A DNA stretch of 64,000 nucleotides from contig OZ025255.1 in NCBI GenBank assembly GCA_964019135.1, positions 19,755,708 to 19,819,707 on the forward strand, given 5' to 3'. Position 1 is the stretch's first letter, and each line of letters starts with the position of its first letter. The notes under the pieces are model-generated. The model was not told where the DNA came from and did not search any database. It saw only the letters and a program-made list of their open reading frames with translations. The DNA is from Arenicola marina. Its lineage: Eukaryota; Annelida; Polychaeta; Arenicolidae. The position numbers were made by a program, and so were the translations under genes. Positions 1 to 64,000 of the stretch are shown piece after piece.

Positions 1-180
1 CATGGGGAATTCTGAACTGCGTTACTGTGGGAAGATCAGCTTTGGTTGCCTTCCCAATGATTAGGAATTCTGAACTGTGTAACTGTGGGAAAGTCAGCCT
101 TGGTTGCCTTCCCAATCATTAGGAATTCTGAACTGTGTAACTGTGGGAAGATCAGCTTTGGTTGCCTTCCCAATCAGTGG
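1..180. repeat. 58-bp tandem repeat, about 3 copies
   Basis: Three near-identical 58-bp units start at about 7, 65 and 123, each opening with an EcoRI-like GAATTCTGAACT and including the string GTGGGAA. About two inverted copies lie at 61,290-61,390, where they mark the outer visible edge of the right arm. The array may continue left of the window. Confidence 0.85.
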
Positions 181-1056
181 GGACGGGACAAGTCCTACCA
201 TTAGTCGTTGTATATACGTTGGTTAATAAAACAACAAAAGGAGGCTGTGATAGGCCTGTCGGACGTCCTGCATGGTTTGGACCGGAACCAGGGGCCCATA
301 GGCAGTCGATCCTTTGTGGGTGATAACTTCACCTCTCGTCGACTGGAGTAGGCCAAGCTGTTCCGCCTCTCTCTCGGTGAGACAGATTCAGGATGTCATG
401 CGCGTCGCGGTGATTCAGGTAAGCGATCGGTTTGCTTCTCATTGTTCATGATGAGGCTGTCATTCGTGATTCTGATTTGAATCAGTTGTGGGGAGGCGCG
501 GTCACTGGCCGCCTGGGCCCTTTCACTATACTCCCTTCACTGTTCAAGGATTTCGATCGGGTATTAATTGCAGGGTGATCTTAAAGGTATCTTTGCATCG
601 AGGTAATTTATTCTTGGAGAAGTCCAGCAAACTAATTATGAATCGACCCTTATCATGTGGCGGGGTGGGGGTCCCATGGCGGTATTAGAGGTTTCAGCCG
701 ACGACTCCCAGTAGATAATGTTAATATGTTCATTTACGGCTGAGTTAAGTGTTTTGTCGTCATACAAAGCCTCCGAACCACACTAATTCCGTCTGTATTA
801 GACATGCATTTATTTCATTCTGCAACATTTAATGGGGCATCGTTTGAGAGAAGGGGTTTGCCTCCCAGGGTGTGGGGCTGCACCTCTCTGATTACCACTC
901 CCTACAGGTACACATACTCCTGGACCCTTTCCCAGTACTCAATCTACCATCCTCTCCGTATTCCTAAGTGTTCTGGCCCCCCCCATGGCTCGGTGAGAGA
1001 TGGCAGACTTAACCATGGCATTCCCCTAGCAGTAGGGTGAGATCCGCTAGACTTAC

Positions 1057-1140
1057 CCATCGTATCCGCTACATTGTGTGTCGGCCGTACCAGGAGCCAC
1101 AACACTATGCCAACCGAAGGAGCTCGTTCCTCATATAACC
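1057..1140 (-). pseudogene. Remnant or variant signal-peptide first exon (gene D side)
   Basis: On the minus strand this reads a hydrophobic stretch with VLWLLV followed by ADTMG and an intact GTAAGT donor at 1,056-1,051. The core matches the signal-peptide exons at 1,478-1,562 and 59,129-59,213, but the N-terminal half is replaced by unrelated sequence and there is no clear start codon next to it. The inverted copy lies at 60,196-60,284. It could be an alternative first exon; a decayed duplicate is more likely. Confidence 0.5.
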
Positions 1141-1299
1141 TCTGCCCACGTAACCTCTCACCGAATGGTTTTAGAGGGTTGTTTTGTTCGAATATGCTTA
1201 AACAGCGGTGTATTTGATGGCAAACTGCGAATCTATGCTCGGTTAGATTCATTTTAATGTTCGCGTATGAAGGATAATTATGATGGTTTAATTTGACGC

Positions 1300-1412
1300 G
1301 GGACAGAGGGACTATGGCGTAACGTAACGCCCTCTGCCGGGAGATCGGAGCTACAGTACAAGGACGGGGACGACCCTATACCCAACCCCCGACATGACGT
1401 CACAGGGAATCA
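1300..1412 (-). pseudogene. Truncated signal-peptide exon copy
   Basis: The minus strand carries the conserved TGACGTCATG start context at about 1,403, then about 12 codons of the signal peptide (MSGVGYRVVPVLVL) before a stop, with the usual splice donor missing. The inverted counterpart is at 59,978-60,035. A broken duplicate of the first exon. Confidence 0.6.
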
Positions 1413-1477
1413 CCACACCCATCTTTCCACCGCACCCCCCCCCCTCCCAACGTGTAGGCAAGTGCCGCCTAACTTAC

Positions 1478-1562
1478 CCGACGCATCCGCTCCACTGTGT
1501 GTCAGCTGTACCAAGAGCCACAGAACAAGGACGGGGAAAACCCGGTTCCCAGCCACCGCCAT
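1478..1562 (-). CDS. Signal-peptide first exon of a WSC/EGF receptor gene (gene D), partial
   Basis: On the minus strand an ATG at 1,562 opens 85 nt coding a 28-residue signal peptide: a short polar start (MAVAGNR), the hydrophobic core [13 protein letters not shown] and a small-residue tail (SGADAS). It ends in phase 1 at an intact GTAAGT donor (1,477-1,472). Start context, core and phase match first exons at 32,727, 59,129 and 59,800. The phase suits the WSC exon that follows in gene B. The gene runs leftwards, and no further exons of it are visible before the window edge. The product is inferred from paralogy with gene B; what its cytoplasmic end carries is unknown. Confidence 0.7.
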
Positions 1563-1920
1563 GACGTCACCGGGGATCACCACACCGTGCACGCTGGCTG
1601 CTGATCTGTCCTCCTCCCACCGGTCATGTGTTGGTAACCACAGTGAATGACGCCCTAAATAATGACGGCATCAGTTCGCCTAGGTTTTTTTCGGGAGGCC
1701 GTTTACGAGAGTGTCCTGTATTCTGTGACTGTCTGACAGGGATGTTCGTCATAGACAAGTCGTCCTACATTTACGAATCACTTTATTGGTGGGATATTTG
1801 TTGCTGTTCTGCAGACTCTTCTAATTTCGTTACTTCGTCGTCTCTGAACAAGCGTATAAATGCGTGACGCTAACCCTTTGTCGACTATGCTGTAGTTGCA
1901 CCAGCGCTGGCTTCACTTCC
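1563..1920 (-). promoter_or_regulatory. Conserved 5' region of gene D
   Basis: This stretch upstream of the gene D start codon is conserved, inverted, at 58,770-59,128 and more weakly at 32,430-32,726. Two features stand out: a palindromic TGACGTCA running into the ATG, and a TATA-like GTATAAATG at 1,854-1,862. The equivalent TATA-like motif lies at almost the same distance from the ATG (about 295 bp) at 58,830-58,838. Core promoter plus 5' UTR is an inference from conservation. Confidence 0.5.
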
Positions 1921-1929
1921 TGGATCAGG

Positions 1930-2452
1930 GTGGGTGGTACAGCTCTAGGCCTACCCCTCCAGGGTGGGTCGTACAGCTCTAGGCCTACCCCTCCAGGGTA
2001 GGTCGTACAGCTCTAGGCCTACCCCTCCAGGGAGGGTGGGTCGTACAGCTCTAGGCCTACCCCTCCAGGGTAGGTCGTACAGCTCTAGGCCTACCCCTCC
2101 AGGGTGGTTCGTACAGCTCTAGGCCTATCCCTCCTGGGTGAGTCGTACAGCTCTAGGCCTATCCCTCCAGGGTGAGTCGTACAGCTCTAGGCCTACCCCT
2201 CCAGGATGAGTCGTACAGCTCTAGGCCTACCCCTCCAGGGAGGGTGGGTCGTACAGCTCTAGGCCCACCCCTCCAGGGTGGGTCGTACAGCTCTAGGCCT
2301 ACCCCTCCAGGGTAGGTCGTACAGCTCTAGGCCCACCCCTCCAGGGTGGTTCGTACAGCTCTAGGCCTACCCCTCCTGAGTGAGTCGTACAGCTCTAGGC
2401 CTATCCCTCCAGGGTGAGTCGTACAGTTCTAGGCCTACCCCTCCAGGGTGTG
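1930..2452. repeat. 34-bp minisatellite, 15 copies, in the gene D promoter region
   Basis: Fifteen units spaced mostly 34 bp apart (two spacings are longer) share GTACAGCTCTAGGCC and CCCTCCAGG. The right arm holds one unit at about 58,733-58,765, and the gene B promoter holds one degenerate unit at about 32,381-32,418. The array is therefore a local expansion of a sequence that was already part of a shared promoter region. Confidence 0.9.
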
Positions 2453-2974
2453 TCATGCATATGTTTAAAAAAAAATTCAATGCAATCATATGAGGATGCT
2501 GACCGCTGAGAGCACAAACGAGGGTCGATGTCCAAATATTGACGTAAAAGTTGCAGCCCTAAAGATAGTCAGAAACATTTCGGAAACCCGTACAGATGCA
2601 TCAGAGTTAGAAACAACTATAATCAAGCCATATGCAACCAATATTTACCGGTATTTTTCATTCCACATGATAGGGGGAAGTTGCCCCAGATATATTTAGA
2701 TTATGATTTCAATCATTAGATATTGAATGGACACAACCAGGAAATAATTTCTGGGTGTTACCTATATGGTCTGATGATATGAATATATGGCTCATATGAT
2801 GATACGAATAATCAGGCAAACACTCGTTGGCTTGTCCGGACCAGGAAGTAATTCAGTACGCAATGCACAGTCACTTTGTCTGGTCGTAAAAACGTTTCTG
2901 TGTTCTCCGCATTACAAATGTGCATGGTTGCATAACACGTAAAGATGACTTTGATGCATATAGTTGTGTTTCTG
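2453..2974. other. Single-copy spacer in the left arm
   Basis: No gene is seen. The sequence is colinear, in reverse, with 57,290-57,440 and 58,206-58,470. It lacks the ~550-bp mobile element found at the matching place in the right arm (57,657-58,206), so the stretch near 2,770-2,790 approximates the empty insertion site. Confidence 0.7.
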
Positions 2975-5900
2975 TGGACGGAGGGGGGGGGGGGCGGTCG
3001 GGAGTCGGCGGAGGAGGGCGTTTTTGTGAGGGGTCGAGAGTTGGCGGAGGGTCGAGTTTCTGTGGGGAGTTGAGAGTCGGCGGAGGGTTATGTTTCTGTG
3101 GGGGGTCGAGAGTTGGCAGAGGATGGCGTTTCGGTCGGGAGTCGAAAGTCGGTGGAGAGTCGGGTTTCTGTGGGGGGGGGGGGGGGTTGAGAGTCGACAG
3201 AGGGTCGTATTTCTGCGGGGGTTTGAGAATTGGCGGAGGGTTGTGTTTGTGCGAGGGGTCGAGAGTTGGTGTACGGTCGTGTTTCTTTAGGGGGTCGCGA
3301 TTCGGTGGAGGGCAGTGTCTATGTGGGGGTTCGAGAGTTCGCTGAGGGTTGTGTTTGTGCGAGGGGTCGAGAGTTGGTGGACGGTCGTGTTTCTTTAGGG
3401 GGTCGCGATTCGGTGGAGGGCAGTGTCTATGTGGGGGTTCGAGAGTTCGCTGAGGGTTGTGTTTCTGTGGGGGGTCGAGATTCGGCGGAGCGTCGTGTTT
3501 CTTTAGGGGGTCGCGATTCGGTGGCGGAGAGTAGTGTTTCGGTAGGGGGGGTCGAGACTTGGCGAAGGGTCGTGTTTCTGTGGGGGTCGAGATTCGGTGG
3601 AGGGTTGTGTTTCTGTTGGCGGAAGGGTCGAGAGTTGGCGGAGGGTCGTGTTTCTGTGGGGTGGGGGGGGGGGTTCGAGAGTTGGCGGAGGGTCGAGTTT
3701 TTGTGGGGGGGGGGGTCGAGAGTCGGCGGAGGGTCGTGTTTCTCGTGAGGGGTCGAGAGTTGGCGGAGGGTTGTGTTTCTGTGGGGGGTCGAGAGTTGGC
3801 GGAGGGTTGTGTTTCGGCAGTGGGTCGAGAGTTGGTGGAGGGTCGTGTTTCTGTGGGAGGTCGAGAGTTGGCGGAGGGTTGTGTTTCTGTGGGGGTCAAG
3901 AGTTGGCGGAGGGTTGTGTTTCTGCGGGGGGTCCGGAGTCGATGGAAAGTTGTGTTTCTCTTGGGGGGTCGAGCGTCGGCTAAGGGTCGTTTTTTCTTAG
4001 GGCGTCGAGAGTCGGCGGAGGGTTGTGTTTCGGCAGGGTGTCGAGAGTTGGTGGAGGGTTGTGTTTCTGTGGAGGTCGAGAGTTGGCCGAGGGTTGTGTT
4101 TCTGTGGGGGGTCGAGAGTCGGCGGAGGGTCGTGTTGCTGTAGGGGATCGCGGGTCGACGGAGGCTCGTGTTTCTGTTGAGGTGGGGGGGGGGGGTCGAG
4201 AATTGGCGGAGGGTCGTGTTTCTGTGAGCGGTCGAGAGTTGGCAGAGGGTCATGTTTCTTTAGGGGGTCGAGAGTTAGTGGAGGGTTGTGTTTCTGCGGG
4301 GGGGGGGTCCAGAGTTGGCCGAGGGTTGTGTTTCTGTGGGGTGGGGGGGGGGTTCGAGAGTTGGCGGAGGGTCGAGTTTTTGTGGGGGGGGGGGGTCGAG
4401 AGTCGGCGGAGGGTCGTGTTTCTCGTGAGGGGTCGAGAGTTGGCGGAGGGTTGTGTTTCTGTGGGGGGTCGAGAGTTGGCGGAGGGTTGTGTTTCGGCAG
4501 TGGGTCGAGAGTTGGTGGAGGGTCGTGTTTCTGTGGGAGGTCGAGAGTTGGCGGAGGGTTGTGTTTCTGTGGGGGTCAAGAGTTGGCGGAGGGTTGTGTT
4601 TCTGCGGGGGGTCCGGAGTCGATGGAAAGTTGTGTTTCTCTTGGGGGGTCGAGCGTCGGCTAAGGATCGTTTTTTCTTAGGGCGTCGAGAGTCGGCGGAG
4701 GGTTGTGTTTCGGCAGGGTGTCGGGAGGTGGTGGAGGGTTGTGTTTCTGTGGAGGTCGAGAGTTGGCCGAGGGTTGTGTTTCTGTGGGGGGTCGAGAGTC
4801 GGCGGAGGGTCGTGTTGCTGTAGGGGATCGCGGGTCGACGGAGGCTCGTGTTTCTGTTGAGGGGGGGGGGGTCGAGAATTGGCGGAGGGTCGTGTTTCTG
4901 TGAGCGGTCGAGAGTTGGCAGAGGGTCATGTTTCTTTAGGGGGTCGAGAGTTAGTGGAGGGTTGTGTTTCTGCGGGGGGGGGTCCAGAGTTGGTCGAGGG
5001 TTGTGTTTCTGTGGGGGGTCGAGAGTTGGTGGAGGGTTATGTTTCTGTGAGGGGTAGCGAATCGACGGAGGGTTGTATTTCTGTGGGGTTGTGTTTATGT
5101 GGGGGGTCGAGAGTCGGGGAGGGTTGTATTTCTCTGGGGGGTCGAGGTTCGGCGGAAGGTTGTGTTTCTGTGGGGGGTCGAGCGTCGGCGAAGGATCGTT
5201 TTTTTCTGAGGTGGTCGAGAGTCGGCGAAGGGTTGTGTTTCGGCAGGGGGTCGAGAGTTGGTGGAGGGTGGTGTTTCCATGGGAGGTCGAGAGTTGACCG
5301 AAGGTTGTGTTTATGTGGGGTGTCGAGAGTCGGGGAGGGTTGTATTTCTCTGGGGGGTCGAGATTCGGCGGAAGGTTGTGTTTCTGTGGGGGGGTCGAGC
5401 GTCGGCGAAGGATCGTTTTTTTCTGAGGTGGTCGAGAGTCGGCGAAGGGTTGTGTTTCGGCAGGGGGTCGAGAGTTGGTGGAGGGTGGTGTTTCCATAGG
5501 AGGTCGCGAGTTGGCCGAAGGTTGTGTTTCTGCGGGGGTCGAGAGTCGGCGGAGGATCGTGTTTCTTTAGGGGGGGTCGAGAGTTGGCGGAGGGTCGTGT
5601 TTCTGTGGGGGGGAGGTGTCGAGAGTCGACGGAGGGTCAAGTTTCTGTGTGTGGCGGGGGGGGGGGGGCGAGAGTGGGCGGAGGGTCGTGTTTCTGTGAG
5701 GGGTCGAGAGTTGGCGGAGGGCATGTTTCTTTATGGGGTCGAGAGTTGGCGGAAAGTTGTGTTTCGGGAGGCGGTTGAGATTTGGTGGAGGTCGCGTTTT
5801 TGTGGGGGATCTAGAGTCGACAGCGGGTCATGCTTCTCTCGGGAGGTCGCGAGTTGGCGGAGGGTTGTGTTTCTATGGGGGGTTCGAGAGTCGGAAGAGG

Positions 5901-6990
5901 GTTGTGTTTCTGTCGTGGGGTCGAGAGTCGGCGGAGGGTTGTGTTTCTGTGGGGGGTCAAGAGTTGGCGGAGGGTCGTTTTTTCTGAGGGGGTCGAGAGT
6001 TGGCGGAGGGTTATGTTCCTGTGGGAGGGCTCGAGTGTTGGCTGAGGGTTGTGGTTATGTGGGGGGTCGAGAGTCGGGTAGGATTGTATTTCTCTGAGGG
6101 GTCCAGAGTTGGCGGAAGGTTGTGTTTCGGGAGGGGGTTGAGATTTGGTGGAGGTCCGGTTTTTGTGGGGGATCTAGAGTCGACATAGTGTCATGCTTCT
6201 CTCGGGAGGTCGACAGTTGGCGGAGGGTTGGCGGAGGGTCGTTTTTTCTGAGGGGGTCGAGAGTCGGCGGAGGGTTATGTTTCTGTGGGAGGGCTCGAGT
6301 GTTGGCTGAGGGTTTTGTTTATGTGGGGGGTCGAGAGTCGGGGAGGGTTGTATTTCTCTGAGGGGTGGAGAGTTGGGGGAGGGTCGTGTTTCTGTCGGGG
6401 GGGTCCAGGGTTGGCGGAAGGTTGTGTTTCTGTGGGGGGTCGAGCGTCGGCGAAGGATCGTTTTTTTCTGAGGGGGGTCGATAATCGGCGAAGGGTTGTG
6501 CTTCTGTGGCGGGGGGTGGGCTCGAGAGTTGGCTGAGTATTGTGTTTATGTGGGGCTCGAGAGTCGGGGATGGTTGTGTTTTTCTGGGGGGGTCGAGAGT
6601 CGGCGGAGGGTTGTGTTTATGAGGGGGGTAGAGAATCGACGGAGGGGGTACTTCTGTCGGAGGTCGAGAGTTGGCGAAGGGTTGTGTTTCTGGGGGGAGG
6701 GTCTACAGTCGATTGAGGGTCGTGTTTCTGTGGGGGGAGGGGTCGAGAGTCGGCGGAGAGTGGTGTCTCTGCGGGGGTGGGCTCGAGAGTTGGCTGAGGG
6801 TTGTGCTTATGTGGGGGGTCGAGAGTCGGTAAGGGTTGCGTTTCTGGGGGGGGGGGTCGAGGGTTGGAGGAGGGTTGTGTTTCTGGGAGGTTCGAGATTT
6901 AGTGGAGGGTTGTGTTTCTGTGGCGAGTCCAGAGTCGGCGGAGGGATCGTGTTTCGGCGGCGGGGTGGGGGTCGTGTGTTCGCGAGGGAC
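2975..6990. repeat. ~36-bp G-rich minisatellite array, roughly 110 units
   Basis: The unit is near GTCGAGAGTTGGCGGAGGGT followed by TGTGTTTCTGTGGGGG, with slippage in the G run. There is higher-order structure: about 670 bp starting near 3,660 recurs 680 bp downstream near 4,340 with very few changes, and a block near 5,110 recurs about 220 bp later. Open reading frames crossing the array on both strands are low-complexity and periodic; they are not genes. The same repeat, inverted and shorter, lies at 55,650-56,925. Confidence 0.93.
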
Positions 6991-7029
6991 GTGCTTTAGT
7001 TTGAGGTCGTACTGCAGGGCAGATCGTCT

Positions 7030-10000
7030 TTCGGCCGCGTATCGTGTGTGGCTTGTGGAGGGCGGGGGGAGGTTCGTGTTTGGGCGGGGCTCGTGTGTGG
7101 GTTGCGGAGGGCGGGGGGAGGTTCGTGTTTGGGCGGGGCTCGTGTGTGGGTTGCGGAGGGCGGGGGGAGGTTCGTGTTTGGGCGGGACTCGTGTGTGGGT
7201 TGCGGAGGGCGAGGAGAGGTTCGTGTTTGGGCGGGACTCGTGTGTGGGTTGCGGAGGGCGGGGGGAGGTTCGTGTTTGGTCGGGGCTCGTGTGTGGGATG
7301 TGGAGGGCGGGGAGAGGTTCGTGTTTGGGCGGGGCTCGTGTGTGGTTTGCGGAGGGCGAGGACAGGTTCGTGTTTGGGCGGGGCTCGTGTGTGGGTTGCG
7401 GAGGGCGGGGGGAGGTTCGTGTTTGGGCGGGGCTCGTGTGTGGGTTGCGGAGGGCGGGGAGAGGTTTGTGTTTGGGCGGGGCTCGTGTGTGGGTTGCGGA
7501 GGGCGGGGGGAGGTTCGTGTTTGGGCGGGGCTCGTGTGTGGGTTGCGGAGGGCGGGGAGAGGTTTGTGTTTGGGCGGGGCTCGTGTGTGGGTTGCGGAGG
7601 GCGAGGACAGGTTCGTGTTTGGGCGGGGCTCGTGTGTGGGTTGCGGAGGGCGGGGGGAGGTTCGTGTTTGGGCGGGGCTCGTGTGTGGGTTGCGGAGGGC
7701 GGGGAGAGGTTTGTGTTTGGGCGGGGCTCGTGTGTGGGTTGCGGAGGGCGGGGAGAGGTTCGTGTTTTGGCGGGGCTCGTGCGTGGGTTGCGGAGGGCGG
7801 GGGGAGGTTCGTGTTTGGGCGGAGCTCGTGTGTGGGATGTGGAGGGCGGGGGGAGGAGGTTCGTGTTTGGGCGGGGCTCGTGTGTGGGTTGCGGAGGGCG
7901 AGGAGAGGTTCGTGTTTGGGCGGGGCTCGTGTGTGGGATGTGGAGGGCGGGGAGAGGTTCGTGTTTGGGCGGGGCTCGTGTGTGGGTTGCGGAGGGCGAG
8001 GAGAGGTTCGTGTTTGGGCGGGGCTCGTGTGTGGGATGTGGAGGGCGGGGAGAGGTTCGTGTTTGGTCGGGGCTCGTGTGTGGGTTGCGGAGGGCGAGGA
8101 GAGGTTCGTGTTTGGGCGGGGCTCGTGTGTGGGATGTGGAGGGCGGGGGGAGGTTCGTGTTTGGGCGGGGCTCGTGTGTGGGTTGCGGGAGGGCGGGGAG
8201 AGGTTCGTGTTTGGGCGGGGCTCGTGTGTGGGTTGCGGAGGGCGAGGAGAGGTTCGTGTTTGGGCGGGGCTCGTGTGTGGGATGTGGAGGGCGGGGAGAG
8301 GTTCGTGTTTGGTCGGGGCTCGTGTGTGGGTTGCGGAGGGCGAGGAGAGGTTCGTGTTTGGGCGGGGCTCGTGTGTGGGATGTGGAGGGCGGGGGGAGGT
8401 TCGTGTTTGGGCGGGGCTCGTGTGTGGGTTGCGGGAGGGCGGGGAGAGGTTCGTGTTTGGGCGGGGCTCGTGCGTGGGTTGCGGAGGGCGAGGAGAGGTT
8501 CGTGTTTGGGCGGGGCTCGTGTGTGGGTTGCGGAGGGCGGGGGGAGGTTCGTGTTTTGGCGGGGCTCGTGTGTGGGTTGCGGAGGGCGGGGAGAGGTTTG
8601 TGTTTGGGCGGGGCTCGTGTGTGGGTTGCGGAGGGCGGGGAGAGGTTCGTGTTTGGGCGGGATTCGTGTGTGGGATGTGGAGGGCGGGGAGAGGTTCGTG
8701 TTGGGCGGGGCTCGTGTGTGGGATGTGGAGGGCGGGGGGAGGAGGTTCGTGTTTGGGCGGGGCTCGTGTGTGGGTTGCGGAGGGCGGGGGGAGGTTCGCG
8801 TTTGGTCGGGACTCGTGTGTGGGTTGTGGAGGGCGGGGGGAGGTTCGTGTTTGGGCGGGGCTCGTGTGTGGGTTGCGGAGGGCGGGGAGAGGTTCGTGTT
8901 TGGTCGGGACTCGTGTTTGGGTTGTGGAGGGCGGGGGGAGGTTCTTGTTTGGGCGGGGCTCGTGTGTGGGTTGTGGAGGGCGGGGGGAGGTCCATCTTGC
9001 GGCCGCGTATCGTGTGTGGGATGTGGAGGGCGGGGAGGAGGTTCGTGTTTGGTCGGGACTCGTGTTTGGGTTGTGGAGGGCGGGGAGAGGTTCGTGTTTG
9101 GTCGGGACTCGTGTGTGGGTTGCGGAGGGCGGGGAGAGGTTCGTGTTTGGGCGGGACTCGTGTGTGGGTTGCGGAGGGCGGGGAGAGGTTCGTGTTTGGG
9201 CGGGACTCGTGTTTGGGTTTTGGAGGGCGGGGGGAGGTTCTTGTTTGGGCGGGGCTCGTGTGTGGGTTGTGGAGGGCGGGGGGAGGTTCTTGTTTGGGCG
9301 GGGCTCGTGTGTGGGTTGTGGAGGGCGGGGGGAGGTTCATCTTGCGGCCGCGTATCGTGTGTGGGTTGCGGAGGGCGGGGAGAGGTTCGTGTTTGGTCGG
9401 GACTCGTGTTTGGGTTGTGGAGGGCGGGGGGAGGTTCTTGTTTGGGCGGGGCTCGTGTGTGGGTTGTGGAGGGCGGGGGGAGGTTCATCTTGCGGCCGCG
9501 TATCGTGTGTGGGTTGCGGAGGGCGGGGGGAGGTTCGTGTTTGGTCGGGACTCGTGTGTGGCATGTGGAGGGCGGGGAGAGGTTCGTGTTTGGGCGGGGC
9601 TCGTGTGTGGGATGTGGAGGGCGGGGGGAGGTTCGTGTTTGGGCGGGATTCGTGTGTGGCTTGTGGAGGGCGGGGAGAGGTTCGTGTTTGGTCGGGACTC
9701 GTGTGTGGGTTGCGGAGGGCGAGGACAGGTTCGTGTTTGGGCGGGACTCGTGTGTGGGTTGCGGAGGGCGAGGAGAGGTTCGTGTTTGGGCGGGATTCGT
9801 GTGTGGCTTGTGGAGGGCGGGGAGAGGTTCGTGTTTGGTCGGGACTCGTGTGTGGGTTGCGGAGGGCGAGGAGAGGTTCGTGTTTGGGCGGGATTCGTGT
9901 GTGGCTTGTGGAGGGCGGGGAGAGGTTCGTGTTTGGGCGGGACTCGTGTGTGGGTTGCGGAGGGCGGGGGGAGGTTCGTGTTTGGGCGGGGCTCGTGTGT

Positions 10001-13000
10001 GGGTTGCGGAGGGCGGGGAGAGGTTCGTGTTTGGTCGGGACTCGTGTGTGGGTTGCGGAGGGCGAGGAGAGGTTCGTGTTTGGGCGGGACTCGTGTGTGG
10101 GTTGCGGAGGGCGAGGAGAGGTTCGTGTTTGGGCGGGATTCGTGTGTGGCTTGTGGAGGGCGGGGAGAGGTTCGTGTTTGGTCGGGACTCGTGTGTGGGT
10201 TGCGGAGGGCGGGGGGAGGTTCGTGTTTGGGCGGGATTCGTGTGTGGCTTGTGGAGGGCGGGGAGAGGTTCGTGTTTGGTCGGGACTCGTGTGTGGGTTG
10301 CGGAGGGCGAGGAGAGGTTCGTGTTTGGGCGGGGCTCGTGTGTGGGTTGCGGAGGGCGGGGAGAGGTTCGTGTTTGGGCGGGGCTCGTGTGTGGGTTGCG
10401 GAGGGCGGGGGGAGGTTCGTGTTTGGGCGGGGCTCGTGTGTGGGTTGCGGAGGGCGGGGAGAGGTTCGTGTTTGGTCGGGACTCGTGTGTGGGTTGTGGA
10501 GGGCGGGGGGAGGAGGTTCGTGTTTGGTCGGGACTCGTGTGTGGGTTGCGGAGGGCGGGGAGAGGTTCGTGTTTGGTCGGGACTCGTGTGTGGGTTGTGG
10601 AGGGCGGGGGGAGGAGGTTCGTGTTTGGGCGGGGCTCGTGTGTGGGTTGCGGAGGGCGGGGAGAGGTTCGTGTTTGGGCGGGGCTCGTGTGTGGGTTGCG
10701 GAGGGCGAGGAGAGGTTCGTGTTTGGGCGGGGCTCGTGCGTGGGTTGCGGGAGGGCGGGGAGAGGTTCGTGTTTGGGCGGGACTCGTGTGTGGGATGTGG
10801 AGGGCGGGGGGAGGTTCGTGTTTGGGCGGGGCTCGTGTGTGGGTTGCGGAGGGCGGGGAGAGGTTCGTGTTTGGTCGGGACTCGTGTTTGGGTTGTGGAG
10901 GGCGGGGAGAGGTTCGTGTTTGGGCGGGGCTCGTGTGTGGGTTGTGGAGGGCGGGAGGAGGTTCGTGTTTGGGCGGGGCTCGTGTGTGGGTTGCGGAGGG
11001 CGGGGGGAGGAGGTTCGTGTTTGGTCGGGGCTCGTGTGTGGTTTGCGGAGGGCGGGGAGAGGTTCGTGTTTGGGCGGGGCTCGTGTGTGGGTTGTGGAGG
11101 GCGGTAGGAGGTTCGTGTTTGGTCGGGACTCGTGTGTGGGTTGCGGAGGGCGGGGGGAGGAGGTTCGTGTTTGGTCGGGGCTCGTGTGTGGGTTGCGGAG
11201 GGCGGGAGAGGTTCGTGTTTGGGCGGGGCTCGTGTGTGGGTTGTGGAGGGCGGGAGGAGGTTCGTGTTTGGGCGGGGCTCGTGTGTGGGTTGCGGAGGGC
11301 GGGGGGAGGTTCGTGTTTGGGCGGGGCTCGTGTGTGGGTTGCGGAGGGCGAGGAGAGGTTCGTGTTTGGGCGGGGCTCGTGCGTGGGTTGCGGGAGGGCG
11401 GGGAGGGGTTCGTGTTTGGGCGGGACTCGTGTGTGGGATGTGGAGGGCGGGGGGAGGTTCGTGTTTGGGCGGGGCTCGTGTGTGGGTTGTGGAGGGCGGG
11501 AGGAGGTTCGTGTTTGGGCGGGGCTCGTGTGTGGGATGTGGAGGGCGGGGGGAGGTTCGTGTTTGGGCGGGGCTCGTGTGTGGGTTGTGGAGGGCGGGGA
11601 GAGGTTCGTGTTTGGGCGGGGCTCGTGCGTGGGTTGCGGAGGGCGGGAGGAGGTTCGTGTTTGGGCGGGGCTCGTGCGTGGGTTGCGGGAGGGCGGGGAG
11701 AGGTTCGTGTTTGGGCGGGGCTCGTGTGTGGGTTGCGGAGGGCGAGGAGAGGTTCGTGTTTGGGCGGGGCTCGTGTGTGGGTTGCGGAGGGCGGGGAGAG
11801 GTTCGTGTTTGGTCGGGACTCGTGTGTGGGTTGTGGAGGGCGGGGGGAGGAGGTTCGTGTTTGGGCGGGGCTCGTGTGTGGGTTGCGGAGGGCGGGGAGA
11901 GGTTCGTGTTTGGTCGGGACTCGTGTGTGGGATGTGGAGGGCGGGGGGAGGAGGTTCGTGTTTGGTCGGGGCTCGTGTGTGGGATGTGGAGGGCGGGGGG
12001 AGGTTCGTGTTTGGGCGGGACTCGTGTGTGGGTTGCGGAGGGCGGGGAGAGGTTCGTGTTTGGGCGGGACTCGTGTTTGGGTTGTGGAGGGCGGGGGGAG
12101 GTTCTTGTTTGGGCGGGGCTCGTGTGTGGGTTGTGGAGGGCGGGGGGAGGTTCTTGTTTGGGCGGGGCTCGTGTGTGGGTTGTGGAGGGCGGGGGAGGTT
12201 CATCTTGCGGCCGCGTATCGTGTGTGGGTTGCGGAGGGCGGGGAGAGGTTCGTGTTTGGTCGGGACTCGTGTTTGGGTTGTGGAGGGCGGGGGGAGGTTC
12301 TTGTTTGGGCGGGGCTCGTGTGTGGGTTGTGGAGGGCGGGGGGAGGTTCATCTTGCGGCCGCGTATCGTGTGTGGGTTGTGGAGGGCGGGGGGAGGTTCG
12401 TGTTTGGTCGGGACTCGTGTGTGGGATGTGGAGGGCGAGGAGAGGTTCGTGTTTGGGCGGGGCTCGTGTGTGGGATGTGGAGGGCGGGGGGAGGTTCGTG
12501 TTTGGGCGGGATTCGTGTGTGGCTTGTGGAGGGCGGGGAGAGGTTCGTGTTTGGTCGGGACTCGTGTGTGGGTTGCGGAGGGCGAGGACAGGTTCGTGTT
12601 TGGGCGGGACTCGTGTGTGGGTTGCGGAGGGCGAGGAGAGGTTCGTGTTTGGGCGGGATTCGTGTGTGGCTTGTGGAGGGCGGGGAGAGGTTCGTGTTTG
12701 GTCGGGGCTCGTGTGTGGGTTGCGGAGGGCGAGGAGAGGTTCGTGTTTGGGCGGGATTCGTGTGTGGCTTGTGGAGGGCGGGGAGAGGTTCGTGTTTGGG
12801 CGGGACTCGTGTGTGGGTTGCGGAGGGCGGGGGGAGGTTCGTGTTTGGGCGGGGCTCGTGTGTGGGTTGCGGAGGGCGGGGAGAGGTTCGTGTTTGGTCG
12901 GGACTCGTGTGTGGGTTGCGGAGGGCGAGGAGAGGTTCGTGTTTGGGCGGGACTCGTGTGTGGGTTGCGGAGGGCGAGGAGAGGTTCGTGTTTGGGCGGG

Positions 13001-15370
13001 ATTCGTGTGTGGCTTGTGGAGGGCGGGGAGAGGTTCGTGTTTGGTCGGGACTCGTGTGTGGGTTGCGGAGGGCGGGGGGAGGTTCGTGTTTGGGCGGGAT
13101 TCGTGTGTGGCTTGTGGAGGGCGGGGAGAGGTTCGTGTTTGGTCGGGACTCGTGTGTGGGTTGCGGAGGGCGAGGAGAGGTTCGTGTTTGGGCGGGGCTC
13201 GTGTGTGGGTTGCGGAGGGCGGGGAGAGGTTCGTGTTTGGGCGGGGCTCGTGTGTGGGTTGCGGAGGGCGGGGGGAGGTTCGTGTTTGGTCGGGACTCGT
13301 GTGTGGGTTGTGGAGGGCGGGGGGAGGAGGTTCGTGTTTGGGCGGGGCTCGTGTGTGGGTTGCGGAGGGCGGGGAGAGGTTCGTGTTTGGGCGGGGCTCG
13401 TGTGTGGGTTGCGGAGGGCGAGGAGAGGTTCGTGTTTGGGCGGGGCTCGTGCGTGGGTTGCGGGAGAGCGGGGAGAGGTTCGTGTTTGGGCGGGACTCGT
13501 GTGTGGGATGTGGAGGGCGGTGGGAGGTTCGTGTTTGGGCGGGGCTCGTGTGTGGGTTGCGGAGGGCGGGGAGAGGTTCGTGTTTGGTCGGGACTCGTGT
13601 GTGGGTTGTGGAGGGCGGGGAGAGGTTCGTGTTTGGGCGGGGCTCGTGTGTGGGTTGTGGAGGGCGGGAGGAGGTTCGTGTTTGGGCGGGGCTCGTGTGT
13701 GGGTTGCGGAGGGCGGGGGGAGGAGGTTCGTGTTTGGTCGGGGCTCGTGTGTGGGTTGCGGAGGGCGGGGAGAGGTTCGTGTTTGGGCGGGGCTCGTGTG
13801 TGGGTTGTGGAGGGCGGGAGGAGGTTCGTGTTTGGTCGGGACTCGTGTGTGGGTTGCGGAGGGCGGGGGGAGGAGGTTCGTGTTTGGTCGGGGCTCGTGT
13901 GTGGGTTGCGGAGGGCGGGGAGAGGTTCGTGTTTGGGCGGGGCTCGTGTGTGGGTTGTGGAGGGCGGGAGGAGGTTCGTGTTTGGGCGGGGCTCGTGTGT
14001 GGGTTGCGGAGGGCGGGGGGAGGTTCGTGTTTGGGCGGGGCTCGTGTGTGGGTTGCGGAGGGCGAGGAGAGGTTCGTGTTTGGGCGGGGCTCGTGCGTGG
14101 GTTGCGGGAGGGCGGGGAGAGGTTCGTGTTTGGGCGGGGCTCGTGTGTGGGATGTGGAGGGCGGGGGGAGGTTCGTGTTTGGGCGGGGCTCGTGTGTGGG
14201 TTGTGGAGGGCGGGGGGAGGTTCGTGTTTGGGCGGGGCTCGTGTGTGGGTTGTGGAGGGCGGGGAGAGGTTCGTGTTTGGGCGGGGCTCGTGCGTGGGTT
14301 GCGGAGGGCGGGAGGAGGTTCGTGTTTGGGCGGGGCTCGTGCGTGGGTTGCGGGAGGGCGGGGAGAGGTTCGTGTTTGGGCGGGGCTCGTGTGTGGGTTG
14401 CGGAGGGCGAGGAGAGGTTCGTGTTTGGGCGGGGCTCGTGTGTGGGATGTGGAGGGCGGGGGGAGGAGGTTCGTGTTTGGTCGGGGCTCGTGTGTGGGTT
14501 GCGGAGGGCGGGGAGAGGTTCGTGTTTGGGCGGGACTCGTGTGTGGGTTGTGGAGGGCGGGGAGAGGTTCGTGTTTGGTCGGGACTCGTGTGTGGGTTGC
14601 GGAGGGCGGGGGGAGGTTCGTGTTTGGGCGGGGCTCGTGTGTGGGTTGCGGAGGGCGGGGAGAGGTTCGTGTTTGGGCGGGACTCGTGTGTGGGTTGTGG
14701 AGGGCGGGGAGAGGTTCGTGTTTGGTCGGGACTCGTGTGTGGGATGTGGAGGGCGGGGGGAGGAGGTTCGTGTTTGGTCGGGACTCGTGTGTGGGTTGCG
14801 GAGGGCGGGGGGAGGTTCGTGTTTGGGCGGGGCTCGTGTGTGGGTTGCGGAGGGCGGGGAGAGGTTCGTGTTTGGGCGGGACTCGTGTGTGGGTTGTGGA
14901 GGGCGGGAGGAGGTTCGTGTTTGGGCGGGACTCGTGTGTGGGATGTGGAGGGCGGGGGGAGGTTCGTGTTTGGGCGGGGCTCGTGCGTGGGTTGCGGAGG
15001 GCGGGAGGAGGTTCGTGTTTGGGCGGGGCTCGTGCGTGGGTTGCGGGAGGGCGGGGAGAGGTTCGTGTTTGGGCGGGGCTCGTGTGTGGGTTGCGGAGGG
15101 CGGGGAGAGGTTCGTGTTTGGTCGGGACTCGTGTGTGGGATGTGGAGGGCGGGGGGAGGAGGTTCGTGTTTGGTCGGGACTCGTGTGTGGGTTGCGGAGG
15201 GCGGGGGGAGGTTCGTGTTTGGGCGGGGCTCGTGTGTGGGTTGCGGAGGGCGGGGAGAGGTTCGTGTTTGGGCGGGGCTCGTGTGTGGGTTGTGGAGGGC
15301 GGGGAGAGGTTCATCTTGCGGCCGCGTATCGTGTGTGGGATGTGGAGGGCGGGAGAGGGGTGGGTCGTGT
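7030..15370. repeat. 49-bp GC-rich satellite, about 170 units
   Basis: The unit is near GTTCGTGTTTGGGCGGGGCT, CGTGTGTGGGTTGCGGAGGG, CGGGGAGAG, with a few units longer by 3 bp. A marker variant unit containing GCGGCCGC is found at about 8,999, 9,344, 9,492, 12,207, 12,355 and 15,318. The block from 9,340 recurs about 2,860 bp later from 12,205, so large segments have duplicated. The + strand has dense G runs and the unit has no stop codon in any frame on either strand, which gives spurious reading frames thousands of codons long. The right arm has roughly one unit near 55,510-55,580. Confidence 0.95.
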
Positions 15371-15839
15371 TCGGGCGGGGCTCGTGTTTTGGGAACAGGA
15401 ACGTCCGTATGAACCCTCTGAAGCCTCTCGATAAGTTACAGGTTCGCCTGAGAAGTCTCGCCGCTTGTTACATAGATTTGTTTGGATATACTAGCCTTAT
15501 GTTGTAGGCATCACTGTATCGACGAGCTGCGACTTACATATGAATCATATGGTCACCGACACAGTCATGTACGCGAAAAACTTGCTCTCTGAAAACGTCC
15601 GACCGAGGGGTGTGCTCTCTGAAAAACTTGCGACTGGGGGGCGGGGGGGGGGGGGAGGGGGGAGAAGCCGACTTTAACAGTGTATGTTCTGGTTCCCAAG
15701 GGGACCCCGCCGCCTAGATCCGCCACTGTGTATGCCGTACTGCGCGAGCTCCTGCTAATGGGCTCTCACTCTATGGTACGGCTGTGATTCACGCTCCCTT
15801 AACGTTGTATACCGTTTTGTACACGTTATTGGAACCGGT
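15371..15839. other. Inner edge of left arm, no gene
   Basis: Colinear in reverse with 55,110-55,500. Contains a G-homopolymer-rich stretch at 15,636-15,662 and a short match (CGCCTAGATCCGCC) to the end of the MITE at 21,674-21,823. Homology to the right arm stops close to 15,836, where the next element begins. Confidence 0.6.
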
Positions 15840-16070
15840 GTAGCATGATAACCTGTCCGCCGTGATAAAGTGTCCGGCTGACGTGTGCGCATGTGCAACG
15901 AATGGGGTTCCTATGTAAATATCACATGTATGTTAGGTTTAGGGTTAGGTTAGGATTAGGTTAGGGCCTGGGTTAGGGTTAGGGTTAGAATTAGGGTTCT
16001 GGTTAGGGTTAGTGCCATAAAAGAAGCGTGGCCGGACAGGTTATCACGGCCGGACAGGTTATTATGCTAC
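15840..16070. mobile_element. MITE with a degenerate telomere-like core
   Basis: The ends are inverted repeats: GTAGCATGATAACCTGTCC on the left, and GTAGCATAATAACCTGTCC as the reverse complement of the right end. Similarity continues inward through CCGTGATAA. The core (about 15,942-16,014) is irregular TTAGGG/TTAGG repeats. No target-site duplication could be fixed. It lies exactly where the left arm of the inverted duplication ends. Non-autonomous DNA transposon is an inference from the terminal inverted repeats and lack of coding sequence. Confidence 0.7.
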
Positions 16071-16084
16071 ATTAACATAACAAA

Positions 16085-16270
16085 AAAGACCAGACTGCAC
16101 AATCAGTGCAGTCTAAACCATAGCCCTACAGCGGATTCATGGTGCGTTGCCAATGTTATTCGATCAGCGGATTCATGGTGCGTTGCCAATGTTATTCGAT
16201 CATCAGTGTAGTCTCAAACGTATCCCTACAGTGGACTCAGGATCAGTGTCCAATGTTAGTCCATCAAAAA
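16085..16270 (+). repeat. Short repeats resembling the end of a WSC exon
   Basis: Two to three imperfect units contain versions of TATCCCTACAGTGGACTCAG followed by GATCAGTGTCCAATGTTAGT. The same consensus forms the 64-bp array at 63,190-63,720. It resembles the 3' end and donor of the WSC exon at 33,671-33,820; in frame it reads YPYSGLRISVQ, as [11 protein letters not shown] does in gene B. The upstream half of such an exon is not present here, so this is probably a relic and not gene A's missing exon. Confidence 0.55.
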
Positions 16271-16536
16271 TGTCTTAGTTCATTTATATCTGCGATGTGA
16301 GGGTGCACGTTATGTTTAGCATGAAGCGTTGTAAAGATTTGAAGAACGGTTGTATAATGTTAAAAGGCGGCTGCGTATAACCGATATCTGTTCACCTACT
16401 TTCAACAAATGCAGCTCCGTCGGACCACGACTCAAGCCGTGCCATCCATTTTGAGAATAAAGTGCTTCATCTATGTATTTTGCCTCTCAACGAGTTGTTA
16501 ATTTAAACGATGTTTTTGTGTTTTAGCGTTATTCAG

Positions 16537-16671
16537 AGACCACCAACTATGCCACGTGTTACTGTTTGAATCAACTTCCCACGAGACGTAGCGATACATG
16601 CTGTAATAGCACGTGTGGCAGTGGCGGCGGTCTCCAATGTGGAGGGCACTATTACTTCAGTGTGTATCAAG
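16537..16671 (+). CDS. Gene A exon: C-terminal half of a WSC domain
   Basis: Bounded by TTCAG and GTAAGT, 135 nt. It codes TCYCLN, then a cysteine-rich stretch ending [11 protein letters not shown], matching the WSC ending (CYC...C...C...CGG...SVY). The equivalent in gene B is 34,421-34,546. WSC domains are thought to bind carbohydrate at the cell surface. Confidence 0.75.
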
Positions 16672-19600
16672 GTAAGTCAATACTACCAATACGCATTTGA
16701 AATTCATTTCGTTTACATAATGAGCTAGCTGAAATAAGTGAGTATTTAAAAATAATACATCTATGTCGATCGCGCTGTACTATTTCGTACATAGGCCTAT
16801 GTGGCACGAGGATGTGTTGTCTTTGTAATAGCATCGTAAAAATATCGTCACTGTCATTTATACATGCATTTCCATCGTCTTTCGCGTGAAAACGGGAAAG
16901 TTTGAACATTAATTATCATCTTAAAGGTAGCTACTCGGCGGTCCGAAGCGTCCACGCCTCACCCCACTTAATTCGATGACTTCCAGGAAGCACGTTTGTC
17001 AACCGATTGGCAACCCTTTTCCACTTTTATCTAGCATTGCATGAGACTAATGTGGTATTTTCTTAACCTCACCCTGTATGTTTTTCTGGCCGCGGCATTT
17101 ACGGCCAGGCTGCTTGCTCCTGAGAGATCGCTAAATGCTCGTGCTTGCGACAGGTCTAAGTAACAGCACATGTCATGTAAATGAGTCTGAGGCAAAGATA
17201 GTGGATTAGCACTTCACGGGTCGAATTCGTTGTTTTTATAAAAAATGTTTTCTTATAGACAATTTAGTACCAGTACAATAACATAGACTGTTAAGAAATG
17301 AATTAATTAAATTTACATAGCACAACAATTTGATGATAACAACTCGACGTACACGTTTGCAACGCAAATATTAATATAAAAGCGCGAATGCCGAGAAGCT
17401 ACTCAAGTTACTCAACCACAGCAAAAGCCGCCAGTCCATCGCCTTTCGCAGCCAGATGGATGCCCACTATCCTGTCCAAAGGTCGTCTACAGATCGGACA
17501 AATTTGGTCGGTCGAGAGCGAGTGGGGGTCAAAAACATGTCCTGGACAACATTTTATTATGGATCTACTTCAAAATGGAATTAAAAAACATTTTACTTTT
17601 AAAAGGCTCTGGCAAAATGCTTTGAAATCTATTTATTTTTGACCGACTTTCACGAAAAAAATTACTTGCTGAAGCATAGCGTCACGTTTAATATATGAAT
17701 AGCAAAATACAGATATGTTATTGAACTAACATTTTCTCCATAAGCTCGATTGCAACAAAATTATTCCATATAACTCAAAATGCAAAAAAAGCTAGTCGCC
17801 ACCCACTCAGGACCCTAATATTACAGCTAGAGACATGGTATTAGTGCCAAAATACTCACATTCTCAATATCTTTGACGATATGTGATCCCAATTTTGAAC
17901 TACGACCAATGGCGCTACGGCTTGTCAGCAAATAGTACATTGACCTCACAAAATGTAAGCACAGATGGGGCGTTGCGATCTGTAAAAAGATTAGCAGGGA
18001 CAACAAGGGTACCGCCGTGGTACCGGATGTCAAAACTCATAGCGATTCGATCAATACTGATCCTGAGCCCACCAGGCTGATTAGCCTGTTTAAAACAGCA
18101 TAGCGTCTACTATTGTCTCGCATTAGCACCTTTTATCTATAGTGATAATAGCTTCAGAGGAGGTCTCAACCGCTGACCATAGTTTCTGAACATATTCATA
18201 TTAGATCATCATTCATAACGTCATACATACAAGCCACACATACATGCATAACTGTCGTAATGCAAACAATATCTACGTGGCCAATGCTTTGAAAACCGGC
18301 CTTCCAATCGCACTTGTGGTCGAAAAGTTGATTTGTTGCAATGACCTTTTTACAACGTATTGCATCGTGTGAACAGGGCGTTATGTCACACTGATTTATA
18401 CATTTTTATGTCTAATAATATGTTGATAATAGCGTCTACTTTTCGCTTGAAAACCACTTTTCTTTCAGACAGTGCAAACATTGTTCTCAGCCATATAATT
18501 TTTCAGTAGATGCCTTTACGGTTTGAAGGCCTCGAGCTTGTAAAGAAATCTCATGAACTATATTATTTTGCCTCTTAGCGCATTTGTCTCAAAATAAATT
18601 ATTGACTGTGCCATTCGTTTTAATTAAAATTTTTAAATCACTGCTTGGCTTAAATTTAATTTAAACCAAGTAGTTTATTTTTAACCTCGCATATTGGATG
18701 CACATTTCAGATGTGAACGAGTGCCTTACCAACAATGGTGGCTGTCCCCAGACATGCGTCAACTCCATGGGCAGCTTCTCCTGTCAGTGTCGGGAAGGCT
18801 ACAGACAGGCTGGTTCTTTCTGCACGGGTAGGTAATGCCACACCCAAGACATACGAATGATACAGTGATTCTCACAAAGTTCAATGGGTGGTGCTAAATG
18901 TCTTCATAATTTCTTTGACTTGTCTCTCTGTATTTCAATATCTCGTTATAAGTTTACTTAGTTGCGTGTAATATCCAGGGGCAATCCAGCTGGGTGACCA
19001 CAATGTTAGGGTTGTCACTATTATTATTAGTAGTAGTATTATATACACTTAATATACTGTACAATACTTATAGCATTGTCCCAATGCCTCGATATACGTT
19101 GGAGTTGATACTTCCAGCATCAACAAATACACGGCTATGTACGGTGACAATTTGCATTCGTAGTACAATGTCATCGCATTCTAACTCACGTGATAAATTA
19201 CAATTTTAACTTTTTGGTAAACGTTTGTGGGCTCCAATTGATGGATCTATTTGAAAATGTAATAAAACACATATCCAACTTTACTAAAAAATAAAACGCT
19301 CGGGCGTAATGCTTAAAAAATGTAGTCATATTCAAGATTGTGAAACCCTCCCAAAACACAGGTCGGCAGACTTTCCCTAAAAACTGCCCACAGTAGCCTA
19401 GCGTCATGTTGAATACATGAATAAAAAAAGACAGACATGTTATTGAAACAAATTTTCTCCATCGGCTCGATTGCAGCAAAAATAAGTAAAAGAATAGGCC
19501 AGAAATGTAGAATTATCATGTGTTTGTCTATACGCGTATATGAAATCGATGTTGAGTGTCATTGGACATCAACGTGCAAAAAAAAAAAATCTGAAAAAAA

Positions 19601-22107
19601 TCCCAAGGCGCCATCCGCTCACGACCTTAATATTAGAGCTATAGACACCGAAATAGTGCCAACATACTCACATTCTCAATATCCTTTACGACAGGTTTTT
19701 TCTAGTTTGAGGTCTGATCAATAGTTTTCGCGCTACAGCTACAGATTAAGGGTACCGTATGTCAAAACTCATAGCGATCTGATTAATACTGTTTCCATGG
19801 CGACCAAATAGTACATTGGGAACCAACGAGGTTTTTCGCCCGCTGATTTTTCCGACTTACCAAACAGGATGACTCCGCTTGGTTAGGACATTGAGTCCGC
19901 CGGTTAGATTGAGGATACCCAAAATCACGGCGATATGTATTCCTTTTGAAGGCCGCAACGGAATATCTCGTTATGAAAGATACGAATTGAGCTTTCTTTC
20001 ATTTTAGAGCAGTTACAATCCACCTAGCTGGGCCTAATTTGGTCCTCAAGGGGTCGGTCGCATGTATCAGGTGCAAGATGAATGCGATCGCACTGTTATG
20101 TTCTGTTTCAATGGCAACGCAACGATGGCCCAATGGTGAAAGACATTTTTAAGTTAAGCATGTGCCAAAGAAAACTAAAACATGAAGGCCACGCGCGTCA
20201 TCTTTGAGCCACCTGTGATGGTATCTCAAAACTGACCGTTTTTCGGCGACCAGGTTCAAAGGTTAAGGTCACGTACTTGACTACTCTAAATGTCGAGTGG
20301 TCGGCTGTAGCTCAAAAACTAGACAATATGGCATAGCAAGTCATAACAATTTAAAATTTGTGAAATTCACGGTGCCCCCAATGTAGAGACTTCGCAATTG
20401 TATAGAACAATGTAGAATTGTATTATTTTTGTACACTTTTAGGTTCCAATGACAACCAATATCAATCCATGTGACATCAAATATTAATTCCGCTGCCAAA
20501 TTTGCATGTCTGTTATGATTTACAAGCAAATACACAAAATATTCAGTGATTGCATATACGCGCCGAAAGGCCAATTGGGATAATTCTGCATTTTGGCCTA
20601 TGTTATAGCCTGTATTGCTTACAATCAAGCTCATAGAGTAAAAGTTAGTTCAGTAACATTTCTTTTGTTAATATTGATGTTTTCACCTTGATACTAGACT
20701 TCAGCAGGCATTTTTTGGGGGAAGTCTGTAGCCCAGATTTTTGGAGGGCTTCAACATCTTTAAAAAATGCAATATAAAACATTTTTTCTATGAGCGTGAT
20801 GTTAAAGCCAATTTGACAAAAATGGCGAACACTTTTTTTAGTAAAGTAGTAACCGTTTTTAAATTACGTTTTCAAGTAGATCCATAAACAATACTTATTT
20901 AAAGAAAGAAAAAAAAATCGTTCAACCCGCCACCCGCTCCCGACCTTAAAAATTGCCGTGTTAGCACTTTTGCGGCAATCGACTAAAGGGTCGTTGCAAT
21001 TGTAAAATATAAGGCGTTCTCGTTCTCCTATGGCAAAACTCAACACCTCTTTAAACTATCCTAGTGTCTACTTTTTTCGTACATTAGCACCTTATCTATA
21101 GTGATAATAGCCCTAATAAAGATCTCAACCACACTGACCATAGTTTATCAGCATATTCGCAAGAAACCTAGCAGGTGCGGAATGTCATGTGCCGTGTTGT
21201 ATATGGGACAATGATTCTATTCTCGTATACGCCATCGCTTTTAAATTTGTCGTAGATCATGCAACATGTTATAACTAAACTGGACAATTTTCGGTTCAGG
21301 TATATCGTTAACTGTTCTCGAATAGAGCACATTGATAGCTATAAACTTTATGTCCCACTGGTTTCTAACATTAAACCGTTTTTTTTATGTTTGAGGCTCT
21401 GTTCTTAATAGTGCTTACTTTTCACTTGAAAACCACTTTGCTTTCAACCAAATCAATGCACACATTATTCTCAGCCATATAATTTTCAGTAGATCCCAAT
21501 ACGGTTTAAGGGCCTTGCAGAGAAATCCCATGAAATATATTATTTTGCCCCTTAGCGCATCCATATAAAATAACTTATTGATTGTGCCATTCAGTTATTG
21601 ATCCCACGAAATGTATTCTATCGATAATAACCAGGGGTTCATCCAGAAAATCTAAATAGGGGGGAGCCGGTTTCAGGGTCGGATCCAGATATGTTGTATA
21701 GGGGTGGCAGATTTTCTTTATCATATATTAAATCATATAAATTATGTAAATTTCGGCCCTAAAAGGAGGGGGGGCGGGGCCAGGTCGATCGCCACCCCCC
21801 CTCCCCGCCTAGATCCGCCCCTGTTAACCTCGCAAATTGGGTGCACATTTCAGATGTGAACGAATGCCGTACTAACAATGGTGGCTGTGAGCAGACGTGT
21901 GTCAACTCCCCGGGCAGCTTCTCCTGTCAGTGTCGGAATGGCTACAACAAGGCGGGTCCTTTCTGCACAGGTAGGTGATGACACATCCTTGGGTGGTGCT
22001 AAATGTCTTCATAATTTCTTAGACTTGTCTCGATATATTTCAATATCTCAGTATAAGCCTACGCATCCAGTGGCATATCCATCTCGACATGAAATATGTT
22101 ATGGTCA

Positions 22108-22145
<38 letters not shown>

Positions 22146-25100
22146 TTATTATTATTATTATTATATATGCTTATTATACTGTACACTGTTTATAGCCTTG
22201 TCCTAATGCCTCGATATACGTTGGGAGTATAAGTTGCATACATGTAAAACGCGTACAATCATTATAATGTGTAAGGTGAATGTTGCTTAGTTATAGTGAG
22301 TGATGTTATGGCCATGAGGTACGTTTTAGATATCGACGAGTGCGCCACCAACAACGGCGGGTGTGACCATATTTGCACCAACACCCCTGGGGGCCGCGCG
22401 TGTTCATGTCGGGAGGGATATCTCACAGGCCGCACCACGTGTACAGGCACGTAACATTTAGGGCTTAGTGAAATCCTCACGCCATGCCATATATAGGCAT
22501 CTCTATTATTACAATAAGCTCCCAATTCATACCATGGTGCAGCCAGTCCATACCACGGTGTTCCCAGTCCTTACTGTAGTGCTCCCAGCGCACATCGCGG
22601 CCTGTCTAAACATTGCCTGTCATGGAATAATATGGATAGGTGCTACCTAAAAAGCGCGAGCGTATATTTATTAATTCAGATATTCCGAGGGGATACATCT
22701 AGATTAATATTAAAAATTAATCTCACTTCGGCTTGCCATAAAGAATATCTTTGGCGGGATGACGTATACCATGCACGTGCTTGTGGCATATCATTCGGTT
22801 GCTAAGAACTCCCATTATGACGTCATGTTTAACTTTTGACGTCACAACTACTCACTATGACAACAACCCATGGGCGGTCACCAAGAGCTTTCTGCTTGGC
22901 AACAGACATTTAGTCCGTCGCTTATAACTTAACTTTAATTTGGAGTATACATCCAGTATACATCCAGTGTTAACATTGAATAATTTTACATCCAGTATAC
23001 ATCCAGTGTTAACATTGAATAATTTTTTCGTTAATTTTACATCGTTTTACATCCAGTATACATCCAGGGTTAACATTGAATAATTATTTCGTTAATTTTG
23101 TGGGGCAGCTGATTTAATTATTAAAGACATGACATAATAGGCTTCGACCTCTCTGTGCTTGAATATATTTATGTACAGCTGATATTTACTCCGAATCCGA
23201 AAACGTCTCATGGGGGTTGCAACGCGAAATAAAAGTCCTAAGCCTATGCTTGAAATGGACTTTGAATATGCACGCATGTTACCTCAAGAGCTCGCTTGCG
23301 CTCGCTAATATGCTTAAAAAGCGCCGTGTTAGCACTTTTGCGGAAACCGACTAAAGGGTCATTGCGATTGTAAAATAAACGGCGCTTTGGTTCTCTTATG
23401 ACATCACCCCTCCCTCGCCCCAATTTTCGCCGTGAATATAACCCACCAGTATTACCGTTCACGTATATGGTTAACTGTGCTAGCATAGAGTACATTGACA
23501 CCTATGACCTTTACGTCACACTGATTATAACATGCATTCCTTTTGTGTTTGTTTGATAATCTGTTGATAATAGGGCTTACGTTTTGCTTGAATCCACTTT
23601 TCTTGAAACTAACGCAAACTTTATTCTCAGCCTTATCATTCTTCAGTAGAAGCCTATTTGGTTTAAGGGCCGTGTAAATAAATTTCAAGAAATATATTAT
23701 TTTGGCTCTTAGCGCATCCATATAAAAATTAATTCATTGACTGTGACATTCAGTTATTGATCATACAGAACGTGTATTGTTGATGCCGAACTTAATTAAA
23801 ACCCTGTAGTTTGTTAATAGCCTCGTATATTGGGTGCACTTTTCAGATGTAAACGAATGCCTTACTAACAATGGTGGCTGTCAGCAGACGTGTGTCAACT
23901 CCCCGGGCAGCTTCTCCTGTCAGTGTCGGGAAGGTTACGGACAAGCTGGTCCTTTCTGCACAGGTAGTTAATGACACATCAAAGACAAACGAACAGTGAG
24001 TCTGACAAGTATGAATGGGTGCTGTCTCGATAATTCTTTAGGCATGTCTCGATATATTTCATTATCACAGTATAAGCCTGCGTAGTTGCGTTAATATCCA
24101 GAGGGATTTCTTTTGGTAAAATCATTTATTTGGAATCCAGATAGTTGTGGATACGTAACACTCATAGATCTGTCATCCAGGGAGATAACCAGTTGGGTTT
24201 ATATATATTATGGTTTTCATTATTATTATTATATACACTTACTACAATGTACATTATGTACACTGTACACTTATATAAGTTGTACACGTATGTACACGGT
24301 CCACTTATGTAAACTGTACACTAATGTACACTTATGTACACGTAAACTTATGTACGCTGTGCACTAATGAACGCTAATGTAACTTATGTACACTGTACAC
24401 CAATGTACACGTTTGTACGCTGTACACTTAGGTACACAGTACAATTATGTACACTGTGCACTGTTTATGACATTGTTGTAATGACTCGATATACTTTGCG
24501 ACTGACACGCCAGGTGCATTAACAAATTATGAAACATTGTGACTGACATTTCAGTTATGCACGGTGACCAATTTGGTATTCATACAACTACCTAATGGCT
24601 TTCTAATTCCCATCATAAAATTACCATTTTAACTCACGTCTTGGTAATAAGTATAATTATTCACGTTTTTGCTAAATATCTGGCGTTCTCGTTATCCTAT
24701 CGCAAGACCCTCCCTCGCCCCATTTTCCTCATAAATATCATCCACCGGGCTGATTTCCTCTTTACAATAGCTTCTTGTCTACTTTTGTCGTGCATTCGCA
24801 CCTTATTCATGGTGATAATAACCCAAGTAGAAGTCTCAACCACTGAACATTGTTTTCTGAGCATATTCACAAGAAAACTAACATGTGTGAAATGTCATGT
24901 GCCGTGTTGTATATGGGACAATGATTCGATTCGTGTATACGCCATCGCTTTAAATTTGCCATACACGATAGTAAATCATGCAACATTTTAGAAACTAAAT
25001 TGAACAATTTTCGATTCAGGTATGTCGTTGACTGTCCTAACATATAGCACGTTGATATCTATAACCTTTATGTCACAGTGATTTATTACATTCAACCGTG

Positions 25101-27782
25101 AGATTCCTATACTGTGCCGTGTATAGAACTTTCAAGAAATATATTATTATCCTCTTAGTGCATTCATAGAACAGTTAATTCACTGACTGTGCCATTCAGT
25201 TATTGATCATACAGCACGCGTACTATGGATGCGGAATTAAGTTTAAACCAAATAGTTTATTAATAACCTCGCATATTGGGTGCACTTTTCAGATGTAAAT
25301 GAATGACTTTCTGACAATGGTGGCTGTCCCCAAACGTGTGTCAACTCCCCGGGCAGCTTCTCCTGTCAGTGTCGGGAAGGTTATATCCAGGCTGGTACTT
25401 TGTGCATAGGTAGGTAATGGCATATCAAAGACAGATACCATGTTAACAGATACCGCTATGCCTAATATGTAAAACGCGTAAGATCACTATGCAATGTACT
25501 ATGTAAGCTAAATGCTACTCAGCTATAGTGATGACATAATGGCCAGGGGATATGTTTTAGATAGGTGCTGTCAGTTCATATCGTGGTGTACCTAGTCCAT
25601 ACCGTGGTGCCCCCAGTCCATACCCTGGTGTTCCCAGTCCATACCGTGGTCCTGCCAGTCCATACCGTGGTGCTCCCAGTCCTTACCGTGGTGTTCCTAG
25701 TCCATACCGTTGTGCTCCTAATCCATACCGTGGTGCGGTCAGTCCATACCCTGGTGCTGTCAGTCCATGCCGTGGTGCTCCCAATCTATACCGTGGTGCT
25801 TCCAGTCCATACCGTGGTGCTCCCAGTCCATACTGTGGTGCTGTCATTCCATACCCTGGTGCTCCTAGTCCATACCCTGGTGTTCCCAGTCCATACCGTG
25901 GTGTTCCCATTCCATACCGTGGTGCTCCCAGTCTATACCGTGGTCCTCCCTGTCCATACCATGGTGCTCCCAGTCCATACCGTTGTGCTCCCTGTCCATA
26001 CTGTGGTGCCCCCAGGCCATACCGTGGTGATCCCAGTCCATACCGTGGTGTTCCCAGTCCTTACCCTGGTGCTGTCAGTCCATACCGTGGTGTTCCCAGT
26101 CCATACCGCGGTGCTCCCAGTCCATACTGTGGTGCTCCCAGTCCATACCATGTTGCTCCCAGTCCATACCGTGGTGTTCCCAGTCCATACCGTGGTGCGG
26201 TCAGTTCATACCGTGGTGCTCCCAGTCCATACCATGGTGCTCCCAGTCCATACCGTTGTGTTTCCAGTCCATACCTTGGTGGTGTCAGTCCATACCGTGG
26301 TGCTGTCAGTTCATATCGTGGTGTACCTAGTCCATACCGTGGTGCCCCCAGTCCATACCATGTTGCTCCCAGTCCATACCATGGTGCTCCCAGTCCATAC
26401 CGTTGTGTTTCCAGTCCATACCCTGGTGGTGTCAGTCCATACCGTGGTGCTCCCAGTTCATACCGTGATGCTCCCAGTTCATACCGTGGTGCTCCCAGTC
26501 CATACCGTGGTGCTCCCAGTCCATACCCTGGTGGTGTCAGTCCATACCCTGGTACTCCTAGTCCATACCGTTGTGCTCCCAATCCATACCGTGGTGCTTC
26601 CAGTCCATACCGTGGTGCTCCCAGTCCATACCGTGGTGCTCCCAGTCCATACAGTGGTGTCCCCAGTCCATACCGTTGTGCTCCCAATCCATACCCTGGT
26701 GCTGTCAGTCCATACCGTGGTGCTCCCAATCTATACCGTGGTGCTTCCAGTCCATACCGTGGTGCTCCCAGTCCATACTGTGGTGCTCCCAGTCCATACC
26801 GTTGTGCTCCCAATCCATACCCTGGTGCTGTCAGTCCATGCCGTGGTGCTCCCAATCTATACCGTGGTGCTCCCAGTTCATACCGTGGTGCTCCCAGTCC
26901 ATACCGTGGTGCTCCCAGTCCATACCGTGGTGCCCCAAGTCCATACCGTGGTGCTTCCAGTCCATACCGTGGTGCTCCCAGTCCATACCGTGGTGCGGTC
27001 AGTCCATACCCTGGTGCTGTCAGTCCATGCCGTGGTGCTCCCAATCTATACCGTGGTGCTCCCAGTCCATACCCTGGTGCTGTCAGTCCATGCCGTGGTG
27101 CTCCCAATCTATACCGTGGTGCTTCCAGTCCATACCGTGGTGCTCCCAGTCCATACTGTGGTGCTGTCAGTCCATACCCTGGTGTTCCCAGTCTATACCG
27201 TGGTGCTCCCAGTCCATACCGTGGTGCTCCCAGTTTATATCCGTGGGCATTGCTCGATTGTATTCTGTGTCGTATACAAAATGAAACAAATGCTGAACCA
27301 TCCTTTGTAAAAATCTGTAAGACAATTACTGATGCGGCTTTAGTAACTCGTGATGTTTGGGGTGATGGGATATACATTACATATTACTTATATATATATA
27401 TGTATATAAAATACACATTATTTCAGAAGTCCTGGGGTCTACTTCCTCATCTTCTACCGCACCGCCTGTCTGGCTGTACGCCGCACTAGGCATTCTCGCG
27501 GCTGTTGTCATCGCAATGAGTGTTGTCATCTTCATGCTGTGGCGCCACCGTGCGGGTAAGAATGACACCAACAACACAGCAACTGCGTCCCGCCCTCTGG
27601 ATCCTCATCCGGGTTCTGAGAGAGCCATCCCTGCCAGTCCAGCAGTCGTCTCGTGGGAAGTGAGACCCACAGACCCCGAGGCGTCTGCCGCACCGGCTGA
27701 CCCACAATACGAAGAGATCAAGATGTACACCAATTGGGAGGCGGCGCAGGGAGTGAATGAGAAGGTGCAATCTAGTTGCTAA
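16537..27782 (+). CDS. Gene A: WSC/EGF transmembrane receptor with short tyrosine-motif tail (5' end not found)
   Basis: Exons, all phase 1: 16,537-16,671 (second half of a WSC domain), EGF exons 18,711-18,827, 21,854-21,970, 22,330-22,447, 23,847-23,963 and 25,293-25,409, and terminal exon 27,427-27,782 with a transmembrane helix and ~75-residue tail. The EGF modules are of the calcium-binding type (DVNEC or DIDEC). The tail has [11 protein letters not shown], combining a pYEEI-type Src-family SH2 site and a pYxN Grb2-type site; that these are used is inference. The exon at 25,293 has TGA where the first cysteine codon should be, but every EGF exon is a 117- or 118-nt symmetrical cassette, so skipping keeps frame. 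No signal peptide or first WSC half is visible upstream, so the gene may be truncated. Possible poly(A) signals: ATTAAA at 27,933 and AATAAA at 28,343. Confidence 0.7.
16672..18710 (+). other. Gene A intron
   Basis: AT-rich, with no recognisable gene. The stretch around 17,700-18,080 recurs at about 19,430-19,760, showing that intron sequence was duplicated together with EGF exons. Confidence 0.6.
18711..18827 (+). CDS. Gene A EGF exon 1
   Basis: 117 nt, phase 1 at both ends, CACATTTCAG acceptor and GTAGGT donor. Calcium-binding-type EGF starting [12 protein letters not shown] with six cysteines (NEC, GGC, TC, SC, QC, FC) and the Gly/aromatic GSFSCQC core. Confidence 0.88.
18828..21853 (+). 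other. Gene A intron
   Basis: About 3 kb with no exon recognised apart from intronic repeats. 19,960-20,340 contains an AAGGTTAAGGTCACG stretch similar in style to the element at 34,656-35,860. A MITE lies at 21,674-21,823. Confidence 0.6.
21674..21823. mobile_element. Short MITE, 150 bp
   Basis: Imperfect terminal inverted repeats: CAGGGTCGGATCCAG at the left end, and CAGGGGCGGATCTAG as the reverse complement of the right end. AT-rich centre, then G/C runs. It sits 30 bp before the acceptor of EGF exon 2, so it now supplies much of that branch-point region. Confidence 0.65.
21854..21970 (+). CDS. Gene A EGF exon 2
   Basis: 117 nt, symmetrical phase 1, CATTTCAG acceptor and GTAGGT donor. 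Starts [12 protein letters not shown], all six cysteines present, ends GPFCTG. Confidence 0.88.
22108..22166. repeat. (ATT)n microsatellite
   Basis: About 55 bp of ATT repeats with one interruption, inside a gene A intron. Confidence 0.95.
22330..22447 (+). CDS. Gene A EGF exon 3 (DIDEC type, GC donor)
   Basis: Acceptor TTTTAG. Codes a six-cysteine EGF starting [12 protein letters not shown] and ending TTCTG. The position that should hold GT after the final ACAG has GC (ACAG then GCACGT), and reading on gives ACG and TAA at once. A paralogous exon in gene B (37,571) has the same arrangement. Either a GC-AG intron is used, or this is an alternative terminal exon giving a secreted form. Confidence 0.8.
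22505..22605. repeat. Seed copies of the 21-bp minisatellite
   Basis: About four imperfect units of the CCAGTCCATACC..GGTG type lie just downstream of EGF exon 3. This is the same repeat that forms the large array at 25,565-27,245. Confidence 0.75.
22635..23285 (+). mobile_element. Interspersed element, ~640 bp, no coding capacity
   Basis: Begins near ATAGGTGCTACCTAAAAAGC and ends near CACGCATGTTACCT. A reverse-complement copy lies at 57,657-58,206. It contains a TGACGTCA-like region and, in this copy, a roughly threefold repeat of CATCCAGTATACATCCAGTG (22,945-23,075) that is nearly absent from the other copy. Probably a non-autonomous DNA transposon; family not determined. Confidence 0.7.
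23847..23963 (+). CDS. Gene A EGF exon 4
   Basis: 117 nt, symmetrical phase 1, TTTTCAG acceptor, GTAGTT donor. [12 protein letters not shown] start and all six cysteines present. Confidence 0.87.
24215..24450. repeat. GTACAC-rich tandem repeat
   Basis: Irregular 10-13-bp units around TGTACACTTA. Self-complementary GTAC cores could form local hairpins. Intronic. Confidence 0.8.
25293..25409 (+). pseudogene. Gene A EGF exon 5 with nonsense codon
   Basis: Acceptor TTTTCAG and donor GTAGGT are intact and the length is 117 nt, but the DVNEC motif reads DVNE-stop (TGA in place of TGC). The other five cysteines remain. A single substitution explains it. Because the exon is symmetrical, a transcript could leave it out without a frameshift. 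Confidence 0.85.
25565..27245. repeat. 21-bp minisatellite, about 80 units
   Basis: The unit is near TCCATACCGTGGTGCTCCCAG. Because 21 is a multiple of three, both strands stay open: VHTVVLP repeats on + and RYGLGAP on -. It lies in the last intron of gene A, and there is no sign it is an exon. The 5' edge falls just after TTTTAGATA, which corresponds to the acceptor of a DIDEC-type EGF exon (compare 22,321-22,332). Confidence 0.93.
27427..27782 (+). CDS. Gene A terminal exon: transmembrane helix and cytoplasmic tail
   Basis: Acceptor TTTCAG, phase 1, stop TAA at 27,780-27,782. Codes a Ser/Thr stem, a hydrophobic helix ([20 protein letters not shown]), a basic stop-transfer (WRHRAG) and a tail of about 75 residues. 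The tail contains two tyrosines, in QYEEI and MYTNW. A potential GTAAGA donor lies just after the RHRAG codons (at 27,556), so a longer spliced form is possible; none was found. Confidence 0.85.
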
Positions 27783-28965
27783 AAGCGCTTTATGCCACAT
27801 GTCGCCTGATGCAAAACAGTATAAGGAAGCTGTCATATACAATGAGATGATCGACTTCTTCAAACTTTTGAATCGTTCTGACTGAAATGACTGAAAAGTT
27901 TCTATATTCAACTGACTTGTCATGCTTCTTTTATTAAAATGATCTGTTCCTAAAATGTCGGAACCATGTTGTTGTGCTATGCAACACAGATTATCCCGTC
28001 ACATCAGAGATCATTCAAATAACGAGTATAATCATTAAACCGTGTGACTAAACTATGAACCATGCATCTTACACAGGCTCCTAAATGGCTTCTGTCAATG
28101 CTAACTTTTGGTTGACTAAATTATGTTAAGTTGATGATTAATAGTGCCCACTGGAGATGGCCTGTATAGACTAACAACAAGAGAATCTATGTTAATCCTA
28201 ATTTGTATTAGAATACAGATACGCGATAGGTCTGTTTTAATTAAAACCAAGGGAATCTGGGTTGATTCAAATATCTACTAGAACACTGTTACGCGATATT
28301 GATTTTGCTTCATTATATTGGTCACTTAATGTTAATTCAGCGAATAAATAGTTGCTTCAAAGTAATTATTATCTTTCTTGTATTTATTGAACTGTTCTTT
28401 AATATGTTCTAACAGTTTCCATACGTAGAACTCTGCCGACGGGGGTAGGATTCGGGGCATACTCTGACACGAAAGGATCGACAGGGGTTGATCTAGAAAT
28501 TTGAACAGGGTAGGCTTCACTGAAAAGTTGCGCCCGGGGATGGGGGCGTGGGTGTGGGCTCTCTACTGTCTGAAAACTTGCTACCGGCGGGTAAAGGGGT
28601 GGGTGGTTAAAATGACCGGAAGGGTTCACCAATTTTGTTTAAGCCCCGGCCAGGATGTCCACACCTAGGATTGCCTTAATTTTGCAAGGCAAAACGGCGT
28701 TCTTGTTTGTTACATTTGGAAATTTTAGGTAAGACAATTTGATCCGCACATATAATTATCCACGTGTAACTGCACTAATCTAGTCTAATCATTGAAAATG
28801 TATTTCGGAACAATGCAGTGGTAAAATATGCGAAAATCAAGTATAACATCAGCTAGTTTACCAGCTTTCTGCGAGATTAGTATTTCAGCCAACGAACAGA
28901 TCGCAATGGTCGTTTGTCACAGCCCAGCGGTGATCCGACATTGACCCTGATATGTAGTCTCCTCC
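27783..28965. other. 3' flank of gene A, no gene
   Basis: Contains ATTAAA (27,933) and AATAAA (28,343) as candidate poly(A) signals. 28,430-28,640 shares GAAAACTTGC-type sequence with 15,580-15,640 and has a GATCTAGAAATTTGAACAGGG-like stretch typical of decayed repeats. Confidence 0.55.
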
Positions 28966-29035
28966 ACAGCCCCCCGCTGCGTGGCCCGCTAACTCACATG
29001 GAGCGGGCGAACGTGGGGCTGTGGAAGAGCCTGCC
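28966..29035. repeat. Hairpin insertion flanked by direct repeats
   Basis: CTCCACAGCCCC pairs with GGGGCTGTGG, and GCCCGCT with AGCGGGC, around a short loop. The direct repeat CCCTGATATGT lies on both sides (about 28,947 and 29,036). Looks like a tiny foldback insertion with an 11-bp target duplication. Confidence 0.5.
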
Positions 29036-29049
29036 CTGATATGTTGCTC

Positions 29050-31053
29050 TCTAACTCCTAGGTCACATCTAATTTTATCATTGCCAACGGTTTCAACCAT
29101 TTTTTTGTAAATATAGGTTCAACGCTGTCTAAGGCCATCCCCACGCAGAATGAATCCCCCCTAAAATTCGTAACGACAAATAATATTAAAACATTCTTCC
29201 TTGATCCCGTGACTGGAACTTAAATTTCTGCAATTATCGGTTCCCTAAAATATAGCTCCCCGGGCTGGGAGTCAATCTCGGCTAAAGTAATAAAATCGGC
29301 CTTGCATACGCTTAATACGCATACACACATAATAAATCTCTCCTTCAGCCAGGGAGTTTTTCCAGATGAGTTAAAAATCGCAAAGGTAATTCCTGTTTTT
29401 AAAAATGGTGACGATAAACTATTTAGCAATTATCGTCCAGTATCAGTCCTCTCAACGTTTTCAAAGATATTTGAAAGATTAATGTATAATAGGCTTATCA
29501 ACTTTATTAATAAATACAACTTGCTGTATGAACACCAATTTGGATTCAGGTCAAATCATTCCACTTCGCTGGCCCTTATGCTCCTTGTAGATAAAATTTC
29601 TACTGCTATCGACGAAGGAGACTACACCATAGGATTATTTCTGGACTTGTCAAAAGCTTTTGATACTGTTAATCATGACATCCTGCTTTTAAAATTGGAC
29701 AAGTTTGGAGTCAGAGGTATATCATTAAACTGGTTCAGAAGCTATCTTTACGAACGTAAACAATATGTCGAATATAATAACATTAACTCGTCTACCTCTA
29801 AAATTGCAGACTGGGTTCCACAAGGTTCTGTATTAGGGCCGCTTCTCTTTTTGATCTACATTAATGATCTCACAAATGTCAGCTCCTTATTATTTGGTAT
29901 ATTATTTGCTGATGATGTCAATTTTTTCATATCGGGTAAAAATATCGATCAAATGATCCTGACACTTAATAACGAGATGGATAAAGTAAGGTACTGGCTG
30001 CGGTTAAATAAATTAACCTTAAACATTAAAAAGACAAAGTATATGGTATTTAGGTCTGCCAAACAGAAACTTCATCATTGTCCTGAGGTTAGGCTTGCAG
30101 GAGAGACAATTATGCAAGTATCAAGTCTGAAATTCTTAGGAGTTCAACTAGATGCTAATTTAACATGGAATGAACATATCCAATATATTAAGGGAAAGGT
30201 TGCTCGGGGAATAGGTATTTTGGTGAAAGCAAGAAAGCTGTTAAACAGCGACACCCTACGCACCTTGTACTTCAGCTTTATTTACCCTTACCTTGACTAG
30301 GCCAACGAAGTTTGGGGCGGTACATGTCATAAATATTTAAAACCTCTCATTACGTTGCAGAAAAGAGCCATTAGAATAATATCGGGAGTACCAAGGCTTT
30401 CACACACAAAACCACTCTTCTTAAAGTATAATTTGATACCAATTGTTTATCTAAATGAATATAAAATAGTTATAACTATGTATAATTACTACCAAGGTAC
30501 AATTCCCAGAGCTATCGCTGATATATTTACTCCAACGTCGCAAGTACACAGTTACAATACAAGGGCGTCTACTCATCTGCGGATACATAAACCAAAGACT
30601 ACTTTATCTGAGAAGGGAATAAGAACCACGGGTCCCAGGATATTTAATATATGGCTTAGAAAGGTAAATTTTTGCACTTCAAAATACATGTTTAAGAAAG
30701 AAGTTAAACGCATTATATTAAACACGGTCACTGTTAAATAGTCTGTTGCCTTTACATGTTTTTTGTTTACTGTGGCTAGCTGTGCTAGACGTTAATCAAC
30801 ATTCAATGGCTCCTATACTTTTATGTTTATTTATTTATTTATTTACTTTTGACTGTTCTCTTCTCGCTTTCTTTCTTTGTTAGCTTGCTAGCAATTCAAT
30901 TTCAACTCTAACCACGTTCACCATATACGAGCGAATAAGCCTTTGGCTTCTGCTCTTGCCACTATAAATGTATTGTAAAGATGTACTAAATGAATGTAAT
31001 TTGTGTGTTCTTTTGGCAATAAACTGATTATTATTATTATTATTATTATTATC
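29050..31053 (+). mobile_element. 5'-truncated LINE (CR1/Jockey-like reverse transcriptase)
   Basis: One frame runs from about 29,062 to 30,741 with two in-frame stops (TAA at 29,221, TAG at 30,298). It shows the RT blocks in order: SNYRPVSVLSTFSKIFE, EHQFGFRSNHSTSLAL, LFLDLSKAFDTVNHDILL, VPQGSVLGPLLFLIYINDL and FADDVNFF (catalytic ADD), then the C-terminal QKRAIRIISGV region. The endonuclease domain is missing. The 3' end has AATAAA at 31,018 and an (ATT)n tail, usual for such LINEs. Clade naming is by motif only. Confidence 0.88.
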
Positions 31054-31350
31054 ATGTAATACTTGAATCCGAAAGATCGAAAGGAACAATTTTTGCCGTC
31101 CAATGTCATAATTTGATAATTTGTTATAACTATTATTGACTTTAGATGTAATTTGGCACACTGATTCTTTATATAAAAGACAGGGAGACGGTATTTCTTT
31201 TAATGGAGTAGCTGCAATAAAGACCTGCAGAGCTCAATGAGAATCCCTCACACACGCAAAACGAGACCGCCATATATAATATATAGACATACATAGCCCA
31301 TTGATACAGATTGATAACGGCAATATCCGCAATCGTCCACACAAAGTAAG

Positions 31351-31572
31351 GATATGCGGCAGGATAATGTTACCATTTGGTTACCGAACTCCCTATGCCT
31401 ATTGCCCGAGCCATTCAGCAGAAGATATGCGGCAGGATAATGTTACCATTTGGTTACCGAACTCCCCATGCCTATTGCCCGAGCCATTCAGCCGAAGATA
31501 TGCGGCAGGATAATGTTTCCATTTGGTTACCGAACTCCCTATGCCTATTGCCCGAGCCATTCAGCAGAAGAT
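31351..31572. repeat. 73-bp tandem repeat, 3 copies
   Basis: Units start at 31,351, 31,424 and 31,497 with GATATGCGGCAGGATAATGT and are nearly identical. The unit length equals that of the 47-53 kb satellite, but the sequence is unrelated. Confidence 0.9.
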
Positions 31573-32279
31573 CGTCGAATGGATCGCGTTAAGAGGAGGA
31601 ATGTGGGGGTGGATGTAGGGGGCGTGCTGAAAGTCGAGGGCGAGCAGGGGCGCGATGAAGACAAGTCAAGCGCTGGTCAACCCAGGACGGGACAGATATG
31701 GCGCGGACAACTCTAGAACTGATATCGGCCCTTTGGCAGATAAAGGCCACATTCAACGCCCACATATTACAAGAGGCTACGGGTTGGATGAATTCTCGTC
31801 TACATTCATCTCACGCAAGGACGTCGTGTCTAAGTGGTAGGCAACCATGTAAATCTGAATTAGAGATGTTTTAAAACTTGTTAATGACCAGGCTAACCGA
31901 ATCGTATCGTGTCCTTAAGATGAGTGCCTTCTTACTTCCTTGTCTGGACAAGCCCGAAAGTGTGAGTCACACCATCCGCCCCATGTTGTGGAACATTTAT
32001 GAATGTCATGCACAGATCATTTCGTGCATACTTGTGTTATCAAATCAACGACATATAACCCAATAGTAATGTACTTATCGTTGTGAGCCGGACACATCTC
32101 TCGTGGATTCAAGGCCTAAACATGTTGATATTATATCAAATCAACAATATGTACCCCAAGAGCAACGTACTGCCGGACATATATATCTCGCGGATTAAAG
32201 GCTAATATATTCATGCGGTCTGCATAAGGCTATAAATAGCATTTCATATAAAAGTAACATTTTATATCATCACTCCTTA
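31573..32279. other. Intergenic, no gene seen
   Basis: No coding feature recognised. A diverged direct duplication of about 100 bp is visible (32,040-32,110 against 32,130-32,200), sharing ATCAAATCAAC and GCCGGACA. Confidence 0.5.
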
Positions 32280-32726
32280 CAACGATGTGGACCGCTTCAT
32301 CACTGACGACAAAACTACTCCGAGCGGCGCGATCTCTCATGCGTGACCTCGGCTAACGGCTTGCGGCCTCACGCTGGCTGGGTAGGCCGAGAGGTGTACC
32401 ACACATCCTGATCCAGGAAGTGAACCGAGCGCTGTTAAAACTACATCACAGTCAACAGTGGGTTAGTGTCGTGCATACAGCGTAGTTGTAGCGACGAGCA
32501 AGTAGCGGATTCACAAGCATATGTAGTACACCAACAAGTACCTGTCTGTATTGCTGCGATGTGATGTGCGTTATGGAGAACGCATAGACCTAGACGGCGA
32601 CTTCAGAACTCCCGGTGCCGTCATTATCATTAAGGGCGCCAGTCACTTTAGCTACCAACATATGACCGGTGGGAAGAGGACAGATCAGCAGCCAGCGTGC
32701 ACGCTGTGGTGATCTCCGGTGACGTC
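32280..32726 (+). promoter_or_regulatory. Conserved 5' region of gene B
   Basis: Homologous to 58,630-59,128 and, inverted, to 1,563-1,920. Contains one degenerate copy of the 34-bp unit at about 32,381-32,418 and a conserved block CATATGACCGGTGGGAAGAG at 32,660. The TATA-like motif of the other two copies is not conserved here. The precise transcription start is unknown. Confidence 0.5.
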
Positions 32727-32808
32727 ATGGCGGTGGCTGGGCACCGGGTCTTCCCCGTTGTACTGTGGCTCCTGGTACAGCTGAGATACAGTGAAACGGA
32801 CTCACTAG
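32727..32808 (+). CDS. Gene B first exon: signal peptide
   Basis: ATG inside [21 protein letters not shown], core VVLWLLVQL, and tail SETDSLG. One codon shorter than its paralogues. GTAAGT donor intact, phase 1, matching the WSC exon at 33,671. Confidence 0.8.
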
Positions 32809-35800
32809 GTAAGTCTGACGGCTTTCACCCACATGTTGGTAGGGGTGGAGTAGGGGTGATGGTTGGTTGATTATTCAGGACGCTTTAACGGCTTTGGTCA
32901 TATCGGGTCAATAAGAGAAGGAAGGGAGAGAGGAGCCATGTCTCCGGGGGTAACCCCCTACTCTTTACGAAGAAATACCTTGGATCTTTACAGTGCGGCC
33001 ACACAAACATGGCAACAGCAGGGCTCGAACCACCGATTCACGTGCCGTCGCACTGAATGCGAGCGATTTAGCCCACTGAGCTGTCGCGTCTGCCCCGAAT
33101 AGGGGTGAGACGGCAGGTGTGATGATCCCCGTGACGTCATGTCGGTGGTTGGGCACCGGGTCTTCCCCGTCCTTGTACTGTGGCTCCTGGTACAGCTGAC
33201 ATACAGTGTAGCGGATGCGACGGATAAGTCTGACGGCTCTTACCCGAGCCTGGAAGGGTATGGGGGGGGGGGGGGTAGGAAAGGTAGCCGGCGCACGGAC
33301 ACACATCTCGCACAAGCTGTTGACAATATCTTAGATACTAACTGTTATTTCCGAACCTAACTTTTGATATCATCTTAGGAACTAACTTGACATTGCCTTG
33401 GTATCTAGCTGTTGATATTATCTTTGAAACTAACTGTTGGCATTATTTTCGAAACTAACTGTTGACATTATCTTGGAAACTAACTATTGACATTATCATT
33501 GGAGTCTATCTGACATTATCTGATGTTAGCATGTCATAATTTTGACATTTATATTAACATCGGCTGAACCCGGCCACCACTTGAAAAATGTCCCCCCCCC
33601 CATTCCCCGCCTCCACACACACACACACACGCACCCCTTGGCGGTTCATAATGATGATTCCTTCCCGCAGGATACATATATATTCAGTGCTCGAGACATG
33701 CACTGGGAGGTCCGTCTGACAGGGAGGCGCAGGATGACGTCACCGTCCAATGGTGTCTCGCGTTCTGTGGCGAGCAAGACCCGGCATACGGCTACGGCGG
33801 ACTCAGGGTCAGTGCCCAATGTGAGGGGAGGGAATACCTTTTACGATCTCCGTCATTGGCATCCGCGAATTCTTGGAGATTCGCGATCAGCTGTTGGCCA
33901 TTTTTGGGGATCGTTATCCGTACAATTCCTTGTTCAACGCGAAGACCCATTCACTATTTATCGCCATTCGTCATAGCAATTTGGGTGGGGTCCCCACCCC
34001 CCAGCTCAATGCCCCCCCCCCCTCCTTCGTCGGGTGAAGTGAATCTTATGTGTGTGTTCGCTGTCAGTCTGCTATTATATGTGGGGATGCAGCTGCTACT
34101 GTCATAACATAAATATAGCAGCCAAACAGCGACCACTACGCTGTCTGTTCACCTCTTTAAATGACGCACCTACATTGCCAACATTCAGCATGTTCCACCA
34201 TCCATCTACACTGGTTGGTTCTCCTCTGTGTTGCGTTGTGTATGCATATACGAAGTTAAGTATCAACGCAGATATACTTTTATCGGATCGAAACGTCTGG
34301 AAGTGAAATTCGAGGGAGGGTGCGGTTTATTGTTTCAGTTCCAACGCATTGCATGACGATTTGAATCACACTTATGTTGATGCTTTCTCTTCAAGCGCGT
34401 ACGTCGACAGCACACACAAGCCGATTGTTACTGTTTAAATACTCCTGGCGAGAGCTTTGGTGCTGCAAACTGTGGCAGAACGTGTGGCGGTGGTCTTCAA
34501 TGCGGAGGGCAGAAGAGGCCCAACTCATACGTCAGTGTGTATCAGGGTAGGTCAACACTGATAATATGCCTCTGCGCCTTACTTCACATAAAGACTCCAA
34601 TAGCTGAAGGTACATACAGACGCTAATATACCCATCATATCGGTCGCACATTTTTAAGACGAAAATCTGCGATTTTCGTCTTATGTCGGTGTGTTCGGTT
34701 TGTTAAGACGAAAATCTGCGATTTTCGTCTTATGTCGGTGTGTTCGGTTTGTTAAGACGAAAATCTGCGATTTTCGTCTTATGTCGGTGTGTTCGGTTTG
34801 TCTGTCTGTTTGTCTTGTCACGCATTATCTCTCCAACGCCTCACGATATCGATTTCCAAATTCACAAAAAGATGCGGAGTGGCCATCGTCAGGCCCAATT
34901 ATCAGATGGGCAATGTAGGTCAAATTTCAGGGTCACAGGAATTTTTTGAAATTCGCTTAACCATTGATAGATAGGACCAAAAATCGGACAAGTCGCTATA
35001 ACGTTCACAGTTTCCATTTATTCGCGCTGCAAATTATTTCACGCATTAGGCCTATCAGTACCTTGTATGTCGTCTTTAAATTTTGCAAATCGCCGAATAG
35101 TTTTCATGCAAAAAATTCTTAAACTTTAACATTGACCCCTATGAGAGGATTTTGGCGGGAAAATGGCTCCTCAATTTCTCCATGAAGGGTACAAGTGAGA
35201 CAAACGACGCTTTGCATAGGACATAAGATTAGTATTTAGGGTCGGATGACGATACTGATCCAGGTCACGCATCAAAGGTCAAGGTCAAATCAAGGTCAAG
35301 GTCACGGAACATGATTTTAGCAGTAACTCCGTTAATATTGGGTCTAGAGATCCGCGGTTTGTTTCAGAGTATTTCTCAGAGTGAGGCGCAAAGGAAATCT
35401 CAGATTTCACGTCACATTTATAGTTTTCGAGTTATTAGATGATCTAATTTTTACTTAACGAAAATGATACAAAAACCGATGTGACAACATGCATGTAGTT
35501 AGATTAAATATGTGTGGTGGAATATGTCCTAATAATACTGACATCATGTGTGCCAAATCCCATCGAAATCGAACCGGTAGTTATGACGCAAAAAAATAAT
35601 CTTACTTTAACATGGCCAATCCCATTGTGAAGCATCGACAGGCCAAATGACTGCCAGCGCGGTGACCGATTTCGCAATAGACCTCGTTCGGTACGGGTTT
35701 GACGCTCAGTGACTTTTTTTGAAATTCATACGTTCTCGCTATCCTCCAGCTATGTTATACGCGGGTTTATTAGTACGGCCTCTGAACTTTATCTGCGACC

Positions 35801-38800
35801 TTTCATAGTTATCGGGTCAAGGTCAGTTGCACCTATACCCCGATTTTCGTCTTCCCTCTCAAGCTACGCTTGACAAATCTAGTTTACGCATCTTCAACCT
35901 CTGGTCATTGTCATGTAATAATAATACTGTCATCACTGGCATGCATGTTGTACGTCTTTATTCATGTGTTTGACGTGACATGGTTCGATATGGGTTGCCA
36001 CGGGATAATATGGACCAGGGATTTGGGATATCATGTATCATTTAATATCGGCCTCGATACAGGGGTTAGAAAAGCGGACTGTTGTCTATATTAAAATAAT
36101 ATTTTACTAACGATTGTGCACCTGCAATAAGGCTACACAATAATTTGGCACGACATTTCACAGTAATATATTCAATTCGATTTAATTAGTGTGGATGCCC
36201 TCCCCCCCCCCCCCACCCACCACCTTCCGTCGTCATGTTCCAGTATAAGCTTAAGGTAGAGAGCGGGTAGCTACCGTGGCCGAATTTTTCCGAAACAAAT
36301 CCCCTTTTGTTCTCATTTTCATTTCATAATTTCCCCGCCAAACATGCATGCATGTTACATATTACAAGCAAATACATAAACTATTCATTGCAAATACTCG
36401 CCAAAAAGCCAAAGTGGGATAATTCTGCATTGTTGGCCTAATTTAAAGCCTTGTTATTTATAATCGAGCTTACAGAGCAATAGTTAATTCACTATCATAT
36501 CTGTATGTTGATATTTGCGTATGCAATGTGACGCTAGATTTCAGTAAGCCCTTTTTTAAGATTTTTCTCATTGATCGCTGTGTTAAAGCCAATTTGACAA
36601 TAATTGCCAAAACGTTTTTAAAGTAAAATAACTCCAAAATAACCCTCCAGCCGATCTCGGCCTATAACACAAACAAAAGTAATGCGAGAGCTACCATTGT
36701 TCAATATTTATTTCTGGTGCGAAATTGAATTTAAACTTGCTAACCTCGAATATTGGGTGCACATTTCAGATGTAAACGAATGCCTAACTAACAATGGCGG
36801 ATGTGACCAGACGTCTAACAACACTCCCGGCAGCTTCTCCTGCTCCTGTCGAGACGGCTACAGCCAGACTGGAGCCAGCTGTATGGGTAGGTCATACCTG
36901 GTCACTATGACCAGACGTGTAACAACCGTCAGGTGTCGGAAATGGTAAGACAAGACTGGCACGTTATGCACAGGTAGGTTATGACGCATTGCTGCTTATG
37001 CCTAAAGTTCCTTCTGCGTGCCATTAATGTAAAACTTGTACATCGCTCATTTCATACTGTGAATAAATTTATACTGCCGGATGAGGTAGTATGCATTGTC
37101 ACTGACATACAATTCCCATCTGAGTAATTATACATGTACATTGTGAATGACCTAAATAGGCGTTTCACTCGTTGCCATGGGAACGTTAAAAGGTGAAAGC
37201 TTTTAATCCCAGATAATATTTCGTGAATTTGATAAATATCCAGGTACTTCATTCATCAAATATTGTGGTTGTCATTACTTTATAATAGTTAATGTACGTT
37301 GTTTCATCAACACCATTGATTATCAAACATTCTGATCGACATTACGGAGTACACACATGGCTAAAGAAAATGACTAATTTATTACTGTATAGATATGACC
37401 CTGTAATCTGATATTTGTCACTGTTCGTATGCACTGTGACAGATTTTATCGTACCGATACCGGTATGGATGACTGACCAACATGTATAACATGTAAAACT
37501 ATAACCGCAGCGAATGGAAGTTTACTGAACTATAATAATGATATTATAATGACCGTGTTGCATGTTGTAGATATCAATGAATGCGCCACCGACAATGGCG
37601 GGTATGATCACACTTGTACCAACAAACAAGGTGGCTACAGCTGTTCATGTCGGGAGGGATATCTCTCCGACAACACCACGTGTACAGGCATGTAGCATCT
37701 AGAACATACGACTGACAGCAATTTCGGCCCTATAGACTACAAAAGTTGCTTTACTCATTAAATACATCAATGAAAACCTTGAGAAATATAAGAATATATA
37801 ACAATATTTTCGGGAACAGACCATCGTAACTTGCGCGCTTTATACCTGTGTGTAACATTTACTATTCGGAAGGTCATCAACTAAATTTGGACTCGATTGC
37901 AGTCTCAATATCAGCTATGTCGACACATTACAGACATAGACGAGTGCGCAGACCCAAAACTCCACAACTGCCGTCCCACTGACAAATGTCGGAACAAGGA
38001 TGGAAGTTTTGAGTGCATCCAACAAGCGGCGACTACAACACTATCAAGCATAGTTACAGGTGAGACAGTTTCATTCCGGCTGATGCAGCACATTAATATG
38101 GACTGACATACTAAAATATTCAATCATTGTATATTAAAAAAAAATGGTTGATCTTCCGTTCATTAGCGGACAGGAAATCTACTTTTCTTGCGATAAGGGT
38201 GACTGGCGGAAGTCGACAGACGATCTATGAGCAGATATTATTTTATTATGGTGTCCTGCCCCTAGCTTCAGACTTTGCTGAAAGAGACACACTAATATTA
38301 CAACGCCTTGTGCTACCCTATATTTTCCAAGATATGACAACTGGAATGTCTGCCGGGGCGCATGGTGGCGGTGGAGGCGGCCTCAGCCTCGGTCTGATAG
38401 CCGGAGTGTGTGTCGCTGCCGTGGCCGCCATTACAGCGGTTGTCGTGGTCGTCCTGGTCGTCCTCAGACGCAGGTCTGTCAAACTGTGTCCCGTTGAATA
38501 TGCTGATAAATTGTATATATACTGCATCCCACAGTATATTGTTTTCCCAGATAGTGTTCGCGAGGTTCTGTTCCAAGCCTACGATGGGCGAAAGACAAGT
38601 TATACTGATGATTGTTTGGAACGATGAACCTATTCATCTCACGACCTAACTGGCATCTCTCGATCGCTCGGAGAGACGCACTGTTGAAGTTGGTCGACAG
38701 GAAAGAAAATTAACCAAAAGAAAGATAAGTGTCAATTTTGTTACCATATATATTTAAATCGTGGAACATGATTTGCAGTCAACTGTATAATGTACGTTAT

Positions 38801-41800
38801 GTTCCTGTATTGATTCATTCGTATGTTTAATCTCAAGGCGGGCCAAGCCAAGGTATATCAACGATATAGCAATGGCAGGTTTTGGTCCAAAAGACAAAAC
38901 GCTGGGTAAGCCAAGTTTCATTTGTGCAGAAGCATAGATATGGTGAGTCTTTCTACTATATATTACCAAGCTGTATAAGTAATTACTCAGGCCAAAGTGG
39001 AAAAAATAATTGTAATCGTACATCTTTATCTACATATTTATGAACTCTAATTCTTCATTATTTAGGACACAGTGTGTAACAAAAGTTAGTGTGAAGTATA
39101 TTTTTTACTTTCTACAACTTATTACGTACTTTTCTATGCAAAAAGTACATTGATCACACATTCAATTAATTTTAAAGCCAATCTGGATGCAGAAGTGTAC
39201 GTGATCAATAAAGGAGTCTTATCCAGTGACCAGTAGATATATTATCGTTAATTCTCATCCAGGTCCTCCAGTAAATACCTGTCGCGTTGCTCGTAGGAAC
39301 ATCAGCCGAACAGGTCACCCAGCCCGCTAAGAACACAGACCAGGACACTCAAGTCCCGCAACCGACAGATCAGGGTTCTGCCCGAGACACAGAGGTTGCC
39401 TCTGATGCCGCCCAAGTGGAAGTCGTGTACGAAAACTATCACTCTCAAGTGAAGGTCGACATGTTTGTAGACCACGTCAACCACTTGAAACAAAACAAGA
39501 ACTTCGAACACGAATTTGATGTAAATATTAAATATTAACAGTGATAAGAACAACCGAGCAGCGATGCTCTAGTGATCGTGACATAGTTAATTGACATATT
39601 TGTGTTGCTGGGTATCCTACACATATATATTACTGTTATGCAGGAATTTACGAAAGGGGGGAAATCATTTATTAAAATACTATCTAAGCGCACGACCCCT
39701 TTTCACTTATTTTCCAGGGAAAGAGGGGGAGGGGGGGGGACGTCCCCATGTGCCGCTCTCCATCTGGGGTCGGCCACTTTATTATACTTAAAGAATGTTA
39801 AACGTGCTATATATATATATATATTAGTTATATTAGTTATATATATATTCAAATCCACGTTTCAATAATACATGAGAAACCTTTCGTGTTGCAGACACTC
39901 GTCGATGCCAGCGATCACAGCTGCGCGGCCGCCAAGCGCAACGGACTTGCTGCCAAAAACAAGTATAAAAACATGTTACCGTGTAAGTACCAGATAAAAA
40001 CCACGTGGTTTGCATTGTACAGTATCGCTGGCACTACCAACTACAATGTCTTGAGAGATAAGTGTTGATCTTTGTTTTCAGATGTGTGTATATCTCCTTT
40101 CAGATGATGAGACTAGAGTGAAGCTGAAGACACTTGATGACGACCCCCTGACCGACTATATCAACGCCTCACTCATAAATGTGAGTGACGCTGGCTTTTT
40201 TGCAGGTTACACTGTGTAACATCAATAGATACGTGGTACAATAATTAAAATGAAAGCTTAGTCATAAAAGATACGAACCATATAGATAGGGTATTTACAC
40301 CGGACATGACATGTTAATACTGTACCGATGCAGGAAATGGTGCATATTGATAACGTAATTTATACTTGACATGATGTGTCTTGATATGATATTGATCATA
40401 TACCAGGGTATAACATGTTCTTATACAAGATATGATGGACATTAATATGGTCAACAAAACATACCACATTTTAATGAGGTATTTCGGAAAGATATGATGC
40501 AAATTTGTCAAGTATATATACAAGATAAATGAGGAATTCAAAAGGCGTTTCCTTCCCATTTAACTTATATCATGTTGCATTTGTCACGCAGGGATATGTG
40601 GACAATGATGAGTTCATCGCTTGCATGGGTAAGCTCGCAACCCCTGAATGGTGGAATGTGTGACAACTCTCATAGAGATCAAACAGGTGTCTGTGTTAGA
40701 CCAAGTGACACTGATCTACCTGACAGCAACTCTTTAATAGTGACTTCATATACAGAAATGTAACTTTTGACTTTACATTATATGAACTTGACTAAAATCC
40801 GCATCAGAATAGTGCACACAACGTTTCCTTCTGTAATGATTTTAGTGCCGTAATTTGACAGGACCAATAAACACAACGGTGAACGACTTTTGGAGAATGA
40901 TCTGGGAACGAGATGTGCCCTTGATTGTCATGGTGACCAACCTAAATGAAGGAGGCAAGGTAGGCAAAATATGTTTATCCATTCTAAGTATACACTCTTA
41001 AACGGAGAGTCCATTTGTCATGATCGTGTTCTGTCCAGCCTTCTTCTATGCTAGAAGAATAAAGCAAGCACTGGTTGATCGACTTTTGTGCGTTGGGTTG
41101 AAGCAATAATGGCATACACAAGTTTTGTATGAAAGACATGAACAATAATATTTATATACATAAACTGTGAAACATCAATGTAGATAATGCATTGAAGCAT
41201 CCTCTATCTAGGAAAAGTGCGCCCTCTACTGGCCCGTGGACGAGGAGATTGAATACGGAGACATCAGAGTGAGGGCGGTGAAAGAAGACAAGTGGCTGGA
41301 CATCGTCAGGAGGCAGTTCACACTCATACAGGTCCTAAACCAATCAATCGCTTTAGCCGTAGATGCACCGCTGGATGGGTTTGAATGAGATTAATTTGAC
41401 CTATGATTGTTATGGTCGGTTGTATCCTACGAGTAGAACAACATGGCTCTAGCATTAATCAATCACAGTTACCATGCTATAGTGACACTCCATGAATTTA
41501 TTTTGACGCCCTGGATATTAATCCATCATTTTTATTCGATGGGTACACTAATCAAAACACCAATACTTCTGTGACAGACTAGCGACAAACTTACCGTGAA
41601 GCCCTGAAGTTTAGTCCATAATATTCATTGAATGGATGCCCAAATATGGCTCATAGCACCAATTATTCTTACCACTTATTTGCATGAGGCGGTCACAGAG
41701 ATGGGCCTAACTATTGTGACCTTTGACCTACCACAGGGTAGCGGGCGTCGCACGGTCCTTCACCTTCAGTATACGGCGTGGCCAGACAAAAACGTTCCGT

Positions 41801-44739
41801 CCAACGCCACCTCCATGGTCAACTTTGTGAGACAGGTCGGCAAGCAAATGAAAGCCAACAAGCCCACGGTTGTTCATTGCAGGTTAGAACTACTCCAATA
41901 GATAATAGGCCATATCTGCGGTGCCGCTTGCATTGCATGATATATAAATTAAAAACTATCTCATGTAATATGACATTAGCTGCTTGTAATTCGCTTTTCA
42001 TAACTAACTCTCATCTTGTTGAGGTCGAATAGCATAGTAATAATAGAATAGAATAGTAACGTCATAATGAAGGATCGTACCACATAAGACTGCGAAATAA
42101 CCGCTGATATTGTTGTTACTTGCAGCGCCGGTGTTGGCAGAACTGGAACATTGATAGCGCTTTACCAATTACTACACCAAGCAAACGACGAAGGTGTCAT
42201 AGATGTGCTCAACTGCATCAAGAAACTAAGAGCACAGAGGACAACTATGGTGCAGACATTGGTAGGTTCTATGTAATGTGGCATTTGTATGTTTATCAGA
42301 AGGGCCTCTTCGGGCTTTTGTCATAGTGATCTCTCAGAAACAATGTATCTACTTACCCACGACTTCCTCTAGAAGCTAAAGCGTTTCATCCTTGACTTCT
42401 CACCACAAGCAAAATGTCTTAATTTGTGACCTTCCCCATGTTTTTCTGCAGCAGCAAAAATCATCAATCTCCGACATCTTGCGGCATTAATATCATCTTA
42501 GCCAAACAGTATATCATCCCCCAAGAAACTTAATGTCTTTATCCACAATGTGTTTCACAAACAATGCCTTCGTCCAAAACGAAAGTCATTCCATGCACGA
42601 CCTGTTTCAGAAAAAATATTATTATCCACAATCTTTTCCAGAAACAATATGTCTTCATCCACGACGCGTTGGCCGAGTACATCACAACCGGAAGTACTTT
42701 GATGTCCATCGATGTCTTCACCGAGACCTACGGAAACATTGTGAAGCCTGGAGCAGATGGAACTAGCGCACTCGATAGACAATTTAAGGTAAGTAGTAAT
42801 CTGGAAACTTTTAGATCAATAACAAACTGCATGTTTTAATATATTATTTGCGCAAAATAGTATGCAATAATAGATGGCTTTAGGTGAATGCCCCGTATCC
42901 AAAGGGATTTAATGCATATATATATAATATGTGCAATATGTGTTCTACTGCAGATCATACAAACCACAAGAAAGGAAGTATCGGAGTATGATCAAGATGA
43001 CGCACTGAGCAAACATAACGCAGCCAAGAACAGAGACAAGGCAATATTGCCAAGTAAGACACATGCTAATACAACCATGCAAGTATCCACCCACTGGTGC
43101 TTAGCGCGCGATTAACGAAATAAACATTCTCCTAACTCTATTTCCTTACAACTAACTGATTTTCATGTCATTTCATATAACCCCATGCAATTTCGTCTTA
43201 TTCTGCCTATAGGAATGACACGTCGGGTGTATCTTCAACAACGCTTCACCGGACGGAACGACTACATCAACGCAGTGACGGTTAATGTGAGTTAGTTACG
43301 CGGTGGCGGTTCCATGGATGATATACTATGAGGCTAGATTGCCCAAAAGACAAACGAGAGAGCATTACAAATTATTGAATTTGTTCGGTTGAAAATAGGA
43401 ACGAATGCTTGTTTCAGGGATACAGAAAACACGATTCCTTCTACGTGACCCAGATTCCTCTGGAGACGACCGTCATCGACTTCTGGCGAATGGTGTCTGA
43501 GAACGACTGCCGCTCCATAGTCCTGCTGATGCACGATGGGGATGAAAGGGTTTGCGGGGTCTTTTCCTGGGAATAATTCATGATGATTTTTGCAAATATG
43601 AATCCGCAAATGTATCTTGCGTATTAGATCATCTGGTGACTCAATTGAATTTAGTTCATGCTGCGTAATTACTTTGCATATCTCAAACAGGAGATGCCCC
43701 GGATGTTCCCCTACAAATCCACGCCGCTCCTTGTGGCGGGCCGTCACGTGACCCAAACCGGAAGTACCATAGGCGGAAGTCACCAAATCGTCGATTTGAT
43801 CATGGCAGAAGCTGGCGAAGAGAATGAAGGCGCAGCGACCTACGCAAACGTCAGCGAAGTGTCTGTTCCCACACCGGTGAGCTTCAAATCTAACAAGTTA
43901 ATTAATTCTAGTGAACATGAGATAATATGAAATGGCCAAGAACTTCCAGCCTAGAACAACAATCTGAGTGGCGTCAAATAGCGCCTAGGCCAGCCGGTAC
44001 GATTGCAAGAGAGCGCACAGTAAACTTATATTTTTAGAAACCCGACAGCGAAGACATTAAACTAAAAGTGTTCAAGCTGTGCACCAACAGGCGAGACGAA
44101 CTGGCCATGGATGACGTCATCTCACTACACTCGGATGTTGAAACTTGGCAACGCAGCAGTGGCGATCGACCCGTAGTGGTGTCATGTCTGTAAGTGTCAT
44201 CCATGTTGATTTGATAAATAATAATAGTAGGATAACTGTAAAGATGGATCAAATTACAGGTCCTCAAGAAAACTGTAACTGACTGCTGATGATAGGTGTG
44301 ACGATGTTACGTTCGCGTCATGAAATCATTTTGTTAGACCAAGCTCCGACGCCGGTCATCACACCGTCTCGTTGCAGCAATGGCGCCAGCCTGAGCGGCC
44401 TCTACGTGGTCAGCTGTAACATATTTGAGATGGCTAACACAGAGGGCGAGGTGGACATCTTCCAGCTGGTCAGACAGGCCAAAGAAAGCAGACCGGACTT
44501 CATCAACTCCAAGGTAAAATAATTTGTCAAAGTCTCACAGCATTTTTTTAATTTAGTTTACAAAACTACTTAATCAAACATGTCAACGCAAGCAATGAAT
44601 TTATATAGATTGCCTCTAAAGAGATATAACTGAAAATAATTGTTCATAACCACAATCTTTACAGAACCAGTACGACCTGCTGTACGCTACCCTGGAGACA
44701 CATCTAGAGAAATACAGCAATTATTCCAACTACAATTAA
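32727..44739 (+). CDS. Gene B: receptor-type tyrosine phosphatase with WSC and EGF ectodomain
   Basis: Exons: 32,727-32,808 signal peptide; 33,671-33,820 and 34,421-34,546 WSC; 36,770-36,886 and 37,571-37,687 EGF; 37,934-38,059 partial EGF; 38,332-38,473 transmembrane; 39,297-39,520, 39,895-39,982, 40,104-40,180, 40,592-40,628, 40,862-40,959, 41,212-41,331, 41,737-41,882, 42,126-42,261, 42,642-42,788 juxtamembrane and D1; 42,954-43,053, 43,213-43,286, 43,418-43,549, 43,691-43,876, 44,038-44,189, 44,378-44,513, 44,665-44,739 D2. Phases agree throughout except between the transmembrane exon (phase 2) and 39,297 (phase 1), so a small exon is probably missed there. Product about 930 residues. D1 has WPD and [10 protein letters not shown] and should dephosphorylate phosphotyrosine at the inner membrane face; D2 is degenerate. 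Donors at 38,474, 41,332 and 43,550 are weak. Vertebrate RPTPs have other ectodomains. Confidence 0.88.
32851..33108 (-). mobile_element. tRNA-derived SINE between two first exons
   Basis: The reverse complement has a tRNA-like head with a B box GGTTCGAGCCC, followed by a body containing ACATGGCTCC and ending TCCTGAATAATCAACC. Flanked by the 9-bp direct repeat TAGGGGTGA (32,851-32,859 and 33,100-33,108). A second copy lies at 63,721-63,969. Confidence 0.85.
33139..33223 (+). pseudogene. Second signal-peptide exon of gene B, donor lost
   Basis: Same TGACGTCATG context and full signal peptide ([26 protein letters not shown]), but the donor reads ATAAGT where its sister exons have GTAAGT or GTAGGT. 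Unless another donor is used, transcripts starting here would not splice to the WSC exon. Confidence 0.65.
33395..33535. repeat. Imperfect ~28-bp repeat
   Basis: Five to seven degenerate units of GAAACTAACTGTTGACATTA type in the first intron of gene B. Confidence 0.75.
33671..34546 (+). CDS. Gene B WSC domain (two exons)
   Basis: 33,671-33,820 codes YIYIQCS, QWCLAFC and [11 protein letters not shown]. 34,421-34,546 codes [25 protein letters not shown] and SYVSVYQ. Together they make the usual eight-cysteine WSC pattern, ending in phase 1 at GTAGGT. The first exon's donor is GTGAGG; the second's acceptor is CACACAAG. The split position matches gene A's surviving half. Confidence 0.8.
34656..35856. 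mobile_element. ~1.2-kb non-coding element with repeated hairpin end
   Basis: The left end has a 49-bp unit three times (34,656, 34,705, 34,754), each with a perfect hairpin: AAGACGAAAATC and GATTTTCGTCTT around TGC. The right end at about 35,840-35,855 has CCCGATTTTCGTCTT, the inverse of the left terminus. The body includes TCAAGGTCAAGGTCACGG. No reading frame of note. Probably a MITE-like element whose terminal hairpin was tandemly amplified. Confidence 0.6.
36770..36886 (+). CDS. Gene B EGF exon 1 (one cysteine lost)
   Basis: 117 nt, TTTCAG acceptor and GTAGGT donor. [12 protein letters not shown] start, but the third cysteine position is serine (DQTSNN where its sister exons read QTCVN). 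Five cysteines remain, leaving one unpaired. Confidence 0.85.
37571..37687 (+). CDS. Gene B EGF exon 2 (DINEC type, GC donor, one cysteine lost)
   Basis: Acceptor TTGTAG. Starts [11 protein letters not shown], then tyrosine where the second cysteine should be. The other five cysteines are present. The donor position is GC (ACAG then GCATGT); unspliced reading gives ATG then TAG. Paralogue of gene A exon 3. Confidence 0.8.
37934..38059 (+). CDS. Gene B partial EGF and stem exon
   Basis: 126 nt, TTACAG acceptor and GTGAGA donor. Begins DIDECADP with four cysteines, then a Thr-rich stem ([11 protein letters not shown]) where the last EGF loop should be. A shortened EGF merging into a juxtamembrane stalk. 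Confidence 0.75.
38332..38473 (+). CDS. Gene B transmembrane exon
   Basis: Codes a Gly-rich stretch ([12 protein letters not shown]), then a long hydrophobic helix ([20 protein letters not shown]) and the basic stop-transfer LRRR. The CAG-GTCTGT donor is weak and leaves phase 2, which does not fit the next recognised exon. The frame stays open to 38,627 if unspliced. Confidence 0.75.
39297..42788 (+). CDS. Gene B juxtamembrane region and PTP domain D1 (catalytic)
   Basis: 39,297-39,520 is a Gln/Asp-rich linker with VVYENYHS, ending [10 protein letters not shown]1 follows with family motifs in order: NKYKNMLPY (phosphotyrosine loop), [44 protein letters not shown] (WPD loop with the general acid Asp), [13 protein letters not shown] (Cys nucleophile and Arg; the exon junction falls within the Ser codon), and [15 protein letters not shown] (Q loop). 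Every key residue is present, so D1 should be active. Confidence 0.93.
42954..44739 (+). CDS. Gene B PTP domain D2 (predicted pseudophosphatase)
   Basis: Recognisable as a second PTP fold by [22 protein letters not shown] and [10 protein letters not shown]. Key residues are missing: KNRD in place of KNRY; no WPD motif between 43,691 and 44,189; and the signature reads VSCLNGASLSG, keeping Cys but with Leu in place of the essential Arg. Typical RPTP D2 domains are regulatory, and this one is further decayed. Ends SNYSNYN and TAA. Confidence 0.88.
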
Positions 44740-46790
44740 CTGGATGCACCGAGATCACAAGCATACAGACTTTCTGCAGAATGAAGTGAAGTATGTTTAT
44801 ATTTGCACTTCCTTAGGCATAGCAGTGCAGACAGTGATATGTTTGCCGTAGATATTGCCTTATTATAACCATGGATCATCAGATTTTGGCATGATTTTGG
44901 CATGGCGTGCATTTATTCCCGAAATCGTGTAGAATATTAGCTGGGTTGATATTAACGCAAGGGCATGTTTATTGGGTGTTTGTTTTTCATTACGAAGACC
45001 GTACAATATATCTGGTGACTACACACCACTATATGACATAGTAGGCCGGAATCAAAATTTTCTATTTACGGTATGAATAACGTGAATGCGGAATGTTACA
45101 CCTGACTGTCAGCATATTATGTGTCACCTGAGATTTGCGGGAATTACCTGCACAAGCTGTTTGAAGAGTAATCAAGATATATGCAGCCGTATATTCACGG
45201 ATTTTCTAATGATTTCGTCATATGAGTGCCACCAAGCCACAGCGGATCAAATGGGTAATCATTGGGGTGGAATACTAAGAAAAGACGCTGCCAAGAAGAA
45301 AACAATTGGCTATGGACGTATTTTGGAACTTCAAAAATACTAAATATGATAGACTAAAGAGGATTTGTGTTTTAAAAACTCATTACAATGTTAGTGTATT
45401 GATCTATATATTCAACTCAAGCCGTAGCCAAAGAGCGTGAGTCATATTTTGTAGACAAATTTCCTGCTCTTTAGTATGATATGATATATAGGTGGACATA
45501 TATCGACTTGTCGTATGCTTAGAGACTGGTTGAGGTCCCGAGGCTGACTGAAGGAAAGGACACAGTTGCACCAAATATTGTATTTATTTCCCACATTGAC
45601 ATGTATATGATTGTCATCCATATAGATATTACGATGAGATCATATTAGCTGTGTGCTTTAGCATTCGATCTGAAGGCGGCTAAAATCTAACCCGAGTCTC
45701 AAACTAATGAAGGAATAGTCAATCGTTGCCTTAGTAACATTACTTAGAACAGTCAAGCATTATGTAGAAAAAAAACCCCAATTAACTCTGGCTATAGTGC
45801 TGCATAGTCAGTGCGAGATCTGACCGAGAGACCACGAGACAGGGAGACCTATGCTCTACGTCAAAGCGATACTGCTAAAAGCATCAACGGCATGTGTTGC
45901 TTACCTGCCGGTGGTGTTTGCCTTCACTTGCTTCGCACAAAAAAATCGACTAAAGCTGTCTTTGGATGCTAAACTAACCACTGAATTTAATGCGTATGAC
46001 AGGTAGGTTTATGTGATAAATGAGCTGTTAGACGTCATGTTTTATTGTTCTACGCAGTGTTGTTATGACAACGATTGTCTATTAGAAGGGGTTGCTTCAT
46101 ACCACACGATTTTAACCTTCTTCAGATTTATTGCTATTGTATGACCATCAACTCGTGCACAAATGTGTAATATTTGTACATAATAATATGTCAGAGATGC
46201 TACCTAACATGAGCGATTGTGTTAAATTGAAACATCAAAATATTATTGTCATATATTATCAATATGAAATGGTATATCTCTGCAAAGGCCAAAGTGGCAA
46301 ACTGATTCTGTGAGCTATAATTAATACCACAATATGGCATTGGGTTGGGGATGGATCCTCCCCCTCTCTATATACATTAGATAAATCAGTAGGGTCTTAT
46401 GGGCTAGGGGTATGTGGTTGGCCTGAATGTTCGAATCAGTGTCATAAGAGGTCCGTTAATTAATTTCTGCGGAGTAAGCCTTTGTTTGCAGAAACATGTC
46501 ATTAGCTTATTTATATGCCAACATTTGTGATCAATGGAGGTTAATTCTTCTGGTGATGAACTCCTTGTTTTCACACTTTCGATAAAAAATAAAGCTCGTG
46601 CTAACGCACTCGTTATTAATGTGTGCACAAATGTTGCGCTGATGTATTGTGAAATTGATTTCTTGGGATGCGATATATCGAATTGAATAATTGATATAGG
46701 TTCATTGCAAATGTTACTAATTCAATGACACATGTAACCCATTTACTTCTAGATATGATTAACTGTACCTTTAACCGATCTTTAACCACC
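44740..46790. other. 3' flank of gene B, no gene seen
   Basis: No further exon or gene is supported. The open stretch at 45,086-45,343 has no recognisable features. No strong poly(A) signal is seen close to the stop; AATAAA occurs only near 46,586. Confidence 0.55.
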
Positions 46791-46794
46791 CTGG

Positions 46795-47215
46795 CAAGCC
46801 GTCTGATCCAGGCAACCCTCCACTCTACGGAACCCTCCGGCCAAGGCAGCCCTCCCCCATAGTGAGCCGTCTGGCCAAGGCAGCCCTCCCCCATGGTAAG
46901 CCCTCTGGCCAAGACAACCCTCCACCCATAGTGAGCCCTCGAGCCTGGGCAGCCCTCCACCCTGGCGAGATCTCCAGTCAAGGCGGCCCTCCATCATAGT
47001 GAGCCCTCGAACCTGGGCAGCTCTCTACCCTAGCCAGCTAGCCAGAGTGAGCTTTCCGGCCTGGGCAGCCCTGTAGTCTGGCGTAGTGAAACATCTGGCT
47101 AAGCGAGCCCTCCACCATATCGAGCCCTCTATCCTAACGAGCCCTCCAGCCAACCTAGCCCTCGGGCCAAACGATCCCTCCACCTGCGCCAGATCCCCGG
47201 GTTAAGCGAGCCTTT
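46795..47215. repeat. Degenerate ~33-bp C-rich minisatellite
   Basis: Irregular units of AGCCCTCCACC..GGC type mixed with TAGTGAGCCCTC. Old and diverged. Confidence 0.75.
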
Positions 47216-47429
47216 CCTCCTAGCCAGCTCCTACAGTATTATATACTTAAGCAAACTGGGCGACGACCGTGATCGACTAATCTTACGATGTTCAGACAAC
47301 TGAGCCAGTCGCTAAATGGTGGCAAAAGTTGCACAACGGAAGTATGTTAACACTACGCTAACTCGCGCTATTGTGTCGGGAAAGTGACAGGGGGTTCATG
47401 ATCGGTTCGGCCACCGGTATTCTGTACGA

Positions 47430-50400
47430 CATGGAAATATTGACCACGTGTCGCACACGCCATGTTACCCGATACGGTTCGGATCTGATGCTGGTGACGG
47501 GTCGTGTGTTATGATGAATGACATGGAGATACCCATGTTACCCGATACGGTTCGGATCTGATGCTGGTTATGTGTCGTGCGTTAAGATGTATGACATGGA
47601 GATACCCATGTTACCCGATACGGTTCGGATCTGATGCTGGTGATGTGTCGTGCGTTATGATGTATGACATGGAGATACCCATGTTACCCGATACGGTTCG
47701 GATCTGATGCTGGTGATGTGTCGTGCGTTATTATGTATGACATGGAGATACCCATGTTACCCGATACGGTTCGGATCTGATGCTGGTGATGTGTCGTGTG
47801 TTATGATGTATGACATGGAGATACCCATGTTACCCGATACGGTTCGGATCTGATGCTGGTGATGGGTCGTGCGTTATGATGTATGACATGGAAATACCCA
47901 TGTTACCCGATACAGTTCGGATCTGATGCAGGTGATGTGTCGTGTGTTATGATCTATGACATGGAGATACCAATGTTACCCAATACGGTTCGGATCTGAT
48001 GCTGGTTATTTGTCGTGCGTTATGATGTATGACATGGAGATACCCATGTTACCCGATACGGTTCGGATCTGATGCGCGTGATGTGTCGTGCGTTATGATG
48101 TATGACATGGATATACCCATGTTACCCGATACGGTTCGGATCTGATGCAGGTGATGTGTCGTGGGTTATGATGTATGACATGGAGATACCCATGTTACCC
48201 GATACGGTTCAGATCTGATGCTGGTGATGTGTCGTGCGTTATGATGTATGACATGGAGATACCCATGTTACCCGATACGGTTCAGATCTGATGCTGGTGA
48301 TGTGTCGTGCGTTATGATGTATGACATGGAGATACCCATGTTACCCGATACGGTTCAGATCTGATGCTGGTGATGTGTCGTGCGTTATGATGTATGACAT
48401 GGAGATACCCATGTTACCCGATACGGTTCAGATCTGATGCTGGTGATGTGTCGTGCGTTATGATGTATGACATGGAGATACCCATGTTACCCGATACGGT
48501 TCGGATCTGATGCTGGTGATGTGTCGTGCGTTATGATGTATGACATGGAGATACCCATGTTACCCGATACGGTTCGGATCTGATGCTGGTGATGTGTCGT
48601 GCGTTATGATGTATGACATGGAGATACCCATGTTACCCGATACGGTTCGGATCTGATGCTGGTGATGTGTCGTGCGTTATGATGTATGACATGGAGATAC
48701 CCATGTTACCCAATACGGTTCGGATCTGATGCTGGTGATGTGTCGTGCGTTATGATGTATGACATGGAGATACCCATGTTACCCGATACGGTTCGGATCT
48801 GATGCTGGTGATGTGTCGTGCGTTATGATGTATGACATGGAGATACCCATGTTACCCGATACGGTTCAGATCTGATGCTGGTGATGTGTCGTGCGTTATG
48901 ATGTATGACATGGAGATACCCATGTTACCCGATACGGTTCGGATCTGATGCTGGTGATGTGTTGTGCGTTATGATGTATGACATGGAGATACCCATGTTA
49001 CCCGATACGGTTCGGATCTGATGCTGGTGATGGGTCGTGCGTTATGATGTATGACATGGAGATACCCATGTTACCCGATACGGTTCGGATCTGATGCTGG
49101 TGATGGGTCGTGCGTTATGATGTATGACATGGAGATACCCATGTTACCCGATACGGTTCAGATCTGATGCTGGTGATGTGTCGTGCGTTATGATGTATGA
49201 CACGGAGATGCCCATGTTACCCGATACGGTTCGGATCTGATGCTGGTGATGTGTCGTGCGTTATGATGTATGACATGGAGATACCCATGTTACCCGATAC
49301 GGTTCGGATCTGATGCTGGTTATGTGTCGTGCGTTAAGATGTATGACATGGAGATACCCATGTTACCCGATACGGTTCGGATCTGATGCTGGTGATGTGT
49401 CGTGCGTTATGATGTATGACATGGAGATACCCATGTTACCCGATACGGTTCGGATCTGATGCTGGTGATGTGTCGTGCGTTATGATGTATGACATGGAGA
49501 TACCCATGTTACCCGATACGGTTCGGATCTGATGCTGGTGATGTGTCGTGCGTTATGATGTATGACATGGAGATACCCATGTTACCCGATACGGTTCGGA
49601 TCTGATGCTGGTGATGTGTCGTGCGTTATGATGTATGACATGGAGATACCCATGTTACCCGATACGGTTCGGATCTGATGCTGGTGATGTGTCGTGCGTT
49701 ATGATGTATGACATGGAGATACCCATGTTACCCGATACGGTTCGGATCTGATGCTGGTGATGTGTCGTGCGTTATGATGTATGACATGGAGATACCCATG
49801 TTACCCGATACGGTTCGGATCTGATGCTGGTGATGTGTCGTGCGTTATGATGTATGACATGGAGATACCCATGTTACCCGATACGGTTCGGATCTGATGC
49901 TGGTGATGGGTCGTGCGTTATGATGTATGACATGGAGATACCCATGTTACCCGATACGGTTCGGATCTGATGCTGGTGATGTGTCGTGCGTTATGATGTA
50001 TGACATGGAGATACCCATGTTACCCGACACGGTTCGGATCTGATGCAGGTGATGTGTCGTGCGGTATGATGTATGACATGGAGATACCCATGTTACCCGA
50101 TACGGTTCGGATCTGATGCTGGTGATGTGTCGTGCGTTATGATGTATGACATGGAGATACCCATGTTACCCAATGTGGTTCGGATCTGATGCTGGTGATG
50201 TGTCGTGCGTTATGATGTATGACATGGAGATACCCATGTTACCCGATACGGTTCGGATCTGATGCTGGTGATGTGTCGTGCGTTAAGATGTATGACATGG
50301 AGATACCCATGTTACCCGATACGGTTCGGATCTGATGCTGGTGATGTGTCGTGCGTTATGATGTATGACATGGAGATACCCATGTTACCCGATACGGTTC

Positions 50401-53345
50401 GGATCTGATGCTGGTGATGTGTCGTGCGTTATTATGTATGACATGGAGATACCCATGTTACCCGATACGGTTCGGATCTGATGCTGGTGATGTGTCGTGT
50501 GTTATGATGTATGACATGGAGATACCCATGTTACCCGATACGGTTCGGATCTGATGCTGGTGATGGGTCGTGCGTTAAGATGTATGACATGGAGATACCC
50601 ATGTTACCCGATACGGTTCGGATCTGATGCTGGTGATGTGTCGTGTGTTATGATGTATGACATGGAGATACCCATGTTACCCGATACGGTTCGGATCTGA
50701 TGCTGGTGATGGGTCGTGCGTTAAGATGTATGACATGGAGATACCCATGTAACCCGATACGGTTCGGATCTGATGCGCGTGATGTGTCGTGCGTTATGAT
50801 GTATAACATGGAGATACCCATGTTACCCGATACGGTTCGTATCTGATGCTGGTGATGTGTCGTGCGTTATGATGTATGACATGGAGATACCCATGTTACC
50901 CGATACGGTTCAGATCTGATGCTGGTGATATGTCGTGCGTTATGATGTATGACATGGAGATACCCATGTTACCCGATACGGTTCGGATCTGATGCTGGTG
51001 ATGGGTCGTACGTTATGATGTATGACATGGAGATACCCATGTTACCCGATACGGTTCAGATCTGATGCTGGTGATGTGTCGTGCGTTATGGTGTATGACA
51101 TGGAGATACCCATGTTACCCGATACGGTTCGGATCTGATGCTGGTGATATGTCGTGCGTTATGATGTATGACATGGAGATACCCATGTTACCCGATACGG
51201 TTCAGATCTGATGCTGGTGATATGTCGTGCGTTATGATGTATGACATGGAGATACCCATGTTACCCGATACGGTTCGGATCTGATGCTGGTGATGGGTCG
51301 TACGTTATGATGTATGACATGGAGATACCCATGTTACCCGATACGGTTCAGATCTGATGCTGGTGATGTGTCGTGCGTTATGGTGTATGACATGGAGATA
51401 CCCATGTTACCCGATACGGTTCGGATCTGATGCTGGTGATATGTCGTGCGTTATGATGTATGACATGGAGATACCCATGTTACCCGATACGGTTCGGATC
51501 TGATGCTGGTGATGTGTCGTGTGTTATGATGTATAACATGGAGATACCCATGTTACCCGATACGGTTCGGATCTGATGCTGGTGATGGGTCGTGCGTTAT
51601 GATGTATGACATGGAGATACCCATGTTACCCGATACGGTTCAGATCTGATGCTGGTGATGTGTCGTGCGTTATGATGTATGACATGGAGATACCCATGTT
51701 ACCCGATACGGTTCGGATCTGATGCTGGTGATGTGTTGTGCGTTATGATGTATGACATGGAGATACCCATGTTACCCGATACGGTTCGGATCTGATGCTG
51801 GTGATGTGTTGTGCGTTATGATGTATGACATGGAGATACCCATGTTACCCGATACGGTTCGGATCTGATGCTGGTGATGGGTCGTGCGTTATGATGTATG
51901 ACATGGAGATACCCCTGTTACCCGATACGGTTCGGATCTGATGCTGGTGATGGGTCGTGCGTTATGATGTATGACATGGAGATACCCATGTTACCCGATA
52001 CGGTTCGGATCTGATGCTGGTGATGTGTCGTGCGTTATGATGTATGACATGGAGATACCCCTGTTACCCGATACGGTTCGGATCTGATGCTGGTGATGGG
52101 TCGTGCGTTATGATGTATGACATGGAGATACCCATGTTACTCGATACGGTTCAGATCTGATGCTGGTGATGTGTCGTGCGTTATGGTGTATGACATGGAG
52201 ATACCCATGTTACCCGATACGGTTCGGATCTGATGCTGGTGATGTGTCGTGCGTTATGATGTATGACATGGAGATACCCATGTTACCCGATACGGTTCGG
52301 ATCTGATGCTGGTTATGTGTCGTGCGTTAAGATGTATGACATGGAGATACCCATGTTACCCGATACGGTTCGGATCTGATGCTGGTGATGTGTCGTGCGT
52401 TATGATGTATGACATGGAGATACCCATGTTACCCGATACGGTTCGGATCTGATGCTGGTGATGGGTCGTGCGTTATGATGTATGACATGGAGATACCCAT
52501 GTTACCCGATACGGTTTGGATCTGATGCTGGTGATGTGTCGTGCGGTATGATGTATGACATGGAGATGCCCATGTTACCCGATACGGTTCGGATCTGATG
52601 CTGGTGATGTGTCGTGCGTTATGATGTATGACATGGAGATACCAATGTTACCCGACACGGTTCGGATCTGATGCTGGTGATGTGTCGTGCGGTATGATGT
52701 ATGACATGGAGATACCCATGTTACCCGATACGGTTCGGATCTGATGCTGGTGATGTGTCGTGCGTTATGATGTATGACATGGAGATACCCATGTTACCCA
52801 ATGTGGTTCGGATCTGATGCTGGTGATGTGTCGTGCGTTATGATGTATGACATGGAGATACCCATGTTACCCGATACGGTTCGGATCTGATGCTGGTGAT
52901 GTGTCGTGCGTTATGATGTATGACATGGAGATACCCATGTTACCCAATGTGGTTCGGATCTGATGCTGGTGATGTGTCGTGCGTTATGATGTATGACATG
53001 GAGATACCCCAATGTGGTTCGGATCTGATGCTGGTGATGGGTCGTGCGTTATGATGTATGACATGGAGATACCCATGTTACCCGACACGGTTCGGATCTG
53101 ATGCTGGTGATGGGTCGTGCGTTATGATGTATGACATGGAGATACCCATGTTACCCGACACGGTTCGGATCTGATGCAGGTGATGTGTCGTGCGGTATGA
53201 TGTATGACATGGAGATACCCATGTTACCCGATACGGTTCGGATCTGATGCTGTCGTGCGTTATGATGTATGACATGGAGATACCCATGTTACCCGACACG
53301 GTTCGGATCTGATGCTGGTGATGTGTCGTGTGTTATGATGTACAT
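47430..53345. repeat. 73-bp satellite, about 80 units
   Basis: The unit is near GATGCTGGTGATGTGTCGTG, CGTTATGATGTATGACATGG, AGATACCCATGTTACCCGAT, ACGGTTCGGATCT. Highly homogeneous, with diagnostic variants (GGGTCG, TTCAGATC, GTTAAGATG). A four-unit (292-bp) higher-order block at about 50,905 is repeated at 51,197. Units shrink near 53,010 and 53,245 at the 3' edge. Confidence 0.95.
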
Positions 53346-55109
53346 CTGCTGGTTGTCTGGCGCTGGTAAATATCTGGTCATGTAAATAATTAGTAAGGTT
53401 TGGTTAAGGTACGGTATGACTTGCCGTTATTAGAATGTGTTTAATGTGAAATAATTAAAAATTCTTTCCTATTGTTATTTATTATATATTACATTAAACT
53501 GATGCCGTCTGCATCAGGCATTCATGCATCTGCGTCTGCATCTGCTTTCACAATATTTTCTGTAATAAAGCCAGTTACAACAACCGGAAGTTGCTCAGCG
53601 TTTGCATAATATGTAGAAGGTCATGCTGGATCTTCTAAACTTAGAACGGGATTGTTAATGCAATGGCGTAATTTGCTGGTTCCATTCCGTGCAACTCGTT
53701 GGGTCATCGCGTGACGCACCTGGGGCCAGCAATAGAATACCCTGTGCCCCGAGACAACAATTACAACAACTTTAATGTGCTAATATGCGATAAGGTAAAC
53801 ATCCTGGTATTTAAGGCCAGTCATATTCACCACATACCCCAATATTATCCCGGCGGGTCGTTAGGAGCCGACGTTGGCCGTTATACCAGTTCATTGTGGC
53901 GGGCCACATGGAGTCCACAGCGCCTATGACATGTCAGATATATAGCATTGTCCACAGTCACACCACCCAGATAGTAACAGCCAGTTTGAACGGATCAATC
54001 GCACAGGGCGTGACCGCAGGAGGACGCTTATTGCAACAAAGAACACAAAAAACAGCCTGACCATCTCCTCCAACCAGCAATGCCTGGTTACTCCCCCTAA
54101 TATATGGCGATATACACAGATCGCATATGAACTAACGTTACTGCACGATAGGGACGCATGGCAAGGCGGCAGACATTAATGAGCTCAAAGGGTGGGTGTG
54201 CGTACACCCTCCCCTACACCCCCTCAACACGTATACAACAGCAATTGATGACGCAAATCTTGCATAGGCAGAACAGTATCACTATAATGTAAGGATATGT
54301 ATAATCAGCAAAAAGACAGATAAAATATAATTCACGCAAATTAAGCGCGCAATTTCGTTATAAGCTTACCTTTTCCAATCATCCGTGGTTACGATTAAAT
54401 ACATGTGAATGCTATAAAAGTAGTGTTTTCCTTTAATCAGCATAATGTACATCTTGAGTTATTCGCCCCCCTTTGGGGGCATTCATATGTGACGACATAT
54501 TTAAAAGTTAACATGGCCCATTAACGTAGACTGGTGGTGGTGTGAGGCTTTGTCTCATGGTATAAGCTGTCCGTGACACGTGTCGTACAATTTGAACTAC
54601 ATTATGCGTACCTTTCCTAACTCAAGCTCGACACGTGCGCAAAAAGCATGAACTCAAATAGGAGATAACCAGAAACGAGGAAGTGAGTGTATCTGTAGTT
54701 ACTCTAGATACGTTGTAACGGTTAGATACAAATAATGGCCTTATACTTTGGGTGTGAAGGTTAACCCTTCATTATCCGGTAGTAATTTTACTGATTGTGT
54801 TTAAGAATCAAAAGATATATATGGTCCAATCTGTCAATTAAAAAGCCAACAGGCAACAAGTCAAGCGAACGTTTACACGTTTATTCATGCAACGTCTAGT
54901 GCAGCAATACATATAAACTGTACCGTGATGCGGTGACTGAGCTGACTTGACAATCTTGGTAGTTATTGCCCCGTGATCGGTAGGTAGGGCGGTGAATTCT
55001 TGATTTAATACCCTGGTTTATGATTCCCTCCTGCTCTCTTTACTGTTCTTTTGCTTCGCCCCCTTTCACCAAACATCGAAAAACATAACTTAAGTGAAAA
55101 CGTCTCCTG
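53346..55109. other. Spacer between satellite and right arm, no gene seen
   Basis: No supported coding region. A short perfect hairpin (GCCCCC, TTT, GGGGGC) lies at about 54,466-54,480. The open stretch at 53,699-53,929 has no family features that I recognise. Confidence 0.5.
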
Positions 55110-55649
55110 CCCTCGGTTCCCATAACGTGTACAAAAAGGTGTACGTTAAGGGAGTGTGAACCATAGCGGTAGCATAGAGTGAGAGCCAATAAGCAGGAGC
55201 TCGCGCAGTACGGCATACAAAACGTATATATTCGGAGTCTATGAAGTCAAGACTTGATAAACAGGCTTTTTAAATTTTTATCATATAAACGATAAACATG
55301 TTATCAAGACAACGCATAGGTCCTACGTACTAAATAACTGGCGGTGATATCTTGATGGAGGGAGGAACGTTTTTCGCTTACGTGTCTGCGTTGGTGACCA
55401 TATGATTCATATGTAAGTCGTAGCTCTTCTATGCAGTGATGCCTACAACATAAGGCTAGTATGTTTGTTGACAAAAATATATGCGACAAGCGGCGAGATC
55501 TTTCAGGCGGAAACCCGAGCCCCGCCCAAAACACGACAACCCCAGCAACCCCCAGACGATACGCGGCCGACAGACGATCTCCCCTGAAGTACGACTTCAA
55601 ACTAAAACACGTCCCTCGCCAACACACGATCCCCAGCCCGTCCCAAAAA

Positions 55650-56925
55650 CGGGATCCCCCCGCCGACTGTCGACCCCCCCCCCCCACCCCGCTGTAACAC
55701 AGCCCTCCAACGAATCACGCCCCACGCCGAAACACAACTCTACACCGACTCTCGATTCCCCACAGAAACACCACCCTCCGCCAACTCTTGAACCCTCCTA
55801 CCGAAACGCAACCCTCCGCCGACTCTCGACCCCCCCTACCGAAACACAACCCTCCGCCAGCTCTCGACTCCTCCACAGAAACACAACCCTCCGCCAACTC
55901 TCGACCCCCACACAAACACAACCATGCGCCGACTCTCGACCATCCACAGAAACACGACTCCCCACGGAAGCACGACCCTCCGGTAACTCTTGACCCCCGA
56001 CAGAAACCCAACCCTCCGCCGACTCTCGACCCCTCCTACCGAAACACAACCCTCCGCCAACTGTCGATCCCTCCACAGAAACACAACCCTCCACAGAAAC
56101 CCCACCCACCGCCAGTTCTCGACACCCCACAAAAACACGACTCTCCATCGTCCTTCGACCGCCCACGGAAACACCACCCTCCGCCACCTCTCGACTCCCC
56201 ACAAAAACACAACTCCTCGCCCGCTGTCGACCACCCACAAGAACACGACCCTCCGTCGACTCTAGACCCCCCCACAGAAACACAACCCTCCACCAACTCT
56301 CGACCGCCCACAGAAACACGAACCTCCGGTAATTCTCGACCCCCCACAGAAACACGACCCTCCATCGACCCTCGACCGCCCACAGAAACACCACCCTCCC
56401 CCAACTCGCGACTGCCCACAGAGCCAAGACCCTCCATCGACTCTCGACCCCCCACAGAAACACAACCCTCCGTCCGCTCTCGACCCTCCACAGAAACACG
56501 ACCCTCCGTCGACTGTCGACCCCCCCACAGAAACACAAACCTCCACCAACTCTCGACTCCCCCACAGAAACACAACCCTCCGCCCGCTCTCGACCCTCCA
56601 CAGAAACACAAACCTCCACCAACTCTCGACCCCCCCACAAAAACACCACCTTCCGCCAACTCTCGGCCACCCACAGAAACCCCGACCCTCCATCGACCCT
56701 CGACCGCCCACATAAACACCACCGTCCGCTAACTCTCGACTCTCCCACAGAAACTCAACCCTCCGACGACTCTCGATACCCCTACCGAAACACGACTCTC
56801 CGACCATTCTCGACCTCCTACTGACACAGGACCCTCCACCGACTCTCGATCCCCCACAGAAACGCCCCCCCCCCCAACCCCCCGCCGAAGCACGACCCTT
56901 CACCGAATCTCGCTAATATAACGTT
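55650..56925. repeat. ~36-bp minisatellite, inverted copy, about 35 units
   Basis: Reverse complement of the 2,975-6,990 unit (CCCTCCGCCAACTCTCGACC). About a third of the left-arm length. Reading frames on both strands are repeat artefacts. Confidence 0.92.
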
Positions 56926-57300
56926 TAACATAAGTAGTAACTTCATCGGTACTAAATAATTGCCCGGCAGGGTGACGTATTGCAAATCGGTTTGCATCGA
57001 GATACAGCAATGGTGGCACACTGTATTTTGGATGACACAGAGTAAACAAATAAAGGGTCCCCTGGCGTGAGGGAAGGCTCGGGCGGCGAGGGGGGGACGC
57101 GACGGGCCAGGGTGACGAGGAGGGCCAGGGAGGGGGAGGTTGGGTGGGGGGTCGATCATTGATGTAGATGGCCCATAATTGTGGTGTCTAAGCCAGCGTT
57201 AGAACTGAATGCAACTGATCTTGATAGATGAACACCATATGGATTGGTATGAAACACACTTTAGTGCAGTGTGTTACAACAATGTTACATGTTGAATGAT
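56926..57300. other. Right-arm-specific spacer
   Basis: Has no match in the left arm. Includes a G-rich stretch at about 57,075-57,150. No gene is seen. Confidence 0.5.
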
Positions 57301-57656
57301 CATCATATGCATCAAAGTCCTCTTTAAGTGTTGTGCAACCATGTACATTTGTAATGCTAAGAAAAAAGAAACGTTTTTAACGACCATACGAAGTGACTGC
57401 GCAGCCAGTGTGTACTGACTTACTTCCCGGTCAGGACAAGCCAACTAAAGTCAAAGTCATAAATGCCGTAGACTCACGTTTCGGCCTATATTTTCCGCGA
57501 TTGTGCTGCGATCGCTCTAAAAATTACTGACGTGAGAAAGCAACACTATACCATTTTAATGATACCAAACTTACGTTTGTACTGCCATGTTACTTTGACT
57601 TTTACTTTGGTTTTGCCACACTATTCATATCATATAAGCCATATCTTATAACAAGC

Positions 57657-58206
57657 CCTTAAGGTAACATGCATGCATATTCAAAGTCCATTTCAAACAT
57701 AGGCTTAGGACTTTCGTTTCGCGTAACAAGCCCCATGAGACGTTTTCGGATTCGGACTAAATATCAGCTGTACATAAATATATTCAAGCAAAGAGAGGTC
57801 GAAGCCTATTACGTCATGTCTTTAATAATTAAATCAGCTGCTCCACAAAATTAACGAATAGATTATTCAATGTTAACACTGGATGTATACTTCAAATTAA
57901 AGTTAATTTATAAGCGACGGGCTAAATGTCTGTTGCCAAGCAGAGCGCTCTTGGTGACCGCCCTTCGGCTGCTGTCATAGTGAGTATTTGTGACGTCAAA
58001 ATGTTATACACATGATGTCACAATGGGAGTTCCTTAGCAACCGAATGATATGCCACAAGCACCTGCAGGGTATACGTCACCCCGCCAAAGATATTCTTTA
58101 TGGCAAGCCGAAGTGAGATTAATTTTGAATATTAATCTGGATGTATCCCCACGGAATATCTGAATTAATAAATATACGCTCGCATTTTTTAGGTAGCACC
58201 TATTCC
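57657..58206 (-). mobile_element. Interspersed element, second copy
   Basis: Reverse-complement copy of 22,635-23,285, shorter because it has only one unit of the internal CATCCAGT repeat. Absent from the matching place in the left arm, so it arrived after the duplication or was lost on the left. Confidence 0.7.
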
Positions 58207-58629
58207 TAGTATCATCAGACCACAGGGAAGCCAGAAATGTATTCTTCCTCCAGAAATATATTCCTGCTTTGTTATGTCCATCATGTGGTTGAGAGCATAA
58301 TCTTAATATAACTGGAGCAACTTCCCCCTAATACGTGGAATGAAGTCAACATTGTTTGCATATGGCTTAATTATAGGGTTTTCTGACTCTGATGCATCTG
58401 TAGGGTTCAGAAATGCTTCTGAATGTATCTTTAGTGGCTGCAACTGTTATGTCAATATTTGGACATCGACCCTTTCTTGTGCTCTACGCGGTGGGCGGCC
58501 TATATGATTTTATTGACTATGATAATAATATAGGAAAAACATTGTGGCGATAAGTTCGTTTAAAAGTATCTAAACTCATTATTAGCAGACCGCACATGTA
58601 TGTGAAGCGCTTGTATGTATGTATTCATC

Positions 58630-59128
58630 GCTTGAGACAAAACTATCTGACATCTCGTGGTGGCCTTTGACCTCTGCGCGGTGTCATCTCTCAAGCGTGG
58701 CCGCTGCCGGCTTCCCCGCCTCACCCTGGAGAGGTAGGCCTAGAGCTGTACGACCCACCCTGATCCAGGAAGTGAAGCCAGCGCTGGTGCAATTAACTAC
58801 AGCATAGTCCACAAAGGGTTAGAGTCACGCATTTATACTGTTGTTGAGAGACGACGAAGTAACGAAATTAGAAGAGTCTGCAGAACAGCAACAAGTATCC
58901 CACCAATATAGTGATTCGTAAATGTAGGACGACTTGTCTATGACGAACATCCCTGTCAGACAGTCACAGAATACAGGACACTCTCGTAAACGCCTTCAGA
59001 AAAAAAACCAGGCGAACTGATGCCGTCATTATTTAGTGCGTCATTCACTGTGGTTACCAACATATGACCGGTGGGAGGAGGACAGATCAGCAGCTAGCGT
59101 GCACGGTGTGATGACCCCCGGTGACGTC
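58630..59128 (+). promoter_or_regulatory. Conserved 5' region of gene C
   Basis: Matches 1,563-1,960 (inverted) and 32,280-32,726. Contains a single 34-bp unit at about 58,733-58,765, a TATA-like CATTTATAC at 58,830-58,838 and TGACGTCA abutting the ATG. Confidence 0.5.
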
Positions 59129-59213
59129 ATGGCGGTGGCTGGGCACCGGGTCTTCCCTGTCCTTGTACTGTGGCTCTTGGTAAAGCTGACATACAGTGGA
59201 GCGGATGCGACGG
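59129..59213 (+). CDS. Signal-peptide first exon of a WSC/EGF receptor gene (gene C), partial
   Basis: 85 nt, phase 1, GTAGGT donor intact. [10 protein letters not shown], core [10 protein letters not shown], tail SGADAT. Closest relative is gene D's exon in the left arm. The gene would run rightwards out of the window; the only later trace is the repeat at 63,190-63,720 that resembles a WSC exon end. Product assigned from paralogy with gene B only. Confidence 0.7.
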
Positions 59214-59268
59214 GTAGGTCTGGCGGCTCTCGCCTACACGTTGGGAGGGGAGGGGCGGTGGAAAGATA

Positions 59269-59773
59269 TAGTCAAATTCATTAGTGCCGTTCACACTGTT
59301 TTGGCCGATATTTTCGTTAAAATTGGAGTGAACGCTCGGGAATTTACGAACACGCTGCAAGACCCAGAGACCCAGATAATTCAATCATACTTTCCTTTCT
59401 GTGGCAATCTATTCGTCCTACATTATCCAAAGTAAGCTTGCACATGATGAAGCTCCATTGACCACAAATGTCTGCCTCAAAATAAGCTAAAAGAAGGAGC
59501 ACGTACCTGCTATGACATCTACCGTCTCCATTGTCTCAATTGCATCCAATGGCAACAATTGCTAGGCAACGTTGTGTGCACGCTCCGTCAATGGAGCTTC
59601 ATCATGTGCAAGATTACTTTGGATAATATGGGAAGAATAGATTGGCACAGAAAGGATTGAATCGTTTGGGTCTCTGGGTCTTGCAGCCTGTCTGTAATTT
59701 TGTGAGCGCTCACTCTCATTTTAACAAAAATATCGGCCAAAAACAGTGTGAACAGCATTACTGAATTTGATTA
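59269..59773. mobile_element. Foldback MITE with ~190-bp terminal inverted repeats
   Basis: The left end TAGTCAAATTCA and the right end (reverse complement TAATCAAATTCA) begin long inverted repeats. They share TGTTCACACTGTTTT, CTGCAAGACCCAGAGACCCA and TTGCACATGATGAAGCTCCA, leaving about 115 bp of centre. TA lies on each side (59,267-59,268 and 59,774-59,775). The unoccupied form of the same site appears twice as a paralogue, GAAAGATAGGTGTGG at 59,947 and GAAAGATGGGTGTGG in the left arm, so the boundaries are well fixed. The TA target suggests a Tc1/mariner-type donor. Confidence 0.85.
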
Positions 59774-59799
59774 TAGGTGTGGTGATTCCCTGTGACGTC

Positions 59800-59884
59800 A
59801 TGTCAGTGGCTGGGTACCGGGTGTTCCCCGTCCTTGTACTGTGGCTCCTGGTACAGCTGCTATACAGTGGAGCGGATGCGATGG
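59800..59884 (+). pseudogene. Second signal-peptide exon of gene C, donor lost
   Basis: Complete signal peptide ([27 protein letters not shown]), but the donor is GAAAGT in place of GTAAGT. Arose by a tandem duplication of roughly 180 bp not present in the left arm. Confidence 0.65.
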
Positions 59885-59977
59885 GAAAGTCTGGTGGCCC
59901 CCGCCTACACGTTGGGAGAGGGGGGAGGGGGGAGGGGATGCGGTGGAAAGATAGGTGTGGTGATTCCCTGTGACGTC

Positions 59978-60035
59978 ATGTCGGTGGCTGGGTACCGGGT
60001 CTACCCCGTCCTTGCACTGTGGCTCCGATCTACCG
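59978..60035 (+). pseudogene. Truncated signal-peptide exon copy
   Basis: TGACGTCATG context and MSVAGYRVYPVLALWL, then the sequence breaks into unrelated DNA containing GGCAGAGGGCGTTACG. Counterpart of 1,300-1,412. Confidence 0.6.
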
Positions 60036-60195
60036 GCAGAGGGCGTTACGCTACGTTATAGTCCCTCTGCCCTACGTCAAATTTAACCATCAGAATTATC
60101 CTTCATACGCTTCAGTTTGCCATCAAATACACCGCTGTGTTTAGCATATTCGACCAAAACAACTCTCTAAAACCATTCGGTGAGAGGTTACGTGG

Positions 60196-60284
60196 GCAGA
60201 GGTTATATGAGGAACGAGCTCCCTCGGTTGGCATAGTGTTGTGGCTCCTGGTACGGCCGACACACAATGTAGCGGATACGATGG
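60196..60284 (+). pseudogene. Remnant or variant signal-peptide exon (gene C side)
   Basis: Reads VLWLLVRPTHNVADTMG with an intact GTAAGT donor but a replaced N-terminal part. Inverted counterpart at 1,057-1,140. The retained donor on both arms leaves an alternative first exon possible. Confidence 0.5.
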
Positions 60285-61664
60285 GTAAGTCTAGCGGATC
60301 TCACCCTACTGATAGGGGAATGCCATGGTTAAGTCTGCCATCTCTCACCGAGCCATGGGGGGGACCAGAACACTGAGGAATACGGGGAGGGTGGTAGATG
60401 GAGCACTGGGAAAGGGTCCAGGAGTATGTGTACCTGTAGGGAGCGGCATATAGCTAATCAGAGAGGTACCTGAGATATTCAAGGTACAGCCCCACACCAT
60501 GGGACGCAAACTCCTTCACTCAAACGATGCCCCAATCAATGTTGCACAATGAAATAAATGCTTGTCTAACACATACGGAATTAGTGTGGTTCAGAGGCTT
60601 TGTATGACGACTAAACATTCATCTCAGCCGTCAATGAATATATTAACATTATTTACAGGGAGTCGTCGGTTTAACCCCGCCAGCCTCTAATACCCCCATG
60701 GGACCCCCCACCCCGCCACATGAAAGGGGTCGATTCATAATTAGTTTGCTGGACTTCTCTAAGAATAAATTACCTCGATGTAAAGATACCTTTAAGATCA
60801 CTCTCCAACTTATACCCAATCGAAATCCTTGAACGGTGTAGGGAGTATGGTGAAAGGGCCCAGGCGGCCAGTGACCGCGCCTCCCCACAACTGATTCAAA
60901 CCAGAATCACGAATGACAGCCTCATCATGTACAATGAGAAGCAAACCGACCGCTTACCTGAATCACCGCGCATGACATTCTGAATCTGTACCATCGAGAG
61001 AGAGGCGGAACACCTTGGCCTACTCCAATCGACGATAGGTGAAGTTATCACCCACAAAGGATCGACTGCCTATAGGCCCCTGGTTCCGGTCCAAACCATG
61101 CAGGACGTCCGACAGGCTTATCACCGCCTCCTTTTCTTTTTTTATTTCCCAACGTATATACACCGACTAATGGCAGGACTTGTCCCGTCCCCACGGTGAC
61201 CGCTATGCCGGGCTAGTACCGGCCTGGCTCTCTACCTAACAGTAACTTATGTACAGTCCGTTACATCCGAGCAAAACATCATAGTTGGTTACATGCGCTT
61301 CCCACAGTTACACAGTTCCGAATTCTTAATGATTGGGAAGGCAACCAAGGCTGACTTTCTCACAGTTACACAATTTAGAATTCTTAATGATTTGAAATTT
61401 CGATCTTTCTTGGTGAAGGAGAAAAATGGCGGATGGAAAACCAGTGCGCATGGGTCACGTGACGCCGTGTAACCCATCGCCCACGTGACCAAAATTCCGG
61501 GGCTCCCGATGGGGAGATGGGAAGATCCGGGGTTCCTGGCAGGGGAAAAGTACTTCGGACAGGCTCCCTGCGAGTAGGAGATAATTACTCCTATCGTTGC
61601 TGCGCAACGAAAGAAATTATGGCACATAATTGCATATATCCTACGAAAACACAACCTGGTAAAT

Positions 61665-63150
61665 GTGGCGATCGTCATCACGCGACGCTTCGCCACACGG
61701 CAATCCGAAATGTATAAAACTAATTTGAAAACATATAATAGTATCCTGAAACAAAACATACAGTTGGCAAAACAAACCCATTACAACAGCCGTTTTATCC
61801 AATATCAAAATGACAGGAAAAATACTTGGATTGAGATAAATACTATCTTTAAAAACACAAGACATAAAGAAAGGTTTCCATAGACATTTAATATGGATGA
61901 TATCCCTATAACAGACAAACATGTCATAGCTAATAGCTTCAATAGCTTTTTCGTGAATGTAGCAACAAATGTATTTACTAAAATGCAAAAACCGAATAAC
62001 GTAATGTTAAATGACTATCTAAAACATCTCCCATGTAAAACTGAACTGAAATTTCGGCCAATAGCTAAGCATGAGACGTTACAAATTATCGATGAGCTAA
62101 AACCCAAATCCAGCTCTGGGAACGATGAATTATCAGTTAAATGACTTAAAATCGTAAAGATGAAATAAGAGAAACTGTCACATTCATCATTAATCAATCA
62201 ATAACCACAAGAAATATTCCCCGATAATTATCGACCTATCTCGATTCTACCATCTATCTCGAAGGTATTTAAAAAGCAATATTTAAGCAATTATATGAAC
62301 ATTTCCAAATGAAAAAATTGTTTAACCCCGGGCAACATGGATTCAAAAAAACAGCATTATACCGAGTTAGCTACACTAGAACTGGTAGACACAACCATTC
62401 AAAAACTAGATGAAGGGAAAATGTCCATAAATATCTGTCTTGACATGTCCACAGCCTTCGACACTCTTAATCATAATATAATTTCTGCAAATTTAAAACA
62501 CCAAGGAGTTTTGTGGCTGCTCATTAACACTTTCACAAAACTATCGTCCCAATCGCAAGCAATATGTACGCATTGAGAATGTTGAATCTGGTCGATTTAA
62601 TTTAATCGTTCTCGTGGAGTCCCCCAAGGGGCAATTTTAGGACTTCTAATTTTCATAATATATGTAAACGATATCGAATATACAAGTAAACTTTGCAAAG
62701 CTGTAAAATATGCAGATGACGCGACACTTTTCACTTTAGAAACAGATAACCTAATATTGGAGAACTAAACTAGCAAAAATAAACGACTGGCTAAATGTCA
62801 ATAAACTGTGTTTTAACATCAGTAAAACAAATGTTACCGGCATACTTTATAAGTTGAGAAATGTACTTCCGCCTCAATTCTTTGTCATTATCTACAACTC
62901 TTTAATTCTACCACATTTTTATTATTGTATACATGAATGGGGTCACCAAATATATAGATTAAGCAAGCTCCAAAAAAATCCTAAGGGGATTGTTTCAAAT
63001 AATTAATATATTTCACACACAGAACCACTATTCAAGGAGCTAAAACAGCTAAAATTAAAGGTCATAAACTACATAAAACTACATAAAAAATACGATCATC
63101 AATTCGTACGCCTATGAATGTAACAGCCCTCACTGCTATTCATGTAAAAA
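61665..63150 (+). mobile_element. Decayed LINE fragment
   Basis: Pieces of a LINE reverse transcriptase in several frames: VIANSFNSFFVNVATNV (compare IIANGFNHFFVNIGS in the 29-kb LINE), DNYRPISILPSISKVF, CLDMSTAFDTLNHNI, GVPQGAILGLLIFIIYVNDI and YADDATLF. Many stops and frame breaks; the 5' part and 3' end are missing. Older than the 29-kb element. Confidence 0.8.
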
Positions 63151-63189
63151 ATAATGTTAAACTAACGGTCCATTATAAATCAACAACAT

Positions 63190-63720
63190 GAGGCATACTC
63201 CTACTGTGCACTATGGGTCAGTTTCCAATGTCATTCCATCATCAGTTTAATCTAAACCATATCCCTACTCTGGACTCATGGTCAGTTTCCAATGTCAGTC
63301 CATCATCAGTGTAGTCTACGCCATATCCCTACAGCGGACCCAGGGTCAGTTTCCAATGTCAGTCCATCGTCAATGTAGTCTAAACCATATCCCTACAGTG
63401 AACCCAGGGTCAGCCTCCAATGTCAGTCCATCGTTAGTGTAGTCTAAACCATGTCCCGACACTGGACTCATGGTCAGTTTCCAATGTCAGTCCATCATCA
63501 GCGTAGTCTAAACCATATCCTTACACTGAACTCATGGTCAGTTTCCAATGTTAGTCCATCATCAGTGTAGTCTACGCCATATCCCTACACTGGAGCAAGG
63601 GTCAGCCTCCAATGTCAGTTCATCATCAGTGTAGCCTAAACCATATCCATAGAGCGGACTTAGGGTCAGTATCCAATTTCAGTCCATCATCAGTGTAGTC
63701 TAAACCATATCCCCACAGGG
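63190..63720 (+). repeat. 64-bp tandem repeat resembling a WSC exon end, about 8 units
   Basis: The unit contains CCATATCCCTACAGCGGACT, CAGGGTCAGTTTCCAATGTCAG. That segment matches the last ~36 nt and donor of the WSC exon at 33,671-33,820. Further partial units follow the SINE (63,976 to the window end), and older ones are at 16,085-16,270. Confidence 0.85.
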
Positions 63721-63969
63721 GCTTGCCCGGTAGCTCAAGTGGCCAGAGCGCTCGCATTGCGTGCTCTGGTCACCTGAGAGCCTAACTGCGCGTGGATCGA
63801 TGGTTCGAGCCCGGCTGTGGCCATGTCTGTGTGGTTGCAGGATAAAGATCCCATGTCCTTTTTTGCAAAGAGTGGGGGGTTTACCCCCGGGGACATGGCT
63901 CCACTCTCCCTTCCTTCTCCCATTGACGCGATATGACCAAGTGGCTAAAGTGTCCTGAATAACCAACCA
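63721..63969 (+). mobile_element. tRNA-derived SINE inserted in the 64-bp array
   Basis: The tRNA-like head has an A-box TAGCTCAAGTGG and a B-box GGTTCGAGCCC. The body has GGGGACATGGCTCC and the end TGTCCTGAATAACCAACC. Interrupts the 64-bp array, so it is younger than the array. Confidence 0.88.
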
Positions 63970-64000
63970 AAACCAGTGCCCGTCCATCATTAGTGCAGTC

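Follow-up and report, generated by a model that had tools for sequence, protein, structure and literature searches.

Do two neighboring receptor genes of the annelid Arenicola marina, which carry related ectodomain exons, encode activating and inhibitory partners? The question was raised by a first-pass annotation of a window of 64,000 nucleotides (the whole stretch of contig OZ025255.1 that was analyzed; coordinates below are positions within it, and all features lie on the + strand), and we address it with exons, phases, open frames, lesions and domain matches observed directly in that DNA. Two animal genes lie adjacent and head-to-tail in it, gene A at 16527-27782 and gene B at 33671-44739. 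The annotation's outline of two adjoining genes with related EGF exons and unlike cytoplasmic ends, a docking-type tail in gene A and a phosphatase in gene B, was borne out. The reading that we favor, with a probability of roughly 0.5, is a tandem of an EGF-containing receptor protein tyrosine phosphatase (RPTP) gene, B, and a truncated, partly decayed paralog, A, with a docking tail.

Both genes contain EGF exons with boundaries in phase 1, and one WSC half-exon recurs in each. The EGF exons beginning at 18711, 21854, 22330, 23847 and 25293 in gene A and at 36770, 37571 and 37934 in gene B are all entered in phase 1, and DNA similarity between the genes (for example, 77% for 18682-18839 against 36741-36898, and 75% for 20485-20716 against 36327-36556) extends into some intron sequence. 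The proposal that they share WSC-EGF modules, exon phases and introns stands for the EGF exons, the phases and some intron DNA, but not for the WSC module, of which gene A has the second half only and which neither gene carries at a score reaching the Pfam gathering cut-off of 27.8 bits. The first (33671-33807) and second (34396-34546) WSC-like halves of gene B score 18.4 to 23.2 bits, depending on splice choice, and the second half in gene A (16527-16671; phase 0 in and phase 1 out, with AG and GT sites), which is 51% identical to that of gene B, scores 12.6 bits. A single WSC match in the PDB (E 0.18) was unconvincing. Within the window the first half of gene B matched only itself (next best E 2.1) and no gene A counterpart was found there; the missing gene A half and a signal peptide could sit upstream of the window, past repeat arrays. 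No signal-peptide exon for gene A was found in 15440-16520. For gene B, no convincing signal-peptide exon was found, a candidate at 32727-32808 being rejected as part of a repeat that recurs near 1.0-1.6 and 59-60 kb.

Spliced in silico, gene B comprises 23 exons (with GT as the donor in 21 introns and GC in one) encoding 927 residues up to a terminal stop, in the order weak WSC, three EGFs, transmembrane segment (TM) and two phosphatase domains, D1 and D2. Its EGF exons are of type a (36770-36886, third cysteine replaced by Ser), type b (37571-37687, second cysteine replaced by Tyr) and a short type c (37934-38059). These are followed by the TM exon (38332-38473), a candidate linking exon of 68 nt (38838-38905) that fits both phases and was picked among 42 phase-compatible candidates, and a juxtamembrane/wedge exon with the sequence YENY (39297-39520). 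The two EGFs that each lack a cysteine, the absence of a convincing signal-peptide exon and the choice of one linking exon among 42 count against the integrity of gene B; nonetheless, it is apparently a complete receptor tyrosine phosphatase. A GC donor is common to the type b EGF exons of genes A and B.

D1 (eight exons, 39895-42788, with one stretch joined across 41882/42126) and D2 (seven exons, 42954-44739) match the Pfam Y_phosphatase family with E-values of 1.7e-78 and 3.1e-37, respectively. In the spliced model the TM is followed by a D1 with the HCx5R, WPD and pTyr loop motifs of a receptor tyrosine phosphatase, which confirms the earlier call that gene B ends in a tyrosine phosphatase, as a tandem one with a D1 that looks active by its motifs. 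Conversely, the P-loop of D2 (VVSCLNGASLSG) has lost its Arg, and D2 is for this reason predicted to be inactive. Scored as a single domain, D1 is nearest the vertebrate R2B phosphatases PTPRT (229.6 bits), PTPRK (223.0 bits) and PTPRM (216.3 bits), ahead of D1 of RPTP-alpha (195.2 bits) and RPTP-epsilon (189.2 bits); an initial top rank for RPTP-alpha arose from summing two domains of one chain, and D1 was not retained as alpha-like. Among PDB chains D2, unlike D1, is closest to vertebrate RPTP-epsilon and RPTP-alpha (PTPRE and PTPRA), and no R2B D2 was recognized among the best 60 of its 242 PDB matches, although D2 of alpha retains the P-loop Arg where gene B has Leu. The ectodomain follows neither group, as those of PTPRA and PTPRE are short and lack WSC or EGF, and the MAM/Ig/FN3 ectodomain of R2B phosphatases was not seen here by Pfam. 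The C-terminus of gene B, YSNYSNYN, also resembles RPTP-alpha, its SNYSNY aligning with SDYANF at the residue that we take to be Tyr789. That residue figures in the available text of two papers in which RPTP-alpha activates Src kinases and its phospho-Y789 recruits Grb2 and Src (PMC9333306, PMC7959691), although the requirement for pY789 is disputed (PMC9333306). The C-terminal YxN tyrosines of gene B (YSNYSN) could dock Grb2 and Src SH2 domains once phosphorylated.

Gene A has type a EGF exons at 18711-18827 (matching Pfam EGF_CA), 21854-21970, 23847-23963 and 25293-25409, the last of which we term EGF5, and a type b exon with a GC donor at 22330-22446. As candidate calcium-binding EGF modules these exons match Pfam EGF_CA, but of the six cysteines expected one is missing in each of EGF5 and the type a and type b EGFs of gene B, and the type c EGF of gene B is short. 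In EGF5 the first cysteine codon is an in-frame TGA, which could be an assembly error or a rare allele, and the frame of gene A is open to its stop (322 residues) only when EGF5 is left out. A further type b exon has been lost: its flank and acceptor remain at 25467-25563 (75.5% identity to 22242-22332), and its place is occupied by about 80 copies of a 21-bp minisatellite (25564-27246). With half a WSC, a nonsense codon and a lost exon, gene A is not supported as the working receptor first proposed; were it expressed, EGF5 would have to be skipped, which would make it a docking-only relative. The same lesions would be expected of a dead pseudogene whose tail is a relic, a reading that we consider unlikely, though it deserves serious weight, since the tail and the four other EGF exons have kept open frames and splice sites. 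Pairwise omegas of the EGF copies also speak against a dead gene A, as they range from 0.14 to 0.49, with 11 of 11 pairs below 0.5 in this test of small exons within the window, though these low values may date from selection preceding the duplications.

The last exon of gene A (27427-27782) encodes the TM and a short tail ending in TAA at 27780-27782, and contains the YEEI and YxN (YTNW) sequences previously noted (27705-27737). The tail appears to be coding because its GC content is 0.576, against 0.374 past the stop, and its codon score is higher in frame (32.8) than in the other frames (1.8 and 18.4). When the tail was shuffled 100,000 times, YEEI arose in 32 cases and YEEI together with YxN in 3, whereas one or other of the common pTyr motifs, YxN or Yxx[LIVMP], arose in 49%. 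Neither this tail nor the gene B juxtamembrane exon contains an ITAM or ITIM pattern, the two gave no BLASTP alignment at E-values up to 100, and no phosphatase match that might belong to gene A was found in 27.8-33.5 kb at E ≤0.5.

A coding YEEI tail on a gene that adjoins gene B and has related EGF exons is what would be expected if the genes were paired receptors with common ligands, A recruiting Src kinases through YEEI and B dampening the signal by dephosphorylation. The affinity of D1 for PTPRT and PTPRK rather than RPTP-alpha also removes one counter-argument. Nonetheless, we regard this arrangement as improbable given the lesions in gene A, the absence of any sign of positive selection, the YxN sites on gene B as well and the lack of ITAM or ITIM patterns. 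The first-pass annotation further described the ectodomains as rapidly changing and suggested testing the EGF exons for positive selection; run within the window, that small test gave no sign of it, and the omegas above do not support the description. Nor is an opposite cytoplasmic logic established, as gene B has YxN docking sites of its own, YENY near the membrane and YSNYSN at the C-terminus, and receptor phosphatases can also activate, as RPTP-alpha does. A gene with a tyrosine motif beside a gene with a phosphatase is by itself not enough to define activating and inhibitory partners.

Returning to the tandem of an EGF-RPTP gene and its decayed paralog, gene A would be a partial paralog that has duplicated EGF exons and, in place of the phosphatase, a short docking tail of Src/Grb2 type; its damage in this haplotype consists of the half WSC, the nonsense EGF exon and the EGF exon overrun by the minisatellite. 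Expression, SH2 binding, substrate and biological role are inferred for A and B; the likeliest mechanism is that both cytoplasmic ends would converge on Src/Grb2 signaling, with the gene B phosphatase acting on the kinase or on kinase substrates. We lean slightly toward gene B raising rather than lowering that signal; against this lean, D1 alone is nearer PTPRT, PTPRK and PTPRM than RPTP-alpha, despite an alpha/epsilon-like D2 and C-terminus, and the requirement for pY789 is disputed.

A close parallel is found in the snail Biomphalaria sudanica at its SudRes1 locus, where, according to the available text of PMC12297450, single-pass MEGF RPTPs with tandem PTP domains are clustered beside further MEGF genes, paralogs and haplotypes differ, including by loss of EGF domains, and the clustered EGF-RPTP genes are associated with schistosome resistance. 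Clustered EGF ectodomains, tandem PTP domains and EGF loss are thus features in common with the Arenicola locus. Unlike the latter, SudRes1 has a galactose-binding domain in the ectodomain, the term WSC has 0 occurrences in the main text and no partner with a YEEI tail is described in the parts available (PMC12297450). Invertebrate receptor genes paired side by side are also found in the fester family and co-receptors of Botryllus schlosseri, which comprise adjacent gene pairs with ITIM, hemITAM or YxxI/L/V tyrosine tails, fester and uncle fester having been functionally tested; their ectodomains are of Ig and sushi type, and a phosphatase is not described in the available text (PMC12065747). 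Among the open-access PMC matches listed there was no WSC-EGF receptor phosphatase or paired YEEI/RPTP locus; relatives of the gene B PTP domains were confirmed neither in IMG/VR nor in GTDB genomes, and none of the gene A tail in IMG/VR. With its WSC-like module, repeated EGF loss and docking-tail paralog, the locus would add a second architecture beside the snail EGF-RPTP clusters, and it would give a testable idea of EGF-RPTP signaling, in which tail-only relatives would be partners or competitors.

Another reading is a cooperating pair in which A docks Src/Grb2 and the gene B phosphatase activates Src kinases, possibly from one locus with alternative splicing at a donor just after the gene A TM. 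Were this very improbable arrangement true, one ligand set would unite a kinase with its activator, as a built-in analog of the priming of Lck by CD45. Least probable is a single complex gene in which that donor (27555/27556, CGG/GTAAGA), whose phase 1 fits the gene B exon at 39297, would splice the A ectodomain to that exon and the phosphatase or, if unused, leave it with its own YEEI tail, as so short a site can arise by chance, gene B owns an ectodomain and TM and the gene A exon closes in a stop. The candidate 5' splice site itself (GTAAGA, 27556-27561), directly 3' of the TM, matches 7 of 9 consensus positions, a score that it shares with 6 of 11 further donors listed.

Gene A (16527-27782, forward strand) is incomplete or decayed in the window. 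Splice borders are present at its half WSC-like exon (16527-16671), at four type a EGF exons (18711-18827, 21854-21970, 23847-23963, and 25293-25409) and one type b EGF exon (22330-22446, with a GC donor), the two exon classes common to genes A and B, and at the last exon (27427-27782), which encodes the TM and tail. Each of the five EGF exons is 117 nt long with phase 1 at both ends, and the units arose by duplication with intron sequence copied along (e.g., 23669-23987 and 25116-25433 match at 85%). Three lesions are visible. In gene B (33671-44739) the halves of the WSC-like module lie 0.6 kb apart, the first 5' of the second; a match to this first half was sought elsewhere within the window and none was found, leaving gene A without one there. 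In the last type a exon, EGF5 (25293-25409), TGA stands at the position of the first cysteine codon of the other type a copies. The type b exon expected after EGF5 is missing, its surviving upstream flank and acceptor (25467-25563, 75.5% identical to 22242-22332) abutting a 1.7-kb stretch of 21-bp repeats. A gene A model that omits EGF5 reads through 322 residues before the stop, and one that includes it stops inside EGF5. The outline of the first-pass annotation (related EGF exons, a docking tail, and a phosphatase) stands, without an intact gene A, and its WSC modules are better termed WSC-like, as the score is under the Pfam cut-off. An intron of gene A also holds a dispersed repeat, 22627-23292 being an inverted copy (89-96% identical) of 57654-58212.

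The 75 residues C-terminal to the gene A TM look coding-like. The tail has a GC content of 0.576 vs. 0.374 across the 230 nt 3' of the stop. Codon scoring, with 506 gene B codons as the training set, gave 32.8 in frame vs. 1.8 and 18.4 in the other frames, with -24.0, -23.6, and -10.1 for the sequence 3' of the stop. Its open frame is by itself weak evidence, being found in 0.067 of shuffles. YEEI occurred in 32 of 100,000 tail shuffles and YEEI plus YxN in three of 100,000; at least one motif of the common pTyr set appeared in 49%. ITAM and ITIM patterns were sought in the tail and none was found. The tail agrees at PQYEEI..Y with a Src SH2 probe peptide in the available portion of PMC2888578, where pYEEI is a high-affinity ligand. 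Because a donor-like CGG/GTAAGA in phase 1 immediately follows the TM, the tail could be spliced out of some transcripts.

Our gene B model, which has no signal-peptide exon, comprises 23 exons and 927 residues plus stop, and its donors are GT at 21 sites and GC at one; its linking exon (38838-38905) is a candidate selected among 42 phase-compatible ones. The gene ends, as proposed, in a tyrosine phosphatase: domain D1 (Pfam Y_phosphatase, E = 1.7e-78) carries NKYKN, WPD, and an HCx5R motif, and the adjoining D2 (E = 3.1e-37) has VVSCLNGASLSG, which lacks Arg, and should therefore be inactive. Ser replaces the third cysteine of the type a EGF (36770-36886) and Tyr the second cysteine of the adjacent type b EGF (37571-37687), so that each has one unpaired partner; these losses, as read from sequence, speak against an undamaged ectodomain. 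The rare GC donor is shared by the type b exons of both genes (CAG/GCACGT and CAG/GCATGT; 22330-22446 and 37571-37687), which supports their common origin. One gene B intron contains a 49-bp unit in three perfect tandem copies (34654-34801).

RPTP-alpha and epsilon ranked first for gene B in the two-domain whole-chain comparison and, among the matches listed, for D2, in whose alignment the gene B C-terminal SNYSNY falls opposite RPTP-alpha SDYANF. The single-domain D1 ranking disagrees, with PTPRT (229.6 bits), PTPRK (223.0), and PTPRM (216.3) above RPTP-alpha (195.2) and epsilon (189.2); gene B therefore cannot be classified as alpha-type on these scores. Nine of the 27 cytoplasmic tyrosines are in YxN (shuffled mean 1.6; nine reached in 0 of 20,000 shuffles), a count that overstates docking since three are core phosphatase motifs and one is in the candidate linking exon. 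According to the available parts of PMC9333306 and PMC7959691, RPTP-alpha strips the inhibitory phosphate from Src kinases and so activates them, and its Y789, once phosphorylated, recruits Grb2, BCAR3/Cas, and Src, the need for Y789 in that activation being disputed. Given the C-terminal YxN sites, it is a reasonable guess for gene B, as for gene A, that it would signal through Src/Grb2, and the effect of gene B could go in either direction.

Rapidly changing ectodomains had been suggested. Nei-Gojobori omegas of 0.14-0.49 (10 type a pairs and one type b pair within the window) gave no hint of diversifying selection, these being weak estimates at ~26 synonymous sites per exon. Exon similarity exceeded that of both flanks in all six EGF copy comparisons (the EGF5 set one base off). 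The activating-versus-inhibitory pairing of genes A and B remains a proposal. No WSC-EGF RPTP and no YEEI-tail partner turned up among the open PMC literature matches listed. Of the published systems found, the nearest is SudRes1 in Biomphalaria sudanica (accessible text of PMC12297450), a cluster of MEGF/galactose-binding RPTPs that have tandem phosphatase domains and differ among haplotypes, EGF loss included; the nearest invertebrate paired receptors found are the fester/fester co-receptor system (PMC12065747, in part). Some sea urchin SRCR proteins have WSC and some EGF-like domains (PMC10855680, in the main text obtained, where the word "tyrosine" has 0 occurrences).

Two large, strand-skewed repeat arrays, each strand of which has long open frames, lie upstream of gene A, at 2992-6955 (36-bp unit, ~107 copies) and 7042-15387 (49-bp unit, ~169 copies). 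A retroelement reverse transcriptase lies between the genes (29224-30741; RVT_1 E = 4e-37 for 29224-30297). Taken together, the intron-rich genes, minisatellites, and reverse transcriptase point to animal DNA, perhaps that of a mollusc or another invertebrate, to guess by the architecture. Frames at 61884-62573 resemble by eye a reverse transcriptase relic, two pieces of which had no Pfam match. Related short tandem repeats occur before gene A (16102-16266) and at the window end (63241-63724).
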